Source: Symbiodinium sp. CCMP2592 (taxonomy: Eukaryota > Sar > Dinophyceae > Suessiales > Symbiodiniaceae). From it: 64,000 bases of DNA. The stretch is taken from contig CAJNDT010004001.1 of assembly GCA_905221615.1 (NCBI GenBank), positions 1,458,474-1,522,473 on the forward strand, given 5' to 3'. A program made the translations under genes and the position numbers. How positions within the stretch are numbered: position 1 is the stretch's first letter; each line of letters opens with the position of its first letter. Of the stretch, positions 1 to 64,000 are shown in pieces. The notes under the pieces are model-generated. The model did not search any database. It saw only the letters and a program-made list of their open reading frames with translations, and was not told the DNA's origin.

Positions 1-100
1 TGGAATGGGAAGGGTAATACTTTATAGTGCACATTGCAGAAAGAAATTCACACTAAAATAGCTGCACGATTGACTACGCACGTAGCCAAGACTCCGGTTG

Positions 101-256
101 GGTGAGGTAGCGGCCACACTGCTCCAGGTCGCAGTGCCAAGCATGCAAGGCATGCACACACGTGTATGTCAAAAGCATGCGCTCCGTCGGGTGTTGCTCA
201 TAGGCCTTGCAGCATTCGTCCGCCAGCCAGCTTGTGATCACTCGGGAGTTGTATGC
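101..256 (-). CDS. Gene B, 3'-most visible exon
   Basis: The minus strand reads AYNSRVITSWLADECCKAYE and then QHPTERMLLTYTCVHALHAW, ending near RYLT before an in-frame stop around 66. The exon joins the upstream exon (400-1130) through a GC-AG intron at 257-399. The bases GCAT occur both at the start of the intron and at the start of this exon. The true 3' end of the exon and gene is not clear and may lie outside the window. It is helix-rich with no recognised domain. Confidence 0.65.
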
Positions 257-399
257 CTCATGTCACCGAACACATTACGGCCACTATGGGTTATAATGGG
301 AAGTAGAATAAAGGGCCATATGGTAGTTAGTAATAGCTCGAGAAGGAATCTAGAACTGAGCACAAGAACTCATCATGAACCATCTTGATGCCAGGATGC

Positions 400-1130
400 T
401 TTGCTTCCAAAGTAACAGTACTCCTCCCCCGCAGTGACGTACATATAGCTTTTGAACGGGGGCTGTGAACACTCAATCTTGTGTTTCCGGATAAACTCTT
501 TGAAACGAATGAAACCATGTCTCATCTTCGAAGCCTTGTCATCTCCAGCAAACCACCCAACCTTGAACAGCTCGAAAAAACAGCCGCCATGACAAAACTG
601 AGCGATCCCCAGCTGTATCGTGTGGACCGAGCAAAAGCGAATAAACCTATAGTCAAACCTCGCCGTGTAGATCAGTGAATTGATCGGTTCATTAAGTTGT
701 CCTGCTAAAAACTCAGCATGGGTCCTTATTGAAGACAGCCACAGTGGCTGACGTGTAAAGTCAGTGTACGGATAAAGCCGATTTGTCTTCGACGCCTTGC
801 AGCAGTGACATAGGTCGTTGCACGACCAGTGGTTTACCAACTTGAAGCAGTGGGCATGGTGTTTCCAATCGCCGCGAAGTTCAACTAATCGAAATTTGTA
901 ACCGTCGTACATTGGGTCGTTTGGCCTCATGTTTGGGCCCAAGCTGCACAAATCATCACCAGCCAGGTTCTTTGCAGGGAAAGTTCCCGAATACATCGTG
1001 TTCATGCTCCAAGTTAAGAAATCAAACACTGGCCAGATCGTGTCGTATCCAAACAAACGCTCAGATCTGATGGCGAACACTGGAAACCGACTTCCAAATA
1101 CAGTCTTGGAGCCTTCGAAAACTGGATAAC
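400..1130 (-). CDS. Gene B exon, Cys/His-rich segment
   Basis: This 731-nt exon reads in one frame from SYPVFEGSKTVFGSRFPVFA to CYFGSK. It contains LVELRGDWKHHAHCFK, then a Cys-rich patch HWSCNDLCHCC (a possible metal site), then RFCSVHTIQLG, GDDKASKMR and CSQPPF. The order ELRGDW, CxxxCxxC, CSxHxxxLG resembles from memory a family present in many copies in Symbiodinium genomes; its function is unknown to me. Phase fits both neighbours exactly: 2 nt in, 0 nt out. The downstream donor is GC. Confidence 0.75.
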
Positions 1131-1388
1131 CTGCCATATTTATATAACGTCACCTTGAAAACTTTGCCAGTCGATTCTATGCCTCTGTATAATAAGCATA
1201 AACCTCACACCCCTGAACACCTAAACCCAGATCCCAGACCTGCTGGCACCATTATAATAATAATAACCCTAAACCCGAAGCGCTATAAACCTTAAATCCC
1301 AAAACCCAAACCGTTCAAGCTGAATTGTAAGAAGTTCGGGGATAACAGCACCGAAGTGATCACCAACAAAACCGTCTTGCAAAGTTAC

Positions 1389-1692
1389 TGATGTAGAATA
1401 CCAAGATCTTCTCCTTCGTTATTGTATACTCTGCCTCATCACCGTACATGGCCAGTGGTACAAAATCCGTTGAATCGAAGCCTTCCATAAAAGGCGCCTT
1501 TACCTGCTTCCAGTGCAGCCAGAAGCGCTCTGCAGCAGCTCGGTCGATGTTAATCTTTCCGCTCTGAAGCAAGTGGTGTGTCAACAAGTGTGGCGCCAGG
1601 ATTGGAAAACTCATCTCAGTTGTCTCGTCAGACCTTGTTTTGGGATCGGGACGTGCTCGCACCTTGAGCTTGATGCTGTCCAGCGGCAGATC
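1389..1692 (-). CDS. Gene B exon, GDEAEYT motif
   Basis: It starts DLPLDSIKLKVRARPDPK and includes FPILAPHLLTHHLL, ERFWLHWKQVKAPF and VPLAMYGDEAEYT, ending KILVFYI. The upstream GA-AG intron (1693-1826) is flanked by GATCT on both sides. The downstream intron (1131-1388) is GT-AG. From memory, the ...GDEA.YT... segment marks the same expanded dinoflagellate family as the next exon. Only 1389-1692 of copy 1 is joined to its 3' exons; copy 2 is truncated by the gap. Confidence 0.75.
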
Positions 1693-1826
1693 CTCATCAT
1701 AGTTCAACATGCATAGCTTAAGGGAAATATGTTGTGGCCGATAGGAGAAAGCTCACAGCGGGAATCAATAATTCGACAAGGAACCGCTATGTTCTTCGAT
1801 GTCGTGTTGCATTGGCTGCGAAGATC

Positions 1827-1910
1827 TCGCCAGACATTGTTTATGTGTGCACCCCTCGCGCCACATGCAGCCAAGTTCTCTACAGACGCCGGCGTCGCTG
1901 AGCCAAGCTC
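1827..1910 (-). CDS. Gene B exon, ENLAACG...NNVWR
   Basis: An 84-nt, phase-0 exon reading ELGSATPASVENLAACGARG then AHINNVWR. The acceptor is CACAG and the donor is GA (intron GATCTTCG...GATGAG). Continuity with the next exon gives NNVWR-DLPLDS. Where the exon upstream of this one lies between 1911 and 3325 is not settled. Confidence 0.65.
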
Positions 1911-2295
1911 CTGTGGCACCGGCTAGGGATGTTTAAGGGCTCATCGGGTTTCCGGACAAGGGATCTTGTTTGGTGTCTGAGGGGGAAAGGTTTGGCTTCA
2001 GGGTTTAATTAATATTATCGCCGTGGCTTGAATGGGATTTAAATTAGATGGTCAGAAATGACTATTCGACGAAGGAATTCTATCAGTACTTCCCCGATAG
2101 TTATATAACATGCCAACTAGACACCAATCAAGATCTTTAAAGAGCTCGTTGGACCCAGAAGCACGAATCTTTGATTGGAAATCCCAAGTTTCGACCCTGT
2201 GCATTTAAAGCCGACACGAATGGTTACGTGTTTTTGAACCCAGAGCCCTGTAGATCTAATAGGATTCGGGAAGGTAATTTCATTTATCTGTCTCC

Positions 2296-2326
<31 letters not shown>

Positions 2327-2817
2327 GTTGCGACTTCCTTATGAGAACTCTCCCCGAAAAATCGTCAACCGTATCGGTGCTTGGGACCATTTTATAAACG
2401 CTAGCTATACCCAGTACCACGTGACGTTGGAGGGTATACGAAACCCATGATTCCTACAATTTATAATCCGAGGATCTATGGCCACGCAGTCGGCCAGCTC
2501 TTGCGCAGACGATGCACTCCATTCCTTGCGTTGGGCTTGGGCTTGTAATTAGTTAAAGATCGCATTATGAGTAGTATTACCGTCACGAGTCGAGATCCAG
2601 GGCAGTTGCAGGGCAGGGTCATGGGTTCGGGTTTGAGGATGTCATTTCAATCGGTTGGGGGGATAGAGCACTTGAATTTTCATACATAGGGTTACCATAT
2701 ACTACAAAGTTTAGGGTTCTGGGCTCAGGGCCTTGAGGGTTTCTATTTTTATGATTATTCACGGATTAGGGTTTCGGTGGTTGGGCTTCTGGAGTTGAGT
2801 TGAAGTTCAGTCGGCAC

Positions 2818-3310
2818 TTAAAGCTGAGGGTCCAGACGGTGATCATGGTCAGGGTATCCAGGGTTGTGAGTTCGAGTATTTGGGGGTTTTGGCTCAGAGC
2901 GACTATTTTTATTGTGCGAGCAAGCTTCGCCTGAACCAACTCCTGCCAGCAAGCGCTCCCGAATCATTCCCGGGACACCTGCGCAGGAACCAATCGAGAG
3001 TTCTGAGTTCGGTTTGAAATTGTCAGACACAGTTTCACAATCAACGCTCAAGGAATGTGAAGTCGAGTGTTTTTTCTCGCGGCTCATGCGATACACGGTG
3101 ACATCAAGCCCGGCCAAGCGTAAAGGATCCGGATGCACAGCAAAACTATTGCACGCCTTTAAAGACGACTGCTCATGATGCTCTAGCCCGCCTGCAGCCC
3201 CAGACTTCATCATGTGGCGATTATACGAGGAACTGCTATGCAGACAGGTTCTAACAGAGCTTCCACAGTCAGAGGCGTGATCACCCCGTCGGATCCAGAG
3301 TTCACTTGAA
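2818..3310 (-). CDS. Possible gene B exon (uncertain)
   Basis: A long open minus-strand frame contains SELWIRRGDHASDCGSS, HPDPLRLAGLDVTVYRMSRE and ELSIGSCAGVPGMIRERLLA. It sits between exons of gene B that still lack a joined middle, so an exon here is plausible. The plus-strand frame at 2912-3178 is also open, and I found no decisive splice sites. The rest of 1911-2817 shows only a short (TA)n at 2303-2326 and TTTAGGG-like words near 2710-2780. Confidence 0.3.
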
Positions 3311-3325
3311 AAATCTGCCTCTTCA

Positions 3326-3613
3326 GGCAGCCGCTTTGGCCTTCGCGTGGGCCTTCCCTTTTGGGTTGGCCTTTGCTTTCGGGGCCGGACGAATTGCACG
3401 CTTCACCGCTTTCATCTTCTCATCATACATGCTGTAGCTCGCTTTGAGCAACATGTTCAAAGTCCCGATCTCTGAATCAGCCTCCTTTGTCGTGACTGCA
3501 TGCTGAAGCTCGGTGTGCCGCTGCTTCATCAAGTCGATATCAGACCGCATGTCGGAAACCATAGCTTTTGCAAATGCATCGCCCCTGAGCTCAGGAACTA
3601 GCAACCCCACAAC
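3326..3613 (-). CDS. Gene B exon, helical and Lys/Ala-rich tail
   Basis: It starts VVGLLVPELRGDAFAKAM and continues with MRSDIDLMKQRHTELQHAV (helical, coiled-coil-like), YSMYDEKMKAVKRAIRPAPK and a Lys/Ala-rich tail ending KAKAAA before a TGA at 3323-3325. A donor just before the stop is possible, so the gene may continue at 1910. The acceptor CAG-GTTGTG follows a 330-nt intron (3614-3943) that begins GTTGT, the same five bases as this exon. Confidence 0.7.
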
Positions 3614-3678
3614 CTGAAGCCCTATATACTATATAACCCCGGATGATCCCTTCTGAATAATATCCTTCCCCTGCGCGA

Positions 3679-3910
3679 ATGATTTTGAAAAGGTTAGGGT
3701 TTAGAAATTTCGGGGCTTGGGTTTCAGGGTCTACAGGGTTTGGGGGTTTAAGGGTTTGGGCTTCGGGTTTAGGGTTTAAGGGTTTGGATGAGATTGAAAG
3801 GTTAGGGTTTAGAAATTTCGGGGCTTGGGCTTCAGGGTCTACAGAGTTTGGGGGTTTAAGGGTTTGGGCTTAGGGTTTTGGGTTTAGGGTTTAGGGTTTA
3901 AGGGTTTGGG
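3679..3910. repeat. TTTAGGG-derived tandem block inside a gene B intron
   Basis: Two copies of a ~110-bp unit (GGTTAGGGTTTAGAAATTTC..., then GGTCTACAG...TTTGGGGG) run into degenerate TTTAGGG words. It lies wholly in the 3614-3943 intron. The second copy of the locus has it at 19938-20170. Confidence 0.8.
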
Positions 3911-3943
3911 CCCGTTTGGGCTAATCCGTAGGGCTTCGACAAC

Positions 3944-4164
3944 ACGATCCAGTCCAAGGTGCATCCCGCCGTTCTTGAGCATGGCCTCCATGCCGTCTGC
4001 CTCGATGATGCGCTGAGTGCCCTTCTTCAGCAAGTCAAGAGCTTCTTCGGGTGCGGGCTTTGCCTTCTTCTCTTTACGCGGCAGCTTCGGGGGAGGTGGA
4101 GGCGGCAGGTCGTTCGAGCCCGGGTCATTGCTGCCACGTGCACCAGAAGAGGAATCGAGAAGAT
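3944..4164 (-). CDS. Gene B exon, Pro-rich then KKGTQRIIEADGME
   Basis: The frame reads GSNDPGSNDLPPPPPPKLPR, then KEKKAKPAPEEALDLLKKG and TQRIIEADGMEAMLKNGG, ending MHLGLDR at 3944. The 3' boundary is exact (GT donor, phase 0); the 5' boundary is approximate. It is a low-complexity linker followed by an amphipathic helix. Confidence 0.6.
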
Positions 4165-4279
4165 GCGACCTTCATAACGCATTGTTCATTAAAACTTTGC
4201 ATCTAGCTAGGACTTTGAATGTGCATCCTACACACAGTCTACGTTCATAAGTGTTGAACTATTCCCAGGTATGTATCGA

Positions 4280-4408
4280 GGCAAGTCACAAGGCACCCGT
4301 TGTTCCGGCATGGTCCAGACCAACATCGGCATTCATCTGGAACTCCGTCTCACTCTCGGACTCCGTAACCTCCTCCCTGGAGTCGAAGCACTTGAACAGC
4401 TCCCAGTC
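4280..4408 (-). CDS. Gene B exon, acidic segment
   Basis: From acceptor GGCAG at 4409 the frame reads DWELFKCFDSREEVTESESE then TEFQMNADVGLDHAGTT. It is acidic and likely disordered. The 3' end is approximate because an in-frame stop follows at about 4274. Confidence 0.5.
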
Positions 4409-4687
4409 CTGCCATAGGCAACGACAAATTCTTAGGGACCTCCGAGAAACGATAGAATAGCAGTAGCCCCCATAGGACACTGGATCTCATTCCTGGTTAC
4501 TTTTGCATAGGATAATTATTGCATTCTTGCGTCGTCGCTTGTAGCAAGTCAGTGAAGGGATGGTCAGGACTTCGGGATGTCAGTCTAACTACAAGCTTGT
4601 GGGTGCGGTCAATATGATTTCGTTTTGGTACGATTCCTCCCAACTACATTATTGGGGTTTACTTAGGATTCTAGGGTGTCGGCCCAC

Positions 4688-4812
4688 CTCGTTCTTCGGC
4701 TGGTCGGGATGCACCTTCCACCAGCGGCCTCGACCGTCTGGGTCCATGCCTTTCTTGGAAGCACGAATGTCCTCTGCAATCGCCTCTCCATGCCTCGATG
4801 GTTTGGGATACA
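4688..4812 (-). CDS. Gene B exon, HGEAIAEDIRASKKG
   Basis: The 125-nt exon reads YPKPSRHGEAIAEDIRASKK then GMDPDGRGRWWKVHPDQPKN. The acceptor is TTTGCAG and the donor is GAG-GTGGGC. The ...HPD.P... ending matches, from memory, the segment that follows GRYVW in the expanded dinoflagellate family. Entry is 2 nt into a codon and exit is phase 0. Confidence 0.6.
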
Positions 4813-4974
4813 CTGCAAATCATAAGGTTCAAGCTTCAGGGTTTAGGGTTCAAGCATTCAGGGCAAGAAGGCTTAGGGTTCTAAATTTAAGAATTAAGGT
4901 TTATGGATTCGGTATTTGATGTCTTGGGCTTGAATTCTTGTTGCGGATGGGTTGCTCTGTCTTGAGCAGGTCGA

Positions 4975-5169
4975 AGCGTTTCCAAACGTACCTGCCGGTT
5001 CTCCTGGTGTTGTTGCGCTTCTTTGCATTCAGGACAATCGAGCTTTGAAGCCAATCACACCCGCTGCTGATCCACATCTCATACATGTGTCTCATAATCG
5101 AGGATGAGCGCTTCTTCCCATCCTTTGTGAAAGCCTTTTCCCTCACCTCCGGTGGGCAATTGACCGAGC
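4975..5169 (-). CDS. Gene B exon, CPPEVREKAF...GRYVW
   Basis: After the GC-AG intron the frame reads SVNCPPEVREKAFTKDGKK, then MRHMYEMWISSGCDWLQSS and IVLNAKKRNNTRRTGRYVW. The pairing of an FRSL...CPPE block with ...GDW..SSI...GRYVW is what I recall as diagnostic of this Symbiodinium-expanded family. The donor end is uncertain; a GC donor right after RYVWK would keep frame with 4812. Confidence 0.65.
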
Positions 5170-5207
5170 CTGGGATTGGAAAGTTATAGGCTTCGAATTT
5201 CCAAACA

Positions 5208-5220
5208 TAGTAGTAGTAGC

Positions 5221-5270
<50 letters not shown>

Positions 5271-5297
5271 CAGTAGCACAGTAGCAGTAGCAGTAGC

Positions 5298-5376
<79 letters not shown>

Positions 5377-5377
5377 A

Positions 5378-5428
<51 letters not shown>
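5208..5428 (+). repeat. (TAG)n microsatellite, copy 1
   Basis: 221 bp of TAG with a few CAG units and one CACAG marker near 5277. It lies inside the GC-AG intron 5170-5457 of gene B. Read in other frames it gives long poly-Ser, poly-Val, poly-Leu and poly-Thr frames that are not genes. Confidence 0.95.
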
Positions 5429-5429
<1 letters not shown>

Positions 5430-5457
5430 TGCATTCATAAATGTCCAGCCAGAGAGC

Positions 5458-6583
5458 GCAAGCTGCGAAAGCAACGCATGTACGAGTTGTGGGCCTCGCG
5501 AGCCTTGCGTTCCTCTTCGGTCTCCTCCTCCCGATTTGGCTTCGGCTTGGGTGTCACGCGTGGCTCCACGGCTGTGTCGGTCTCCACCTTGCCTGGTGGC
5601 ACTGACTCCTTCGTCTCGGTCTCCGCCTTGCCTGGTGGCACTGACTCCTTCGTCTCGGTCTCCACCTTGACACTTGCTGGCACTGACTCCTTCGTCGAAG
5701 TCTCCACCTTGACACCTGCTGGCGCTGACTCCTTTGTCTCGGTCTCCACGGCACCTGCTGGCACTGACTCCTTCGTCGAGGTCTCCACGGCACCTGCTGG
5801 CACTGACTCCTTGGTCGAGCTCTCCGCTGGCACATCTGCTGGCACACCTGCTGGCACTGACTCCTTCGTTGAGCTCTCCGCTGGCACACCTTCCTTTTGG
5901 GTCTTCTCTGGCAGATCTGCCGGCTCCACGAACTCCGTCTTGACATCCTGCATGTGCACAACTGGCCCGGCCGACTCTGGCCCGGTCTCCACTTGATGCT
6001 CCAGCTGCCGGGTCATGGCCTCAATATCGCAGGTGGCGGGTCTGCGCAGCATGTCTCGGATAAAGCCCGATCGAGCTCCACTCAACTCTGCCGGTTGTTG
6101 CAGCAGCGCCGCAAGGAGGCTTTGAAGAGCCTTGGCTCGCTGCTCAGCCTCCCCAGCTCGGTTCTCAGCCCGACCCGCTCGGTGCTGCGCTGCCTCCACC
6201 TCATCCTGCTCGTCCAGCAGTCGTTCAAGATGCATCTCCAGCTCGTCCGGGCGGTTAGCCGACTTTGGCTGGCCCTCCGCCGACTTCTCCGTCCCCTCAA
6301 CCGATGCCTTCGCTGAAAAGGGCGAGCAGCTCGCTGCGACTCGCACATGTCCGCTTGAAGCATCGGCCTCTGCAGTGGCGGTTGTGCCTTCTGCAGTGAA
6401 CGAAACACTGGCCTTCGAAGCTGGCTGTTCCACCTCCACACGGGGCGGTACGGCAGCGGTAGGCACAGGATCCAACTGCGTTTCCACTTCGGCCTGGGTG
6501 GCCTTGGCTGCCGGTGCCGACTCGGGATCGGGCTCTGAATGTGCGGCCGTCTCAACAGCCGCTGTCGTTGGCGTCTCCACAGA
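5458..6583 (-). CDS. Gene B large exon with VETxTKESVPAG repeats
   Basis: The 1126-nt exon reads from SVETPTTAAVETAAHSEPD to the conserved end NSYMRCFRSLR. Middle: ELEMHLERLLDEQDEVEAAQ and AGRAENRAGEAEQRAKAL form a coiled coil. C-terminal half: about nine tandem units of the type ETSTKESVPAG (nt 5580-5880), followed by Lys/Pro/Glu-rich PKPNREEETEEERKARE. It lies between a GAAG acceptor and a GC donor and keeps phase on both sides. The repeats are GC-biased and alternate V-K-V-E-T with A-V-E-T. Copy 2 differs at two sites, one of which changes Ser to Ala. Confidence 0.75.
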
Positions 6584-6884
6584 CTTCAAGAAGCAGGCAA
6601 CGCCACAGAAGAGTTGCGACCCCTGCCCAAATCGACTTCAAGAAGAAAAAAATATCTAGAAAAACATGTATTGGTAACTATACTATAGCTAGTAGACCCT
6701 ATGTAACACTGTAGGCCTTCTTGATCGCACCATCCGCAGCACACGCGGCTGCACAGATACAGCAGTTCGTTGGATCCTGACAATTTAGTGTACTGAGATG
6801 GTGTTATATTAGTATTGTTATTGCTAGTAGTAGGGTACTAAGCTAGCTGCACTAGTAATCGTACCAGAGGAGGAAGTATGAGAA

Positions 6885-7150
6885 GAAGAAGTAGTAGTAG
6901 TAGTAGTAGTATAGTGCACTACTAAGTAGTAGTAGCAGTAGTACCCGTAGTAATATAGTGGTGGTACTAGTAGTACTAGTCGTCGTAGTAGGAGTAGTAG
7001 GAGAGGGAGTGGTAGTGGTAGTGGTGGTGGTACTGGTAGTGCTAGTGGTAGTGGTGGTGGTACTGGTAGTGGTAGTGGTAGTGGTCGTGGTCGTGGTGGT
7101 GGTGGTGGTGGTGGTGGTAGTGGTAGTGGTAGTGGGAGTAGCAGTAGAGT
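6885..7150 (+). repeat. TAG/TGG trinucleotide-rich minisatellite
   Basis: Imperfect GTAGTGGTGGTAC-type repeats, intronic to gene B (intron 6584-7679). Second copy at 23132-23397. Long Thr/Val frames here are artefacts. Confidence 0.9.
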
Positions 7151-7317
7151 AGCAGGAGTGTGGTATGGTAGTACACCGGAACCTCCCTCGCAATAGGAAG
7201 CCTTGCAATACGATCCCCATATATATATATTTATGTATAACCCTGCTAAACTTTTTGAGCCCACACAAGTCTTTCCCAAGAAGCCCGGCCTGTGAAACCA
7301 GGGTCTGAGGTGAAGGC

Positions 7318-7465
7318 TTAAAGTCGGCAGGATTTGGGGTTTAGGGTTATGAGATCGGGGCCGTAGGGTTGCGAGGTTGGGGGCTCGGGGTTTTACGGTT
7401 CAGGGCTTAGGGTTTTAAGGTTCAGGCTTAAGGTTGCAAAGTTGAGAGCTTAGGGTTTTTAGGTT
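7318..7465 (+). repeat. Degenerate TTTAGGG words
   Basis: Several GGTTTAGGGTT, GGGCTTAGGGTTTT and AGGTTCAGGCTTAAGG variants lie in the same gene B intron. Second copy at about 23563-23710. Confidence 0.7.
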
Positions 7466-7679
7466 GCTTAAATCGATCCTTGGTCTCCTCCTCTAGCTGG
7501 GTGCCGGCGAGATCTTGGGATAGTCCTGGCAACCGGGATCTGTAGACTGTATCTATGTTTTACTAACACATCATCTTCAGATCTGTCCTTTGTCGAGGCT
7601 CAGCTCCGCCATATACTGATTCAAGCTAATCGTAGTCGAGGAATCGGAATGTCGGGGAAAAGCTAGGAAGCCTTGGGAC

Positions 7680-8093
7680 TTCGCTTGCAGTCAAGGACAG
7701 GGATGACACGCTGCGATGCCGCTTGGCATCCGGGGACTTGATGTTTCCGGTGGACATAGGGCTCGGTCCCGGTGCTGCTGGGGCTGCTGCCGGGGTCTTG
7801 ATGCTTCCGGTGGACATAGGGCTCGGTCCCGGTGCTGTTGGGGCTGCTGCAGGGGTCTTGATGCTTTCGGTGGACATAGGGCTCGGTCCCGGCGCTGCTG
7901 GGGCTGCTGGCGGGGTCTCGATCACCGGGGTCTTGATGGGAGGTCGGGCCGGTGTTGCCAACGGGCGAGGGTCGCTGGCACTACCGTCAGGCTTATCCTT
8001 CTTCCCATGTTGCTGCAAAGCTTTATCGACCATTGCCTGCACTCTTGCAGACACTGGTGCAGCCGCAGCTGACATGTCGCCACGCTTCCCCAT
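7680..8093 (-). CDS. Gene B first coding exon
   Basis: The ATG at 8093 starts MGKRGDMSAAAAPVSARVQA, then MVDKALQQHGKKDKPDGS and three tandem 20-residue units of the form KTPAAAPAAPGPSPMSTGSI (nt 7738-7917). It ends HRSVSSLSLTASE at a GT donor. The 138 codons are exactly in phase with the exon at 6583. The start is chosen because it is the first ATG in the frame and follows an AG-containing stretch; longer in-frame sequence reaches 8285. No targeting signal is evident. Confidence 0.65.
7738..7917 (-). repeat. 60-bp tandem repeat x3, coding
   Basis: Three 60-bp units encode the KTPAAAPAAPGPSPMSTGSI repeats of gene B exon 1. Second copy at 23983-24162. Confidence 0.9.
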
Positions 8094-8284
8094 CGTAGCT
8101 ACAGGGCAAATCACGACCGTAAAAGCTAAAAGCAAATCTTTCGAACAACGTGCCAACCAAGGAGCGGTGGATATGGGTCTCGTCAGAACTACACACAACA
8201 AATTAAAGGGCCTGTAGGATAAGTCTAAGCTTATAGGGTCCTGTGGTAGGAGGCTAATCACGTACGGCTTGGTTCCTAGCTGCA

Positions 8285-8412
8285 TGTGTAGTATACAGAT
8301 TCACGCGGTTTCACGCTTTTTCACGCTCTTTCACGCGAGACCTGTGTGAGGATGGTCTTTGGGGATATTTTTCACGCTAGTTCACGCTTTTTCACGCTCT
8401 CTCACGCTTGGC
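8285..8412 (+). repeat. TTCACGC motif array upstream of gene B
   Basis: Eight TTTCACGC/TTCACGC-like words occur in two clusters of four (8300-8340 and 8370-8410), spaced about 10 bp. They lie about 200-320 bp upstream of the gene B start codon on its promoter side. Second copy at 24530-24657. Confidence 0.75.
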
Positions 8413-9409
8413 TCGGGGATCATTATACTGATTATACCGGGGTTCGGTCGATTGTAGGGACAATTTCGTCTCACCCTGCAATAAATACCAGCACATACAT
8501 ACAGTACCCCTGTTTTCCTGGTATAGGGTCCGGGCCCTGTGTAGACACATATGTATCATATATACCCATAACTCTAAAGCTTCGCCTTTATGTCCTTATA
8601 ATATAATTATTATAACCCCAAATGGACTCTCGAAGTGAAGGATCTGTGAATCTAGAACTTAGCAATGGTTCCTGGATTGCTTACCATATATCATTGCGGC
8701 CTCTGGCCACAAAGCAAGCCCCAAGCCCAATGCATTCCCACACGTCGGGGTCACAAGAATATTGAGCCGGGTCTCGGGGTCTAGAGCACATCAGGGTCCC
8801 TCGGAGTCTATAGGGGTATATTGAGTAGGATCTATGATCTAGGGCTTCGGGGCTGGGGGTTCTGGATCTGGGGTGATAATGAAATGCTTAGCCGAAGCCT
8901 TTACCTGGCTACGAATTAGACCATAAATCTGCTACTGCACCGAGGTCTAGAGTCCCACGGAGTCTAGTGGTATATTGAGGGGGATCTAGGATCTAGGGGT
9001 TCGGGGCTGGGGGTTCTTGGAGACTACCCATGACAATCTGAGGTTACTCTTGTTGCCGCATTGCCGATCTTCAATCTCCTTCGGCGGCACCTGGTCCGGC
9101 TGCTTCTGGCCAGCTGCTGGTGCTTGGTTGCCAACCACAAATTTTGGGTTTGGGGGGTGCTGCGCGAGCCCTCGTCAAAATCCCGGGTCTGTAAAGCTGG
9201 TGCAACAAGGTAGTACACAGTGTAGTTGCCGATGTTACACGAAGATCGCACCCCATTCCCATAACAAAATTGCGTGTGCCCGCAAAGCTTCACCACGAAT
9301 CCCAGCAGAAAGCCCGAAATTAAACTATGCCGAACACATCAACACGGACCGTTCGATTATCTAGCCCTGTAACTCTTGTAATCTAACCTATAACATACTA
9401 ACCTATGTA
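8413..9409. other. Spacer between genes A2 and B
   Basis: No supported exon. Two related blocks at 8755-8900 and 8945-9020 share words such as GGGGTCTAGAG, GGATCTAGGATCTAG and GGGGCTGGGGGTTCT, a degenerate ~190-bp duplication. Short open frames at 9017-9364 on either strand have no support. Confidence 0.5.
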
Positions 9410-9865
9410 GAATACCTCCCCAAGAAGCAAAACTCAATTACCCAGTCTAACCTATGATAATACATTCTGGTCTACAATATATAATGTAACCTAACCTATA
9501 CTAACCTATGTAATGGAATACCACCCCAATATATAAGCAAAACTTAAATACCCAGTCTAACCTGACTATATGATAATACATCTAACCTAACGCACTAACC
9601 TATGTAATAGACTACCCTCCAATAAGCAAAACCTAATTGCCCAGTCTAACCTATGATAATACATTGTGGTCCAGAATATCTTATAATAATGTAATCTAAT
9701 ATAACCTATCATATGTAGAATACCCCCCCCAATAAGCAACACCTAATTACACAATCTAACCTATGATAATACATTCTGGTCCACAATATCTAATGTAATC
9801 TAACCTAACATACTAACCTATCTAGAATACCCCCCAACAAGGAAAAACCTAATTTCCCAGCCTTG
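9410..9865 (+). repeat. ~95-110 bp tandem minisatellite (4.3 units)
   Basis: Units start AATACC(C)nAATAAGCAAAACC, continue CAGTCTAACCTATGATAATA and end CTAACCTATGTAGAAT. Units differ by small indels. The array is AT-rich in a GC-balanced region. Second copy at 25655-26110. Confidence 0.9.
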
Positions 9866-10594
9866 TAACCCCACACAATATTATCGCAAGGACATGCTAC
9901 GTGCGTGTTAGAGCCCCGTAGTTCTTACTTTGTAAAATACTGCAAGCTTCCCTTAATCATAAGCAAAGACTAGCAGCCTGTAGACCCCGGCCCAGATTGG
10001 TAGACCTACATAGTTTAAATGCAAGACCTAGCGGACAAACCCACAACCTATGGTGTGGCCTCGTTGAAGAGAAATGTTAGGAGTAGTTTGACCCGGTATG
10101 TGAAGAAACTAAAGACTCTGGTCACCCTAACAACACGAACTGAGATTCGACGGCTTCAGCGAACACTGGGTGTTTGGTGCCTTTGGGTGCCTCTGGTGTG
10201 GCCTGGCCTCTCTGTACTACCTAAGAATTCGAAGTGATGGTGGGGTCAGAGCACATTTGGCTGACTCGAGCATCCCATACCTTAGAAAGGAATAGTCCGC
10301 AAAGGCACCCAATGACCCCGAATTGCTTCGGCAATCAGAAAGGACTGCAAGTCCTCTAGACCAGCAGCGGCCCAGCATGGAAACTCCTTCGTTGGAATGT
10401 CGGGATGAAGGTTTAAGGCTTAGGGTTGGGGTTCCAAATGTTGCAAGACTGGCAGCAGGAGATATGTCAAGGTGCGAGGTTCTGCACTGCATTGGTGATC
10501 ATACCGATGTTCAGCTGGGGTCCTCGTGCTTCCTGGAACAGCATCGGTTCGATGTGATGTGAATGGGATCGACTTCACAATGCAAGATAGACAT

Positions 10595-13500
10595 GGTATA
10601 CCTGCGGCCCGCCTCTTGCCTGTTGTGATCAAGATGCATATGAGCAATTGCACGAGCGAAAGCCCGAGGATAGGCCGCAGTCGTAGATAGTCGTTTCGTG
10701 CCAGTCCTCATGGATATGTAATTTAAGTACTGCTAGATTCTGCTAGATTTTGCTCAGAAACTGGGCCTGGTCCAAACGCGTAGAAAGCAATATCAGCCAA
10801 GGTACACAGCTGCTGTCCGACCCTGGCCGCGATTGACTCTCTTCACCACCGACTTTGCAGCTTCGTGGAAGTCCTTCTTCCTATGTTTAGACATTCGGTT
10901 GCCGATCTTGGGCAGCCACTTCCTTGATTGCAACTGGCGTGGGAAGCCGATGACATCTGCAGATGTTTGCAAGGATGCACATTGGTAGTAAGGCTAGCGC
11001 GAACATCCCATGAGATAGCTGGGTTTCGCATTCGGGGCCCCGTAGAGGCCCATCCAACTCGGATCCACACGATGTACTGTGACTCGTTCTGATCTAGAGA
11101 AGTAATAACAGTCCTAAATGCGTTTCGCAAAAAAGTTAGTAGTTTGATCATGACAAGATGCAACGAGCAAACATCCCATCCAGCATCACATGTACAGCCA
11201 TTCAAAACATCTCTCAAGAATGTGAACAGCGGGATGTGCTTCAGCACACTGGACGCGGGCTGTTCGATAGCACTCCATACCCGGCGGACCGTCGCTAAGT
11301 ACAGGAGTAAGCAGAATCGCGTTGCGATTCGGTTGGCGATCAGAACACCTTGGAGTGGAGCGGATTCTTGGAGTCTTGGGGTTTGGGTTTGCGATAGGGA
11401 CGAAGCAAAAGAACCGATTCAGGCTGTTTGCAGTCGGGAGTCTTGGCTCCAGAGGATTGCCGTATGGGCGTTCGCGAGATCGTTGATGTATTGATTGCGA
11501 AATAAATATCATGTTCGAACAAGGATGCCCGGCCCACAGCAGTCCCCCGGCCCGGATTCGAAGCGTTTTCTTCAAGAGATTGAGGAGCCCCACCGTGGAC
11601 AGGATGTTCTCCTCGAAGGGCGACGTGAGCACGTCGAATGTTGACCTTGCAAACTAATCATATATTCTCATGTACACCCAAGCTACACAGACAGGAGCTT
11701 GAATGCAACCACATGTCATTTAAGAACCCTGCACACGGTGCCCCTGCTCTTCGAAAGCAGCAGCAACACGGCCAACCCCAGAGAAGGCTTCGAGGATCAT
11801 CAAATCCTAAGTTGACCAACGTTCTAGTGTGAGCGAACGTAGAACATCATTCTGATGAGAGCCAATATTGAGGCATCGTCTCGACAGTGCTGCTCGTCCG
11901 CAATGGTCGCAACATAGTGGGCGGCCTGCAACCTCAGACAGGCAGTTACATCGAGCAAAAACCCAAGAAGAACCATTAACCTGGGCTTGGGGAGTGGATA
12001 GACAAGGGTCTAATGTCGGGTTCATTGGCAGGCCTGGGGACTTGGGATCCAGCTTTCAATTGAAAGATCATGGTTTGCTTATAAGTCTGATTGCAAGGGT
12101 CAGTGTGCTAGTCAAGTAACAGGATCGTTGGTACTCCCAATGCCAACAGCATAGCCGCAGCAGAGCCACTCAAAGAGAGCGGATAAACGCGTGCATCCAT
12201 CACGAAGCAGCTCGCAACCCTGATCTGCAAGGCACCGCCGCCCTAGCTGAAGATCGAAGCTGGGCCGCGTGCATGCAAAGAAGACAGCATACATACGAGG
12301 TTGCAGGTTGTCGGGTCTTTCCATGGGATCAAGCAATCACCACCTGAACTGAGACTTGTATGGCATTAATGCAAGGCTTGATTTTGCAATGCGGACAGCA
12401 GCTCTTCGAAGCTCATCTAGGCTAGAAGAGATTCAGAGACCCCGTTGTCGAGAGGACATTCGATGGGATATTGCATGCCATGCATGCGCAAGCCCCGTGA
12501 AGCAAAATCATCAGATCAACCTGGACGGTCCCCGCACTCAAACGTTGTTCCCGACCTTGGAGATATACTCTCGGATAGCCGTTGTGTCACTTGGATCCAG
12601 CCCTTGTGGCCTCTCGAACCAGCCCGCCAACACCATGGACAGCCTCCAACCGTAGTCCATCCCATGTTTCTGCCAGTTGACTGCACAGCCTTTCTTGCAT
12701 TCATTGGCCTGCTCAGATGCGGATTTCAACTAGTCAGAACTGTAACTCAATCGGTGCTGCAACCGTAAAAATACACATAAGTTTACATGTGTGTAGGGTT
12801 TAGGGGTTTAGGGTTTGGGCCAATATATGATTTCGAGTGCATAGTGTATAATAAATGTGTGTGTGTGTGTGTGTGTGTACATGGCAAACGAAGTAGGAAA
12901 CCATGAGTTGAGGCCTGGATTAAGTGCGCTTTTGCGACGTCCACGAACCATTGCTGCTGCTTCATGTGGAGCACGTAGAACCCGTTGTGGTTGGGGAGGA
13001 CTTGCACACCGCTTCCCAAATGGCTGGGATCATGAATCGTATAGGACCTCAGGAAATCCAGTGTAGGAGGATGTCATCGGTTTTCATGCTCTCCAGCATA
13101 TGTCTCAATAATTAGTGCTGCCATAGCTGCTTCTGCTTGAGCTCCGCGGCTGTGGGCATTCTTAGGCCAATGTTGTTCATCTTGTAGAGATCTTTGTGCA
13201 CGTCCGCAACGGTCCGGGTCTGCAGCCAAGTTCACACTCGTGGCGTGTGTGCATGTTGTGCGCGAATCATACACTGGCTTGTCTATATTACGAAATGTGC
13301 CTCCTTCGTTTCGCCACTGTTTTCGGCAGTCGCCTGAGCCCGTTTTGGGCCTTTGGTCCTAGGCTTCCCCGCGTTGCCGGACTCCTTGGTTTGGTCTTCG
13401 TCTGGCACGCCTGTCTCCGGATTCTCGTGGCCGGGCTCCTCGGTTTGGTCTTGGTCTGTCTGCGGATTCTCTGTGTGGCCGGGCTCGTCGGTTTGGTCTT

Positions 13501-13895
13501 CGTTTGGCACACCTGTCTCCGGATTCTCTGTGTGGCTGGGCTCCGTGTCTGCTTGCTCGCCTTCGGGCACTACGCCTGCAGCATCGCTTGTGCCGCTTTT
13601 TTTTTTCCCACGACCTCCACCCTTGCCTCAGATACAGTGAAATGCGACTGTGTGTACAGCAATAACAATATCCATAGCTACACATGCATGATCGAAGTTC
13701 TACAATTAATATGCTGACTCGGTGCCGGCGGCACGTGCCAGCACCTTGGCAGCCTTTTCCTCTCTGGCGTTCTTCTTCAGCTGCTGTTGCTGCTGCAACA
13801 CCGTCAGGTCTGCGTCTGGGCACTGCAATGCCTTTAGTTGCTCGTGCAACGCCTTCTGCGGTGCTGGCACCGCACTCTTGTCCAGCAACTTCTTA
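10595..13895 (-). CDS. Gene A2: multi-exon gene with C5-methyltransferase-like motifs
   Basis: Minus-strand exons, boundaries approximate, in order. 13895-13730: KKLLDKSAVPAPQKALHEQL, Gln-rich helix. 13620-13290: acidic PEGEQADTEPSHTENPETG repeats. 13240-13115: TRTVADVHKDLYKMNNIGLR. 13060-12895: FLRSYTIHDPSHLGSGVQVL and NGFYVLHMKQQQWFVDVAKA. 12725-12540: NWQKHGMDYGWRLSMVLAGW. About 12320-12120 and 12005-11860. 11640-11423: TSPFEENILSTVGLLNLLKK then GGLLWAGHPCSNMIF. 11343-11190: LIANRIATRFCLLLYLATVR then WSAIEQPASSVLKHIP. 11080-10997: WMGLYGAPNAKPSYLMGCSR. 10970-10822: FPRQLQSRKWLPKIGNRMSK. 10712-10595: TKRLSTTAAYPRAFARAIA. The trio GxPCS, IEQP and GxPxxKPS matches the order and spacing of motifs IV, VI and VIII of cytosine-5 methyltransferases. 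That assignment is inference; the spacing is irregular and no target-recognition domain was identified. Confidence 0.6.
12855..12880 (+). repeat. (GT)n microsatellite
   Basis: About 11 GT units, intronic to gene A2. Second copy at 29100-29125, same length. Confidence 0.9.
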
Positions 13896-13999
13896 TCATC
13901 CTGCACATGTACAGACTACACGGTTTGACTTTAGGGCTCACGGTTTCTAAATAGTTTGGGGGTCTGGGATTGTCAGCAATCCCCGTCCCCTCCCCGTCC

Positions 14000-14400
14000 C
14001 CCTCAAATTATAGGAGGAATGTTGAAAGTTTGGGCGTCGAGCCTTCAAAGCAAAATCTCAACCCCAGGCCCAAACCTTGAAACCGTAAATTAACAACAAC
14101 AAAACCCTCAATCAAAGGTCCGGAATCCTTGTTGTACACTTGAAACCCCACCTTAGCAAATCCTTTTGCACAGCGCCCCGAAACCTGTCCAGAGTCTGCC
14201 TTGTGAAGTACATAAAGCACAACTCTTTGGGCAAATATAGAAACACTCGCAACGACGACAGGACTTCTAATACTAAACTCCCAAAATGCTCCGAGGTTGT
14301 GGGTCCTTCTCCGGTGGCGGGGATGCTGGCGCTGGCGAAGGGATTTGCGAATCCTGGAGGGATCCGTCAGCATTAATTCTAGATCTGGATCTGGGTCTTG
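14000..14400 (-). CDS. Possible exon between A1 and A2
   Basis: The minus strand around 14350-14290 reads GFANPFASASIPATGEGP in one frame and SQIPSPAPASPPPEKDPQP in another. Both are Pro/Ser-rich and no splice sites decide between them. The remaining 14400-14960 contains no supported exon. Confidence 0.25.
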
Positions 14401-14966
14401 GGTCTATCCGGTCGAATCACTGGAGCTAACTCGTATACCTAGCACAGTTGTCCCTAAGGGCCCTAGAAAGCCGACCAAAATCTAAAGTCGATCCTTTGGG
14501 ATTTGCGGTTGTGGTCATGAGGCTTTCGGGGTTTTGCGTTTCAGTTGTGGGTTACAAGTTTAGTTGTCATGTTGTACTAGAGTGATCGTCCCGAGCGTGA
14601 TAAACCCTGGAAGCCAATGCCCATTCTTCTCACTTAAACTTAAACCGACGATACCCCAAGACCCGACTCTGTGTATAATTCTTTCGATAAACCACAACTG
14701 CATGAACTATATGCCCAATTTCAATTCGAGCCGGCCTTGTTTAATCTTAATCCAAGTAAGCCCAAAGCCCCCTAACGTCCAAGCCCCTAAATATGTCATA
14801 TAAAGCAACACCTGCACCGAGAGGCAAAAACCCGAGGAAGCTCACATACCTATGTGTATATACATATATACACACACACACACACATGCGTACATACATT
14901 CCCTGATCTTATATAAAATACCCCGAACTCCAACAAGTAGGCAAGCTCCTTTCTGCGATTTGCAAA

Positions 14967-16331
14967 CTAATCGTCGTCCTCCATCGACACATCTGGCATG
15001 TCCGTCGATGCTGGGGCCACTGGGTCCTGATCGCAAGCCAAGAGGTTGAGGAACTGATTGGTTCACAAAAACCCGAATTGCTCATGATTGGGGCCTGCAT
15101 TCTTAACTATCGGAAGCTTCGGTGCCCAGACTCGCAGCCCACCTTGACCCCAAGTGCAACCGGGTTCTACTGAAGCATTTGTACCTGATCAAGACTAAAT
15201 ATTATTCTGTAGGATTCGACTCGTGCATTTTCCAAGTTAGCGCCGCAGTCCTCCGCCCGAGCAGCTTCGGGTTCGTTCGTACACATGTCTTCATCCTGGC
15301 GGCGTAGGTAATTCGGAGGGGCGGCTTGGGGTTTCGAATTGCAAGTACGGGGTCACACTTTAGGTTTAAAAGGCGGTTTTGACATGTAGGCGTTGTGCAG
15401 ATATGTAGGGTTGGAGGCTTGACAAGGGCTTGATTATACAGTATTGAAGCTCAATTGGGGCATCGAACTCACTGCAGCCAGACCCAAATTCCGAAAACAC
15501 CCACCTGCAAGCCTCAACAACGCAAAGTTTTAGGGCGCCACGGTCTAGAATTTCCTCGTTCTTTCCACCGAGAACAAATTAAATACAAATCCCAGGTTAA
15601 ATTTGATCCCGGCAGTGCTGCCTCTTCAGTCGGCTCGCCCTCGCCGTCCACGCTGTCGCCCAGGCTTTCGGAGGTGAAGCCAGGCACCTCGGACGTCGAA
15701 GGGATTGTGTTCGCACCCTGAATTTGAATATTCGATTCTACACACTCGGCAAGTGGCGTGCACTGCTTCTCCGACTTCTCCGATATCTGCTGTCGTGCTC
15801 CCCGACTCAGCCTCCTGAACGATCATTGGAGTTACCCAACATCCGATTCAACCCCAACCCTTTCAAAATTCATTGGCCTTCACGAACTTCTCGAAACCGG
15901 CACAAGAGGATAGGAAGTTCTTGATGGCCTGCATCTCCTCGCTCCTGGTCTGTGTGTGTGTGTGTCTGTGCGTGTGTGGTGTGTGTGGGTGTGTGTAGGT
16001 GTGTGGGTGTGTGGGAGTGGGTGCGTGGGAGTGGGTGTGTGTAGGTGTCTGGGTGTGTGGGAGTGGGTGCGTGGGAGTGGGTGTGTGCGTGGGTGTGTGT
16101 GGGTGTGTGTGGGCGTGTGTGTGGGTGGGTGGGTGGGTGGGTGGGCGGGTGGGTGTGCGTGTGCGTGTGCAGGTTGGTGTGTTTGTATCTCAATAGCGTA
16201 GGCTTTTTCTTATTACGTATGCCACACAGGAAGCCAGCACCGCTCCTCGCGACCACAGTGCGCTTCGTCATCCTAAGACAAAGCGCGAGCATCGCTCTCA
16301 AGCGACCTCCTTGCTGCCCTGCCCAGTCCTT

Positions 16332-16398
<67 letters not shown>

Positions 16399-17159
16399 CT
16401 TATACAGCAATAGAACTCGCAGTGCTAAGCAACTGATCACACACAGAGAAGCCTACACTAAAGCTGACGGGATTCTTGGATTTCTTTCTTGAGCACTTTC
16501 TTTGATCGGCCTTTCGGCTGCGGGTCTGGTTTCACAGCCCCAAGGACCAGGAGCCCGCGATCGTTGTTCACCTTCAAGAAGGCGTCCTCGGTTTATGCTC
16601 GGAAAGCTTGTGGCATTCGGCGATTGTGTGACTCACAGGTTGCAGTGGCGGATTGTGCAGTCAGGGTTCTTTGAACACCCCGGCAGAAGGAACGTCCAGC
16701 TCCACTTTGGCAAACATCGAGATAACCATCTCAAAATTTAGGATGATCTTGGCTAGACATATATCTCACTCCCGGGACTCCCGCATGTAGCTCGCACACG
16801 TAAGATTCCAAGATGCAACAAATATCACGTGCATACTGGCTGCGTCCCGTTCGAACACGCCTCCTGCCAGGACGGAGGCCTCCGTGAGAGGGACCAACAC
16901 TTTGGCCTGCCAGCAGAGCTGATCAAAAGGGAGGGCCTGGAAAGGAGATTTCTGGGCACAGGGGCCTCGTCTGCCCGTATGGCAGTCCAATCACAGGGTT
17001 CCAGAATCGATTTCAACACTTCGTGCACGGCTTCCACCTGGGCCTCTCTGGCCGAGGTTTCCTGAGATTTGTAACAACATCATGATCAATATGAATGTTT
17101 CCGAAGCTACATAACCCATAACTGCTGAATCGAGTCTCAGCGGTAGGCACATCCGACAT
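14967..17159 (-). CDS. Gene A1: multi-exon gene of unknown function
   Basis: The likely start is ATG at 17159 (MSDVPTAETRFSSYG). Further minus-strand exons, boundaries approximate: 17060-16960 ETSAREAQVEAVHEVLKSIL then EPCDW; 16930-16800 KVLVPLTEASVLAGGVFERD; 16742-16670 NFEMVISMFAKVELDVPSAG; 16602-16465 DAFLKVNNDRGLLVLGAVKP then Lys-rich KGRSKKVLKKEIQES; about 16320-16205; 15948-15877 SEEMQAIKNFLSSCAGFEKF; 15825-15740; 15720-15604 GANTIPSTSEVPGFTSESLG; 15063-14967 QFLNLLACDQDPVAPASTD ending acidic SMEDDD and TAG. No domain recognised. Whether the last exon belongs to this gene is not certain. Introns hold the GT minisatellite and the (CT)n tract. Confidence 0.5.
15949..16170 (+). repeat. GT/GGGT minisatellite
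   Basis: (GT)n followed by TGGGAGTGGGTGCG-type units and a (GGGT)n tail, intronic to gene A1. Second copy at 32199-32428 is 8 bp longer. It is G-rich on the plus strand and can form G-quadruplex-like runs. Confidence 0.9.
16332..16398 (+). repeat. (CT)n then (TA)n microsatellite
   Basis: About 28 CT units followed by TATATATA, intronic to gene A1. Second copy at 32590-32656. Confidence 0.95.
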
Positions 17160-17280
17160 GGCCGGCAGAACTGTGCAATTCGCACTAGTCTCGGGCCCCA
17201 AAACTCTCGCACACAGCAGTGCACAGCTGGCATACGACGGGCACCAACAACGGCAACATCTAATCAAGTACATCTGCAGC

Positions 17281-17302
17281 CAAACACACACACACACACA
17301 CA
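17281..17302 (+). repeat. (CA)n microsatellite upstream of gene A1
   Basis: CA repeat just upstream of the A1 start region; 6 bp longer in the second copy (33541-33566). Confidence 0.9.
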
Positions 17303-17409
17303 GTCATGCATATGCACGGCGGAGGGTGCACCGTCAGCTGACCTGGAACTCGAACCCGCTCGCTGTGAAGCCAGCATGCGTTCTCTGCCCATTGCCAAAG
17401 CACGCTTCA

Positions 17410-17524
17410 TTTCTTAAATTTATAGCTAGGATACACACAGCTGCCTCACGAGCAGGTGAGGGCATGAAACGCTTCAGGTTTAAATTTAGTGAGGGCTTAG
17501 CATCGGTTGCCTGCTTTGGCAGCT
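17410..17524. repeat. Unit of a ~105-bp tandem repeat at the contig end
   Basis: Contains CACACAGCTGCCTCACGAGC and GCTTCAGGTTTAAATTTAG. In the right piece the matching unit (33674-33788) is followed by a diverged second unit, 33789-33900, with CACACAGCCGCCTCATGAGC and TTTCAGGTTTATGGG. The left contig stops between the two units. Confidence 0.75.
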
Positions 17525-17624
17525 NNNNNNNNNNNNNNNNNNNNNNNNNNNNNNNNNNNNNNNNNNNNNNNNNNNNNNNNNNNNNNNNNNNNNNNNNNNN
17601 NNNNNNNNNNNNNNNNNNNNNNNN
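17525..17624. other. Assembly gap, 100 N
   Basis: Exactly 100 unknown bases, the usual placeholder for a gap of unknown size. It separates the end of copy 1 from the start of copy 2. If the two copies are one locus, no sequence is missing here. Confidence 0.99.
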
Positions 17625-17651
17625 ACCAACAAAACCGTCTTGCAAAGTTAC

Positions 17652-20600
17652 TGATGTAGAATACCAAGATCTTCTCCTTCGTTATTGTATACTCTGCCTC
17701 ATCACCGTACATGGCCAGTGGTACAAAATCCGTTGAATCGAAGCCTTCCATAAAAGGCGCCTTTACCTGCTTCCAGTGCAGCCAGAAGCGCTCTGCAGCA
17801 GCTCGGTCGATGTTAATCTTTCCGCTCTGAAGCAAGTGGTGTGTCAACAAGTGTGGCGCCAGGATTGGAAAACTCATCTCAGTTGTCTCGTCAGACCTTG
17901 TTTTGGGATCGGGACGTGCTCGCACCTTGAGCTTGATGCTGTCCAGCGGCAGATCCTCATCATAGTTCAACATGCATAGCTTAAGGGAAATATGTTGTGG
18001 CCGATAGGAGAAAGCTCACAGCGGGAATCAATAATTCGACAAGGAACCGCTATGTTCTTCGATGTCGTGTTGCATTGGCTGCGAAGATCTCGCCAGACAT
18101 TGTTTATGTGTGCACCCCTCGCGCCACATGCAGCCAAGTTCTCTACAGACGCCGGCGTCGCTGAGCCAAGCTCCTGTGGCACCGGCTAGGGATGTTTAAG
18201 GGCTCATCGGGTTTCCGGACAAGGGATCTTGTTTGGTGTCTGAGGGGGAAAGGTTTGGCTTCAGGGTTTAATTAATATTATCGCCGTGGCTTGAATGGGA
18301 TTTAAATTAGATGGTCAGAAATGACTATTCGACGAAGGAATTCTATCAGTACTTCCCCGATAGTTATATAACATGCCAACTAGACACCAATCAAGATCTT
18401 TAAAGAGCTCGTTGGACCCAGAAGCACGAATCTTTGATTGGAAATCCCAAGTTTCGACCCTGTGCATTTAAAGCCGACACGAATGGTTACGTGTTTTTGA
18501 ACCCAGAGCCCTGTAGATCTAATAGGATTCGGGAAGGTAATTTCATTTATCTGTCTCCATATATACATATATATATATATATATAGTTGCGACTTCCTTA
18601 TGAGAACTCTCCCCGAAAAATCGTCAACCGTATCGGTGCTTGGGACCATTTTATAAACGCTAGCTATACCCAGTACCACGTGACGTTGGAGGGTATACGA
18701 AACCCATGATTCCTACAATTTATAATCCGAGGATCTATGGCCACGCAGTCGGCCAGCTCTTGCGCAGACGATGCACTCCATTCCTTGCGTTGGGCTTGGG
18801 CTTGTAATTAGTTAAAGATCGCATTATGAGTAGTATTACCGTCACGAGTCGAGATCCAGGGCAGTTGCAGGGCAGGGTCATGGGTTCGGGTTTGAGGATG
18901 TCATTTCAATCGGTTGGGGGGATAGAGCACTTGAATTTTCATACATAGGGTTACCATATACTACAAAGTTTAGGGTTCTGGGCTCAGGGCCTTGAGGGTT
19001 TCTATTTTTATGATTATTCACGGATTAGGGTTTCGGTGGTTGGGCTTCTGGAGTTGAGTTGAAGTTCAGTCGGCACTTAAAGCTGAGGGTCCAGACGGTG
19101 ATCATGGTCAGGGTATCCAGGGTTGTGAGTTCGAGTATTTGGGGGTTTTGGCTCAGAGCGACTATTTTTATTGTGCGAGCAAGCTTCGCCTGAACCAACT
19201 CCTGCCAGCAAGCGCTCCCGAATCATTCCCGGGACACCTGCGCAGGAACCAATCGAGAGTTCTGAGTTCGGTTTGAAATTGTCAGACACAGTTTCACAAT
19301 CAACGCTCAAGGAATGTGAAGTCGAGTGTTTTTTCTCGCGGCTCATGCGATACACGGTGACATCAAGCCCGGCCAAGCGTAAAGGATCCGGATGCACAGC
19401 AAAACTATTGCACGCCTTTAAAGACGACTGCTCATGATGCTCTAGCCCGCCTGCAGCCCCAGACTTCATCATGTGGCGATTATACGAGGAACTGCTATGC
19501 AGACAGGTTCTAACAGAGCTTCCACAGTCAGAGGCGTGATCACCCCGTCGGATCCAGAGTTCACTTGAAAAATCTGCCTCTTCAGGCAGCCGCTTTGGCC
19601 TTCGCGTGGGCCTTCCCTTTTGGGTTGGCCTTTGCTTTCGGGGCCGGACGAATTGCACGCTTCACCGCTTTCATCTTCTCATCATACATGCTGTAGCTCG
19701 CTTTGAGCAACATGTTCAAAGTCCCGATCTCTGAATCAGCCTCCTTTGTCGTGACTGCATGCTGAAGCTCGGTGTGCCGCTGCTTCATCAAGTCGATATC
19801 AGACCGCATGTCGGAAACCATAGCTTTTGCAAATGCATCGCCCCTGAGCTCAGGAACTAGCAACCCCACAACCTGAAGCCCTATATACTATATAACCCCG
19901 GATGATCCCTTCTGAATAATATCCTTCCCCTGCGCGAATGATTTTGAAAAGGTTAGGGTTTAGAAATTTCGGGGCTTGGGTTTCAGGGTCTACAGGGTTT
20001 GGGGGTTTAAGGGTTTGGGCTTCGGGTTTAGGGTTTAAGGGTTTGGATGAGATTGAAAGGTTAGGGTTTAGAAATTTCGGGGCTTGGGCTTCAGGGTCTA
20101 CAGAGTTTGGGGGTTTAAGGGTTTGGGCTTAGGGTTTTGGGTTTAGGGTTTAGGGTTTAAGGGTTTGGGCCCGTTTGGGCTAATCCGTAGGGCTTCGACA
20201 ACACGATCCAGTCCAAGGTGCATCCCGCCGTTCTTGAGCACGGCCTCCATGCCGTCTGCCTCGATGATGCGCTGAGTGCCCTTCTTCAGCAAGTCAAGAG
20301 CTTCTTCGGGTGCGGGCTTTGCCTTCTTCTCTTTACGCGGCAGCTTCGGGGGAGGTGGAGGCGGCAGGTCGTTCGAGCCCGGGTCATTGCTGCCACGTGC
20401 ACCAGAAGAGGAATCGAGAAGATGCGACCTTCATAACGCATTGTTCATTAAAACTTTGCATCTAGCTAGGACTTTGAATGTGCATCCTACACACAGTCTA
20501 CGTTCATAAGTGTTGAACTATTCCCAGGTATGTATCGAGGCAAGTCACAAGGCACCCGTTGTTCCGGCATGGTCCAGACCAACATCGGCATTCATCTGGA

Positions 20601-21479
20601 ACTCCGTCTCACTCTCGGACTCCGTAACCTCCTCCCTGGAGTCGAAGCACTTGAACAGCTCCCAGTCCTGCCATAGGCAACGACAAATTCTTAGGGACCT
20701 CCGAGAAACGATAGAATAGCAGTAGCCCCCATAGGACACTGGATCTCATTCCTGGTTACTTTTGCATAGGATAATTATTGCATTCTTGCGTCGTCGCTTG
20801 TAGCAAGTCAGTGAAGGGATGGTCAGGACTTCGGGATGTCAGTCTAACTACAAGCTTGTGGGTGCGGTCAATATGATTTCGTTTTGGTACGATTCCTCCC
20901 AACTACATTATTGGGGTTTACTTAGGATTCTAGGGTGTCGGCCCACCTCGTTCTTCGGCTGGTCGGGATGCACCTTCCACCAGCGGCCTCGACCGTCTGG
21001 GTCCATGCCTTTCTTGGAAGCACGAATGTCCTCTGCAATCGCCTCTCCATGCCTCGATGGTTTGGGATACACTGCAAATCATAAGGTTCAAGCTTCAGGG
21101 TTTAGGGTTCAAGCATTCAGGGCAAGAAGGCTTAGGGTTCTAAATTTAAGAATTAAGGTTTATGGATTCGGTATTTGATGTCTTGGGCTTGAATTCTTGT
21201 TGCGGATGGGTTGCTCTGTCTTGAGCAGGTCGAAGCGTTTCCAAACGTACCTGCCGGTTCTCCTGGTGTTGTTGCGCTTCTTTGCATTCAGGACAATCGA
21301 GCTTTGAAGCCAATCACACCCGCTGCTGATCCACATCTCATACATGTGTCTCATAATCGAGGATGAGCGCTTCTTCCCATCCTTTGTGAAAGCCTTTTCC
21401 CTCACCTCCGGTGGGCAATTGACCGAGCCTGGGATTGGAAAGTTATAGGCTTCGAATTTCCAAACATAGTAGTAGTAGC

Positions 21480-21565
<86 letters not shown>

Positions 21566-21592
21566 CAGTAGCACAGTAGCAGTAGCAGTAGC

Positions 21593-21623
<31 letters not shown>

Positions 21624-21624
21624 A

Positions 21625-21676
<52 letters not shown>

Positions 21677-24338
21677 TGCATTCATAAATGTCCAGCCAGA
21701 GAGCGCAAGCTGCGAAAGCAACGCATGTACGAGTTGTGGGCCTCGCGAGCCTTGCGTTCCTCTTCGGTCTCCTCCTCCCGATTTGGCTTCGGCTTGGGTG
21801 TCACGCGTGGCTCCACGGCTGTGTCGGTCTCCACCTTGCCTGGTGGCACTGACTCCTTCGTCTCGGTCTCCGCCTTGCCTGGTGGCACTGACTCCTTCGT
21901 CTCGGTCTCCACCTTGACACTTGCTGGCACTGACTCCTTCGTCGAGGTCTCCACCTTGACACCTGCTGGCGCTGCCTCCTTTGTCTCGGTCTCCACGGCA
22001 CCTGCTGGCACTGACTCCTTCGTCGAGGTCTCCACGGCACCTGCTGGCACTGACTCCTTGGTCGAGCTCTCCGCTGGCACATCTGCTGGCACACCTGCTG
22101 GCACTGACTCCTTCGTTGAGCTCTCCGCTGGCACACCTTCCTTTTGGGTCTTCTCTGGCAGATCTGCCGGCTCCACGAACTCCGTCTTGACATCCTGCAT
22201 GTGCACAACTGGCCCGGCCGACTCTGGCCCGGTCTCCACTTGATGCTCCAGCTGCCGGGTCATGGCCTCAATATCGCAGGTGGCGGGTCTGCGCAGCATG
22301 TCTCGGATAAAGCCCGATCGAGCTCCACTCAACTCTGCCGGTTGTTGCAGCAGCGCCGCAAGGAGGCTTTGAAGAGCCTTGGCTCGCTGCTCAGCCTCCC
22401 CAGCTCGGTTCTCAGCCCGACCCGCTCGGTGCTGCGCTGCCTCCACCTCATCCTGCTCGTCCAGCAGTCGTTCAAGATGCATCTCCAGCTCGTCCGGGCG
22501 GTTAGCCGACTTTGGCTGGCCCTCCGCCGACTTCTCCGTCCCCTCAACCGATGCCTTCGCTGAAAAGGGCGAGCAGCTCGCTGCGACTCGCACATGTCCG
22601 CTTGAAGCATCGGCCTCTGCAGTGGCGGTTGTGCCTTCTGCAGTGAACGAAACACTGGCCTTCGAAGCTGGCTGTTCCACCTCCACACGGGGCGGTACGG
22701 CAGCGGTAGGCACAGGATCCAACTGCGTTTCCACTTCGGCCTGGGTGGCCTTGGCTGCCGGTGCCGACTCGGGATCGGGCTCTGAATGTGCGGCCGTCTC
22801 AACAGCCGCTGTCGTTGGCGTCTCCACAGACTTCAAGAAGCAGGCAACGCCACAGAAGAGTTGCGACCCCTGCCCAAATCGACTTCAAGAAGAAAAAAAT
22901 ATCTAGAAAAACATGTATTGGTAACTATACTATAGCTAGTAGACCCTATGTAACACTGTAGGCCTTCTTGATCGCACCATCCGCAGCACACGCGGCTGCA
23001 CAGATACAGCAGTTCGTTGGATCCTGACAATTTAGTGTACTGAGATGGTGTTATATTAGTATTGTTATTGCTAGTAGTAGGGTACTAAGCTAGCTGCACT
23101 AGTGATCGTACCAGAGGAGGAAGTATGAGAAGAAGAAGTAGTAGTAGTAGTAGTAGTATAGTGCACTACTAAGTAGTAGTAGCAGTAGTACCCGTAGTAA
23201 TATAGTGGTGGTACTAGTAGTACTAGTCGTCGTAGTAGGAGTAGTAGGAGAGGGAGTGGTAGTGGTAGTGGTGGTGGTACTGGTAGTGCTAGTGGTAGTG
23301 GTGGTGGTACTGGTAGTGGTAGTGGTAGTGGTCGTGGTCGTGGTGGTGGTGGTGGTGGTGGTGGTAGTGGTAGTGGTAGTGGGAGTAGCAGTAGAGTAGC
23401 AGGAGTGTGGTATGGTAGTACACCGGAACCTCCCTCGCAATAGGAAGCCTTGCAATACGATCCCCATATATATATTTATGTATAACCCTGCTAAACTTTT
23501 TGAGCCCACACAAGTCTTTCCCAAGAAGCCCGGCCTGTGAAACCAGGGTCTGAGGTGAAGGCTTAAAGTCGGCAGGATTTGGGGTTTAGGGTTATGAGAT
23601 CGGGGCCGTAGGGTTGCGAGGTTGGGGGCTCGGGGTTTTACGGTTCAGGGCTTAGGGTTTTAAGGTTCAGGCTTAAGGTTGCAAAGTTGAGAGCTTAGGG
23701 TTTTTAGGTTGCTTAAATCGATCCTTGGTCTCCTCCTCTAGCTGGGTGCCGGCGAGATCTTGGGATAGTCCTGGCAACCGGGATCTGTAGACTGTATCTA
23801 TGTTTTACTAACACATCATCTTCAGATCTGTCCTTTGTCGAGGCTCAGCTCCGCCATATACTGATTCAAGCTAATCGTAGTCGAGGAATCGGAATGTCGG
23901 GGAAAAGCTAGGAAGCCTTGGGACTTCGCTTGCAGTCAAGGACAGGGATGACACGCTGCGATGCCGCTTGGCATCCGGGGACTTGATGTTTCCGGTGGAC
24001 ATAGGGCTCGGTCCCGGTGCTGCTGGGGCTGCTGCCGGGGTCTTGATGCTTCCGGTGGACATAGGGCTCGGTCCCGGTGCTGTTGGGGCTGCTGCAGGGG
24101 TCTTGATGCTTTCGGTGGACATAGGGCTCGGTCCCGGCGCTGCTGGGGCTGCTGGCGGGGTCTCGATCACCGGGGTCTTGATGGGAGGTCGGGCCGGTGT
24201 TGCCAACGGGCGAGGGTCGCTGGCACTACCGTCAGGCTTATCCTTCTTCCCATGTTGCTGCAAAGCTTTATCGACCATTGCCTGCACTCTTGCAGACACT
24301 GGTGCAGCCGCAGCTGACATGTCGCCACGCTTCCCCAT
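17652..24338 (-). CDS. Gene B, second assembled copy (truncated at gap)
   Basis: Same exons as 1389-8093: 23925-24338 (start MGKRGDMSAAAAP), 21705-22830, about 21234-21428, 20947-21071, about 20539-20667, 20203-about 20423, 19585-19872, 18090-18173 and 17652-17955. The exons corresponding to 400-1130 and 101-256 are missing because the contig begins at 17625. Two differences from copy 1 fall in the repeat exon; one turns ETKESAPAG into ETKEAAPAG. If the duplication is an assembly artefact this is the same gene. Confidence 0.7.
21467..21675 (+). repeat. (TAG)n microsatellite, copy 2
   Basis: 209 bp; same flanks and same CAG/CACAG marker. The first block is about 36 bp longer and the second block about 48 bp shorter than in copy 1, so the net -12 bp hides two opposite changes. 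Confidence 0.95.
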
Positions 24339-26839
24339 CGTAGCTACAGGGCAAATCACGACCGTAAAAGCTAAAAGCAAATCTTTCGAACAACGTGCCA
24401 ACCAAGGAGCGGTGGATATGGGTCTCGTCAGAACTACACACAACAAATTAAAGGGCCTGTAGGATAAGTCTAAGCTTATAGGGTCCTGTGGTAGGAGGCT
24501 AATCACGTACGGCTTGGTTCCTAGCTGCATGTGTAGTATACAGATTCACGCGGTTTCACGCTTTTTCACGCTCTTTCACGCGAGACCTGTGTGAGGATGG
24601 TCTTTGGGGATATTTTTCACGCTAGTTCACGCTTTTTCACGCTCTCTCACGCTTGGCTCGGGGATCATTATACTGATTATACCGGGGTTCGGTCGATTGT
24701 AGGGACAATTTCGTCTCACCCTGCAATAAATACCAGCACATACATACAGTACCCCTGTTTTCCTGGTATAGGGTCCGGGCCCTGTGTAGACACATATGTA
24801 TCATATATACCCATAACTCTAAAGCTTCGCCTTTATGTCCTTATAATATAATTATTATAACCCCAAATGGACTCTCGAAGTGAAGGATCTGTGAATCTAG
24901 AACTTAGCAATGGTTCCTGGATTGCTTACCATATATCATTGCGGCCTCTGGCCACAAAGCAAGCCCCAAGCCCAATGCATTCCCACACGTCGGGGTCACA
25001 AGAATATTGAGCCGGGTCTCGGGGTCTAGAGCACATCAGGGTCCCTCGGAGTCTATAGGGGTATATTGAGTAGGATCTATGATCTAGGGCTTCGGGGCTG
25101 GGGGTTCTGGATCTGGGGTGATAATGAAATGCTTAGCCGAAGCCTTTACCTGGCTACGAATTAGACCATAAATCTGCTACTGCACCGAGGTCTAGAGTCC
25201 CACGGAGTCTAGTGGTATATTGAGGGGGATCTAGGATCTAGGGGTTCGGGGCTGGGGGTTCTTGGAGACTACCCATGACAATCTGAGGTTACTCTTGTTG
25301 CCGCATTGCCGATCTTCAATCTCCTTCGGCGGCACCTGGTCCGGCTGCTTCTGGCCAGCTGCTGGTGCTTGGTTGCCAACCACAAATTTTGGGTTTGGGG
25401 GGTGCTGCGCGAGCCCTCGTCAAAATCCCGGGTCTGTAAAGCTGGTGCAACAAGGTAGTACACAGTGTAGTTGCCGATGTTACACGAAGATCGCACCCCA
25501 TTCCCATAACAAAATTGCGTGTGCCCGCAAAGCTTCACCACGAATCCCAGCAGAAAGCCCGAAATTAAACTATGCCGAACACATCAACACGGACCGTTCG
25601 ATTATCTAGCCCTGTAACTCTTGTAATCTAACCTATAACATACTAACCTATGTAGAATACCTCCCCAAGAAGCAAAACTCAATTACCCAGTCTAACCTAT
25701 GATAATACATTCTGGTCTACAATATATAATGTAACCTAACCTATACTAACCTATGTAATGGAATACCACCCCAATATATAAGCAAAACTTAAATACCCAG
25801 TCTAACCTGACTATATGATAATACATCTAACCTAACGCACTAACCTATGTAATAGACTACCCTCCAATAAGCAAAACCTAATTGCCCAGTCTAACCTATG
25901 ATAATACATTGTGGTCCAGAATATCTTATAATAATGTAATCTAATATAACCTATCATATGTAGAATACCCCCCCCAATAAGCAACACCTAATTACACAAT
26001 CTAACCTATGATAATACATTCTGGTCCACAATATCTAATGTAATCTAACCTAACATACTAACCTATCTAGAATACCCCCCAACAAGGAAAAACCTAATTT
26101 CCCAGCCTTGTAACCCCACACAATATTATCGCAAGGACATGCTACGTGCGTGTTAGAGCCCCGTAGTTCTTACTTTGTAAAATACTGCAAGCTTCCCTTA
26201 ATCATAAGCAAAGACTAGCAGCCTGTAGACCCCGGCCCAGATTGGTAGACCTACATAGTTTAAATGCAAGACCTAGCGGACAAACCCACAACCTATGGTG
26301 TGGCCTCGTTGAAGAGAAATGTTAGGAGTAGTTTGACCCGGTATGTGAAGAAACTAAAGACTCTGGTCACCCTAACAACACGAACTGAGATTCGACGGCT
26401 TCAGCGAACACTGGGTGTTTGGTGCCTTTGGGTGCCTCTGGTGTGGCCTGGCCTCTCTGTACTACCTAAGAATTCGAAGTGATGGTGGGGTCAGAGCACA
26501 TGTGGCTGACTCGAGCATCCCATACCTTAGAAAGGAATAGTCCGCAAAGGCACCCAATGACCCCGAATTGCTTCGGCAATCAGAAAGGACTGCAAGTCCT
26601 CTAGACCAGCAGCGGCCCAGCATGGAAACTCCTTCGTTGGAATGTCGGGATGAAGGTTTAAGGCTTAGGGTTGGGGTTCCAAATGTTGCAAGACTGGCAG
26701 CAGGAGATATGTCAAGGTGCGAGGTTCTGCACTGCATTGGTGATCATACCGATGTTCAGCTGGGGTCCTCGTGCTTCCTGGAACAGCATCGGTTCGATGT
26801 GATGTGAATGGGATCGACTTCACAATGCAAGATAGACAT

Positions 26840-29800
26840 GGTATACCTGCGGCCCGCCTCTTGCCTGTTGTGATCAAGATGCATATGAGCAATTGCACGA
26901 GCGAAAGCCCGAGGATAGGCCGCAGTCGTAGATAGTCGTTTCGTGCCAGTCCTCATGGATATGTAATTTAAGTACTGCTAGATTCTGCTAGATTTTGCTC
27001 AGAAACTGGGCCTGGTCCAAACGCGTAGAAAGCAATATCAGCCAAGGTACACAGCTGCTGTCCGACCCTGGCCGCGATTGACTCTCTTCACCACCGACTT
27101 TGCAGCTTCGTGGAAGTCCTTCTTCCTATGTTTAGACATTCGGTTGCCGATCTTGGGCAGCCACTTCCTTGATTGCAACTGGCGTGGGAAGCCGATGACA
27201 TCTGCAGATGTTTGCAAGGATGCACATTGGTAGTAAGGCTAGCGCGAACATCCCATGAGATAGCTGGGTTTCGCATTCGGGGCCCCGTAGAGGCCCATCC
27301 AACTCGGATCCACACGATGTACTGTGACTCGTTCTGATCTAGAGAAGTAATAACAGTCCTAAATGCGTTTCGCAAAAAAGTTAGTAGTTTGATCATGACA
27401 AGATGCAACGAGCAAACATCCCATCCAGCATCACATGTACAGCCATTCAAAACATCTCTCAAGAATGTGAACAGCGGGATGTGCTTCAGCACACTGGACG
27501 CGGGTTGTTCGATAGCACTCCATACCCGGCGGACCGTCGCTAAGTACAGGAGTAAGCAGAATCGCGTTGCGATTCGGTTGGCGATCAGAACACCTTGGAG
27601 TGGAGCGGATTCTTGGAGTCTTGGGGTTTGGGTTTGCGATAGGGACGAAGCAAAAGAACCGATTCAGGCTGTTTGCAGTCGGGAGTCTTGGCTCCAGAGG
27701 ATTGCCGTATGGGCGTTCGCGAGATCGTTGATGTATTGATTGCGAAATAAATATCATGTTCGAACAAGGATGCCCGGCCCACAGCAGTCCCCCGGCCCGG
27801 ATTCGAAGCGTTTTCTTCAAGAGATTGAGGAGCCCCACCGTGGACAGGATGTTCTCCTCGAAGGGCGACGTGAGCACGTCGAATGTTGACCTTGCAAACT
27901 AATCATATATTCTCATGTACACCCAAGCTACACAGACAGGAGCTTGAATGCAACCACATGTCATTTAAGAACCCTGCACACGGTGCCCCTGCTCTTCGAA
28001 AGCAGCAGCAACACGGCCAACCCCAGAGAAGGCTTCGAGGATCATCAAATCCTAAGTTGACCAACGTTCTAGTGTGAGCGAACGTAGAACATCATTCTGA
28101 TGAGAGCCAATATTGAGGCATCGTCTCGACAGTGCTGCTCGTCCGCAATGGTCGCAACATAGTGGGCGGCCTGCAACCTCAGACAGGCAGTTACATCGAG
28201 CAAAAACCCAAGAAGAACCATTAACCTGGGCTTGGGGAGTGGATAGACAAGGGTCTAATGTCGGGTTCATTGGCAGGCCTGGGGACTTGGGATCCAGCTT
28301 TCAATTGAAAGATCATGGTTTGCTTATAAGTCTGATTGCAAGGGTCAGTGTGCTAGTCAAGTAACAGGATCGTTGGTACTCCCAATGCCAACAGCATAGC
28401 CGCAGCAGAGCCACTCAAAGAGAGCGGATAAACGCGTGCATCCATCACGAAGCAGCTCGCAACCCTGATCTGCAAGGCACCGCCGCCCTAGCTGAAGATC
28501 GAAGCTGGGCCGCGTGCATGCAAAGAAGACAGCATACATACGAGGTTGCAGGTTGTCGGGTCTTTCCATGGGATCAAGCAATCACCACCTGAACTGAGAC
28601 TTGTATGGCATTAATGCAAGGCTTGATTTTGCAATGCGGACAGCAGCTCTTCGAAGCTCATCTAGGCTAGAAGAGATTCAGAGACCCCGTTGTCGAGAGG
28701 ACATTCGATGGGATATTGCATGCCATGCATGCGCAAGCCCCGTGAAGCAAAATCATCAGATCAACCTGGACGGTCCCCGCACTCAAACGTTGTTCCCGAC
28801 CTTGGAGATATACTCTCGGATAGCCGTTGTGTCACTTGGATCCAGCCCTTGTGGCCTCTCGAACCAGCCCGCCAACACCATGGACAGCCTCCAACCGTAG
28901 TCCATCCCATGTTTCTGCCAGTTGACTGCACAGCCTTTCTTGCATTCATTGGCCTGCTCAGATGCGGATTTCAACTAGTCAGAACTGTAACTCAATCGGT
29001 GCTGCAACCGTAAAAATACACATAAGTTTACATGTGTGTAGGGTTTAGGGGTTTAGGGTTTGGGCCAATATATGATTTCGAGTGCATAGTGTATAATAAA
29101 TGTGTGTGTGTGTGTGTGTGTGTACATGGCAAACGAAGTAGGAAACCATGAGTTGAGGCCTGGATTAAGTGCGCTTTTGCGACGTCCACGAACCATTGCT
29201 GCTGCTTCATGTGGAGCACGTAGAACCCGTTGTGGTTGGGGAGGACTTGCACACCGCTTCCCAAATGGCTGGGATCATGAATCGTATAGGACCTCAGGAA
29301 ATCCAGTGTAGGAGGATGTCATCGGTTTTCATGCTCTCCAGCATATGTCTCAATAATTAGTGCTGCCATAGCTGCTTCTGCTTGAGCTCCGCGGCTGTGG
29401 GCATTCTTAGGCCAATGTTGTTCATCTTGTAGAGATCTTTGTGCACGTCCGCAACGGTCCGGGTCTGCAGCCAAGTTCACACTCGTGGCGTGTGTGCATG
29501 TTGTGCGCGAATCATACACTGGCTTGTCTATATTACGAAATGTGCCTCCTTCGTTTCGCCACTGTTTTCGGCAGTCGCCTGAGCCCGTTTTGGGCCTTTG
29601 GTCCTAGGCTTCCCCGCGTTGCCGGACTCCTTGGTTTGGTCTTCGTCTGGCACGCCTGTCTCCGGATTCTCGTGGCCGGGCTCCTCGGTTTGGTCTTGGT
29701 CTGTCTGCGGATTCTCTGTGTGGCCGGGCTCGTCGGTTTGGTCTTCGTTTGGCACACCTGTCTCCGGATTCTCTGTGTGGCTGGGCTCCGTGTCTGCTTG

Positions 29801-30140
29801 CTCGCCTTCGGGCACTACGCCTGCAGCATCGCTTGTGCCGCTTTTTTTTTTCCCACGACCTCCACCCTTGCCTCAGATACAGTGAAATGCGACTGTGTGT
29901 ACAGCAATAACAATATCCATAGCTACACATGCATGATCGAAGTTCTACAATTAATATGCTGACTCGGTGCCGGCGGCACGTGCCAGCACCTTGGCAGCCT
30001 TTTCCTCTCTGGCGTTCTTCTTCAGCTGCTGTTGCTGCTGCAACACCGTCAGGTCTGCGTCTGGGCACTGCAATGCCTTTAGTTGCTCGTGCAACGCCTT
30101 CTGCGGTGCTGGCACCGCACTCTTGTCCAGCAACTTCTTA
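26840..30140 (-). CDS. Gene A2, second assembled copy
   Basis: Identical exon series to 10595-13895 shifted by 16245 bases. The GGLLWAGHPCS exon lies at 27668-27885, the IEQPASS exon at 27435-27588 and the GLYGAPNAKPS exon at 27242-27325. One substitution near 27505 (C to T against 11260) changes an Ala to Thr only in the longer overlapping frame. See the copy 1 entry for function. Confidence 0.6.
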
Positions 30141-31216
30141 TCATCCTGCACATGTACAGTACAGACTACACGGTTTGACTTTAGGGCTCACGGTTTCTAA
30201 ATAGTTTGGGGGTCTGGGATTGTCAGCAATCCCCGTCCCCTCCCCGTCCCCCTCAAATTATAGGAGGAATGTTGAAAGTTTGGGCGTCGAGCCTTCAAAG
30301 CAAAATCTCAACCCCAGGCCCAAACCTTGAAACCGTAAATTAACAACAACAAAACCCTCAATCAAAGGTCCGGAATCCTTGTTGTACACTTGAAACCCCA
30401 CCTTAGCAAATCCTTTTGCACAGCGCCCCGAAACCTGTCCAGAGTCTGCCTTGTGAAGTACATAAAGCACAACTCTTTGGGCAAATATAGAAACACTCGC
30501 AACGACGACAGGACTTCTAATACTAAACTCCCAAAATGCTCCGAGGTTGTGGGTCCTTCTCCGGTGGCGGGGATGCTGGCGCTGGCGAAGGGATTTGCGA
30601 ATCCTGGAGGGATCCGTCAGCATTAATTCTAGATCTGGATCTGGGTCTTGGGTCTATCCGGTCGAATCACTGGAGCTAACTCGTATACCTAGCACAGTTG
30701 TCCCTAAGGGCCCTAGAAAGCCGACCAAAATCTAAAGTCGATCCTTTGGGATTTGCGGTTGTGGTCATGAGGCTTTCGGGGTTTTGCGTTTCAGTTGTGG
30801 GTTACAAGTTTAGTTGTCATGTTGTACTAGAGTGATCGTCCCGAGCGTGATAAACCCTGGAAGCCAATGCCCATTCTTCTCACTTAAACTTAAACCGACG
30901 ATACCCCAAGACCCGACTCTGTGTATAATTCTTTCGATAAACCACAACTGCATGAACTATATGCCCAATTTCAATTCGAGCCGGCCTTGTTTAATCTTAA
31001 TCCAAGTAAGCCCAAAGCCCCCTAACGTCCAAGCCCCTAAATATGTCATATAAAGCAACACCTGCACCGAGAGGCAAAAACCCGAGGAAGCTCACATACC
31101 TATGTGTATATACATATATACACACACACACACACATGCGTACATACATTCCCTGATCTTATATAAAATACCCCGAACTCCAACAAGTAGGCAAGCTCCT
31201 TTCTGCGATTTGCAAA

Positions 31217-32589
31217 CTAATCGTCGTCCTCCATCGACACATCTGGCATGTCCGTCGATGCTGGGGCCACTGGGTCCTGATCGCAAGCCAAGAGGTTGAG
31301 GAACTGATTGGTTCACAAAAACCCGAATTGCTCATGATTGGGGCCTGCATTCTTAACTATCGGAAGCTTCGGTGCCCAGACTCGCAGCCCACCTTGACCC
31401 CAAGTGCAACCGGGTTCTACTGAAGCATTTGTACCTGATCAAGACTAAATATTATTCTGTAGGATTCGACTCGTGCATTTTCCAAGTTAGCGCCGCAGTC
31501 CTCCGCCCGAGCAGCTTCGGGTTCGTTCGTACACATGTCTTCATCCTGGCGGCGTAGGTAATTCGGAGGGGCGGCTTGGGGTTTCGAATTGCAAGTACGG
31601 GGTCACACTTTAGGTTTAAAAGGCGGTTTTGACATGTAGGCGTTGTGCAGATATGTAGGGTTGGAGGCTTGACAAGGGCTTGATTATACAGTATTGAAGC
31701 TCAATTGGGGCATCGAACTCACTGCAGCCAGACCCAAATTCCGAAAACACCCACCTGCAAGCCTCAACAACGCAAAGTTTTAGGGCGCCACGGTCTAGAA
31801 TTTCCTCGTTCTTTCCACCGAGAACAAATTAAATACAAATCCCAGGTTAAATTTGATCCCGGCAGTGCTGCCTCTTCAGTCGGCTCGCCCTCGCCGTCCA
31901 CGCTGTCGCCCAGGCTTTCGGAGGTGAAGCCAGGCACCTCGGACGTCGAAGGGATTGTGTTCGCACCCTGAATTTGAATATTCGATTCTACACACTCGGC
32001 AAGTGGCGTGCACTGCTTCTCCGACTTCTCCGATATCTGCTGTCGTGCTCCCCGACTCAGCCTCCTGAACGATCATTGGAGTTACCCAACATCCGATTCA
32101 ACCCCAACCCTTTCAAAATTCATTGGCCTTCACGAACTTCTCGAAACCGGCACAAGAGGATAGGAAGTTCTTGATGGCCTGCATCTCCTCGCTCCTGGTC
32201 TGTGTGTGTGTGTGTGTGTGTGTCTGTGCGTGTGTGGTGTGTGTGGGTGTGTGTAGGTGTGTGGGTGTGTGGGAGTGGGTGCGTGGGAGTGGGTGTGTGT
32301 AGGTGTCTGGGTGTGTGGGAGTGGGTGCGTGGGAGTGGGTGTGTGCGTGGGTGTGTGTGGGTGTGTGTGGGCGTGTGTGTGGGTGGGTGGGTGGGTGGGT
32401 GGGCGGGTGGGTGTGCGTGTGCGTGTGCAGGTTGGTGTGTTTGTATCTCAATAGCGTAGGCTTTTTCTTATTACGTATGCCATACAGGAAGCCAGCACCG
32501 CTCCTCGCGACCACAGTGCGCTTCGTCATCCTAAGACAAAGCGCGAGCATCGCTCTCAAGCGACCTCCTTGCTGCCCTGCCCAGTCCTT

Positions 32590-32656
<67 letters not shown>

Positions 32657-33417
32657 CTTATACAGCAATAGAACTCGCAGTGCTAAGCAACTGATCACAC
32701 ACAGAGAAGCCTACACTAAAGCTGACGGGATTCTTGGATTTCTTTCTTGAGCACTTTCTTTGATCGGCCTTTCGGCTGCGGGTCTGGTTTCACAGCCCCA
32801 AGGACCAGGAGCCCGCGATCGTTGTTCACCTTCAAGAAGGCGTCCTCGGTTTATGCTCGGAAAGCTTGTGGCATTCGGCGATTGTGTGACTCACAGGTTG
32901 CAGTGGCGGATTGTGCAGTCAGGGTTCTTTGAACACCCCGGCAGAAGGAACGTCCAGCTCCACTTTGGCAAACATCGAGATAACCATCTCAAAATTTAGG
33001 ATGATCTTGGCTAGACATATATCTCACTCCCGGGACTCCCGCATGTAGCTCGCACACGTAAGATTCCAAGATGCAACAAATATCACGTGCATACTGGCTG
33101 CGTCCCGTTCGAACACGCCTCCTGCCAGGACGGAGGCCTCCGTGAGAGGGACCAACACTTTGGCCTGCCAGCAGAGCTGATCAAAAGGGAGGGCCTGGAA
33201 AGGAGATTTCTGGGCACAGGGGCCTCGTCTGCCCGTATGGCAGTCCAATCACAGGGTTCCAGAATCGATTTCAACACTTCGTGCACGGCTTCCACCTGGG
33301 CCTCTCTGGCCGAGGTTTCCTGAGATTTGTAACAACATCATGATCAATATGAATGTTTCCGAAGCTACATAACCCATAACTGCTGAATCGAGTCTCAGCG
33401 GTAGGCACATCCGACAT
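31217..33417 (-). CDS. Gene A1, second assembled copy
   Basis: Same exon series as 14967-17159 with the likely ATG at 33417. The intronic GT minisatellite is 8 bases longer here. No other coding change was noticed. Confidence 0.5.
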
Positions 33418-33788
33418 GGCCGGCAGAACTGTGCAATTCGCACTAGTCTCGGGCCCCAAAACTCTCGCACACAGCAGTGCACAGCTGGCATACGACGGGC
33501 ACCAACAACGGCAACATCTAATCAAGTACATCTGCAGCCAAACACACACACACACACACACACACAGTCATGCATATGCACGGCGGAGGGTGCACCGTCA
33601 GCTGACCTGGAACTCGAACCCGCTCGCTGTGAAGCCAGCATGCGTTCTCTGCCCATTGCCAAAGCACGCTTCATTTCTTAAATTTATAGCTAGGATACAC
33701 ACAGCTGCCTCACGAGCAGGTGAGGGCATGAAACGCTTCAGGTTTAAATTTAGTGAGGGCTTAGCATCGGTTGCCTGCTTTGGCAGCT

Positions 33789-35010
33789 TACAAGACGCAC
33801 ACACAGCTGGGACACACAGCCGCCTCATGAGCAGGTGGGGATTGCAACACCTATTTCAGGTTTATGGGATAACATAGTATCATCGGCCTGCTATATCTAC
33901 AACACACATCAGGCTTAGGGTTCAGTATCGGTACCTGTACACTCAGACGGCAACGGTGCACTGCATGGTCCTGACAAGCAGAGAGCTCGGGTTTGACAGG
34001 TCAAGGAAGTTATTAGGGATGGAGTGCTTTAATGGTCCACCGGGGCGACTCTCTACAATGCGAACTGCGAACCAGAATGAAATTCATAGCAGCTAGCGAT
34101 CTACAAAATTAAAGACAAGTTGCTAAGGAATTCCCAGTTTACATGCCCAAGCTGGCCCAAACTCGGCCACCGCCACACGGAACTCGAAGCACAGTCTGCC
34201 CAAAGCAGACTTGGATTCCGAAATGTGAATAGGGATAAACTTGTATATGTATAATAGAATCACGTATACATATATATATATATATAGATATATAGATATA
34301 TACATATCTTGGGTGGCAATTCGGTAGCGTGAAATGAATATTTCCATTTGCCGCTACCAAATTAAGCGGGTTCGGGATAATTTTTCAACCCACGTGCACA
34401 CGAAGTGCTGTGAAATTGTGCACTTGGTCAGCTATTCGGCGACTTGGAGTATTTTCCGCCGTCCATGTCATTGGACTGGGATGGTTTCCTCCTGATCCAT
34501 GTCGTATTGGTATGGGGAACTTGCTCCACTTGTACAGATCAGCCTTGACTTCATATCCGCCTATTTAATTTTATATACTTTACATCGTCCTCGTTCCTTG
34601 GCATCCGATGGTTCCCAAGGCCTCATTTTTTTAGGACTCGGTATACAACCCCTCCAAAGACCGGGACTTTCACCCGAGACCTCATATAACAAGGTCTTGC
34701 GATCCCCAGGGAAAGAGTTTAGCTACTTGACTATGAGTAGGGCTACAAGTCTCTTAACTGGGGTTGCTATGCTTCGAACGCCACCTATAACCTACTTACT
34801 CTTCAAGTATTGATCGGGGGCCTGTATCCTACAATAAAGGGGTCCTACCCTACTATTTTGCCGGGTTAGGGGTTTCGTATTGGTGTTAGTGTTCAGGGTT
34901 TAGGGGTGCAGTATTTCGACTCTTGGATCATGGTTTTCGGGTCTGTGACATCCCGTTACACATCCCGGTTGGGGCTGCGGACATTCGGATGCCTTTTGGA
35001 ATGGTGTTGA
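33789..35010. other. Sequence just right of the duplicated block
   Basis: After the second ~105-bp repeat unit there is a short (TA)n at 34270-34302. I see no supported exon. A plus-strand frame at 34499-34813 is open but has no recognisable content. Confidence 0.5.
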
Positions 35011-35014
35011 AGAC

Positions 35015-35140
35015 CTAGTAGCTGAGTGGATACACTTTACACTTTTTGGGACAATGTTCCCCACCCTAAAACTAAAAGTGTACACTTTTCGGGGCTTATG
35101 AACTTAAACCCTAAACCCTAAACCGAACTCAGCAACTAAG
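35015..35140. mobile_element. Foldback element family J, copy 1, with CCCTAAA insert
   Basis: The left end CTAGTAGCTGAGTGGATACA and right end GAACTCAGCAACTAAG are inverted. Immediately outside lies AAGAC on both sides. Inside the right arm, 35104-35124, sit about three CCCTAAA units absent from the other two copies. Confidence 0.75.
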
Positions 35141-36110
35141 AAGACGAGCTCTAAGGCTCCCGTGTACTCAGACAGTGCATACTTCGGCGTTAATGAAGTT
35201 CCTACACAGTTACTTGACGGCTTAAGTGGCTCGAAGAATCTAGACAAGTAAGAGCACAGCATTGTGAGGACTAAGATGCTGTTAAAAAGTGCTTGCATCC
35301 TTACGTTACATGGGCTCTTGACCCAGACCCTCCAATATCCCCTAATTAAGGAATATAAGCCGTAAACTACATAGGGGATCCTGCCATTTTTTGGGCTGCA
35401 TTCTTTCTTTAAGTAAGGGATTTGGAAGGTCTGGGTTCTCCTACATCATTGCCCAGCCCATCATCTGACCCCACACCCCCGCAATCCCCAAATTCCACAA
35501 CCCCAGACCCAAGCGTCCGCCTCCTCGAACCCTAAGGTGCGCTCACGGGCGCCCAGCATGTGTACTGCATCTCAACTCGGCGTAGGCTTGGGTCGGGTCC
35601 CTGAGGTTCGCTCTGGTGTTTCGAGATGTAGAGGGCTTTCACAACGACTTTCTGAGGTTTGTTTTCAGGGTTTCGGGGTCCGGTTTTGGATGCTTTCCGG
35701 ATCTGGAGACCTCAACCATGCAGCATTAGCCAGAAATCGATCCTGTTTGCAACTCGTCTTTTTTACTGGGGGATTAGTTTAAAGCTTGGGTTCTAGTGCT
35801 GGTAGTGGATATAGTCATGGGTGGTCAAGGTTGTGGTCAGTTAAACAAAGAACATACCTTAAACTATAACCAGCTCAGGGCTTAAGCTATATTCGTAAAT
35901 AAGCGAACATACCATAAACTATAAGGCGCTTCATGTTTATGGTTTAGGCCCTATTCCTTCATGAAGGGATACGGGGCTTCATATTATGGTTTATAAGCCT
36001 AATTAAGGGATCTTGCTCTTTCTTAGGAACCTTTCTAGGGCCCTTTTAAAGGAACCCTTTAAATACAGGAACCCTATTCTAATTATTGAGGCCCCTATAT
36101 CCACGGGACT

Positions 36111-36281
36111 TTGCTCTTTCTTGGTCTTGCAGGCGCCGCAGGCGCCTTTAGTTCTTGATGTTGTTTAAGGGGTTGTAAGGGTTCCTTTAAAAGGGATTTT
36201 AAGGGTTGGCTCTACAAGGGTACTATAGGGGATTGGGTTTAGATTTGTTTCTTTCTTGGTGTTGCAGGTGCCGCAAGCACC
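36111..36281 (+). repeat. Direct repeat of a 3' splice-site region
   Basis: CTTTCTTGGTSTTGCAGGYG followed by CCGCARGCRCC occurs at 36116-36146 and at 36251-36281. The second copy is the acceptor and first codons of the exon at 36268. Confidence 0.7.
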
Positions 36282-36355
36282 ATGATTTTCCGAAGCTGGT
36301 TGACGACATCAAGCGGGCGGTGGCGAAGCACGTTCCTGAGCGCTCAAAAGAGCTG
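36268..36355 (+). CDS. Short internal exon, unknown gene
   Basis: 88 nt between a canonical acceptor (TTGCAG) and a GTAGGA donor. It reads CRKHHDFPKLVDDIKRAVAK then HVPERSKEL, a Lys-rich helix. A nearby exon may lie at about 36527-36556 (EALGEMAPLSRP). No domain recognised. Confidence 0.55.
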
Positions 36356-36589
36356 GTAGGAGCTTAGGCTCAGAGCCGCCAAAGCCACCTTAAATAAGGA
36401 GTCTTAGATTATATGAGGGATCCTACGATGATTTCCTTAATTAAGGAATATATACTTTTGACTCTGTTAGCGATCCTACTATGGTTTAAGGTCTATTTCC
36501 CTAGTTAAAGGGTTTTGGAGGCTCTGGGGGAGATGGCACCTCTGAGCCGACCTCTGCATATTTAGACTCGCCGGAAACCCCGAAACTAC

Positions 36590-36706
36590 CTACAGTAGAA
36601 GCCCAAAAGTTGGAAACCCCATAGCCTCGATCCTCAAGAGTAATGTCTAAGGAATCCCAGCACCATTTGGCATTAATCCGGTTTCCAACTTTATGGGGTT
36701 TACTGT
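36590..36706. mobile_element. Foldback element family M, copy 1
   Basis: The left arm CTACAGTAGAAGCCC then AAAGTTGGAAACC is inverted at the right as GGTTTCCAACTTT then GGGGTTTACTGTA. A second copy is at 42325-42431. It abuts the next foldback element with no spacer. Confidence 0.7.
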
Positions 36707-36801
36707 ATAGTCTCCATTGTAGTTCCCTTTTTTTGGTTTAACAATTTTATGTTAAGGATCCTAAAAGGTAACCCCAAAAAGGAATTACAATGGAGACTAT
36801 A
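36706..36801. mobile_element. Foldback element family D, copy 1
   Basis: Terminal inverted repeat of about 26 bp: TATAGTCTCCATTGTAGTTC then CYTTTTT at the left, its complement at the right. A diverged copy lies at 55013-55085 (TAGTAGTTCCTTTTTGGG ... CCCAAAAGGAACTGCCATG). Confidence 0.75.
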
Positions 36802-36809
36802 GGTATTCC

Positions 36810-36921
36810 TTAGAAGCTGCCCCCCACCCTGTAATAGTGGTATAAGAGGAATAGAATAGGGCCCTAATATAATCATATATAATCCTTATAGTCACTATTA
36901 CAGGGTGGGGGCAGCTTCTAA
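36810..36921. mobile_element. hAT-like MITE, family E, copy 1
   Basis: 112 bp with inverted ends TTAGAAGCTGCCCCCACCC then TGTAATAGTGG. It is flanked by a perfect 8-bp duplication GGTATTCC (36802-36809 and 36922-36929). Eight-base target duplications are typical of the hAT superfamily. No coding capacity. Confidence 0.85.
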
Positions 36922-37362
36922 GGTATTCCTTGAATTCAGAGGTGCCTGCCTGAATTCGAAGTGCACCGGGCAGTGTAGGAGCAGTACTGACCAGAAGAAT
37001 CGCCATCCTCGGGTTTAGGATGCCCAGTAGTACCCTTATTCCCTTTTTGTAGACCTGGGTTCCTTTTAAAGTTACCCAATACCAAAAAGAGAGGCCTTTT
37101 TTTCTTAGGTTACTGGGTATCCTAGTTAGGGTTTTGGGTTCAGGGTTTGGGGTTTGGGGCTTGGGGTTTATTAGTGTGTACATTGGTGTCATCAAAATGG
37201 GAGGATCCTTATATAAGGACCCCCAAAAGAAGGTACCCTAATCTTCGGACACTCCCATATGTGCAAATATACCAATATGGAAATTTAGGGTACTGTATTA
37301 GGGTCCCCTATTTTCGGAAATTCCCATATGAAGCACGAATGAGATCTAAACCCCTGGACCGA

Positions 37363-37473
37363 CATGTGGGGGTTTCCGAGAATAGGGGACCCTAATATAG
37401 TAGCCTAAATAGTAGGATCCTTAGTATAAGGACCCCAAAATAAGGTACCCCTAGATTTCGGAAACTCCCATGT
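37363..37473. mobile_element. Foldback element family G
   Basis: GGGGGTTTCCGAGAATAGGGG at the left is mirrored by GATTTCGGAAACTCCC at the right. Related or partial copies: 37190-37265, 37275-37330, 45138-45240 and 50225-50311 (inside a kinase intron). Confidence 0.65.
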
Positions 37474-37543
37474 AGGCTGCCGTGTGGCAGATGTGTAGCT
37501 CTTGAAGCTGGTGGATCCCATGCTGGATCCAAACAAGAAGGTC

Positions 37544-37822
37544 CACTGAGAGGATCATGGGATTTGATAACTAGGGCTCCTTTAAGGGATCTATAAAGCT
37601 TACTATGAAGGATTTCATATGGGTTATGGGGGTACTTAGAGGATCATGGGATTTGATAACTAGGGTTCCTTTAAGGGATCTGTGAAGCTTACTCTGAAGG
37701 GTTCTGTATGAGTTTTGGAGGGGTACTTAGAGGATCCTGGGGCTTAGGAGCTTGGGTTATAAGTACTAAAGCTATACTTACAACTGCTTACCGCCCCCAT
37801 GCCTCATGATCTTCCAAGTAGC
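37544..37822. mobile_element. Composite of family C arms in tandem
   Basis: AGAGGATCATGGGATTTGAT, then AACTAGGGYTCCTTTAAGGG, occurs twice as a ~92-bp direct repeat (37551 and 37641). A third arm at 37727 and a right-hand inverted arm (TCATGATCTTCCAAGTAG) end at 37822. Confidence 0.6.
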
Positions 37823-38072
37823 GCTCTCCACCCCTACGAAAAGGTCAGCATTTAGGGCTTAAGGCATCCGGAACGCAGATGGGAGTTCCTCTAGCCATAG
37901 GGTCACGGTGAAGGCGCTTGGTTTCGATTTCTGTCAAAGCTCTTTAGTCTTAGGCTGTCAGATAGTCTTAGATGTAAACAGGAGCTCGCTGTCGCAAGGA
38001 TCCCACAGAAAGGGATCCCCAATTCACAATGCATGGCCCACCCAGACCTTGGGGTCCAGTCACCTCTACCCT

Positions 38073-38119
38073 AGGGTTTAGGGTTTAGGGTTTAGGGGTT
38101 TAGGGTTTAGGGTTTAGGG
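38073..38119 (+). repeat. Interstitial (TTTAGGG)n
   Basis: Six tandem TTTAGGG/TTTAGGGG units, the plant-type telomere motif that dinoflagellates also use. Confidence 0.9.
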
Positions 38120-38164
38120 AGTTGAAGTCTACCAAATCGCGCTTCGGTAGGGTGCGTATGGCTG

Positions 38165-38400
38165 CCTTAATTGAGCTATCAGAACCATTTTTATGTAGGT
38201 TTTTACCATAAGCCGCAATCTAGAAGTGTTTGGGACCGTACAGAAAAGCAGGTTCGACCGTTAAGATTATTATTATGTTTGAGTGTTAACGAACAATACC
38301 TTGCAAAAGAACCAGAGTTTTTGGTGGATTTGGGACAACGAAAGCGTTGCTTCCTTATCCCGTTTGAGGTGTCGGGAAGGACCAGCCCCAACCAAGGCTG
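38165..38400. other. AT-rich patch of different composition
   Basis: The plus frame reads NEQYLAKEPEFLVDLGQRKR and the minus frame PKSTKNSGSFARYCSLTLKH. Neither resembles a protein I know. The stretch lacks foldback arms and TTTAGGG words, unlike its surroundings. Origin unknown. Confidence 0.35.
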
Positions 38401-38926
38401 CCCCAAACCCTCAACCCTAAACAAACCCGAAAGTCAAGCCTGCGAAGCCCGAAACTAGGTCTTCGAGTGGGTCCTTGTCTACTTTGTGTGGTCTTAGGTT
38501 CCTTAAAAGTGCCCTGTACCAAGAAAGGAGCCCTTTTGGAGTTGGGCTACTGGGGATCATAGGAAACCACCAGACCGGATTTACATAGGAAGCCAAGCAG
38601 GAAGCCAAATCTCTGGTTGCATGAATTTGTATGTATGCCCTGAGATCCCAAAGATGGTAGTATCCCCCCAACATTGTTCTGCCATAGTCCATAGTGATAC
38701 ACCCCACAACCATATTCTAATCATTAAGGTCCGCATTCGGTCCTTGGATCCTCAAGGTGATTTGCCCGGCTCTTCCAACCTGCCGCCATTCCAAGGGATC
38801 CTCCTTCATACCTGGCCTGAGCGTTCTTCCAAGTGTTGCTGAAACTGAGTTCGGGGTTTACCTGGACTCTGGTCTACGTAAGGTTTAGAGATCTTGGCAT
38901 GGGCGGGGGCGGGGAGGGTATTACAT

Positions 38927-39029
38927 ATGGGTGGTTGTCAAAATTAGGGTCTTTTTGGGTTCCTATTATAGTACGGCACCTATTATTTAGGGTACCCACA
39001 AAGGGACCATAATTTTGACAACCACCCAT
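38927..39029. mobile_element. Foldback element family F, copy 1
   Basis: Ends GGGTGGTTGTCAAAATTA and its complement, with a 4-bp duplication ATAT outside GGGTGG...CCACCC. Internal words AGTACGGCACCTA and TTTAGGGTACC are shared with the copies at 47656 and 55571. Confidence 0.8.
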
Positions 39030-40044
39030 ATAGGTCTGAATGCATACGGTTTAGAGTCGATGTTTCAGCTGCTAGTTGAGCCTGGGATGGGGTTCAGACT
39101 GTAGCATACCTAGACCCCCAAAGTAGGTAAAATAATGGCCCCAAACCTATAGAAGGCTATTATTATACTTACTTTTGGGGTCCAGGTACCGTCGTGTTAG
39201 GACATTGGGAACTTCAGGCATTCAAAGTGTGCATACGACGAACAAGGACAGAGTTTGGTCAGATCGTTCGATCCCACGCCACATGCGTGACACGCAGCCG
39301 TATCATCGAGTGTGTATATGGAGAGTTTGCCTGCTATCTTGTCCACACGGAGTCTAGAGTGCAGTTGTAGTTTATCCTTGACGTGCCGCTGCTAGTGCTG
39401 ATTGATGCGGTGTTTACATGGTGGTTTCTACGGTGATGTGTGTGTTTTTGTCGTGGCGTCGCTGTTGCTGCCTAAAGCGGCACCTACATACGGATTTGTG
39501 CTTTCCGTTGCCGAAGTGTTGAGAGCGTAGTCTGTCGGGTGTCTACAAGGAGATTTGCGTTCGGTTTTTCTGTCCAAAGTGCATCTGCACGGGGGGTTCG
39601 CTCATCGTCAGAAATAGTGTCCCTCACGGTTCTTGATTGTAACTCTACCATCATGTACCCCCAATCCCTATTCCAATTTTCCAATTACGAAGGCCTCGTT
39701 CGTAAAGGTATTTTCGTAAACCTAGAAGGATCTCTTGGCGAGCTTCTCATTTCTTCTCTAGAGGGAGAGACGGTGCCTGCCACTTGGCAGACGCGGCCCA
39801 CTTCCAGGGTGCCGTATGGGTTTAGGATTTATAGGGTGTGGGAAGTTAGGGTTTGGAATTAGAAGGGTAGGGCTTGGGGCTTAGAAAAACAGGGCTTAGG
39901 GCGTTAGGACTTTAGGCTTCCATCATGGTTAAGGGGATAGAAAACCATGGATAGATGTTCAAGTGAGGGAATTGTTCTGGGTCGGATCGCAGCGGTGGGA
40001 TGCTGAGATAATCTGCACAGCCCCTTCGACTCCACTCGCTTACT

Positions 40045-40207
40045 ATAAGGGCCTCAATAATTGCAAAAGTTGGGGGTCATTATTAAAATTTAGAGTATAA
40101 GGGGTCCGCCAACCCTATTCTAATTATTAAGAAAAATTTTGGGGGGTTCCTTATTGTAATTATACTACAACGGGCCCCCAAAACCCTATTCCAATTATTA
40201 AGGCCCC
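40045..40207. mobile_element. Foldback element family I
   Basis: The left arm AAGGGCCTCAATAATTGC is inverted in the right arm CCAATTATTAAGGCCCCTAT. Further members: about 40437-40535, 51897-52009, and partial copies at 36050-36100 and 52020-52190. Confidence 0.6.
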
Positions 40208-40593
40208 TATATTAGCTGTGACTCCAGTCTTCATCTGGAAACTGCTCCCCGATTGCTTCGAGCTAGTACTGAACCTGTTTCGCCGTTTTTTTCAGACGTT
40301 GCGGCATCTTTATGACCCTAAACCTAAACCCTAAAACCGTGACACAGAATCAGACGTTACTACCTGTGTGTTTCCAGATAATGAATCAGGAATCCCGTGA
40401 TTGGGGTCCTTACGTCGAAATCCTCTAGGTTTAAAATAGGGGCCGAAATAATTTGCAACATTATTTTGGTGGTTCCTTGTTATAAGCAATAGTAAAATGG
40501 GGTCCAAACTCTATTCAAATCATTCAGGCACAGGACCCTAAACCACCAGACCCTCCAAAACCCTTCAGTTAAGGAGTGTATAAATAAATAAAT

Positions 40594-40662
40594 ATATATA
40601 TATATATATATATACAAGTATGTATGCATATATATATATATATATATATATGTATACATACC
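40594..40662 (+). repeat. (TA)n microsatellite
   Basis: Two TA runs separated by CAAGTATGTATGCA. Confidence 0.9.
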
Positions 40663-40847
40663 TGATTTAAATCATACGTAATGCTGTTGGAGACTCCAAG
40701 CCGCCTCACCCCCTTTCGATCGAGCGGCACCATGCCAACCCGATTTTCAAGCGCCCCTCTGCATTGAAAAGAATTTCCTCTGCACGTGCAAAGTCCAAGA
40801 GTCGACCTGAAAAGCCGGAAGCCAACAAACCCGAAACCCACTGGCTT

Positions 40848-40969
40848 ACTTGGGGGATGATGGGACTTAGTAAGTAAGGTTATAGGTGCCTCATTGGGGG
40901 TTATGAGTAGGTATAAGTATAGTTACCTTCCTTATACGCCTAGTTACTGAGTCCCATGATCCTCTAAGC
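40848..40969. mobile_element. Foldback element family C, copy
   Basis: The left arm CTTGGGGGATGATGGGACTT is inverted as GAGTCCCATGATCCTCTAAG at the right, with TATAAGTA-type internal repeats. Other members: 41384-41590, 43682-43990 (composite), 49310-49419 (kinase intron), 62041-62143 and 63127-63353 (with a nested element). Confidence 0.75.
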
Positions 40970-41209
40970 AGGGTTTAGGGCAGCGCGAAGCCCTCAAGCC
41001 CCAAACCCCAGTCCTACTCAAACATCAAGAACTTGACTCCCAAGGTCAGTTGAGATAGCGGTCACTAGCCCCAAACCCTAAACGCTAAACCAACACCCTG
41101 AAGCTCCGACCGTCGCAAAGGAAAGCCAAACCTGGACCCTAAAGAACCTACCTTTTTAGGGTTCCTTATTCTGATTTAGTTATATATAAGTGCTCAAAAA
41201 GGTATACTA

Positions 41210-41308
41210 CGGTTGATGATACAAAACCTGCATGACCCAGAATTAGGAATATGCCATAATTCCCATAGCTTAGGGTCCTTGAGGTTCTGCGGGATTTATA
41301 TCATCGGT
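41210..41308. mobile_element. Foldback element family B, copy 1
   Basis: Left end CGGTTGATGATACAAAACCT and right end GGATTTATATCATCGG. Family consensus end is CGGTTGATGATATAAATCCT then GCAT. It is the most diverged of seven copies. Confidence 0.8.
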
Positions 41309-42134
41309 TCTTCAGGATCCAGGAAAGCCCAAGAGCCCTTCTTTTTTTTTTTTGGGGGGGGGGAGGGGAAATCTCACAGCCTTACTTGGAGGTTCATGGG
41401 ACTCAGCAAATAAGGTTCCTTAAAGGGAGCCTTAAAGCGATCTTTAAGGGAAGTATGGCACTTAGTAAGTAAGGATGTAAGTACCCTTAATACCTTTAAT
41501 TGGGGTTATAAGTAGTTGTAAGTTATAAGTATAGTTACTTTACTTCTGGGCCTCTAGGCCCTGGTCACTAAGCCGCATGCACCTCTAAGTGGCACCCGCA
41601 GTCATGGCCTACAACCCGGAAGACCTGTTAAGTCAGTGATCAAGCAAGATGATACAGAGATGTTTAAACGGACCATGATACAGAGATTTTTAAGCGGACC
41701 ATACAATCATTTGTTTAACACCCTGAGCCCTACCCAGACTCCAAATAACAGTCTACACTCTAGGCTGTGACCGTTTGCGGCGCTCCAAAGACGCTCCTCG
41801 TCGGCACTTGGCTTGCTCAGCCTAGAGGGTTGAATAATTGCCAATAAGATCCTGTGATTGAAGTCTTATTGGATTACGTTGCTTGCCCATGGAGTGTTGG
41901 CGCAGACATGAGTATAACCCTAAACCCGAATTAGAAGTGACCCGCACCATCCCAACTCCTTCCCCAAGCGTCCAAAGGATCCAATAATAAGGTACTCTGG
42001 TTACGGAAAGTAGCTATGCAGGTTAATATTTGGAAGAGTATATGATTATTATGTACTTGGACCCTTAGGGCTTGAGCTGACATGGAGAAGCGCATCAGGC
42101 ACCAAAGCCGTAACCCGAGGCCGCAGCCCGGCAT

Positions 42135-42245
42135 CCCCAGAGACTCCAATATCCCTTAATTAAGGAATATTCCTTGACTCATATCAGGGATCCTATTAGA
42201 ATTTAAGGAATATCCCCTTCATTAAGGAATAATGGAGTCTCTGGG
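42135..42245. mobile_element. Foldback element family H
   Basis: The perfect 13-bp ends CCCAGAGACTCCA / TGGAGTCTCTGGG continue into TTAATTAAGGAATAT-type arms. Partial copies: 35326-35380, 36415-36525, 50990-51012 and 51120-51145. Confidence 0.7.
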
Positions 42246-42324
42246 TCGCTAGACCCCTTAAAGGAACGCTCAACCCTAAACCCTTAAAGGAACCCTTGTA
42301 GGTACATAGGACCCTTTGGGCCCA

Positions 42325-42431
42325 CCTATAGTGGAATCCAGAAAGTTGGAACCTCGTTATCCTCATACATTTAAGGTAATTAAAGAAAAGGCAATCCTCG
42401 CACTAGTCATCCTAAACCCATGTTCCAAGTT
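42325..42431. mobile_element. Foldback element family M, copy 2
   Basis: CTATAGTGGAATCCAGAAAG then TTGGAAC at the left; GTTCCAAGTTTCTGGGGTTC then ACTATA at the right. Confidence 0.65.
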
Positions 42432-42451
42432 TCTGGGGTTCACTATATAGC

Positions 42452-42564
42452 CTGGGCGTTCTTCTGGTTGGCTCTTAGGACTAACTTTTTGGGTTTCTAT
42501 ATGGACTACAATAAGGGGGCTAAAAGTTTAACTATTGGTAGGAGGGGTTCAGAAGTCAGCCAAG
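42452..42564 (+). mobile_element. Foldback element family A, copy 1
   Basis: 113 bp. Left end CTGGGCGTTCTTCTGGTTGG, right end GGTTCAGAAGTCAGCCAAG. Flanks TAGC and TACT are not a clean duplication, so this copy is older or rearranged. Confidence 0.8.
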
Positions 42565-43317
42565 TACTTAAGGGTTGAGGAGTGTCAAACCACAAACCCA
42601 AGTCAGAGCCCCGGCAAAGCTTACCAAAGTACAGCTTGGCAATCTGCACCCCTGAGCTATATTAAACCCTTCCAGAACTCTCTGAAACCCCGAACCTCCA
42701 AACCCTACGCACAAATCGAGAAGTGTACCAAAAAAACGGCCCTGTGTTTTACATCATGTCGTCAAACCTTAGACCCGAAACCCTTTAGCCCTCAACCGGC
42801 CCTGTGCATTACGTCATGGCTCTAAACGTAAAACCCTACATACTAAGCCCTCGACCGCCAGTGTGTAATATACCATGGCTCTAAACGCAGAACCCTAAAT
42901 CCCTAAGCTCTCAACCGTCAACCGGCAGCATGGCTCTAAACGCACCTCGTAGAATTCTATATATGAACCACAAAAAGGAACTACTTTTCGGCCTATGGAA
43001 TAAACCTTAAGGGCTCGATCTGAGGTGGGCCATGCAGTTCCTCGAGGAGACCGAGAGGCTCTAGCGTCCCTGGTTGAAGTTCATGGATGGTGTTTGGACT
43101 TAGGGTCTAGGGATTAGGGTTTTTGGATTTAGGGTTTGGGGTTTAGGGTTTGTGGATTTTGGGTTAATGGTGTTGGTTGGGTTCGGAGGTTTAGCGTCGC
43201 GGGTTTATTGTCTAGGGTCTAGGCCTTTAGAGTTTTAGGATTTAGGCTTTGGGGTGTTGGGGGTGTTGGGGGTGTTAGGGTGTTAGGGTGTTGGGGTTAA
43301 TTAAGGCTGTTCAGAGC

Positions 43318-43411
43318 TCTAGGTTGAGACTCGCCAAAGGTGGCAAGAGGCGACGGAGGCCAAGCTCAGGAGGGAGCTGCAAGAGGACGCTAAGCATCAA
43401 GCATCCCGAAA
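43318..43411 (+). CDS. Coiled-coil exon, unknown gene
   Basis: After acceptor CTCTAG the frame reads VETRQRWQEATEAKLRRELQ then EDAKHQASRK, a clear heptad-type charged helix, up to a GTAATG donor. Likely continuing exons: about 43631-43678 (PLRFEVEAGVEARIADDN), about 44010-44040 and about 44222-44285 (LMQQQLANVQRMAENFHG). Gene identity unknown. Confidence 0.55.
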
Positions 43412-43520
43412 GTAATGACAGTATAAAAGCAAGACTTGTAGCAGCGGTAGACTACACTAAGGATAGTATTGATATTAGCAAACGTTAACATTCCCATAAA
43501 GTCATTATGATAATGATAGC

Positions 43521-43622
43521 TTAGAGGCTGCCCCCACCCTGTAATAGTGGCTATAAGGATTATAGTAAGGCCCGATTATACTCCTATTTATACCACTGTT
43601 ACAGGGTGGGGGCAGCTTCTAA
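43521..43622. mobile_element. hAT-like MITE, family E, copy 2
   Basis: 102 bp, same ends as 36810-36921, flanked by a perfect 8-bp duplication ATGATAGC (43513-43520 and 43623-43630). The right-hand duplication supplies the AG acceptor of the likely exon at 43631. Confidence 0.85.
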
Positions 43623-43707
43623 ATGATAGCCTTTGCGATTCGAGGTAGAGGCTGGCGTGGAAGCTCGGATTGCAGATGACAACTTGGAGGATCATGGGAC
43701 GTAGTAA

Positions 43708-43810
43708 CAGTTGAGGATATAAATCCTGAATTATACCTTAAAGACCCTAAACTATGGGAATTATGGCATAGTCCTTATTATGGGTCATGCAGGATTTATA
43801 TCATCAACCG
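43708..43810. mobile_element. Foldback element family B, copy 2 (nested)
   Basis: Right end GCAGGATTTATATCATCAAC then CG. It is inserted between the left arm and the body of a family C element, with TAA on both sides. Confidence 0.75.
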
Positions 43811-44299
43811 TAAGTAAGGTTCCTGAAACTGTTCCTTAAGCTAAAGAGATGTATAAGAGTTTTTATATGGGATGTATGGGACTTAATATATAAGTGAGGC
43901 CATAAGTCCCTTAACTGGAGATATAAGTAGTTATAAGTATATTTGCTTCAGTTATATCCCTAGTTAGTAAGTCCCGTGATCCTCTAAGCAAGCCCGGGGT
44001 GCAGCACTCCCTCTCGTGAGCTGCTGGGCTCGCTGCAGCAGTTTGGGGTTTAGGGTTTAGGGGTTACCAGGCGGGCATATACAAGTCTGTGTGCAAAAGA
44101 GGTTAGGGTTTAGGATTTGGGTATTAGGGTTTAGCGGTTTAATTAGGGGTTTAGGCTTTAGGGCTAATGCAGCACAGTCGGCGCCTCGGTTCCTGGCATA
44201 TGCATAGTCCAGGTGTAAAATGGCTGATGCAGCAGCAACTGGCGAACGTGCAGCGTATGGCGGAGAACTTTCACGGCTGCGCATGAGATGTCCTGGGTT

Positions 44300-45700
44300 A
44301 GTATCAGAGAGACCCCTTAAAGGGGACCCTTCTTAACCCTATTTCTGGCTCTCTTACGGGACCTTATTTAGAGGGTCTAAATCCGCGAGGGGTCCCCTGA
44401 TCCCAACTCTTAAGATGCTGTCTAAGAGCCCTGCTCCCAAGCCTGCTTTAGAAGGCCTTGCCCCGCTACACTATACGATATGCCGGTAAACTGGTCAACA
44501 ATCCCGTTCCTTCAAGAAGACGGGTTGTAGGCAGGGATCTTCCGGGCTCTTCAACTAGTGGGTTTAGCTGTGTCCCGTCACACGGGTTCAAGAAAAGGGT
44601 TTGGGGTTGCAGGGTTGAGGGTTTAGAGTTTGGAAGTTTAGGGGTTCATTCATCCTCTGCCTACAGTACCTTATAACACTTAGTATTAGTAACGATCGAA
44701 AGTCATGACAGGGCAGTGGGGTCTCTGAGGTGCGACATGTGTAGATTCAGGACATGTGCTCAAACATGTGATTGGGAGATGTGTATGGAGGGACGACAGA
44801 CGCTCAACGCAGCATAGTAGCCCGAACGCCCAAGCCGAAGCCGAAAGCCGTCAACCCTACTTACCCTACTTGTAACTTCCAACCTAGGCCCGCTCGGGAG
44901 CGTATCCCGCATAGAAGTTCATTACCCAAAAGGTAAACCCTAAACTCTTAAACCCTAGCCCTTGACCCTAAACTCCTTCAGCTGGGCGGGTGGCAAAAAA
45001 CCTTGAACTCTAAACTGAACAGATCCAACGTTAAACATTCCCCGTGGCAGTTCGGCACGCTGCTGGTATGGAGCATCTGTCGCAGACTCGGTGATGGACT
45101 CTTCCCGGTTTCGGGTGTCGGATTTGGGACTTACCGCAAATTAGGGGTGCCTCATTTTGCGGTCCTGATAATAAGGACTTAAGGATCCTAGTTTTTAGGG
45201 TACTATATTAGCGTCCCCTATTTTCGGAAACTCCCATTTTAGAGAGTTTTCAAAGAATAAAAAACCAGATCGTAGTCCGAGTTGAACCATGCATGGAAAA
45301 CAGGAAAACACCGAAACCCGTAAGTATTCCGTAATGCAAGACCCTCAATCTCAAGTCTTGGCACAAACCCTATCACTATATTCACCCTAGGACTCTGGAA
45401 GTTTCGGGTTTAGGGTGTATGCCCTACGTACACCTTCAGCCTAGAGACAGACTTCATATTGCTGCCGAAGCATCGGCAGTCGCTGCCCTCAAATATGTTC
45501 TTCCATATACAGGTTCGACGAATCAGCGCTCTATATCATATATACATATTCAGCGTGCTCTTCCCCAAAACCCTAAACCCTAAACCTTACCTTATTACCT
45601 TCTTACAGTCCAGAGTCCAGAATACCGCTAAGCTCGGAACCCCAAACCCGTCATGTAGTATTGGCTCAGCCCCTAGAACTCTAACGCCAAGCCTCAGTCG
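44300..45700. other. Stretch without a supported gene
   Basis: TTTAGGG/CCCTAAA words at 44040-44160, 44580-44650, 44930-44960 and 45560-45590, a family G partial copy at 45138-45240, and short open frames with no recognisable content. A possible minus-strand exon near 45550-45480 (RRTCIWKNIFEGSDCRCFGS) is weak. Confidence 0.4.
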
Positions 45701-45715
45701 AAAGATGGTTTAAGG

Positions 45716-45925
45716 CTAATCAAGTGGGCCCTTGATTTGGCTGAGTTTTGATCTTTCCCTCACAGCTCCGTCAACTTCTGAACCTTCCAGTAGGGTGGTT
45801 TTTGCTATTCGGGTTTGGCGAGCGTATGCTGAGCCTTCTACAGAAATTGTGGCCGGCGTGTGGTCAGATTCCATTTGGTGGGATGCTGGCAATCCACGCC
45901 AACCATAACAATAAGTCTTCTGACT
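45716..45925 (-). CDS. Possible minus-strand exon
   Basis: Open frame GLPASHQMESDHTPATISVE then GSAYARQTRIAKTTLLEGSE. It could follow the transmembrane exon at 46022-46457, but no exact splice junction could be set. Confidence 0.35.
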   Translation of the reverse strand, partial: SQKTYCYGWRGLPASHQMESDHTPATISVEGSAYARQTRIAKTTLLEGSEVDGAVRERSKLSQIKGPLD

Positions 45926-46021
45926 AATGGGCACAGTCATTCAGTACTGCCAGACACCTCAGCTGTAGCACTTATTACCTATTCCTTATCATGGGCCACG
46001 CAAGATTTGTTCAACTCCCCC

Positions 46022-46457
46022 CTAACCTGCTCGAACTGGTGTGGGAACACTCACGAGCAAAAAGGGGAAGGAAGAGGGGAGGGAGAGGAGCAGGAGGAGG
46101 CGGAGGAGGAGGGAGAAGCGGAGGAGGGGGAGGCGGAGGAGGAGGAGGAGGATGAGGAGGCGGAGGCGGAGGAGGAAGAGGGGGTGGAAAGCACACGCCA
46201 GAAAAGGCCGGAGGAGGAGAGGAGACAACGAGAGGAGGAAGAAGGCCAGAGGCAGAGGGAAGAAGAGGAGGGGGTACTGTACTGTTGACAGACTGAATTA
46301 AAGTTGGTTCAGCATTGTGGGTTTGTAACTGTGAGACCAGATGAGTTGCAGCAGCGAAGAGACTACCGATAATGACCAACAACAGTAGGACCTTTATGTT
46401 AAAGAGCCGCGGAGCACACCCCTTGAAGAGACGGCAATGTGGAACTGCAGGAATAAA
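46022..46457 (-). CDS. Possible exon: membrane segment plus poly-Pro stalk
   Basis: After a CTTGCAG acceptor the minus strand reads AFIPAVPHCRLFKGCAPRLF, then NIKVLLLLVIIGSLFAAATH (a good membrane segment with positive residues on the N side), NSTV and a long Pro-rich stretch. This looks like a type II membrane protein with a Pro-rich stalk. However, the Pro-rich half is only the complement of a GGA repeat, and its upstream exon would overlap the kinase start region, so it is held at low confidence. Confidence 0.35.
46057..46272 (+). repeat. Polypurine (GGA)n tract
   Basis: About 215 bp almost purely A and G on the plus strand, with GAGGAG units and a few C interruptions. The long Glu/Arg- and Pro-rich frames here are products of the repeat. 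Confidence 0.9.
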
Positions 46458-46533
46458 TGCCTGCAAGACGAGGATGGCGTGAATTATGTTTTAAGTTAGG
46501 GTAGGCCCTGGGGCCTCGTGTGATACATCTGTG

Positions 46534-49500
46534 ATGCCGTTGGCGTCAAACTCAGCAGTAGTCGTAATGCTGGAAGGAAGACCCTCCCCAGCGCTAGACG
46601 GCAGAGTGAAAACTCTGGCAGCACAGCATGGCTGCGGGCAGAAAGCGGGCGCGGCCCCAGTAGTGCCTTAGATCCCCAATACCCAACCTTTAAACTTTTG
46701 GGTTCTTGTAGTTTAGTAGGAATCGGAAAGTTTAATCTTTGATTTCTGTGGCTTATTGGGGGAGTAAGGTGCTGATGAGCGAGGCTTGCCGTGCTATGCA
46801 AACCTCGCCAAAGTCGGCAGCAACGGAAGGCAGTATGCCGAGCACTTCGAATTCAATGCTGACTCCTTTTGGGTCGCCCACCGCGAGCGTCGGCATGGGC
46901 ATGGAGGCGCTAGAGGAAGTCAACTTCGAGGATACGAGCCGGGAGGTGCAAGAATGGAAGCCACAAGACTTCGAGTTTCAAAGAACTTTAGAGAGACCAG
47001 GTGGCATTTTGAGTTACATATCTTATTCACGCCGCCTACATGTCAACCTAGCTAGCTAGCTAGCTACCTACCTACCTCACTCCTACTCACCTGCCCATTT
47101 ATATATATATATATATATACACACACATGCACAACATACATGCATGCGTATACATACAGACCTACACGCCTACATTCGTGCATGCATACATCCGTCCGTC
47201 CGTCGGTCCGTCTGTCCGTCCATGCATGCAAAATCACAGATGCATAAACCAATACATGCGTGCATGTATGTTTGCGCAATTTGCAATCGTGTTTGGTTGT
47301 TATCGTGTGTTCTTGCTTCTTTGTTCACTTGTGCTCGTGTTGTTTCGGCCCTGTAGTCAGAGTCTAACGTCGAGCTACCTATTCCTGTCGTGTTGGGTTA
47401 GCTTAACTTAGGGGTCCTTTGAAAAGGTTTTTAATTTTTGGTTATTATAATCCCTAAGAAACAGCTAAAATTATTATTCTTGGCTAGGGTTCTAAGTTCA
47501 GTATAGTTAACTTAAGTTCAATCTTGAACCTTCAGTTGCAATTCGAGGAGAGCGGGTCGCAATCAGGGCACCGTGGACTTAATGAAGCGCATCAACGACG
47601 GCAGCTTCGTCGCAGTCACTGGGCCGTTGTTGAACAACAGGTTTAGGAGTTTAGGATGTGGGTGGTTGTCAAAATTATGGTCCCCTTTTTGGGTCCCTAT
47701 TATAGTACGGCACCTAATATTTAGGGTACCCCAAAAGGGGCCATAATTTTGACATCCGCCCATGTAGTTGCATTGCAGGCCCTGCGCCGAAAAAGGTATT
47801 TAGTTGTGCACAGAACCAAAGCCGCGCCAATCGCATAGAGTTTAGGGTTTTTTGGTGTGGTAAAACTTTGCATCCTTAAGCACGAGGAAAATTGTAAGGC
47901 CTAGGGTTTTTGGGCGTGGTAAAACTTGCATACTTAAGCAGGAGGAAGACAATTTTCAATGCCTCCAAGCGCGACTCAGGTCAAGGTCATGCCAATCTCC
48001 TGGACCTGTACAGGTGCCCTGGGGTAAGTCGCATGTTTCGCTGGCTTTCAGTAGTTAGTGTCGATGATTTTTGGTATGCATGTTCTTCTTATGCGCGTGG
48101 ACCCTTGATTAATGAAAGCTTCTGTTTGGAGGGCATCAGATTCTGTTTGACGAAGGGTCTTTTTATCATGGTCGGCATCAGAGTTCCTACTTGGAGGCTC
48201 AGGGGTAGTTGTAAGTGGTGTTATAAGTCCCCTAACATGGATTATAAGTATAGTTGCCGTGCTTATAACCCTACATGCTTATGACCACCCTAGACCCTAA
48301 GCCCTATACAACCGTTATAGGAATCCTATAACGCTACTTGGAACTACCCATGAGCCTCAAAGTAGCTCCCTGTGAAGGCCACCAGCAGCATCTCCGGGAT
48401 CACCCCGAGGATCCCGAGAATCCTTGGGTGGACCTGGGCATTGTGCCTTTGTCATATGAGCCGTGGTTTTTTCCGCGCTTCTTTCATTATGAGTAGGCCT
48501 GGAAATACGTATGTTGAAGGTTTAGGGTTTGGGGGCTTAGGGTGCAGGGTTAGGTTTTGGGTATCATTTCACATGTTTATGGGTTCTTAAACCCAGCGGA
48601 ATTGTGCCTTGGCATTCTTCTGGTTGGCTCTTAGGACTGTAGTTTTTGAGGTTTCTATACGAACTATAATCAGGGGGCTACACGTTTAACTTTTAGGAGG
48701 GGTTCAGAAGTCAGCCAAGGTGCGGTACCTGAGCAAGAAGGGAGCCACGTTCTTGTGCCACTCGCATGGCATTTTTCGAGATAGCGCGTGGCTGTACTGC
48801 GTCTCCGAATTCGCAACAGACGCTTAGCTAGGCTCTTGAGTAGTACCCTTTTGCCGTTTCCGTTTGGGGTTCTCCTTGTTAGAACTGAATACTCGGGAAA
48901 AGGGTACCCTTACTACTGAGGAACCTAGTTAGTCAGTTAGTAGTCGAGCAAGTAACCTTTGAACTTTTTTGCAGGCAGCAGAAACCGGTCAAGAATCCCG
49001 AAGGTCTGCCTGTCTGTCGTCCCTTGAAACCCTGGAGCCTAAACCATTAAACTCTGAACCCTCAACTTCTCAACGTTAGTATCGAAGCGCCCCCAAGGCG
49101 GGATGAAGATAGGTGAGATGTACCCCAAGCCCATATACAAGGGAACCCTCTTCCTAGCTACCTTCACCCCACTTTTTGATGTTTTTGACAATAAGGAGGG
49201 CGATTTCTTCAGCTTTGTGAGCCGTGGACCGGAACCGGGTCCCCGGAGGGAAGACGCGCTGAGGCCCTTCATGGTGCAGCTGTTCTCGGCCATGAGATAC
49301 TTACCCGTACTTAAAGGATCATGGGACTTAGTAACTAGGGTTATAAGTAAGGTAACTATACTTATAACCCCAATTAAGGCACTTATAACCTTACTTACAG
49401 GGTCCCATGATCCTCCAAGTACTCCAAAAGCACCAGGTTTTTACGGCGATATGTAAAGATTTCGTAACGAGCACGGAGATTTTGGTGGCCACAAGGAGTA

Positions 49501-50534
49501 CTGTAATTAGTAGAGGACGTAACTTTTGTTCATTTCGGGCCATTATCATCATAGTCTTGAGCCTTCAATTCCCCGAAGAAACTGCACAAGCAAGGATATC
49601 TACATGATCACTACATCGCCCACTGCGACGTCTCCATGGAGAACTTCCTGGTCACCAAGAACTCCACGGATGGCCGTCTCGAAATAAAGGTCATAGACTT
49701 TAGCATGGCCGTTGTCGGCGAGAAGCTGATTTGCGGTTATCGCGGGAAGCCTTCCTATAGGGCTCCAGAGATGGCGGTAGCCCCTTTATACGATCCTTTT
49801 CTAGCAGATTGCTTCGGCATGGGAGTGATCCTCTTCTCCGCTGCAGCGCGGACCTACCCGTGGATGTCGACGATTAAGGGCCGATGCAAGTGCTTTGACT
49901 ATGTAACTAGGTCCCGCAGCAAGAGCCTTTTTGCTTCATTAAAACACCTCAGTCGTAGTATTTGCTAGTTAGTGTTGCTATGATTCGAAAGGCGATACCC
50001 ATAGGGGATACTGGAAACCAACCCGCAACCCTAAACCCTCCAAGGTACTAGACCATGGCCACCGAAAGTTTTGGAAGACCAGGAAGATCAAGAAGACTCA
50101 GCCCACTCAAAACGTTCATCAGTGCTTCTCAGAGGAGCTGAAAGTGCTCGCAGAAGGGCTTCTGAGATCTGAAGCACTCAACCTTGTTCTTATAGTTTAA
50201 CAATCTATTTCTGTGTCTTCTTGCGGGAGTTTCGGAGAATAGGGGACGCTGATTAGGATCCTTAATATCAAGACCCCAAAATAATAAAGCTTCCCTCATT
50301 TCGGAAACTCCAAAACACTTATAGAGCCCTTAAAGGAAGCCTTGTGGTAACCCTTTAACAGAGCCCTAAGCCCTACTTTCGGAATCTTCCCTTGTGGAAA
50401 TAAGGCTGCTTGCCCTGGAGCCTTCGGCGCGTCTTTGCATGGAGGAGGCGGTTTGTCACAGCTGGCTCCATGTTGACGAAACCGTGACCCACACTCCCTT
50501 TGGTGGCAAAGCTCAGGGGCACAAGGACGGTTGA
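46534..50534 (+). CDS. Serine/threonine-type protein kinase, 10 exons, 416 aa
   Basis: Exons: 46534-46662, 46769-47000, 47553-47616, 47945-48013, 48597-48603, 48720-48821, 49199-49295, 49595-49902, 50045-50157, 50405-50534; total 1251 nt, one open frame. Residues 1-110 are a Ser/Pro-rich lead ending WKPQDFEFQRTLERP. Kinase landmarks: Gly loop AGRNQGTV (121-128), VAVK with Lys143, VSEFATDGDFFSF, catalytic loop HCDVSMEN (Asp245, Asn250), DFS in place of DFG (Asp268), YRAPE (to Glu292), DCFGMGVILFSAAARTYPW and EGLLALEPSARLCMEEAVCH then SWL. HRD is HCD and the DFG glycine is serine, so activity is uncertain though the catalytic Lys and Asp residues are kept. Donors are GT, GC (48822, 50158) and GA (49296). 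The 47616/47945 junction has no standard donor. Start is the first in-frame ATG; a later one is at 46567. An alternative splice 48023 to 48720, skipping the 7-nt exon, is also in frame. The stop lies in a family B element. Confidence 0.8.
46667..46768 (+). mobile_element. Foldback element family N acting as kinase intron 1
   Basis: The left end CTTAGATCCCCAATA and right end TATTGGGGGAGTAAG are inverted. GTGC flanks both sides (46663-46666, 46769-46772). Removing 46663-46768 (GT...AG) restores CCA GTA GTG CTG ATG in one frame. A related right half lies at 62554-62607. Confidence 0.75.
47041..47235 (+). repeat. Cluster of tetranucleotide and dinucleotide repeats
   Basis: (GCTA)n, (CCTA)n, (TA)n, CATG-rich words and (TCCG)n follow one another inside kinase intron 47001-47552. 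Confidence 0.85.
47656..47759. mobile_element. Foldback element family F, copy 2
   Basis: GGGTGGTTGTCAAAATTATG at the left, CCATAATTTTGACATCCGCC then C at the right, with a 4-bp duplication ATGT. It lies in the kinase intron 47617-47944. Confidence 0.8.
47840..47967 (+). repeat. ~65-bp tandem duplication across a kinase acceptor
   Basis: TAGGGTTTTTTGGTGTGGTA then AAACTTTGCATCCTTAAGCA is followed by a diverged copy (GGGCGTGGTAAAACTTGCAT...). The second unit ends in the acceptor used for the exon at 47945. Confidence 0.7.
48608..48719 (+). mobile_element. Foldback element family A, copy 2, acting as a kinase intron
   Basis: 112 bp, CTTGGCATTCTTCTGGTTGG to GGTTCAGAAGTCAGCCAAG, with GTGC on both sides (48604-48607, 48720-48723). 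Intron 48604-48719 is the left duplication plus the element, GT...AG, and the spliced exons read GGA ATT GTG CGG TAC. Confidence 0.85.
48823..48937. mobile_element. Foldback element family L in a kinase intron
   Basis: CTTAGCTAGGCTCTTGAGTA then GTACCCTTTTGCCG is inverted as CGGGAAAAGGGTACCCTTAC then TACTGAGGAACCTAGTTAG. It starts one base after the GC-donor boundary of the intron 48822-49198. Confidence 0.65.
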
Positions 50535-50632
50535 TGATATAAATCCTGCATGACCCATAATAAGGAATATACCATAATTCCTATAGTTTAGGGTCCTTAA
50601 GGTAATTAATGCAGGACTTATATCATCAACCG
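50528..50632. mobile_element. Foldback element family B, copy 3, at the kinase 3' end
   Basis: 105 bp with near-perfect ends CGGTTGATGATATAAATCCT then GCAT. The kinase frame runs into its left end and stops at GGT TGA (50532-50534). Downstream, 50640-50750 also has open frames, so the original gene may have been longer. Confidence 0.85.
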
Positions 50633-50759
50633 GAGTAGGGTTGAGGGTACAGATTTTGCGAATTAAGCTCGTGCACGCCAAGCAGTGGCGGGAAGTCAAC
50701 CAGTTCCCATTTTCCAGCGACTCCGAAAGCCGCTCCAAAAGGAATACTATGGAATGCCT

Positions 50760-52440
50760 CTATGATGATGTTCTTAGTACATAGGTTCTTAATGGGGCCC
50801 TAGCCGAAGGGATCTCCTATCGCAAAGCCACCTTAGCGTTTTTCCGAAGTACACTTACGTAGTAGACCTCAGTAGTAGAGTAAGTGACCGTTAACCAGTT
50901 TGGGATACCATAATGAGCCCTGTGTACTCCGAAACTGTTGACCTGTTTTAGTTCCGCTAGGATACTGGACAAGCAATCGTAAGTTAAGGGATATTGGAGT
51001 CTCTGAGCCCTAAGCCCTACCTTAACACCGAAATGTAAGCAAAGCAGTGGTTCAACCCCTGTAAAAGGCTGTTATTCCACATAATCTGGGGGTCCAGGGG
51101 AACCCTTAGCCTTGAAGTTAAGGGACATCGGAGTCTCTGAGTTTCAATTGTCATCATGTACATTTGGGGGCTCGTCTTCGACCCCGCGAAGGTCCGGTAT
51201 TAAAGGCTTCCGTCGTCCACCTTGATATGCTTGGTCTACCCTAGAAGCTTTGAGCTTGTTTTGCGCCCGGCTATTCAAGAAGAGAGCTTTTGAGTCACAT
51301 AGAAACCTGAATAACTACCCGCAAGCTTAGGCTTCCTTTTATGCTGAGATGCCCTAGAACCCAATTCCAATTATTGCGGAGCCTGTATTCATAGTCGTAG
51401 GCCCAGAGAGCCCAATACCCCTTAATGAGAAGCAATATACCTTAAACTATAAGGGGTTCATATTATGATTTAAGCCATATTCCTTCATTAAGGGGTATTA
51501 GAACACCTAAACTAGATCCCTTAAAGAAGCCCTAGCTATATTCCTTAATTAAGGGGTGTTGGGCTCATTGGGCTCTCTGAGGGGTCGGACCTTAGTAGGT
51601 GCTTGCTGCGAAATCGAACCGCCGGAAGCCTGGACCTTCTGCTATTAGGGCCCCAAAAACAAAGCACAGAAGCAAAAATGCATAAGGATAGGGATATCCC
51701 ACTATAGACCCCCTTATAATGAAGCCCAATAAGGTAGGGATAGCCCCATAAAAGGCTAATGCTTGTGTGCTTCGTGGGTCCCTAATGCTATTCCTTGCCA
51801 GATGGAAGAGGGCCGCTCTGTTGGGGGGCTCGAGCCCGACAACCTGAGGAGTTAGAGAGTTTAAGGGTTTGGGGGTTTTAGGGCCTGGGTGATTAAATAT
51901 AGGGGCTTAAATTATTACCTGTACTATTTCAGGGCTTCCTCTTTACTTTTTATACTTGTAGTATAATATACCCCCAAAACCCTATTCTGATTCTTCAAAC
52001 CCCTATATCAGAGTACCCTTGTAGATCCCTTATAGTGGCCCTTATATAGACCTCTTCAAAGGAACCCTACTCTAATTATTCGGGCCCTACATCATAGTAC
52101 CCTATAGATCCCTTATAGTAGCCCTTAGACACACCCCTTTTAAAGGGACCCTTTAAAGGAACCCTACTCTAATTATTTAGGCCCCTAGATGACTTCCGGT
52201 TGCAAGGGTGAAGGTTATCGGGCTGACAGGAGCCTCCCCGGATTTTTGAACGTGCTGTGTGTGCTCCCCACTTGGTCCTTTGGGGTGAGGGGATTACATG
52301 TTCGATTTAAGGATTAGGGTTTAGGGTTTAGTTTAGGGGTTAGGGTTTAGGGTTTACGGTTTGACATACCTGGCCCTAGAAGCCTTGTTGGTTGTTCTTC
52401 AAACTATTTAAGCCCTTATAGACCCTAAACGCTGAAAGCT
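50760..52440. other. Stretch without a supported gene
   Basis: Mostly arms of families H and I, CCTTAAAGG-type words and TTTAGGG words (52310-52362). No exon could be supported. Confidence 0.4.
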
Positions 52441-52444
52441 AAAT

Positions 52445-52554
52445 CTTGGCGTTCTTCTGGTTGGCTCTGAGGACTTTAACTTCTCGGATTTCTCTATACA
52501 TAGGAACTGTAATAAGGAAGCTAAAACTTTTGACTTTTAGGAGAGTCAGCCAAG
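52445..52554 (+). mobile_element. Foldback element family A, copy 3
   Basis: 110 bp, CTTGGCGTTCTTCTGGTTGG to GAGAGTCAGCCAAG. Flanks AAAT and ATAT match at three of four positions. A short internal deletion lies near the right end. Confidence 0.85.
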
Positions 52555-53206
52555 ATATACTGTTCCTCACACTCCATAAACCCTAAACCCTAAGCCCCTA
52601 AACCCAAAGGTATCTCGTGGTTAGCTGGCCGCAGTCTCCCCGTTTTTCTATTTTGAATGAACGGTCTTTGCTCGGCTCGGGTAGGAATGCATGCCGGAAA
52701 GCACGACAAGAACCCTGTTGAGATCCTGAGCCCTAAATCCCTAAACCCTAAACCAGTAGTAGAATAGCAAATCTTTTGGGTAGTATAGCCCCTATGCAAT
52801 CCCTATATAACTAAAAAGGCTAACTTTTAGTTCCCCATAGGTAAAACCGCGGGCAAGAGACCCTCAAAAGCACCTTGAGCCTAGCAACGAGGGGCCGACG
52901 TGCAGGGGGCCTCTTTGGCTTTGCAAAGCACCGCTGAAGAGGATGAGAAGTAGCCGGGCCTTGCTGGGCCTCTTCTCTGCCCCACCTGCGTTTAAAGTTT
53001 ATTATAGGGGCCTTAATCATTACTACGTATGAGTTATGAGTAGTGTTTTTCAGGCTTCCTGATTCCAGGTGTGCTCATCGTATACTTCCCTACATGATGC
53101 GCGGAGCTCCGGAGAGAATAAAGTCCACACTGGGGTCCGCGACGAAAAGAAGCACATCCGTTTCAGATGAGCTGGCGTGGCCCTGACACTCACAGCCGGG
53201 CTAGAG

Positions 53207-53338
53207 GATGCTGGAAAGGTCTGATCTGCTCAACGAGATCGCAGTGGCGAGCTGTCGGGAAGAGGCTCTTGAAAACTCGGCTGGGCCAGATGTCATCCAC
53301 CGTACGGCTGGGCAGGGCAGGAACTGGGCAGGCCCTCG
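53207..53338 (+). CDS. Exon of an unknown gene (plus strand)
   Basis: Reads MLERSDLLNEIAVASCREEA then LENSAGPDVIHRTAGQGRN up to a CTCG-GTGAAA donor. A second frame is also open here. It probably belongs with the exon at 53743. Confidence 0.5.
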
Positions 53339-53623
53339 GTGAAAAGCACCACCCCAACACCCTGAAATTGGAATCGAGAGTGATATACAGGGCCCGGATA
53401 ATTCGTAGCAGTATTCCTCATGGTGCAGGCACTATATACTTGCATAATACCCCAAGCCCTGGTGTAATCATTAAAACAGAAGGTATGTCAGCTATATAAA
53501 ACCTGCCGCAAGACCCTTATACCACCCTGCACGGCCGTGAAGCATCCGCTAATGCGGGGTTTAAAGTTCGCCGTCCGGGCCTCCGGTATGACATGATGCA
53601 AGAAAGAAACATGCATACACTGG

Positions 53624-53735
53624 CTTGGCGTTCTTCTGGTTGGCTCTTAGGACTTTAACTTTTGGGGTTTCTATATGGACTACAATAAGGGGGCTAGAAG
53701 TTTAACTTTTAGGAGGGGTTCAGAAGACAGCCAAG
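53624..53735 (+). mobile_element. Foldback element family A, copy 4
   Basis: 112 bp with perfect 4-bp duplication CTGG (53620-53623, 53736-53739). It lies in the intron between exons 53207-53338 and 53743-53935, just before the acceptor. Confidence 0.9.
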
Positions 53736-53742
53736 CTGGTAG

Positions 53743-53935
53743 ATTAGACAGACAGATGATCCAGAGCGAATCCAGATGTCGGATGGCCTCCCACTGGCAT
53801 GCAAAATCCGATGCACTTCTGCCAGTAATTTGGAAAGCATTGAGGCTAACAGCCCTGCACAGGTTATGGTAGCGCGCATTTCCCTTGAGGGCCTGAGAGA
53901 AGTCGCCAATTGTGGGGATTGCTTCGAGCTTGTAA
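53743..53935 (+). CDS. Exon of an unknown gene (plus strand)
   Basis: Reads IRQTDDPERIQMSDGLPLAC, KIRCTSASNLESIEANSPAQ, then VMVARISLEGLREVANCGDC. Well-mixed composition typical of a folded domain; not recognised. The acceptor is one of several AG sites at 53742-53755. Confidence 0.55.
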
Positions 53936-54054
53936 ACCCTAAGCCCTGAACCCTTAGCACAGCTCTTTCAACTGTTGCTTCGGAGTTACCCTGCAATGCG
54001 GGCGTCGTCCTTGCTAGGTAGGAGGGAACAAACCCCAAGCCCTGAACGCTACAC

Positions 54055-54135
54055 TAGTACTAGTATTAGTTATACTATTAGTAGTAATATTTGTATTGGT
54101 ATTATTACTATTATAAATATTCGTATTGGTATTAA
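54055..54135 (+). repeat. TAGTAT/TATTAG imperfect repeats
   Basis: AT-rich ACTAGTACTAGTATTAGTTA-type repeats followed by TATTGGTATTA words. Confidence 0.7.
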
Positions 54136-54594
54136 TAGTTTGAGCTCGTTGATCGCAGTCTCAGCATCAGCACCAGTCAAGGCCGTTAGCTTCATCAGTT
54201 CCACATGCGATAGCCAAGATCTGTTGGCGATAGGGGCTGGGTACGGAAGCTTTAACCTGTTTGTCTGCCCTATATATATATATATATATGTATACAGTAT
54301 ACACACATACATACGCCTACATCAATTGATGGCGGAACCTCTTCTGGGCTAGGGTACTCAGCCCCTAAGAAGAGCATATCGGATCGCTACTGCTGTGACA
54401 AGTAATGGACTCGGTGTTCCCGTGTCCGCAGAGTTTGAATCAGAGGCTGGTTGCCATGGTTTGGGGTGCTCTGTCACTTGAAGTCACTTGAAGCCCCGTT
54501 GTCAACCCGACAGCCTTATGACAGCTTATCGAACCCGTATGAAACCCTGCAAGACTTTGGTTAACTCCATACAAAACGTTCTATAAAGCTCTGA

Positions 54595-54785
54595 CTAATG
54601 AGAAATGTGTCGTAGCTTCAGTACTTCAAGTTCGACTGGGCTTCCAAAAGTCGGGACCAGCATTGCCGCTTTTCCAATGACCGCGGCGGGCACTCTATAA
54701 CCTGCAGGTGGTGAGGGATCGAGGTGCAGGGTTTTCAGCTCCCCAAGTGCATGAAATTCCCAGCGCCGCCGGCACCCGAGACATG
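54595..54785 (-). CDS. Minus-strand exon, unknown gene
   Basis: Reads RRWEFHALGELKTLHLDPSP then PAGYRVPAAVIGKAAMLVPT and SPVELEVLKLR. Mixed composition, no recognised domain, approximate ends. Confidence 0.45.
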
Positions 54786-55570
54786 ACGCCTGCCGTGCCA
54801 CAACAATGGCTACGTTTGCTTGTGCGGTTTGGAATCCAGGGTTCGGGGGCGTTCAACAGCTCCCCTCACGAAGGGTGCTAACAACGATATCTCAGCAGTC
54901 ATTATTGCAAGAGTAGAGATGATGGCCTTGACTGCATGTGCTTGTGGGGTTCAGCACGAAGAACACGCGAACAAATCGACAGCATTAATATAACATACCC
55001 ATAGGTTCCATAGTAGTTCCTTTTTGGGATTACCTTATAGGACTCCAAATATGAATCCCCAAAAGGAACTGCCATGGCATACGTATATGGGCAGCGACGT
55101 GGCAATGTAAAAAGCAATAAACCCTGAAAGTCCATGCACCCAAAATAGTATATACTTAGGGCCCAAAGTACCCATCTAGGGACTACTTTAAGGCCAAAGT
55201 ATGTACCACTTGGGTACATGGAACCTTAAACCCTAAACCCTTATGGAAACCCTTATTGCCTCCTCATAGGCACCCTTTGAAGGAACCCTTAGGGTACTAT
55301 TTGGGCACATGGACCCTTAGGGAAACTTGGCTAGGCGAGGCCGGAGCAGGATTTGCCAATTTTGTTTGCGGTTTTGTTCTGAGGTTCTCTTTGAGATGTA
55401 CCCTTTTTAAGGGGATCTATAGGTGATACGGATACTTTAAAGGGGTTCCTTTAAGGGGAACTATAGGGTTTAGGGGCAGTGGGCACTTTAAAATTACCCT
55501 AGGGTTCCTTCAAAGGGTTCCTTAAGGGGATCTACACGGGTTCTATAAAGGGTTTAGGGTTCAGGGACAC

Positions 55571-55680
55571 ATGGGCAGTTGTCAAAATTATGGTCCCTTT
55601 TTGGGTCCCTAAATAGTACGGCAACTATAATTTAAAATTTAGGGTACGCACAAAGGGACCATAATTTGGACAAGTACCCA
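55571..55680. mobile_element. Foldback element family F, copy 3
   Basis: GGGCAGTTGTCAAAATTATG at the left and CCATAATTTGGACAAGTACCC at the right. No clear target duplication. Confidence 0.7.
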
Positions 55681-55748
55681 TGTACCCTTTAAGGGGTCCC
55701 TTTAGGGGATCTACAGGGTTTAGGGTCTAATGGGGTTTAGGGTTTAGG

Positions 55749-55847
55749 GGTGATGATAGAAATCCTGCATTACCTGAAGGACCCTAGACTATGGGAATTA
55801 TGGCATATTCCTTATTATGGGTAGTGCAGGATTCATATCATCAACCG
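55749..55847. mobile_element. Foldback element family B, copy 4
   Basis: Ends GGTGATGATAGAAATCCTGC and GCAGGATTCATATCATCAAC then CG. It follows a TTTAGGG run. Confidence 0.8.
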
Positions 55848-55918
55848 TAGTTTACACCGCTGATTACATCAAATCGAACCGCAAATGCCGCCTTGTAAGT
55901 CAACCCCAAAGAAGCCCC

Positions 55919-55952
55919 TAAACCCTAAACCCTAAACCCTAAACCCTAAGCA
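55919..55952 (+). repeat. Interstitial (CCCTAAA)n
   Basis: Four to five tandem CCCTAAA units. Similar arrays: 56770-56884 and 59563-59633. Confidence 0.9.
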
Positions 55953-56081
55953 TGCAAGCAGAGACGACGAAGAGGACAAGAACCCTAGACTTTAAAACAA
56001 GGGGCGCCTGGAAATTTTTGGCCCTTCTGATCAAAGGGCTCTGAAGCTGGGATGAAGGTAGGTGGGCGAATCCCAAATACT

Positions 56082-56179
56082 TAGTAGCTGAGTGGATACA
56101 TTTTGCACTTTTTGAGATAATACTACCCACTATTAAACTGAAAGTGTACACTTTTTGCGGCATGAACCCAGCAACTAAG
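56082..56179. mobile_element. Foldback element family J, copy 2
   Basis: CTTAGTAGCTGAGTGGATAC to GAACCCAGCAACTAAG, with a 4-bp duplication AATA. A third copy lies at 63455-63561. Confidence 0.85.
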
Positions 56180-56407
56180 AATAAGAGTCGTGCACGAGGA
56201 AGCCTTATTCCGACCTGCCTCATCCCAGCTTTTGAATCCCGACCTTGGAGGCATTCCGAAACCCTAAAGCCCCAGCCCTACCTGGACCCTATAAAACCTT
56301 CCTTTATAAGGCTCCCCTGTAATTATGAACTCCTTATATAAAACCTTAAAAGGTAGCTTAGTTGGGATTAAGATAAATCCTAGACGTAAGCCCAAACTCT
56401 CCACAAG

Positions 56408-56564
56408 CAGGCACTGCTGAGTTTGAGCTTGGCCAGTCTCGTAGCATGGCTGTGTTGTGGGGCTTACTTGAAGCCAACACACCCTACCTTTTGCAGCTGT
56501 CCAGCATTTCACATGACGGTCTTCATACAGAACATGCAAAAACACAATCTTCCATTATGTGCAG
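56408..56564 (+). CDS. Exon 1 seen of gene D, unknown
   Basis: Reads GTAEFELGQSRSMAVLWGLL, EANTPYLLQLSSISHDGLHT, then EHAKTQSSIMC to a canonical GCAG-GTAAGG donor. Joins in frame to 56674 (MCR-WDTWPSTVV). No recognised domain. Confidence 0.6.
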
Positions 56565-56673
56565 GTAAGGTCTATACGGTGCGAAACTTTCAACAGGTCT
56601 TAACCTTAAACTCTATGAGCCACAAGCCAACTAAGTGCCAAACCCCAAAGGAGAAAGCTTGTTGCTTTCTCAG

Positions 56674-56714
56674 GTGGGACACGTGGCCTTCGACGGTCGT
56701 GTCCTCGAAATTCG
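56674..56714 (+). CDS. Gene D, next exon
   Basis: After TTTCTCAG the frame reads WDTWPSTVVSSKF to a GTGAGT donor. Without splicing it would run on to a stop near 56777. Its phase does not fit the exon at 57073, so an exon may be missing or the two belong to different genes. Confidence 0.5.
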
Positions 56715-56939
56715 GTGAGTTGCAGCACCGTGTCCCGCGACGTTCAGAAACCCCCAGAATCCTTAAGTTAAGGGTTTAAGGGTTTGGGGTTTAAGGATTT
56801 AGGGTTCAGGGTTAATATAAGGGGTTTGGGGTTTAAGGTTTAGGGTTTAAGGATTTAGGGTTTAGGGTTCAGGGGTTTAGGGTTTAAGGACCCTGCACAG
56901 GTTGTCGGGTCGTATTGTGCCGGACAACAGCATACTGTA

Positions 56940-57036
56940 AGGACCTGATTAAGAAACCCTGGGGTTATAGCACCGAAATAGCAGGATTCATATAAGGAAC
57001 CCTAATAAAGGCCCAAGGTTTCTTAATCAGGTTCCT
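56940..57036. mobile_element. Foldback element family K, copy 1
   Basis: AGGACCTGATTAAGAAACCC and its complement GGTTTCTTAATCAGGTTCCT. A second copy lies at 59999-60096. Intronic or intergenic to gene D. Confidence 0.8.
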
Positions 57037-57072
57037 ACATTATTGCTCATATGAGCCGCAGTCAGACCTAAG

Positions 57073-57290
57073 GGGCCCGCTGACAAGGGCATCGGATTCG
57101 ATACAAAGATTGCTGATCATGTTATGGCCCCTATTCTGGGCGTTCCTCTGGTTGGCTCTTAGGACTGTAACTTTTGGGGTTTCTATATGGACTACAATAA
57201 GGGGGCTAGAAGTTCAACTTTTAGGAGGGGTTCAGAAGTCAGCCAAGTATTGGGGGTGCCTATCAGGGAGCCATGTCTTGTTGTGTCGAT
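57073..57290 (+). CDS. Exon interrupted by a family A element
   Basis: GPADKGIGFDTKIADHVMAP up to 57131, then after the element GGAYQGAMSCC. The Ile codon sits in the TATT target duplication. Read across with one TATT copy the frame is continuous; with the element left in it is broken. No standard donor lies at the left boundary. Confidence 0.5.
57136..57247 (+). mobile_element. Foldback element family A, copy 5
   Basis: 112 bp, CTGGGCGTTCCTCTGGTTGG to GGTTCAGAAGTCAGCCAAG, with perfect duplication TATT (57132-57135, 57248-57251). Confidence 0.9.
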
Positions 57291-57556
57291 TAGCTTCAAT
57301 TTCAACAAGCTTAGATATTGAGATTAAAATCATTGGAATAGTTCCGAAAGCTCACGAACGAGAAGCGAAGAAGATCTAAGGGTTCAGGGTTTAGGAGTTG
57401 TTGGCTCCTGCTTACGATGGCTTACGTCAGATTCAAGCGGGCAAGGTCTACCGTTCAGGATTCGGGTTTCAACGAAAGGTTTTAGGGTGCAGCGGGGCTT
57501 GCTGCCCATCCTGGCAGAGTCGTTGCAGGCTAGTTGCAAAAGAACAGGGATTGTAA

Positions 57557-57657
57557 CGGTTGGTGATATAAATCCTGCACGACCCATAATAAGGAATATA
57601 CCATAATTCCCATAGTCTAGGGTCATTCAGGCAATGCAGGATTTATATGATCCACCG
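57557..57657. mobile_element. Foldback element family B, copy 5
   Basis: CGGTTGGTGATATAAATCCT to GGATTTATATGATCCACCG, TAA on both sides. Confidence 0.85.
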
Positions 57658-57659
57658 TA

Positions 57660-59090
57660 ATTAGTCCATTTCGAACCCCCCAAAAGATCCTTGAACCGTC
57701 ACGAGGTCACCTGAACACAGGGCTCACTCTCCGCACGATCCGCATCAAGAATGGAGCCCGGGGGCTCATGATTCAGTGTTGGGAGATTTGTCCGGGCCCT
57801 ACAGTTTTTAAGAGTTTAGTCTAGAGTGGGCAGCTGATGCCTGTTAAGTCTCAATCCATACTTCTGGTGCTTCCGGGTGTGGGGGTTCTGAAGCTTGATT
57901 GCGGGACTAATGGCTTACAGCTGATGAACTTTGGCAGCACATGATGCAGTATTCCAAACGGAGGAGTAGCACCGTGCTGCTTTTGAGCTTTGTGAGAGTT
58001 GGAGAGATCTTTGCAGAATCGTTTCCCGAGACCCTAAACCCTGAACCCTAAAAGCTAAACTGGGAAGTCGAGCGAGATGTTCTCTTTCGGCTCATTTGTC
58101 GGATTGCATAACCCTCCGTTGGCGCTCATTTTCAGATTGACTACGCAAGACCTGCTCTAATGCATCAGCAACGTCTCCTCGATTCGGGCTACACCTTGTG
58201 ATGGAGACTGGTGGTGATTGATTCACTAGCCACAAAAACCTTAGCTTCTCAAGGTTGTTATCTCTCTATGAGAGTGTGTATGTTCAGCTAGTCCTAGGCA
58301 GCCTTTCTGCGCACAACTTGTGCTGAGGTCGCCGAAGTGCGGGCAGGTGCGACTCTGCATCCCAGCCGCAAGTTTGCGCATGTCGGGCGTCGGTTTAGCA
58401 GTAAAACTGCTAGTTTTACAGATCGAAAAGGGCCGATAATTGAAAAGGTTAACTTTTTGTGGGGCTAAGGTATTCAGCCCCTTAGATGACTTTTTGTAAA
58501 CCCTGCCAAGAGAAGTTCCAAACATATAATACTGCCCTGTAGAGCCCCCACCGGTCCTTTTCGGTATGCTTTCGTGTAGTATATCCCCAAAAAACCGTAT
58601 TCAAAGCCGTTCAAGCCAGTATCACTGAGGTTTAGGGTTTGGCGCTCGGTCCATGATATGACGGATACTATTAAGGTCCCTAACAACAGCCAATAAGGCC
58701 CTAAACCCAAAGGTTCTACAGGTCAGGAACTCGGAATGTAAGTAGAGTTTGGGTTGGGGGGTTCCGTTCAGGGTTCCATGGCTACTAGTTATACGGCTTT
58801 GGGTTTCAGAGTTTGAATCGAGGGTCAAGGTGCAGGGCTGGCTTTCAAAACCCCTAAACCCTAAATCCCCGAACCTCTAACCCGTAAACCCTAAACCCAG
58901 GCCACCGGGACGATCTAGAAAGTAGATCCCCTAATTTGGGGCCCTCTACTACTAAGGGTGCTTTATAGGAACCCCCCATTACGGGACCTCCCGGGGGTCT
59001 GGGAAATTTAAACCCTCTTTCTCAAGAGCCTCGCAGCTCTGCCATCGAAGCCGAGCAGTTCGAGGGGGCATGGAGTCTTAACCTCTTACC
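57660..59090. other. Stretch with only weak exon candidates
   Basis: A minus-strand frame at about 58410-58250 (TPDMRKLAAGMQSRTCPHFG) and one at about 58190-58090 (DALEQVLRSQSENERQRRVM) are possible exons without set boundaries. CCCTAAA words at 58030-58055 and 58850-58900. Confidence 0.35.
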
Positions 59091-59095
59091 TGGGG

Positions 59096-59416
59096 GTGCC
59101 GAATAACTTCGTGGATCCACGAACCACGTTGACTTATTCAACGATTTGGCACAACATCACGGCCTCCCTCGCCGATTTGCACCACACCTCAGTCGAAGAA
59201 CGCCTGACCAGACTTCGAATTTGGTGCTGGACGGCGTACGGGCTGAATCGGCTCGCAGGCCAGATGCCATACCTCGAATCGATGACGACTTTCTTCCGAG
59301 AACAGGCAGCCGCTAATTATCCTGGCTTGCACATCGAACATGCTCTCGCCTGCTATGAGAAGCGCATTTGCACAGCACGACAGGATGCGGGACATCGTCG
59401 CTGCCGAAATCCCTAG
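59096..59416 (+). CDS. Open frame, possible exon
   Basis: Reads PNNFVDPRTTLTYSTIWHNI, LRIWCWTAYGLNRLAGQMPY, then ANYPGLHIEHALACYEKRIC. Mixed composition and Trp/Tyr content suggest a real coding exon. The complementary frame 59189-59422 is also open. Boundaries unknown. Confidence 0.45.
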   Translation: MPNNFVDPRTTLTYSTIWHNITASLADLHHTSVEERLTRLRIWCWTAYGLNRLAGQMPYLESMTTFFREQAAANYPGLHIEHALACYEKRICTARQDAGHRRCRNP

Positions 59417-59562
59417 CAGCATCGGAGGTAACCTTCAACCTTTTTTTATTGGGGCAGTATAGTCCCTATCTAATCTGATTAGCTTGAGGATGAGACTTGT
59501 CCGGGGCCTTGCCTGCCGCGTGCGATAGTAGGGAATGGAAGAATGGTAGACCCAAAGCCCTA

Positions 59563-59633
59563 AGCCCTAAACCTTAAACCCTAAACCCTAAACCCTAGGC
59601 CCTAAGCCCTAAACTCTAAACCCTAAACCCTCA
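59563..59633 (+). repeat. Interstitial CCCTAAA array
   Basis: About nine CCCTAAA/CCCTAAG units. Confidence 0.9.
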
Positions 59634-59998
59634 ACCAACCAACGGAGAGGAAACCCCACTCTGCGCAAACCGTACGTCAGCCAAGGCTCTTCGACTCGGT
59701 CCCGGAATCCGAAGAGAAGGCCACCGCCCTCAAAATCGCCCAGGTTTAGGGTTTAGGGCTAAGGGTTTAGGGTTTAGGGTTTATAGCACCGAAGTAAGAG
59801 TGGGATCTCGCAGTTGGGTACAGTCTGTAGTGTGGAAATGCAGATACATGTACGTATACCGATACCGATACTTATGCATGTAGGTATGTAGGTGTTAGGT
59901 ACGTATGTATTAGGATCTAGAGTTTAAGGTTGGGTGCTGCCTCCACTCAACGACAGGTGGATAATACTTTTTCATGTAGACATGACGCCTTTAATAGT

Positions 59999-60096
59999 AG
60001 GAAATTGATTAAGAAACCCGGGCCCTATAACCCGCAAACAGTAGGATTCGTACAAGGAACCCTAAGAAAGGCCCAGGGTTGCTTAATCAGGTTCCG
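59999..60096. mobile_element. Foldback element family K, copy 2
   Basis: GGAAATTGATTAAGAAACCC to GGGTTGCTTAATCAGGTTCC. Same internal words GGATTC and AAGGAACCCTAA as copy 1. Confidence 0.8.
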
Positions 60097-60530
60097 ACAT
60101 TAGCCCCGCTGTAGACCGCCTTTACTAGTAGCCCCTAAACCATAAACCTGAAACAACCCTAAACCCTAAGCTATCCGAAGCCCTAAGCCCTAACAAACTC
60201 TCGGACCAACAGACTGCCACAGCCTGTGGGCAGGCGTTTGGGTTCAGGCCGCAGGCTCCCTGGTGCTTAGTAGGGAATGGGGGAATGGATCCCTATAGTA
60301 GTCCCTACATGTCCCCAATAATCGCCCCCATAACCCATCCCCCATAACCTACTAAGACTGAGTACTTACCAGTACAGATTTGTTCGAGGTGTCGAATAAC
60401 GTGCCGTCGTGAAAGGTTTACCGTACGGACTTTCTTCATCCAGGTGTCTGACGCTAGCGGTGGGAGAGGCTTTAAGTCGATGGGAGTGCCGCATGCTCAC
60501 AGAACTCAGGTTGGATAATATCGATGAGGA

Positions 60531-60767
60531 TTACTTGACTGAAGGTTTCGAAGAACTCAGCACACGGAATGTTGAAAGCAGAGCCTCATACACCTCCCTG
60601 CTTGCGTGGACGAGAAAAGCAGGCAGCATGCGCACACGTGTAAGGAACTGCCAGAAGTCGCCATGAACCATTGAAAGGGAAATAGTCCACGACCGGCCGC
60701 CTTCAACTTCATTAACCCACAGAGCTTGGAGAGTAGGAGCTTCCACGTCGGTGACAGAAAAGCTCAT
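60531..60767 (-). CDS. Minus-strand N-terminal exon, unknown gene
   Basis: ATG at 60767: MSFSVTDVEAPTLQALWVNE, VEGGRSWTISLSMVHGDFWQ, then FLTRVRMLPAFLVHASREVY. Well-mixed residues of a folded domain; not recognised. The 3' end is approximate, since a stop follows SVK at 60531. The plus-strand frame over the same bases is less convincing. Confidence 0.5.
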   Translation of the reverse strand: MSFSVTDVEAPTLQALWVNEVEGGRSWTISLSMVHGDFWQFLTRVRMLPAFLVHASREVYEALLSTFRVLSSSKPSVK

Positions 60768-61019
60768 TTTTGTTTCCTGGGCGTTTGCTTGCGACCGGGA
60801 ACACTTCCACCACAGGCGAAAATGAAACTAAGTCAGGCTCTCGAGCCTTGTAGGTGAGTAATACGCCTCATATTGACTTTAGTTTTTTGGTTGGGGGATT
60901 ATCAACATATGTCAGTAGGCTTTGGAGTCGCTGGCGAGCCTTCTGGCACCGCACGCCCCAACCCACGAACCCGAAGCATGAAACCAACGGTTTAAGGTTT
61001 CGGGTTTAGGACGGGTAGT

Positions 61020-61185
61020 AAGGTAGTAACGTATCAGATAGTGTCGTCGCGAGTGTCAGCTCGACCCCTCTCATTGATTTGAAGAAGCGGGGGAAAGGGG
61101 GGGCTCTTGCTGTAACCGGGCTACTGGACAACGAGGCCTGCTGCAAAAAGGGCATGTCGACTCGGAATTGTATGGCCCTTTTTCT
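61020..61185 (-). CDS. Possible minus-strand exon
   Basis: Reads RAIQFRVDMPFLQQASLSSS then FPRFFKSMRGVELTLATTLS. Not recognised; ends approximate. Lies upstream of the 60767 start, so it probably belongs to a different gene or is not coding. Confidence 0.35.
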
Positions 61186-61367
61186 AAGGACCCCGAGCCC
61201 CGTTTCTTTAACGAACCACCCCGGAACCCAAAACCCCAAGCCCAAGTAAACTCTACACCCCAAGAACCAAAGCCCATTTCAAGACAGGGCAACCGCCGCG
61301 CCAAGCAAATCCTCTAGTTAAAGGACTCCACGTTCTGAAACCGACGGTGTAGGGTTTCGGGTTCATA

Positions 61368-61468
61368 CGGTAGATGATGTAAAACCTGCATTACCTTAAT
61401 GACCCTAAACTAAGGGAATTATGGAATATTCCTTATTATGAGTCATGCAGGATTTAAATCATCAACCG
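61368..61468. mobile_element. Foldback element family B, copy 6
   Basis: CGGTAGATGATGTAAAACCT to GGATTTAAATCATCAACCG, TA on both sides. Confidence 0.85.
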
Positions 61469-62465
61469 TAGACCCTGCTTTTACCTGCATGACACTACAT
61501 GACAATCTGCTAGCCCCCCCCGCCCCCTGGCTGATAGTTCTTCTGAGAACGTTTGGCTTGCATCTACAGGGGCGTAGTGTTCCTTAATCGTTAGTGATTG
61601 ATTTATGCTGTTCTATACACCCACAAATCACATATCCGCATAATCCCTGGAGAACATTTATACTTCAAGTAAAACCCGTACACACCGCCTGTTCTAGAGA
61701 AAAGGTCCAAACACCTAATGTTCACTGGGTCTTCGCACAATATTAACTTCAAGAAATGTCCCACACCTACGTAGCACACCTAATTGTTGAGTACCTTGGA
61801 GCCTGAACGAAATTCTACAGGACCTTCGGACAAACTTTCTACAGTCCTTGCGGAATCCCAAAAAAACTCCCATCAAACTCCAAACCCTAAACACTCCCTA
61901 AGCTCTAAGCCCCTAATCCTCAAAAAGGAGACGGAATTGAAAGCCTCGGCCTGCCTCGGCGCGGCAAACTGGGCTGCAATGGTGATTTCTGAGCCTAAAG
62001 ATGTTTGTGAACCTCAGCGGGATGTCACCTGACGATTTAGGCAGGATTTTGGGACTTAGTAACTAGGGTTATAAGTAAGGTAGCTATACTTACAACCACT
62101 TATAACCCCAATTACGGTAGATAGGTCCCATGATCCTTTAAATACAGGGTTTAGACGGTTTGGTGGTGGTTAGGCTTCTACTCGGTTCCAAATCCCCCAA
62201 ATTACGGCAGGAACCCTAATGTCACAGACTGAGTATGTGTTCGCAGTTTAAGGGAGAATGACTCACTTGAGTGCACGCTGGAGCGTTTGGGTTCATTAGC
62301 CTTGGTTAACATAGAAGCCTGAATAGATTGCCAACAAATATTGTTCCTTTAGGTTCCTTTCTATAAGTTTACATACTATGTCCCACAACCCTGTTCATTA
62401 CGGCCCCTATAGCTTCGGGCTCCTCACTAGAACTGTACTAGACTATGTACCAAACCCCTCTTCGA

Positions 62466-62519
62466 AGTGTTACGGCGCCTATGTGACGGGCCTAGGAGGA
62501 GTCCTTGGCTTGGCGTTTC
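62466..62519 (+). CDS. Possible membrane-type exon
   Basis: Frame CYGAYVTGLGGVLGLAF to a CG-GTGAGG donor. Gly/Leu-rich like a membrane helix. Short, so weak. Confidence 0.3.
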
Positions 62520-62553
62520 GGTGAGGGAGCAGTCTCAACGTTGCCTCTTCTGT

Positions 62554-62607
62554 TGTAGTTTAGTAGGAGTCGGAAAGTTTAACCTTTTATTTCTGTGGCT
62601 TATTAGG
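62554..62607 (+). mobile_element. Family N fragment (right half)
   Basis: TAGTTTAGTAGGAGTCGGAA then AGTTTAACCTTTTATTTCTG and TGGCTTATTAGGG match the right half of the element at 46667-46768. Confidence 0.6.
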
Positions 62608-63190
62608 GTGGTCAGTATTTCAGCCCTAACCACCTGTTTGGTAAGGGTGCCGCAATATTAATGCGACATACACAGGAACCCGTATTTAGAGAGCTACACA
62701 CGTTTTTTTGCTATGCCGCTGGCAAGATGTCTTCCCTATAACCAAAATCTCATGAGACCCTGGTTAAACTCTCTAAATCACAATACGACTCAATACGAGC
62801 GCTTCGAAACTTAAATGTATACTCCATACCTACTAGGACTGAGTAGTCCCTTATTCCCTTTTTAGGGGTTTAGCTTCTCTTATAGCCCCCTTTAAACCAA
62901 AAAGGGCATCCTGTTTTTACTAGGTTGCTCTTGGGTCTAGCCTACTGAAGGGTCTCGGGGATTTAGTCAGGAGGTTGAAAAGCATACACGGCCAGAAGTC
63001 CTTTTTGGAAAAGTTTATGGTATTTCCAAACCTGCATACGGCCTGTTTAGGCTTATGATACACCCCTGACCCTAAACCCTAGCCCCAACCCAAAACTCGT
63101 CCGAGATTGTGACCCTAAACCCCACTTGAAGGATCCTGGGACATAGTAGCTAGGTTCATAAACAAGGTAACTATACCTACAATTACTTAT

Positions 63191-63302
63191 CTTGGTGTTC
63201 TTCTGGTTGGCTCTTCGGACTTTAACTTTTGGGGTTTCTACATGGACTACAGTAAATGGGCTAAAAGTTTAACTTTTAGGAGGGGTTCAGAAGTCAGCCA
63301 AG
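63191..63302 (+). mobile_element. Foldback element family A, copy 6, nested
   Basis: 112 bp with perfect duplication TTAT. It is inserted within a family C element whose arms lie at 63127-63160 and 63335-63353. Confidence 0.9.
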
Positions 63303-63652
63303 TTATAACATTCATTAATTTACTTGTAACGTTACTTACTAAGTCCCCATGTAGAAGTAAACCCCGAACTCTCGAGGCGCCTACAGAACCCTCTATCGGA
63401 AGACGAAGTGGAGGAAGCGCCCCTACAAGACCTTCTTTCTACACCCTTGAAGGTCTTAGTAGCTGCATGGATACATTTTTTGTATACACTTTTCTGGGTA
63501 ATACTACCCACTACAACACTAAAAGTGTACACTTGTGGGGGCTTATGAACTCAGCAGCTAACCCTAAGGCTCTAAGGACTTTAAAGCTTTTGGGTCCAAA
63601 GACCATACTATATAAGGTTTTTGGGCCAGTTTGAGCCTTAGTGTAAGAGGCA

Positions 63653-63753
63653 CGTTTAATGATATAAATCCTGCATGACCCATAATAAGGAATATACCAT
63701 AATTCCCATAGTTTAGGGTCATTAAGGTCATGCAGGATTTCTATCATCAACCG
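63653..63753. mobile_element. Foldback element family B, copy 7
   Basis: Left end CGTTTAATGATATAAATCCT then GCAT; right end GGATTTCTATCATCAACCG. Confidence 0.85.
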
Positions 63754-64000
63754 TAGGTGGACCCTAGGCTCTCTAGAGACTCTACACCCGACGCTCCAGA
63801 GCCACCACGCCAACTTCAAACCCACATCCTAAACCCCAAAAACCCGAAACAGTAAAGATATTACTGTAGTCCTAATTACGATTTCTATTCTTATTGTTTT
63901 TGTTGTTCTACAACAGCAATACTAGTGATCTCTAAACCCTAAACACTACCCTAACCCCTAAACCCTTTTCTTGCACCCCTAAGCCTCAGTTTTGGTGAAG

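Follow-up and report, generated by a model that had tools for sequence, protein, structure and literature searches.

The window, which is the whole stretch of 64,000 nucleotides of Symbiodinium sp. CCMP2592 DNA that was analysed, contains a protein-kinase gene on the forward strand, two genes on the reverse strand and copies of several repeated elements (Table 1). The nine introns of the kinase gene were rebuilt by homology, and its end is that of the stop codon as read off the sequence. Where intron placements were equally good, the one with a G at its start and AG at its end was chosen, so that these two features are a premise of the placement and not a result. Removal of the introns leaves an open kinase frame of 411 aa, which is, at the DNA level, what insertion into coding sequence predicts. 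The reverse-strand region, regarded as a single gene B in an earlier note on this DNA, reads as two genes, designated B and C here, with a stop after the exon ending at about 3340 and a second gene starting near 1900. It comprises eight introns, six of which could be placed as GN..AG and were counted; one had no such placement and one was unplaceable by context and paralog. The list of sixteen placed introns in the earlier note could not be recovered, and the list used here consists of these eight introns and the nine of the kinase gene.

Table 1. Genes, introns and element copies in the window
Feature	Position	Strand	Evidence or remarks
Gene C intron, GCAT repeat	257..399	-	Position common to L075, L076 and L077, none with the repeat
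Gene C intron, GATCT repeat	1693..1826	-	Homologous paralog introns begin GAT/GT (a)
Gene B intron, GTTGT repeat, inverted ends GAAGCCCTA/TAGGGCTTC	3614..3943	-	Donor not certain
Gene B intron, GCTC repeat	5170..5457	-	Position common to paralog L072, which lacks the repeat
CTTGGC element, further copy, duplication 2/4	42452..42564	+	Not placed in a gene here
Protein-kinase gene, 10 exons, predicted 411 aa	46567..50534	+	Joined ORF; Pfam PF00069, E=1.6e-29; PDB kinases; same-genome paralogs
Kinase intron 1, GTGC + 102-bp element; GTGC repeated at next exon	46663..46768	+	
Putative introner, 102 bp, family CTTAGATCC..GGAGTAAG	46667..46768	+	Duplications in sister copies; best boundary
Kinase intron 2, GAGA donor (GA), repeated by exon	46993..47547	+	Uninterrupted in paralogs L039, L040 and L041
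Kinase intron 3, GTCA donor, repeated by exon; nested inverted-repeat element inside	47615..47979	+	Uninterrupted in L041
Nested element with inverted repeats, family GGGTGGTTGTCA, duplication ATGT	47660..47761	+	In kinase intron 3; 4-bp duplication in 6/8 readable copies
Kinase intron 4, without 4-base repeat	48014..48377	+	Interrupted in L039 and L041 as well
Kinase intron 5, GTGC donor, repeated by exon	48443..48719	+	Homology, paralogs; 48604 of the earlier note inside
Putative introner, 112 bp, family CTTGGC..GCCAAG, duplication GTGC	48608..48719	+	Duplications in sister copies
Kinase intron 6, GACG / GAGG (3/4)	48819..49195	+	Position common to L039; 4 bases downstream in L041
Kinase intron 7, GATA donor (GA), repeated by exon	49296..49594	+	Nested high-copy element inside, ~49308-49421
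Kinase intron 8, GTAA / GTAC (3/4)	49903..50044	+	Homology, paralogs
Kinase intron 9, GCTT / GCTG, direct repeat GGCT	50158..50404	+	Homology, paralogs
CTTGGC element, further copy, duplication CTGG	53624..53735	+	
CTTGGC element, further copy, duplication TATT	57136..57247	+	
CTTGGC element, further copy, duplication TTAT	63191..63302	+	
a A slash between bases, here and in the text, marks the junction.

In many of these introns the first bases recur at the start of the next exon. Seven such repeats had been listed in the earlier note, and all were found where it had put them (GATCT at 1826, GTTGT at 3943, GCTC at 5457, GCAT at 399, GTGC at 46663 and 48604, GATA at 49296). As an exon end, however, 48604 did not hold. 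The kinase paralogs place the donor-side exon end of intron 5 at 48443 (..CTGGGCATT/GTGC), where the tetramer is identical, and 48604 is the left end of an inserted element including its duplication. Two perfect repeats had been missed, GAGA of 46993-47547 and GTCA of 47615-47979. At least four leading matches were present in 5/9 kinase introns, while 0.50 were expected (p=0.0005, shuffles), and at least three in 7/9, a number reached in none of 20,000 shuffles. For all placed introns of the window the count was 9/15 with 0.29 expected. Shuffling was done on the introns' own donors and acceptors, by which the AG-G preference is kept. Kinase introns 4 and 6, at whose sites L039 and L041 are interrupted too, showed only one and two leading matches, respectively, and the other seven at least three (Fisher p=0.028).

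Two of the kinase introns contain complete copies of repeated elements. Without its GTGC, intron 1 is a whole copy of a 102-bp element, and the part of intron 5 from 48604 to 48719, again minus GTGC, is a whole copy of a 112-bp element. Both elements belong to multi-copy families, to which the introns are 87 to 97 percent identical, and the insertions should therefore be recent. In kinase intron 7 the only repeated sequence found was a nested element. For each element 39 further scored genomic matches were obtained. Those of the 102-bp element spanned exactly 46667-46768 in 14 cases and those of the 112-bp element exactly 48608-48719 in 22; in both sets 32/39 ended within three bases of both ends. 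Perfect 4-bp duplications flank 23 of the 36 readable distinct copies of the 112-bp family (shuffled mean 1.2) and 14 of the 23 readable copies of the 102-bp family (shuffled mean 0.8), and are absent from the other 13 and 9 copies. Off the true boundary the 112-bp family had none at one-base offsets and at most one at any other offset to six, and the 102-bp family one at each one-base offset. When the boundaries were slid by up to five bases, the unshifted position was the optimum in both families. These totals include the window copies and copies from earlier loci. Of the further matches, 29/39 were fetched for the 112-bp family and 20/39 for the 102-bp family; duplicate flanks were left out in both, along with three partial matches in the former and one in the latter.

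Terminal inverted repeats were detected in kinase introns 1 and 5 (11/14 letters each) and, weakly, in intron 3 (9/14). In an end-matching test of 13 introns, in which 48604 was taken as the start of intron 5 and not 48443 as in the later counts, only 46663, 47615, 48604 and 3943 stood out, and significant inverted ends were absent from kinase introns 2, 4, 6, 7, 8 and 9. Ends matching as well as those of 46663, 48604 and 3943 occurred in 0, 0 and 0.006 of cross pairs. The statement that most of the repeat-bearing introns no longer show inverted repeats thus applies to four of the seven originally listed, these three being the exceptions. A clear duplication boundary was seen neither for the nested element of kinase intron 7 (best 3/16 copies) nor for the family at 50530 (2/10 copies). 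In intron 5 two 15-mers that agree in 13/15 letters enclose 161 additional bp, which a simple insertion model does not explain and which count against it.

Comparison with paralogs of the same genome revealed that most kinase insertion sites are continuous there, with a single copy of the repeated bases. The empty site of intron 7, ccatgaGATATCT (ccatga/GATATCT), is uninterrupted in L039 and L041. In L039 that of intron 1 is likewise uninterrupted, apart from a short gap in the alignment, and those of introns 2, 3, 5, 8 and 9 are so in at least one paralog each. At the intron 3 site no recognisable coding sequence precedes the position in L039, and therefore only L041, together with a gapped L040, could be used. 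Such empty sites could also be derived, if introns with old repeats had been lost from the paralogs by recombination between the direct repeats, since this likewise leaves one tetramer. Loss of this kind is nevertheless highly improbable, because introns 1 and 5 are so similar to their repeat families that they should be recent, introns 2, 5 and 7 are missing from three paralogs and L040 has no intron at all over its match. L040 is a distant paralog, uninterrupted at introns 4 and 6 as well, which is a point against the insertion model.

That introns 1 and 5 hold transposon copies, that sister copies have 4-bp duplications and that paralogs have empty sites are direct observations, and the sequences make it very probable that the kinase gene was hit repeatedly by introners whose duplicated tetramer supplies the donor. 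Introners would be short non-autonomous DNA transposons starting with CT and ending with AG, presumably moved by a transposase; CT is found at +5 and +6 in 7/9 kinase introns (tail 2e-7). Every insertion would duplicate four coding bases. If the tetramer starts with G, its upstream copy would become intron bases 1 to 4, providing a GT, GC or GA donor, the AG end of the element would serve as acceptor, and the downstream tetramer would stay as the first four exon bases. Judged by the DNA, the 5' splice site would thus come from the duplication and the 3' splice site from the element. Splicing, which is predicted for these introns, would take out one tetramer plus the element and leave the protein unchanged. 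Later the intron tetramer may mutate, further elements may nest in the intron and the repeat may fade, and the few introns available are consistent with such decay with age. For introns 2, 3, 7, 8 and 9, an origin from elements and gain rather than loss are probable. In this one gene, introns are tied to transposon copies, target duplications and uninterrupted sister sites, by which intron birth becomes visible step by step.

Gozashti et al. (2022, PMC9860276) have already described this mechanism of intron birth in Symbiodinium microadriaticum, and the kinase gene is accordingly a clear new example and not a new principle. The introners of that study likewise have a 4-bp target duplication, terminal inverted repeats, a 3' splice site of their own and a 5' splice site derived from the duplication, and the example given spans 115 bp. 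The likeness is one of mechanism; here, the families were followed inside and outside of genes, with empty sites in paralogs and introns without the repeat. Roy et al. (2023, via the review PMC11453091) likewise report recent intron creation by introners in Polarella and other dinoflagellates, and identically repeated sequences at dinoflagellate intron boundaries were noted by Mendez et al. (2015, as cited in PMC7789003). Introner elements of Amoebophrya also are described with direct repeats of 3-5 nt at the boundaries, inverted repeats of 8-20 nt and non-canonical introns (Farhat et al. 2021, PMC7789003). According to the same account, more than 60% of Amoebophrya introns are not GT-AG, a clear dinucleotide signature is lacking and U1 was not found, whereas here a GN..AG placement was used for every intron that allowed one, and the genome has a U1, whose 5' region contains the canonical ACTTACCTG.

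Further copies of the 112-bp element were found at other loci. The one in L065 (duplication GTTC) lies inside an RCC1-repeat protein, whose repeat motif GDGSVVTW reappears across the junction once the flanks of the element are joined. The copy in L048 (duplication GTTA) gives a joined frame of 285 aa with a weak kelch match below the Pfam cut-off. The joined frames of L062 and L068, where the duplication is GAGC in each case, are 203 and 96 aa long, respectively, and match no Pfam family; since joined frames of up to 149 aa occur at copies taken as non-genic, these two were not counted. A search of viral contigs revealed no relatives of two exon proteins.

The significance of the repeats in genes B and C is less clear. 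They are present in 4/6 placed introns, which exceeds chance (p=0.003), and in the intron at 3943 the repeat directly encloses inverted ends, as expected for an insertion scar. Against this, intron positions are common to paralogs, and the repeat is absent from their placeable junctions. Other donors are possible in two cases: GATCT at 1826 needs a shifted placement, since the paralogous introns begin GAT/GT, and at 3943 a GT-AG alternative is present (GGATC/GTGTTG..GCTAG/TTCC). On balance, chance or shifted placement is slightly favoured over insertion for these repeats. An intron of L039 at the position of kinase intron 6 repeats four bases (GAAG), and a common position therefore does not always mean that the repeat is absent.

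If the repeats were a general feature of all introns in this genome, owing to preferred splice sites or to a spliceosomal rule, they should be frequent outside the window too. The 9/15 within the window, which include gene B and C introns at common positions, and at least three leading matches in 4/15 PRP8 introns could point in this direction. At least four repeated bases were, however, found in only 2/31 placed introns outside the window, PRP8 included (Fisher p=0.0002 versus 9/15), and in 0/9 of paralog L041. Together with the fact that two of the kinase introns are transposon copies, this makes a general feature very unlikely. The 31 introns comprise nine of L041 (12 pairs tried, 10 placed, AG-ended ones used), 15/16 of PRP8, and 1/4 tried of L039, 2/4 of L072, 2/3 of L075, 1/1 of L076 and 1/1 of L077. 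Rpb1 was dropped as a second test gene, its best match, the only one read, being an uninterrupted frame of 1495 residues. The repeat is thus a mark of young introners, for which the rule holds, and is mostly missing from other introns. Insertion with a 4-bp duplication, proposed earlier for both gene regions, is supported for the kinase gene by element boundaries, sister copies and empty sites, but is doubtful for genes B and C and not supported as a general rule. The proposal that duplications explain the GC and GA donors of dinoflagellates at large is not supported either: such donors were present in 25/31 outside introns, and 21 of these 25 match the next exon in at most two leading bases. 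Decay of old duplications could hide the repeat in outside GC/GA introns.

A different trace of introners might persist in such introns. The motif C[CT]TGG, with at least 4/5 letters, is present at +5 to +9 in 22/46 placed introns, PRP8 included, and only 2/22 of these have the usual exon AG before the donor; the motif was noticed and counted in the same data. An introner's end would lie at +5 to +9. A search of U1 and U5 for CC[AG][AG]G, which could pair to C[CT]TGG, showed it to be absent from both. It is conceivable, but rather unlikely, that the 5' end of the element, C[CT]TGG, is a displaced 5' splice signal left by introners and that the spliceosome cuts four bases upstream. If so, the distance of the cut from the signal would equal the length of the target duplication, positions +2 to +4 would be free of selection, and GT, GC and GA donors would be explained even after decay of the duplication. 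The motif may then tell how such introns are recognised.

The nine introns of the kinase gene were placed by reading frame and homology, giving a predicted product of 411 residues, in which Pfam recognizes a protein-kinase domain (PF00069, E=1.6e-29). The earlier note had observed introns that start with the first four or five bases of the following exon (leading matches), and the seven repeats it listed are indeed present at the coordinates it gave; the repeats of kinase introns 2 and 3 were not on its list. As a control for chance, donors were re-paired at random with acceptors from within the same intron set, which preserves the AG-G preference. The excess over shuffled pairs persisted: five kinase introns show at least four leading matches against 0.50 expected (p=0.0005), and seven show at least three, a number reached in none of 20,000 shuffles.

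Predicted introns of the kinase gene, their leading matches to the next exon, and the element in intron 5
Feature	Position	Leading matches	Remark
Intron 1	46663-46768	4	
Intron 2	46993-47547	4	GAGA
Intron 3	47615-47979	4	GTCA
Intron 4	48014-48377	1	
Intron 5	48443-48719	4	
Intron 6	48819-49195	2	
Intron 7	49296-49594	4	
Intron 8	49903-50044	3	
Intron 9	50158-50404	3	
112-bp element	48608-48719		within intron 5

The assembly (1.098 Gb, 5383 contigs) was searched with the 112-bp element, and 40 of 1786 first-look candidate matches were scored. Apart from the element itself, 22 of the 39 scored matches have precisely its limits, starting right behind GTGC and stopping at the final intron base, and 32 end within three bases of both limits; five copies lie inside the window. 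Perfect 4-bp duplications were found in 23 of 36 distinct full readable copies. Shifting the boundaries by one base left none, and no other shift up to six bases gave more than one; shuffled pairs gave 1.2. The donor placed at 48604 by the earlier note marks where the inserted element and its duplication begin on the left. Homology puts the exon end at 48442, where the same four letters follow. Two 15-mers at or within intron 5, GGCATTGTGCCTTTG (48437-48451) and GGAATTGTGCCTTGG (48598-48612), 161 bp apart and alike in 13 of 15 letters, are unexplained by a simple insertion model.

When the flanks of the 112-bp element copy at locus L065 (duplication GTTC) are joined, the motif GDGSVVTW of an RCC1-repeat protein is restored at the junction (Pfam PF13540, E=1.5e-14), and the copy at L048 (GTTA) yields a joined frame of 285 residues with a weak kelch match (3.5e-05, under the Pfam cut-off). 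The joined frames at L062 (203 residues) and L068 (96 residues) had no Pfam match and, because such frames reach 149 residues in apparently non-genic copies, were not counted.

Kinase intron 1 defines a second family, for which 40 of 2632 candidate matches were scored. Fourteen of the 39 others span exactly the equivalent of 46667-46768, 32 deviate from these limits by no more than three bases on either side, and 14 of 23 readable copies carry perfect duplications (shuffled mean 0.8). When the boundaries were slid by up to five bases each, the unshifted position was best for both the 112-bp and this 102-bp family.

Inverted repeats are frequent in this region. Between 33789 and 64000 of the window, 34 pairs score at least 14, whereas three Markov controls contained no such pair, and several families of about 100 bp are recognizable. 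Such elements are nested in kinase introns 4 (48187-48365) and 6 (48828-48928); among the loci fetched, neither has a second near-full-length copy. Another, at 50528-50632, overlaps the predicted kinase stop codon, so that the last kinase residues may be element-derived. Direct and inverted repeats have also been described for introns of Amoebophrya by Farhat et al. 2021 (PMC7789003).

Three of the kinase paralogs in the same genome, L039, L040 and L041, were compared for empty sites. L040 is uninterrupted across query residues 92-384, and some introns are present in L039 and L041. The sites of introns 2, 3, 5, 7, 8, and 9 are each continuous in one or more paralogs, with the corresponding bases in single copy; the intron 7 site reads ccatga|GATATCT in both L039 and L041. 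L039 lacks intron 1, although its alignment is slightly gapped there. At introns 4 and 6, L039 and L041 are also interrupted but L040 is not, the L041 interruption near intron 6 being four bases further on. All seven introns missing from L039 or L041 show at least three leading matches, while the remaining two show one and two (Fisher p=0.028). A simple age rule is contradicted by L039, whose intron at the intron 6 position has four bases repeated (GAAG). Element copies, duplications and empty paralog sites together support, for the predicted introns of the kinase gene, the proposed origin by insertion of elements that duplicate 4 bp of their target, a mechanism already known in kind and described for Symbiodinium microadriaticum by Gozashti et al. 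2022 (PMC9860276).

For the minus-strand introns at the window start, an insertion origin is unproven. What had been taken as one gene, B, is on the present reading two, B and C. Four of their six placed introns carry the repeat, above chance (p=0.003). Intron positions are common to paralogs, L072 for gene B and L075 for gene C, and L076 and L077 also share the position of the gene C intron at 399. The repeat is missing from the placeable paralog junctions, which read GTTG/GATC where the window has GCTC, and GAAC/GCCT, GTTT/GCTT and GATC/GCAT where it has GCAT. At 1826 the letters GATCT are present, but the window's GAT|CT corresponds to GAT|GT in three paralogs, and the repeat there thus depends on a shifted donor. 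In the intron at 3943 inverted ends lie immediately within the repeat, so that this one may be a real insertion scar. The window contains a duplicated 16.2-kb segment (1362-17524 and 17625-33788, 99.7% identity, separated by exactly 100 N), and contigs C4874 and C1433 carry genes B and C again in near-identical form; both may reflect an assembly or haplotype duplication, and introns in such copies are not independent.

Outside the window the repeat is rare. For PRP8, segments of PDB chains 6zym_A and 6qw6_5A (human PRP8) served as the reference for intron placement. At least four leading matches occur in 1 of 16 paralog introns and 1 of 15 PRP8 introns, that is 2/31 against 9/15 within the window (Fisher p=0.0002); at least three occur in 4/15 PRP8 introns, somewhat over the one in sixteen given by two fixed Gs. 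A general repeat rule is not supported. Nor was the repeat shown to be the general cause of GC and GA donors, as had been suggested: donors of the 31 introns are GC (15), GA (10) and GT (6), and 21 of the 25 GC/GA introns have two leading matches or fewer, although decay of duplications could hide a link. The PRP8 gene (L100/L099, C3902:85001-104999) combines an uninterrupted frame of 915 codons with many short exons; behind it, its 3' part is partially repeated.

In 46 placed introns (window, L039, L041, L072, L075-L077, L099, L100), C[CT]TGG was found with at least four of five letters at +5 to +9 in 22, over a background of about 3 percent, the motif having been discovered and counted in the same data and paralogous introns not being independent. 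Neighbouring offsets gave 7 at +4 and 3 at +6; outside the window the motif is present in 12/31. CT at +5,+6 (20 introns) and exon AG before the donor (15) never coincide, with 6.5 overlaps expected (P=1.5e-5), and 2 of the 22 motif introns have exon AG (p=0.001). Introns end in AAG in 10/20 with CT at +5 and 4/26 others (p=0.014). On a simple reading, many introns descend from introners, transposons creating introns, with ends CTTGG..CCAAG, and other, older introns keep the usual exon AG. A bolder reading would make C[CT]TGG a displaced donor signal. The U1 5' region is canonical, and the complement of the motif is missing from the U1 and U5 sequences, which argues against pairing with either. 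Among the 15 papers listed of 1,513 partial matches to a literature search, none dealt with such a donor motif in dinoflagellates, which is weak evidence of absence. The genes for U2, U4, U5, and U1 are arranged in tandem units of about 2136 bp (L101-L103 and contigs including C2929 and C3641). This U2-U4-U5-U1 cluster, the GC/GA donors and the G after AG point to a dinoflagellate; clusters of this kind occur in Symbiodinium, and all three features are reported for S. minutum (PMC4083563).
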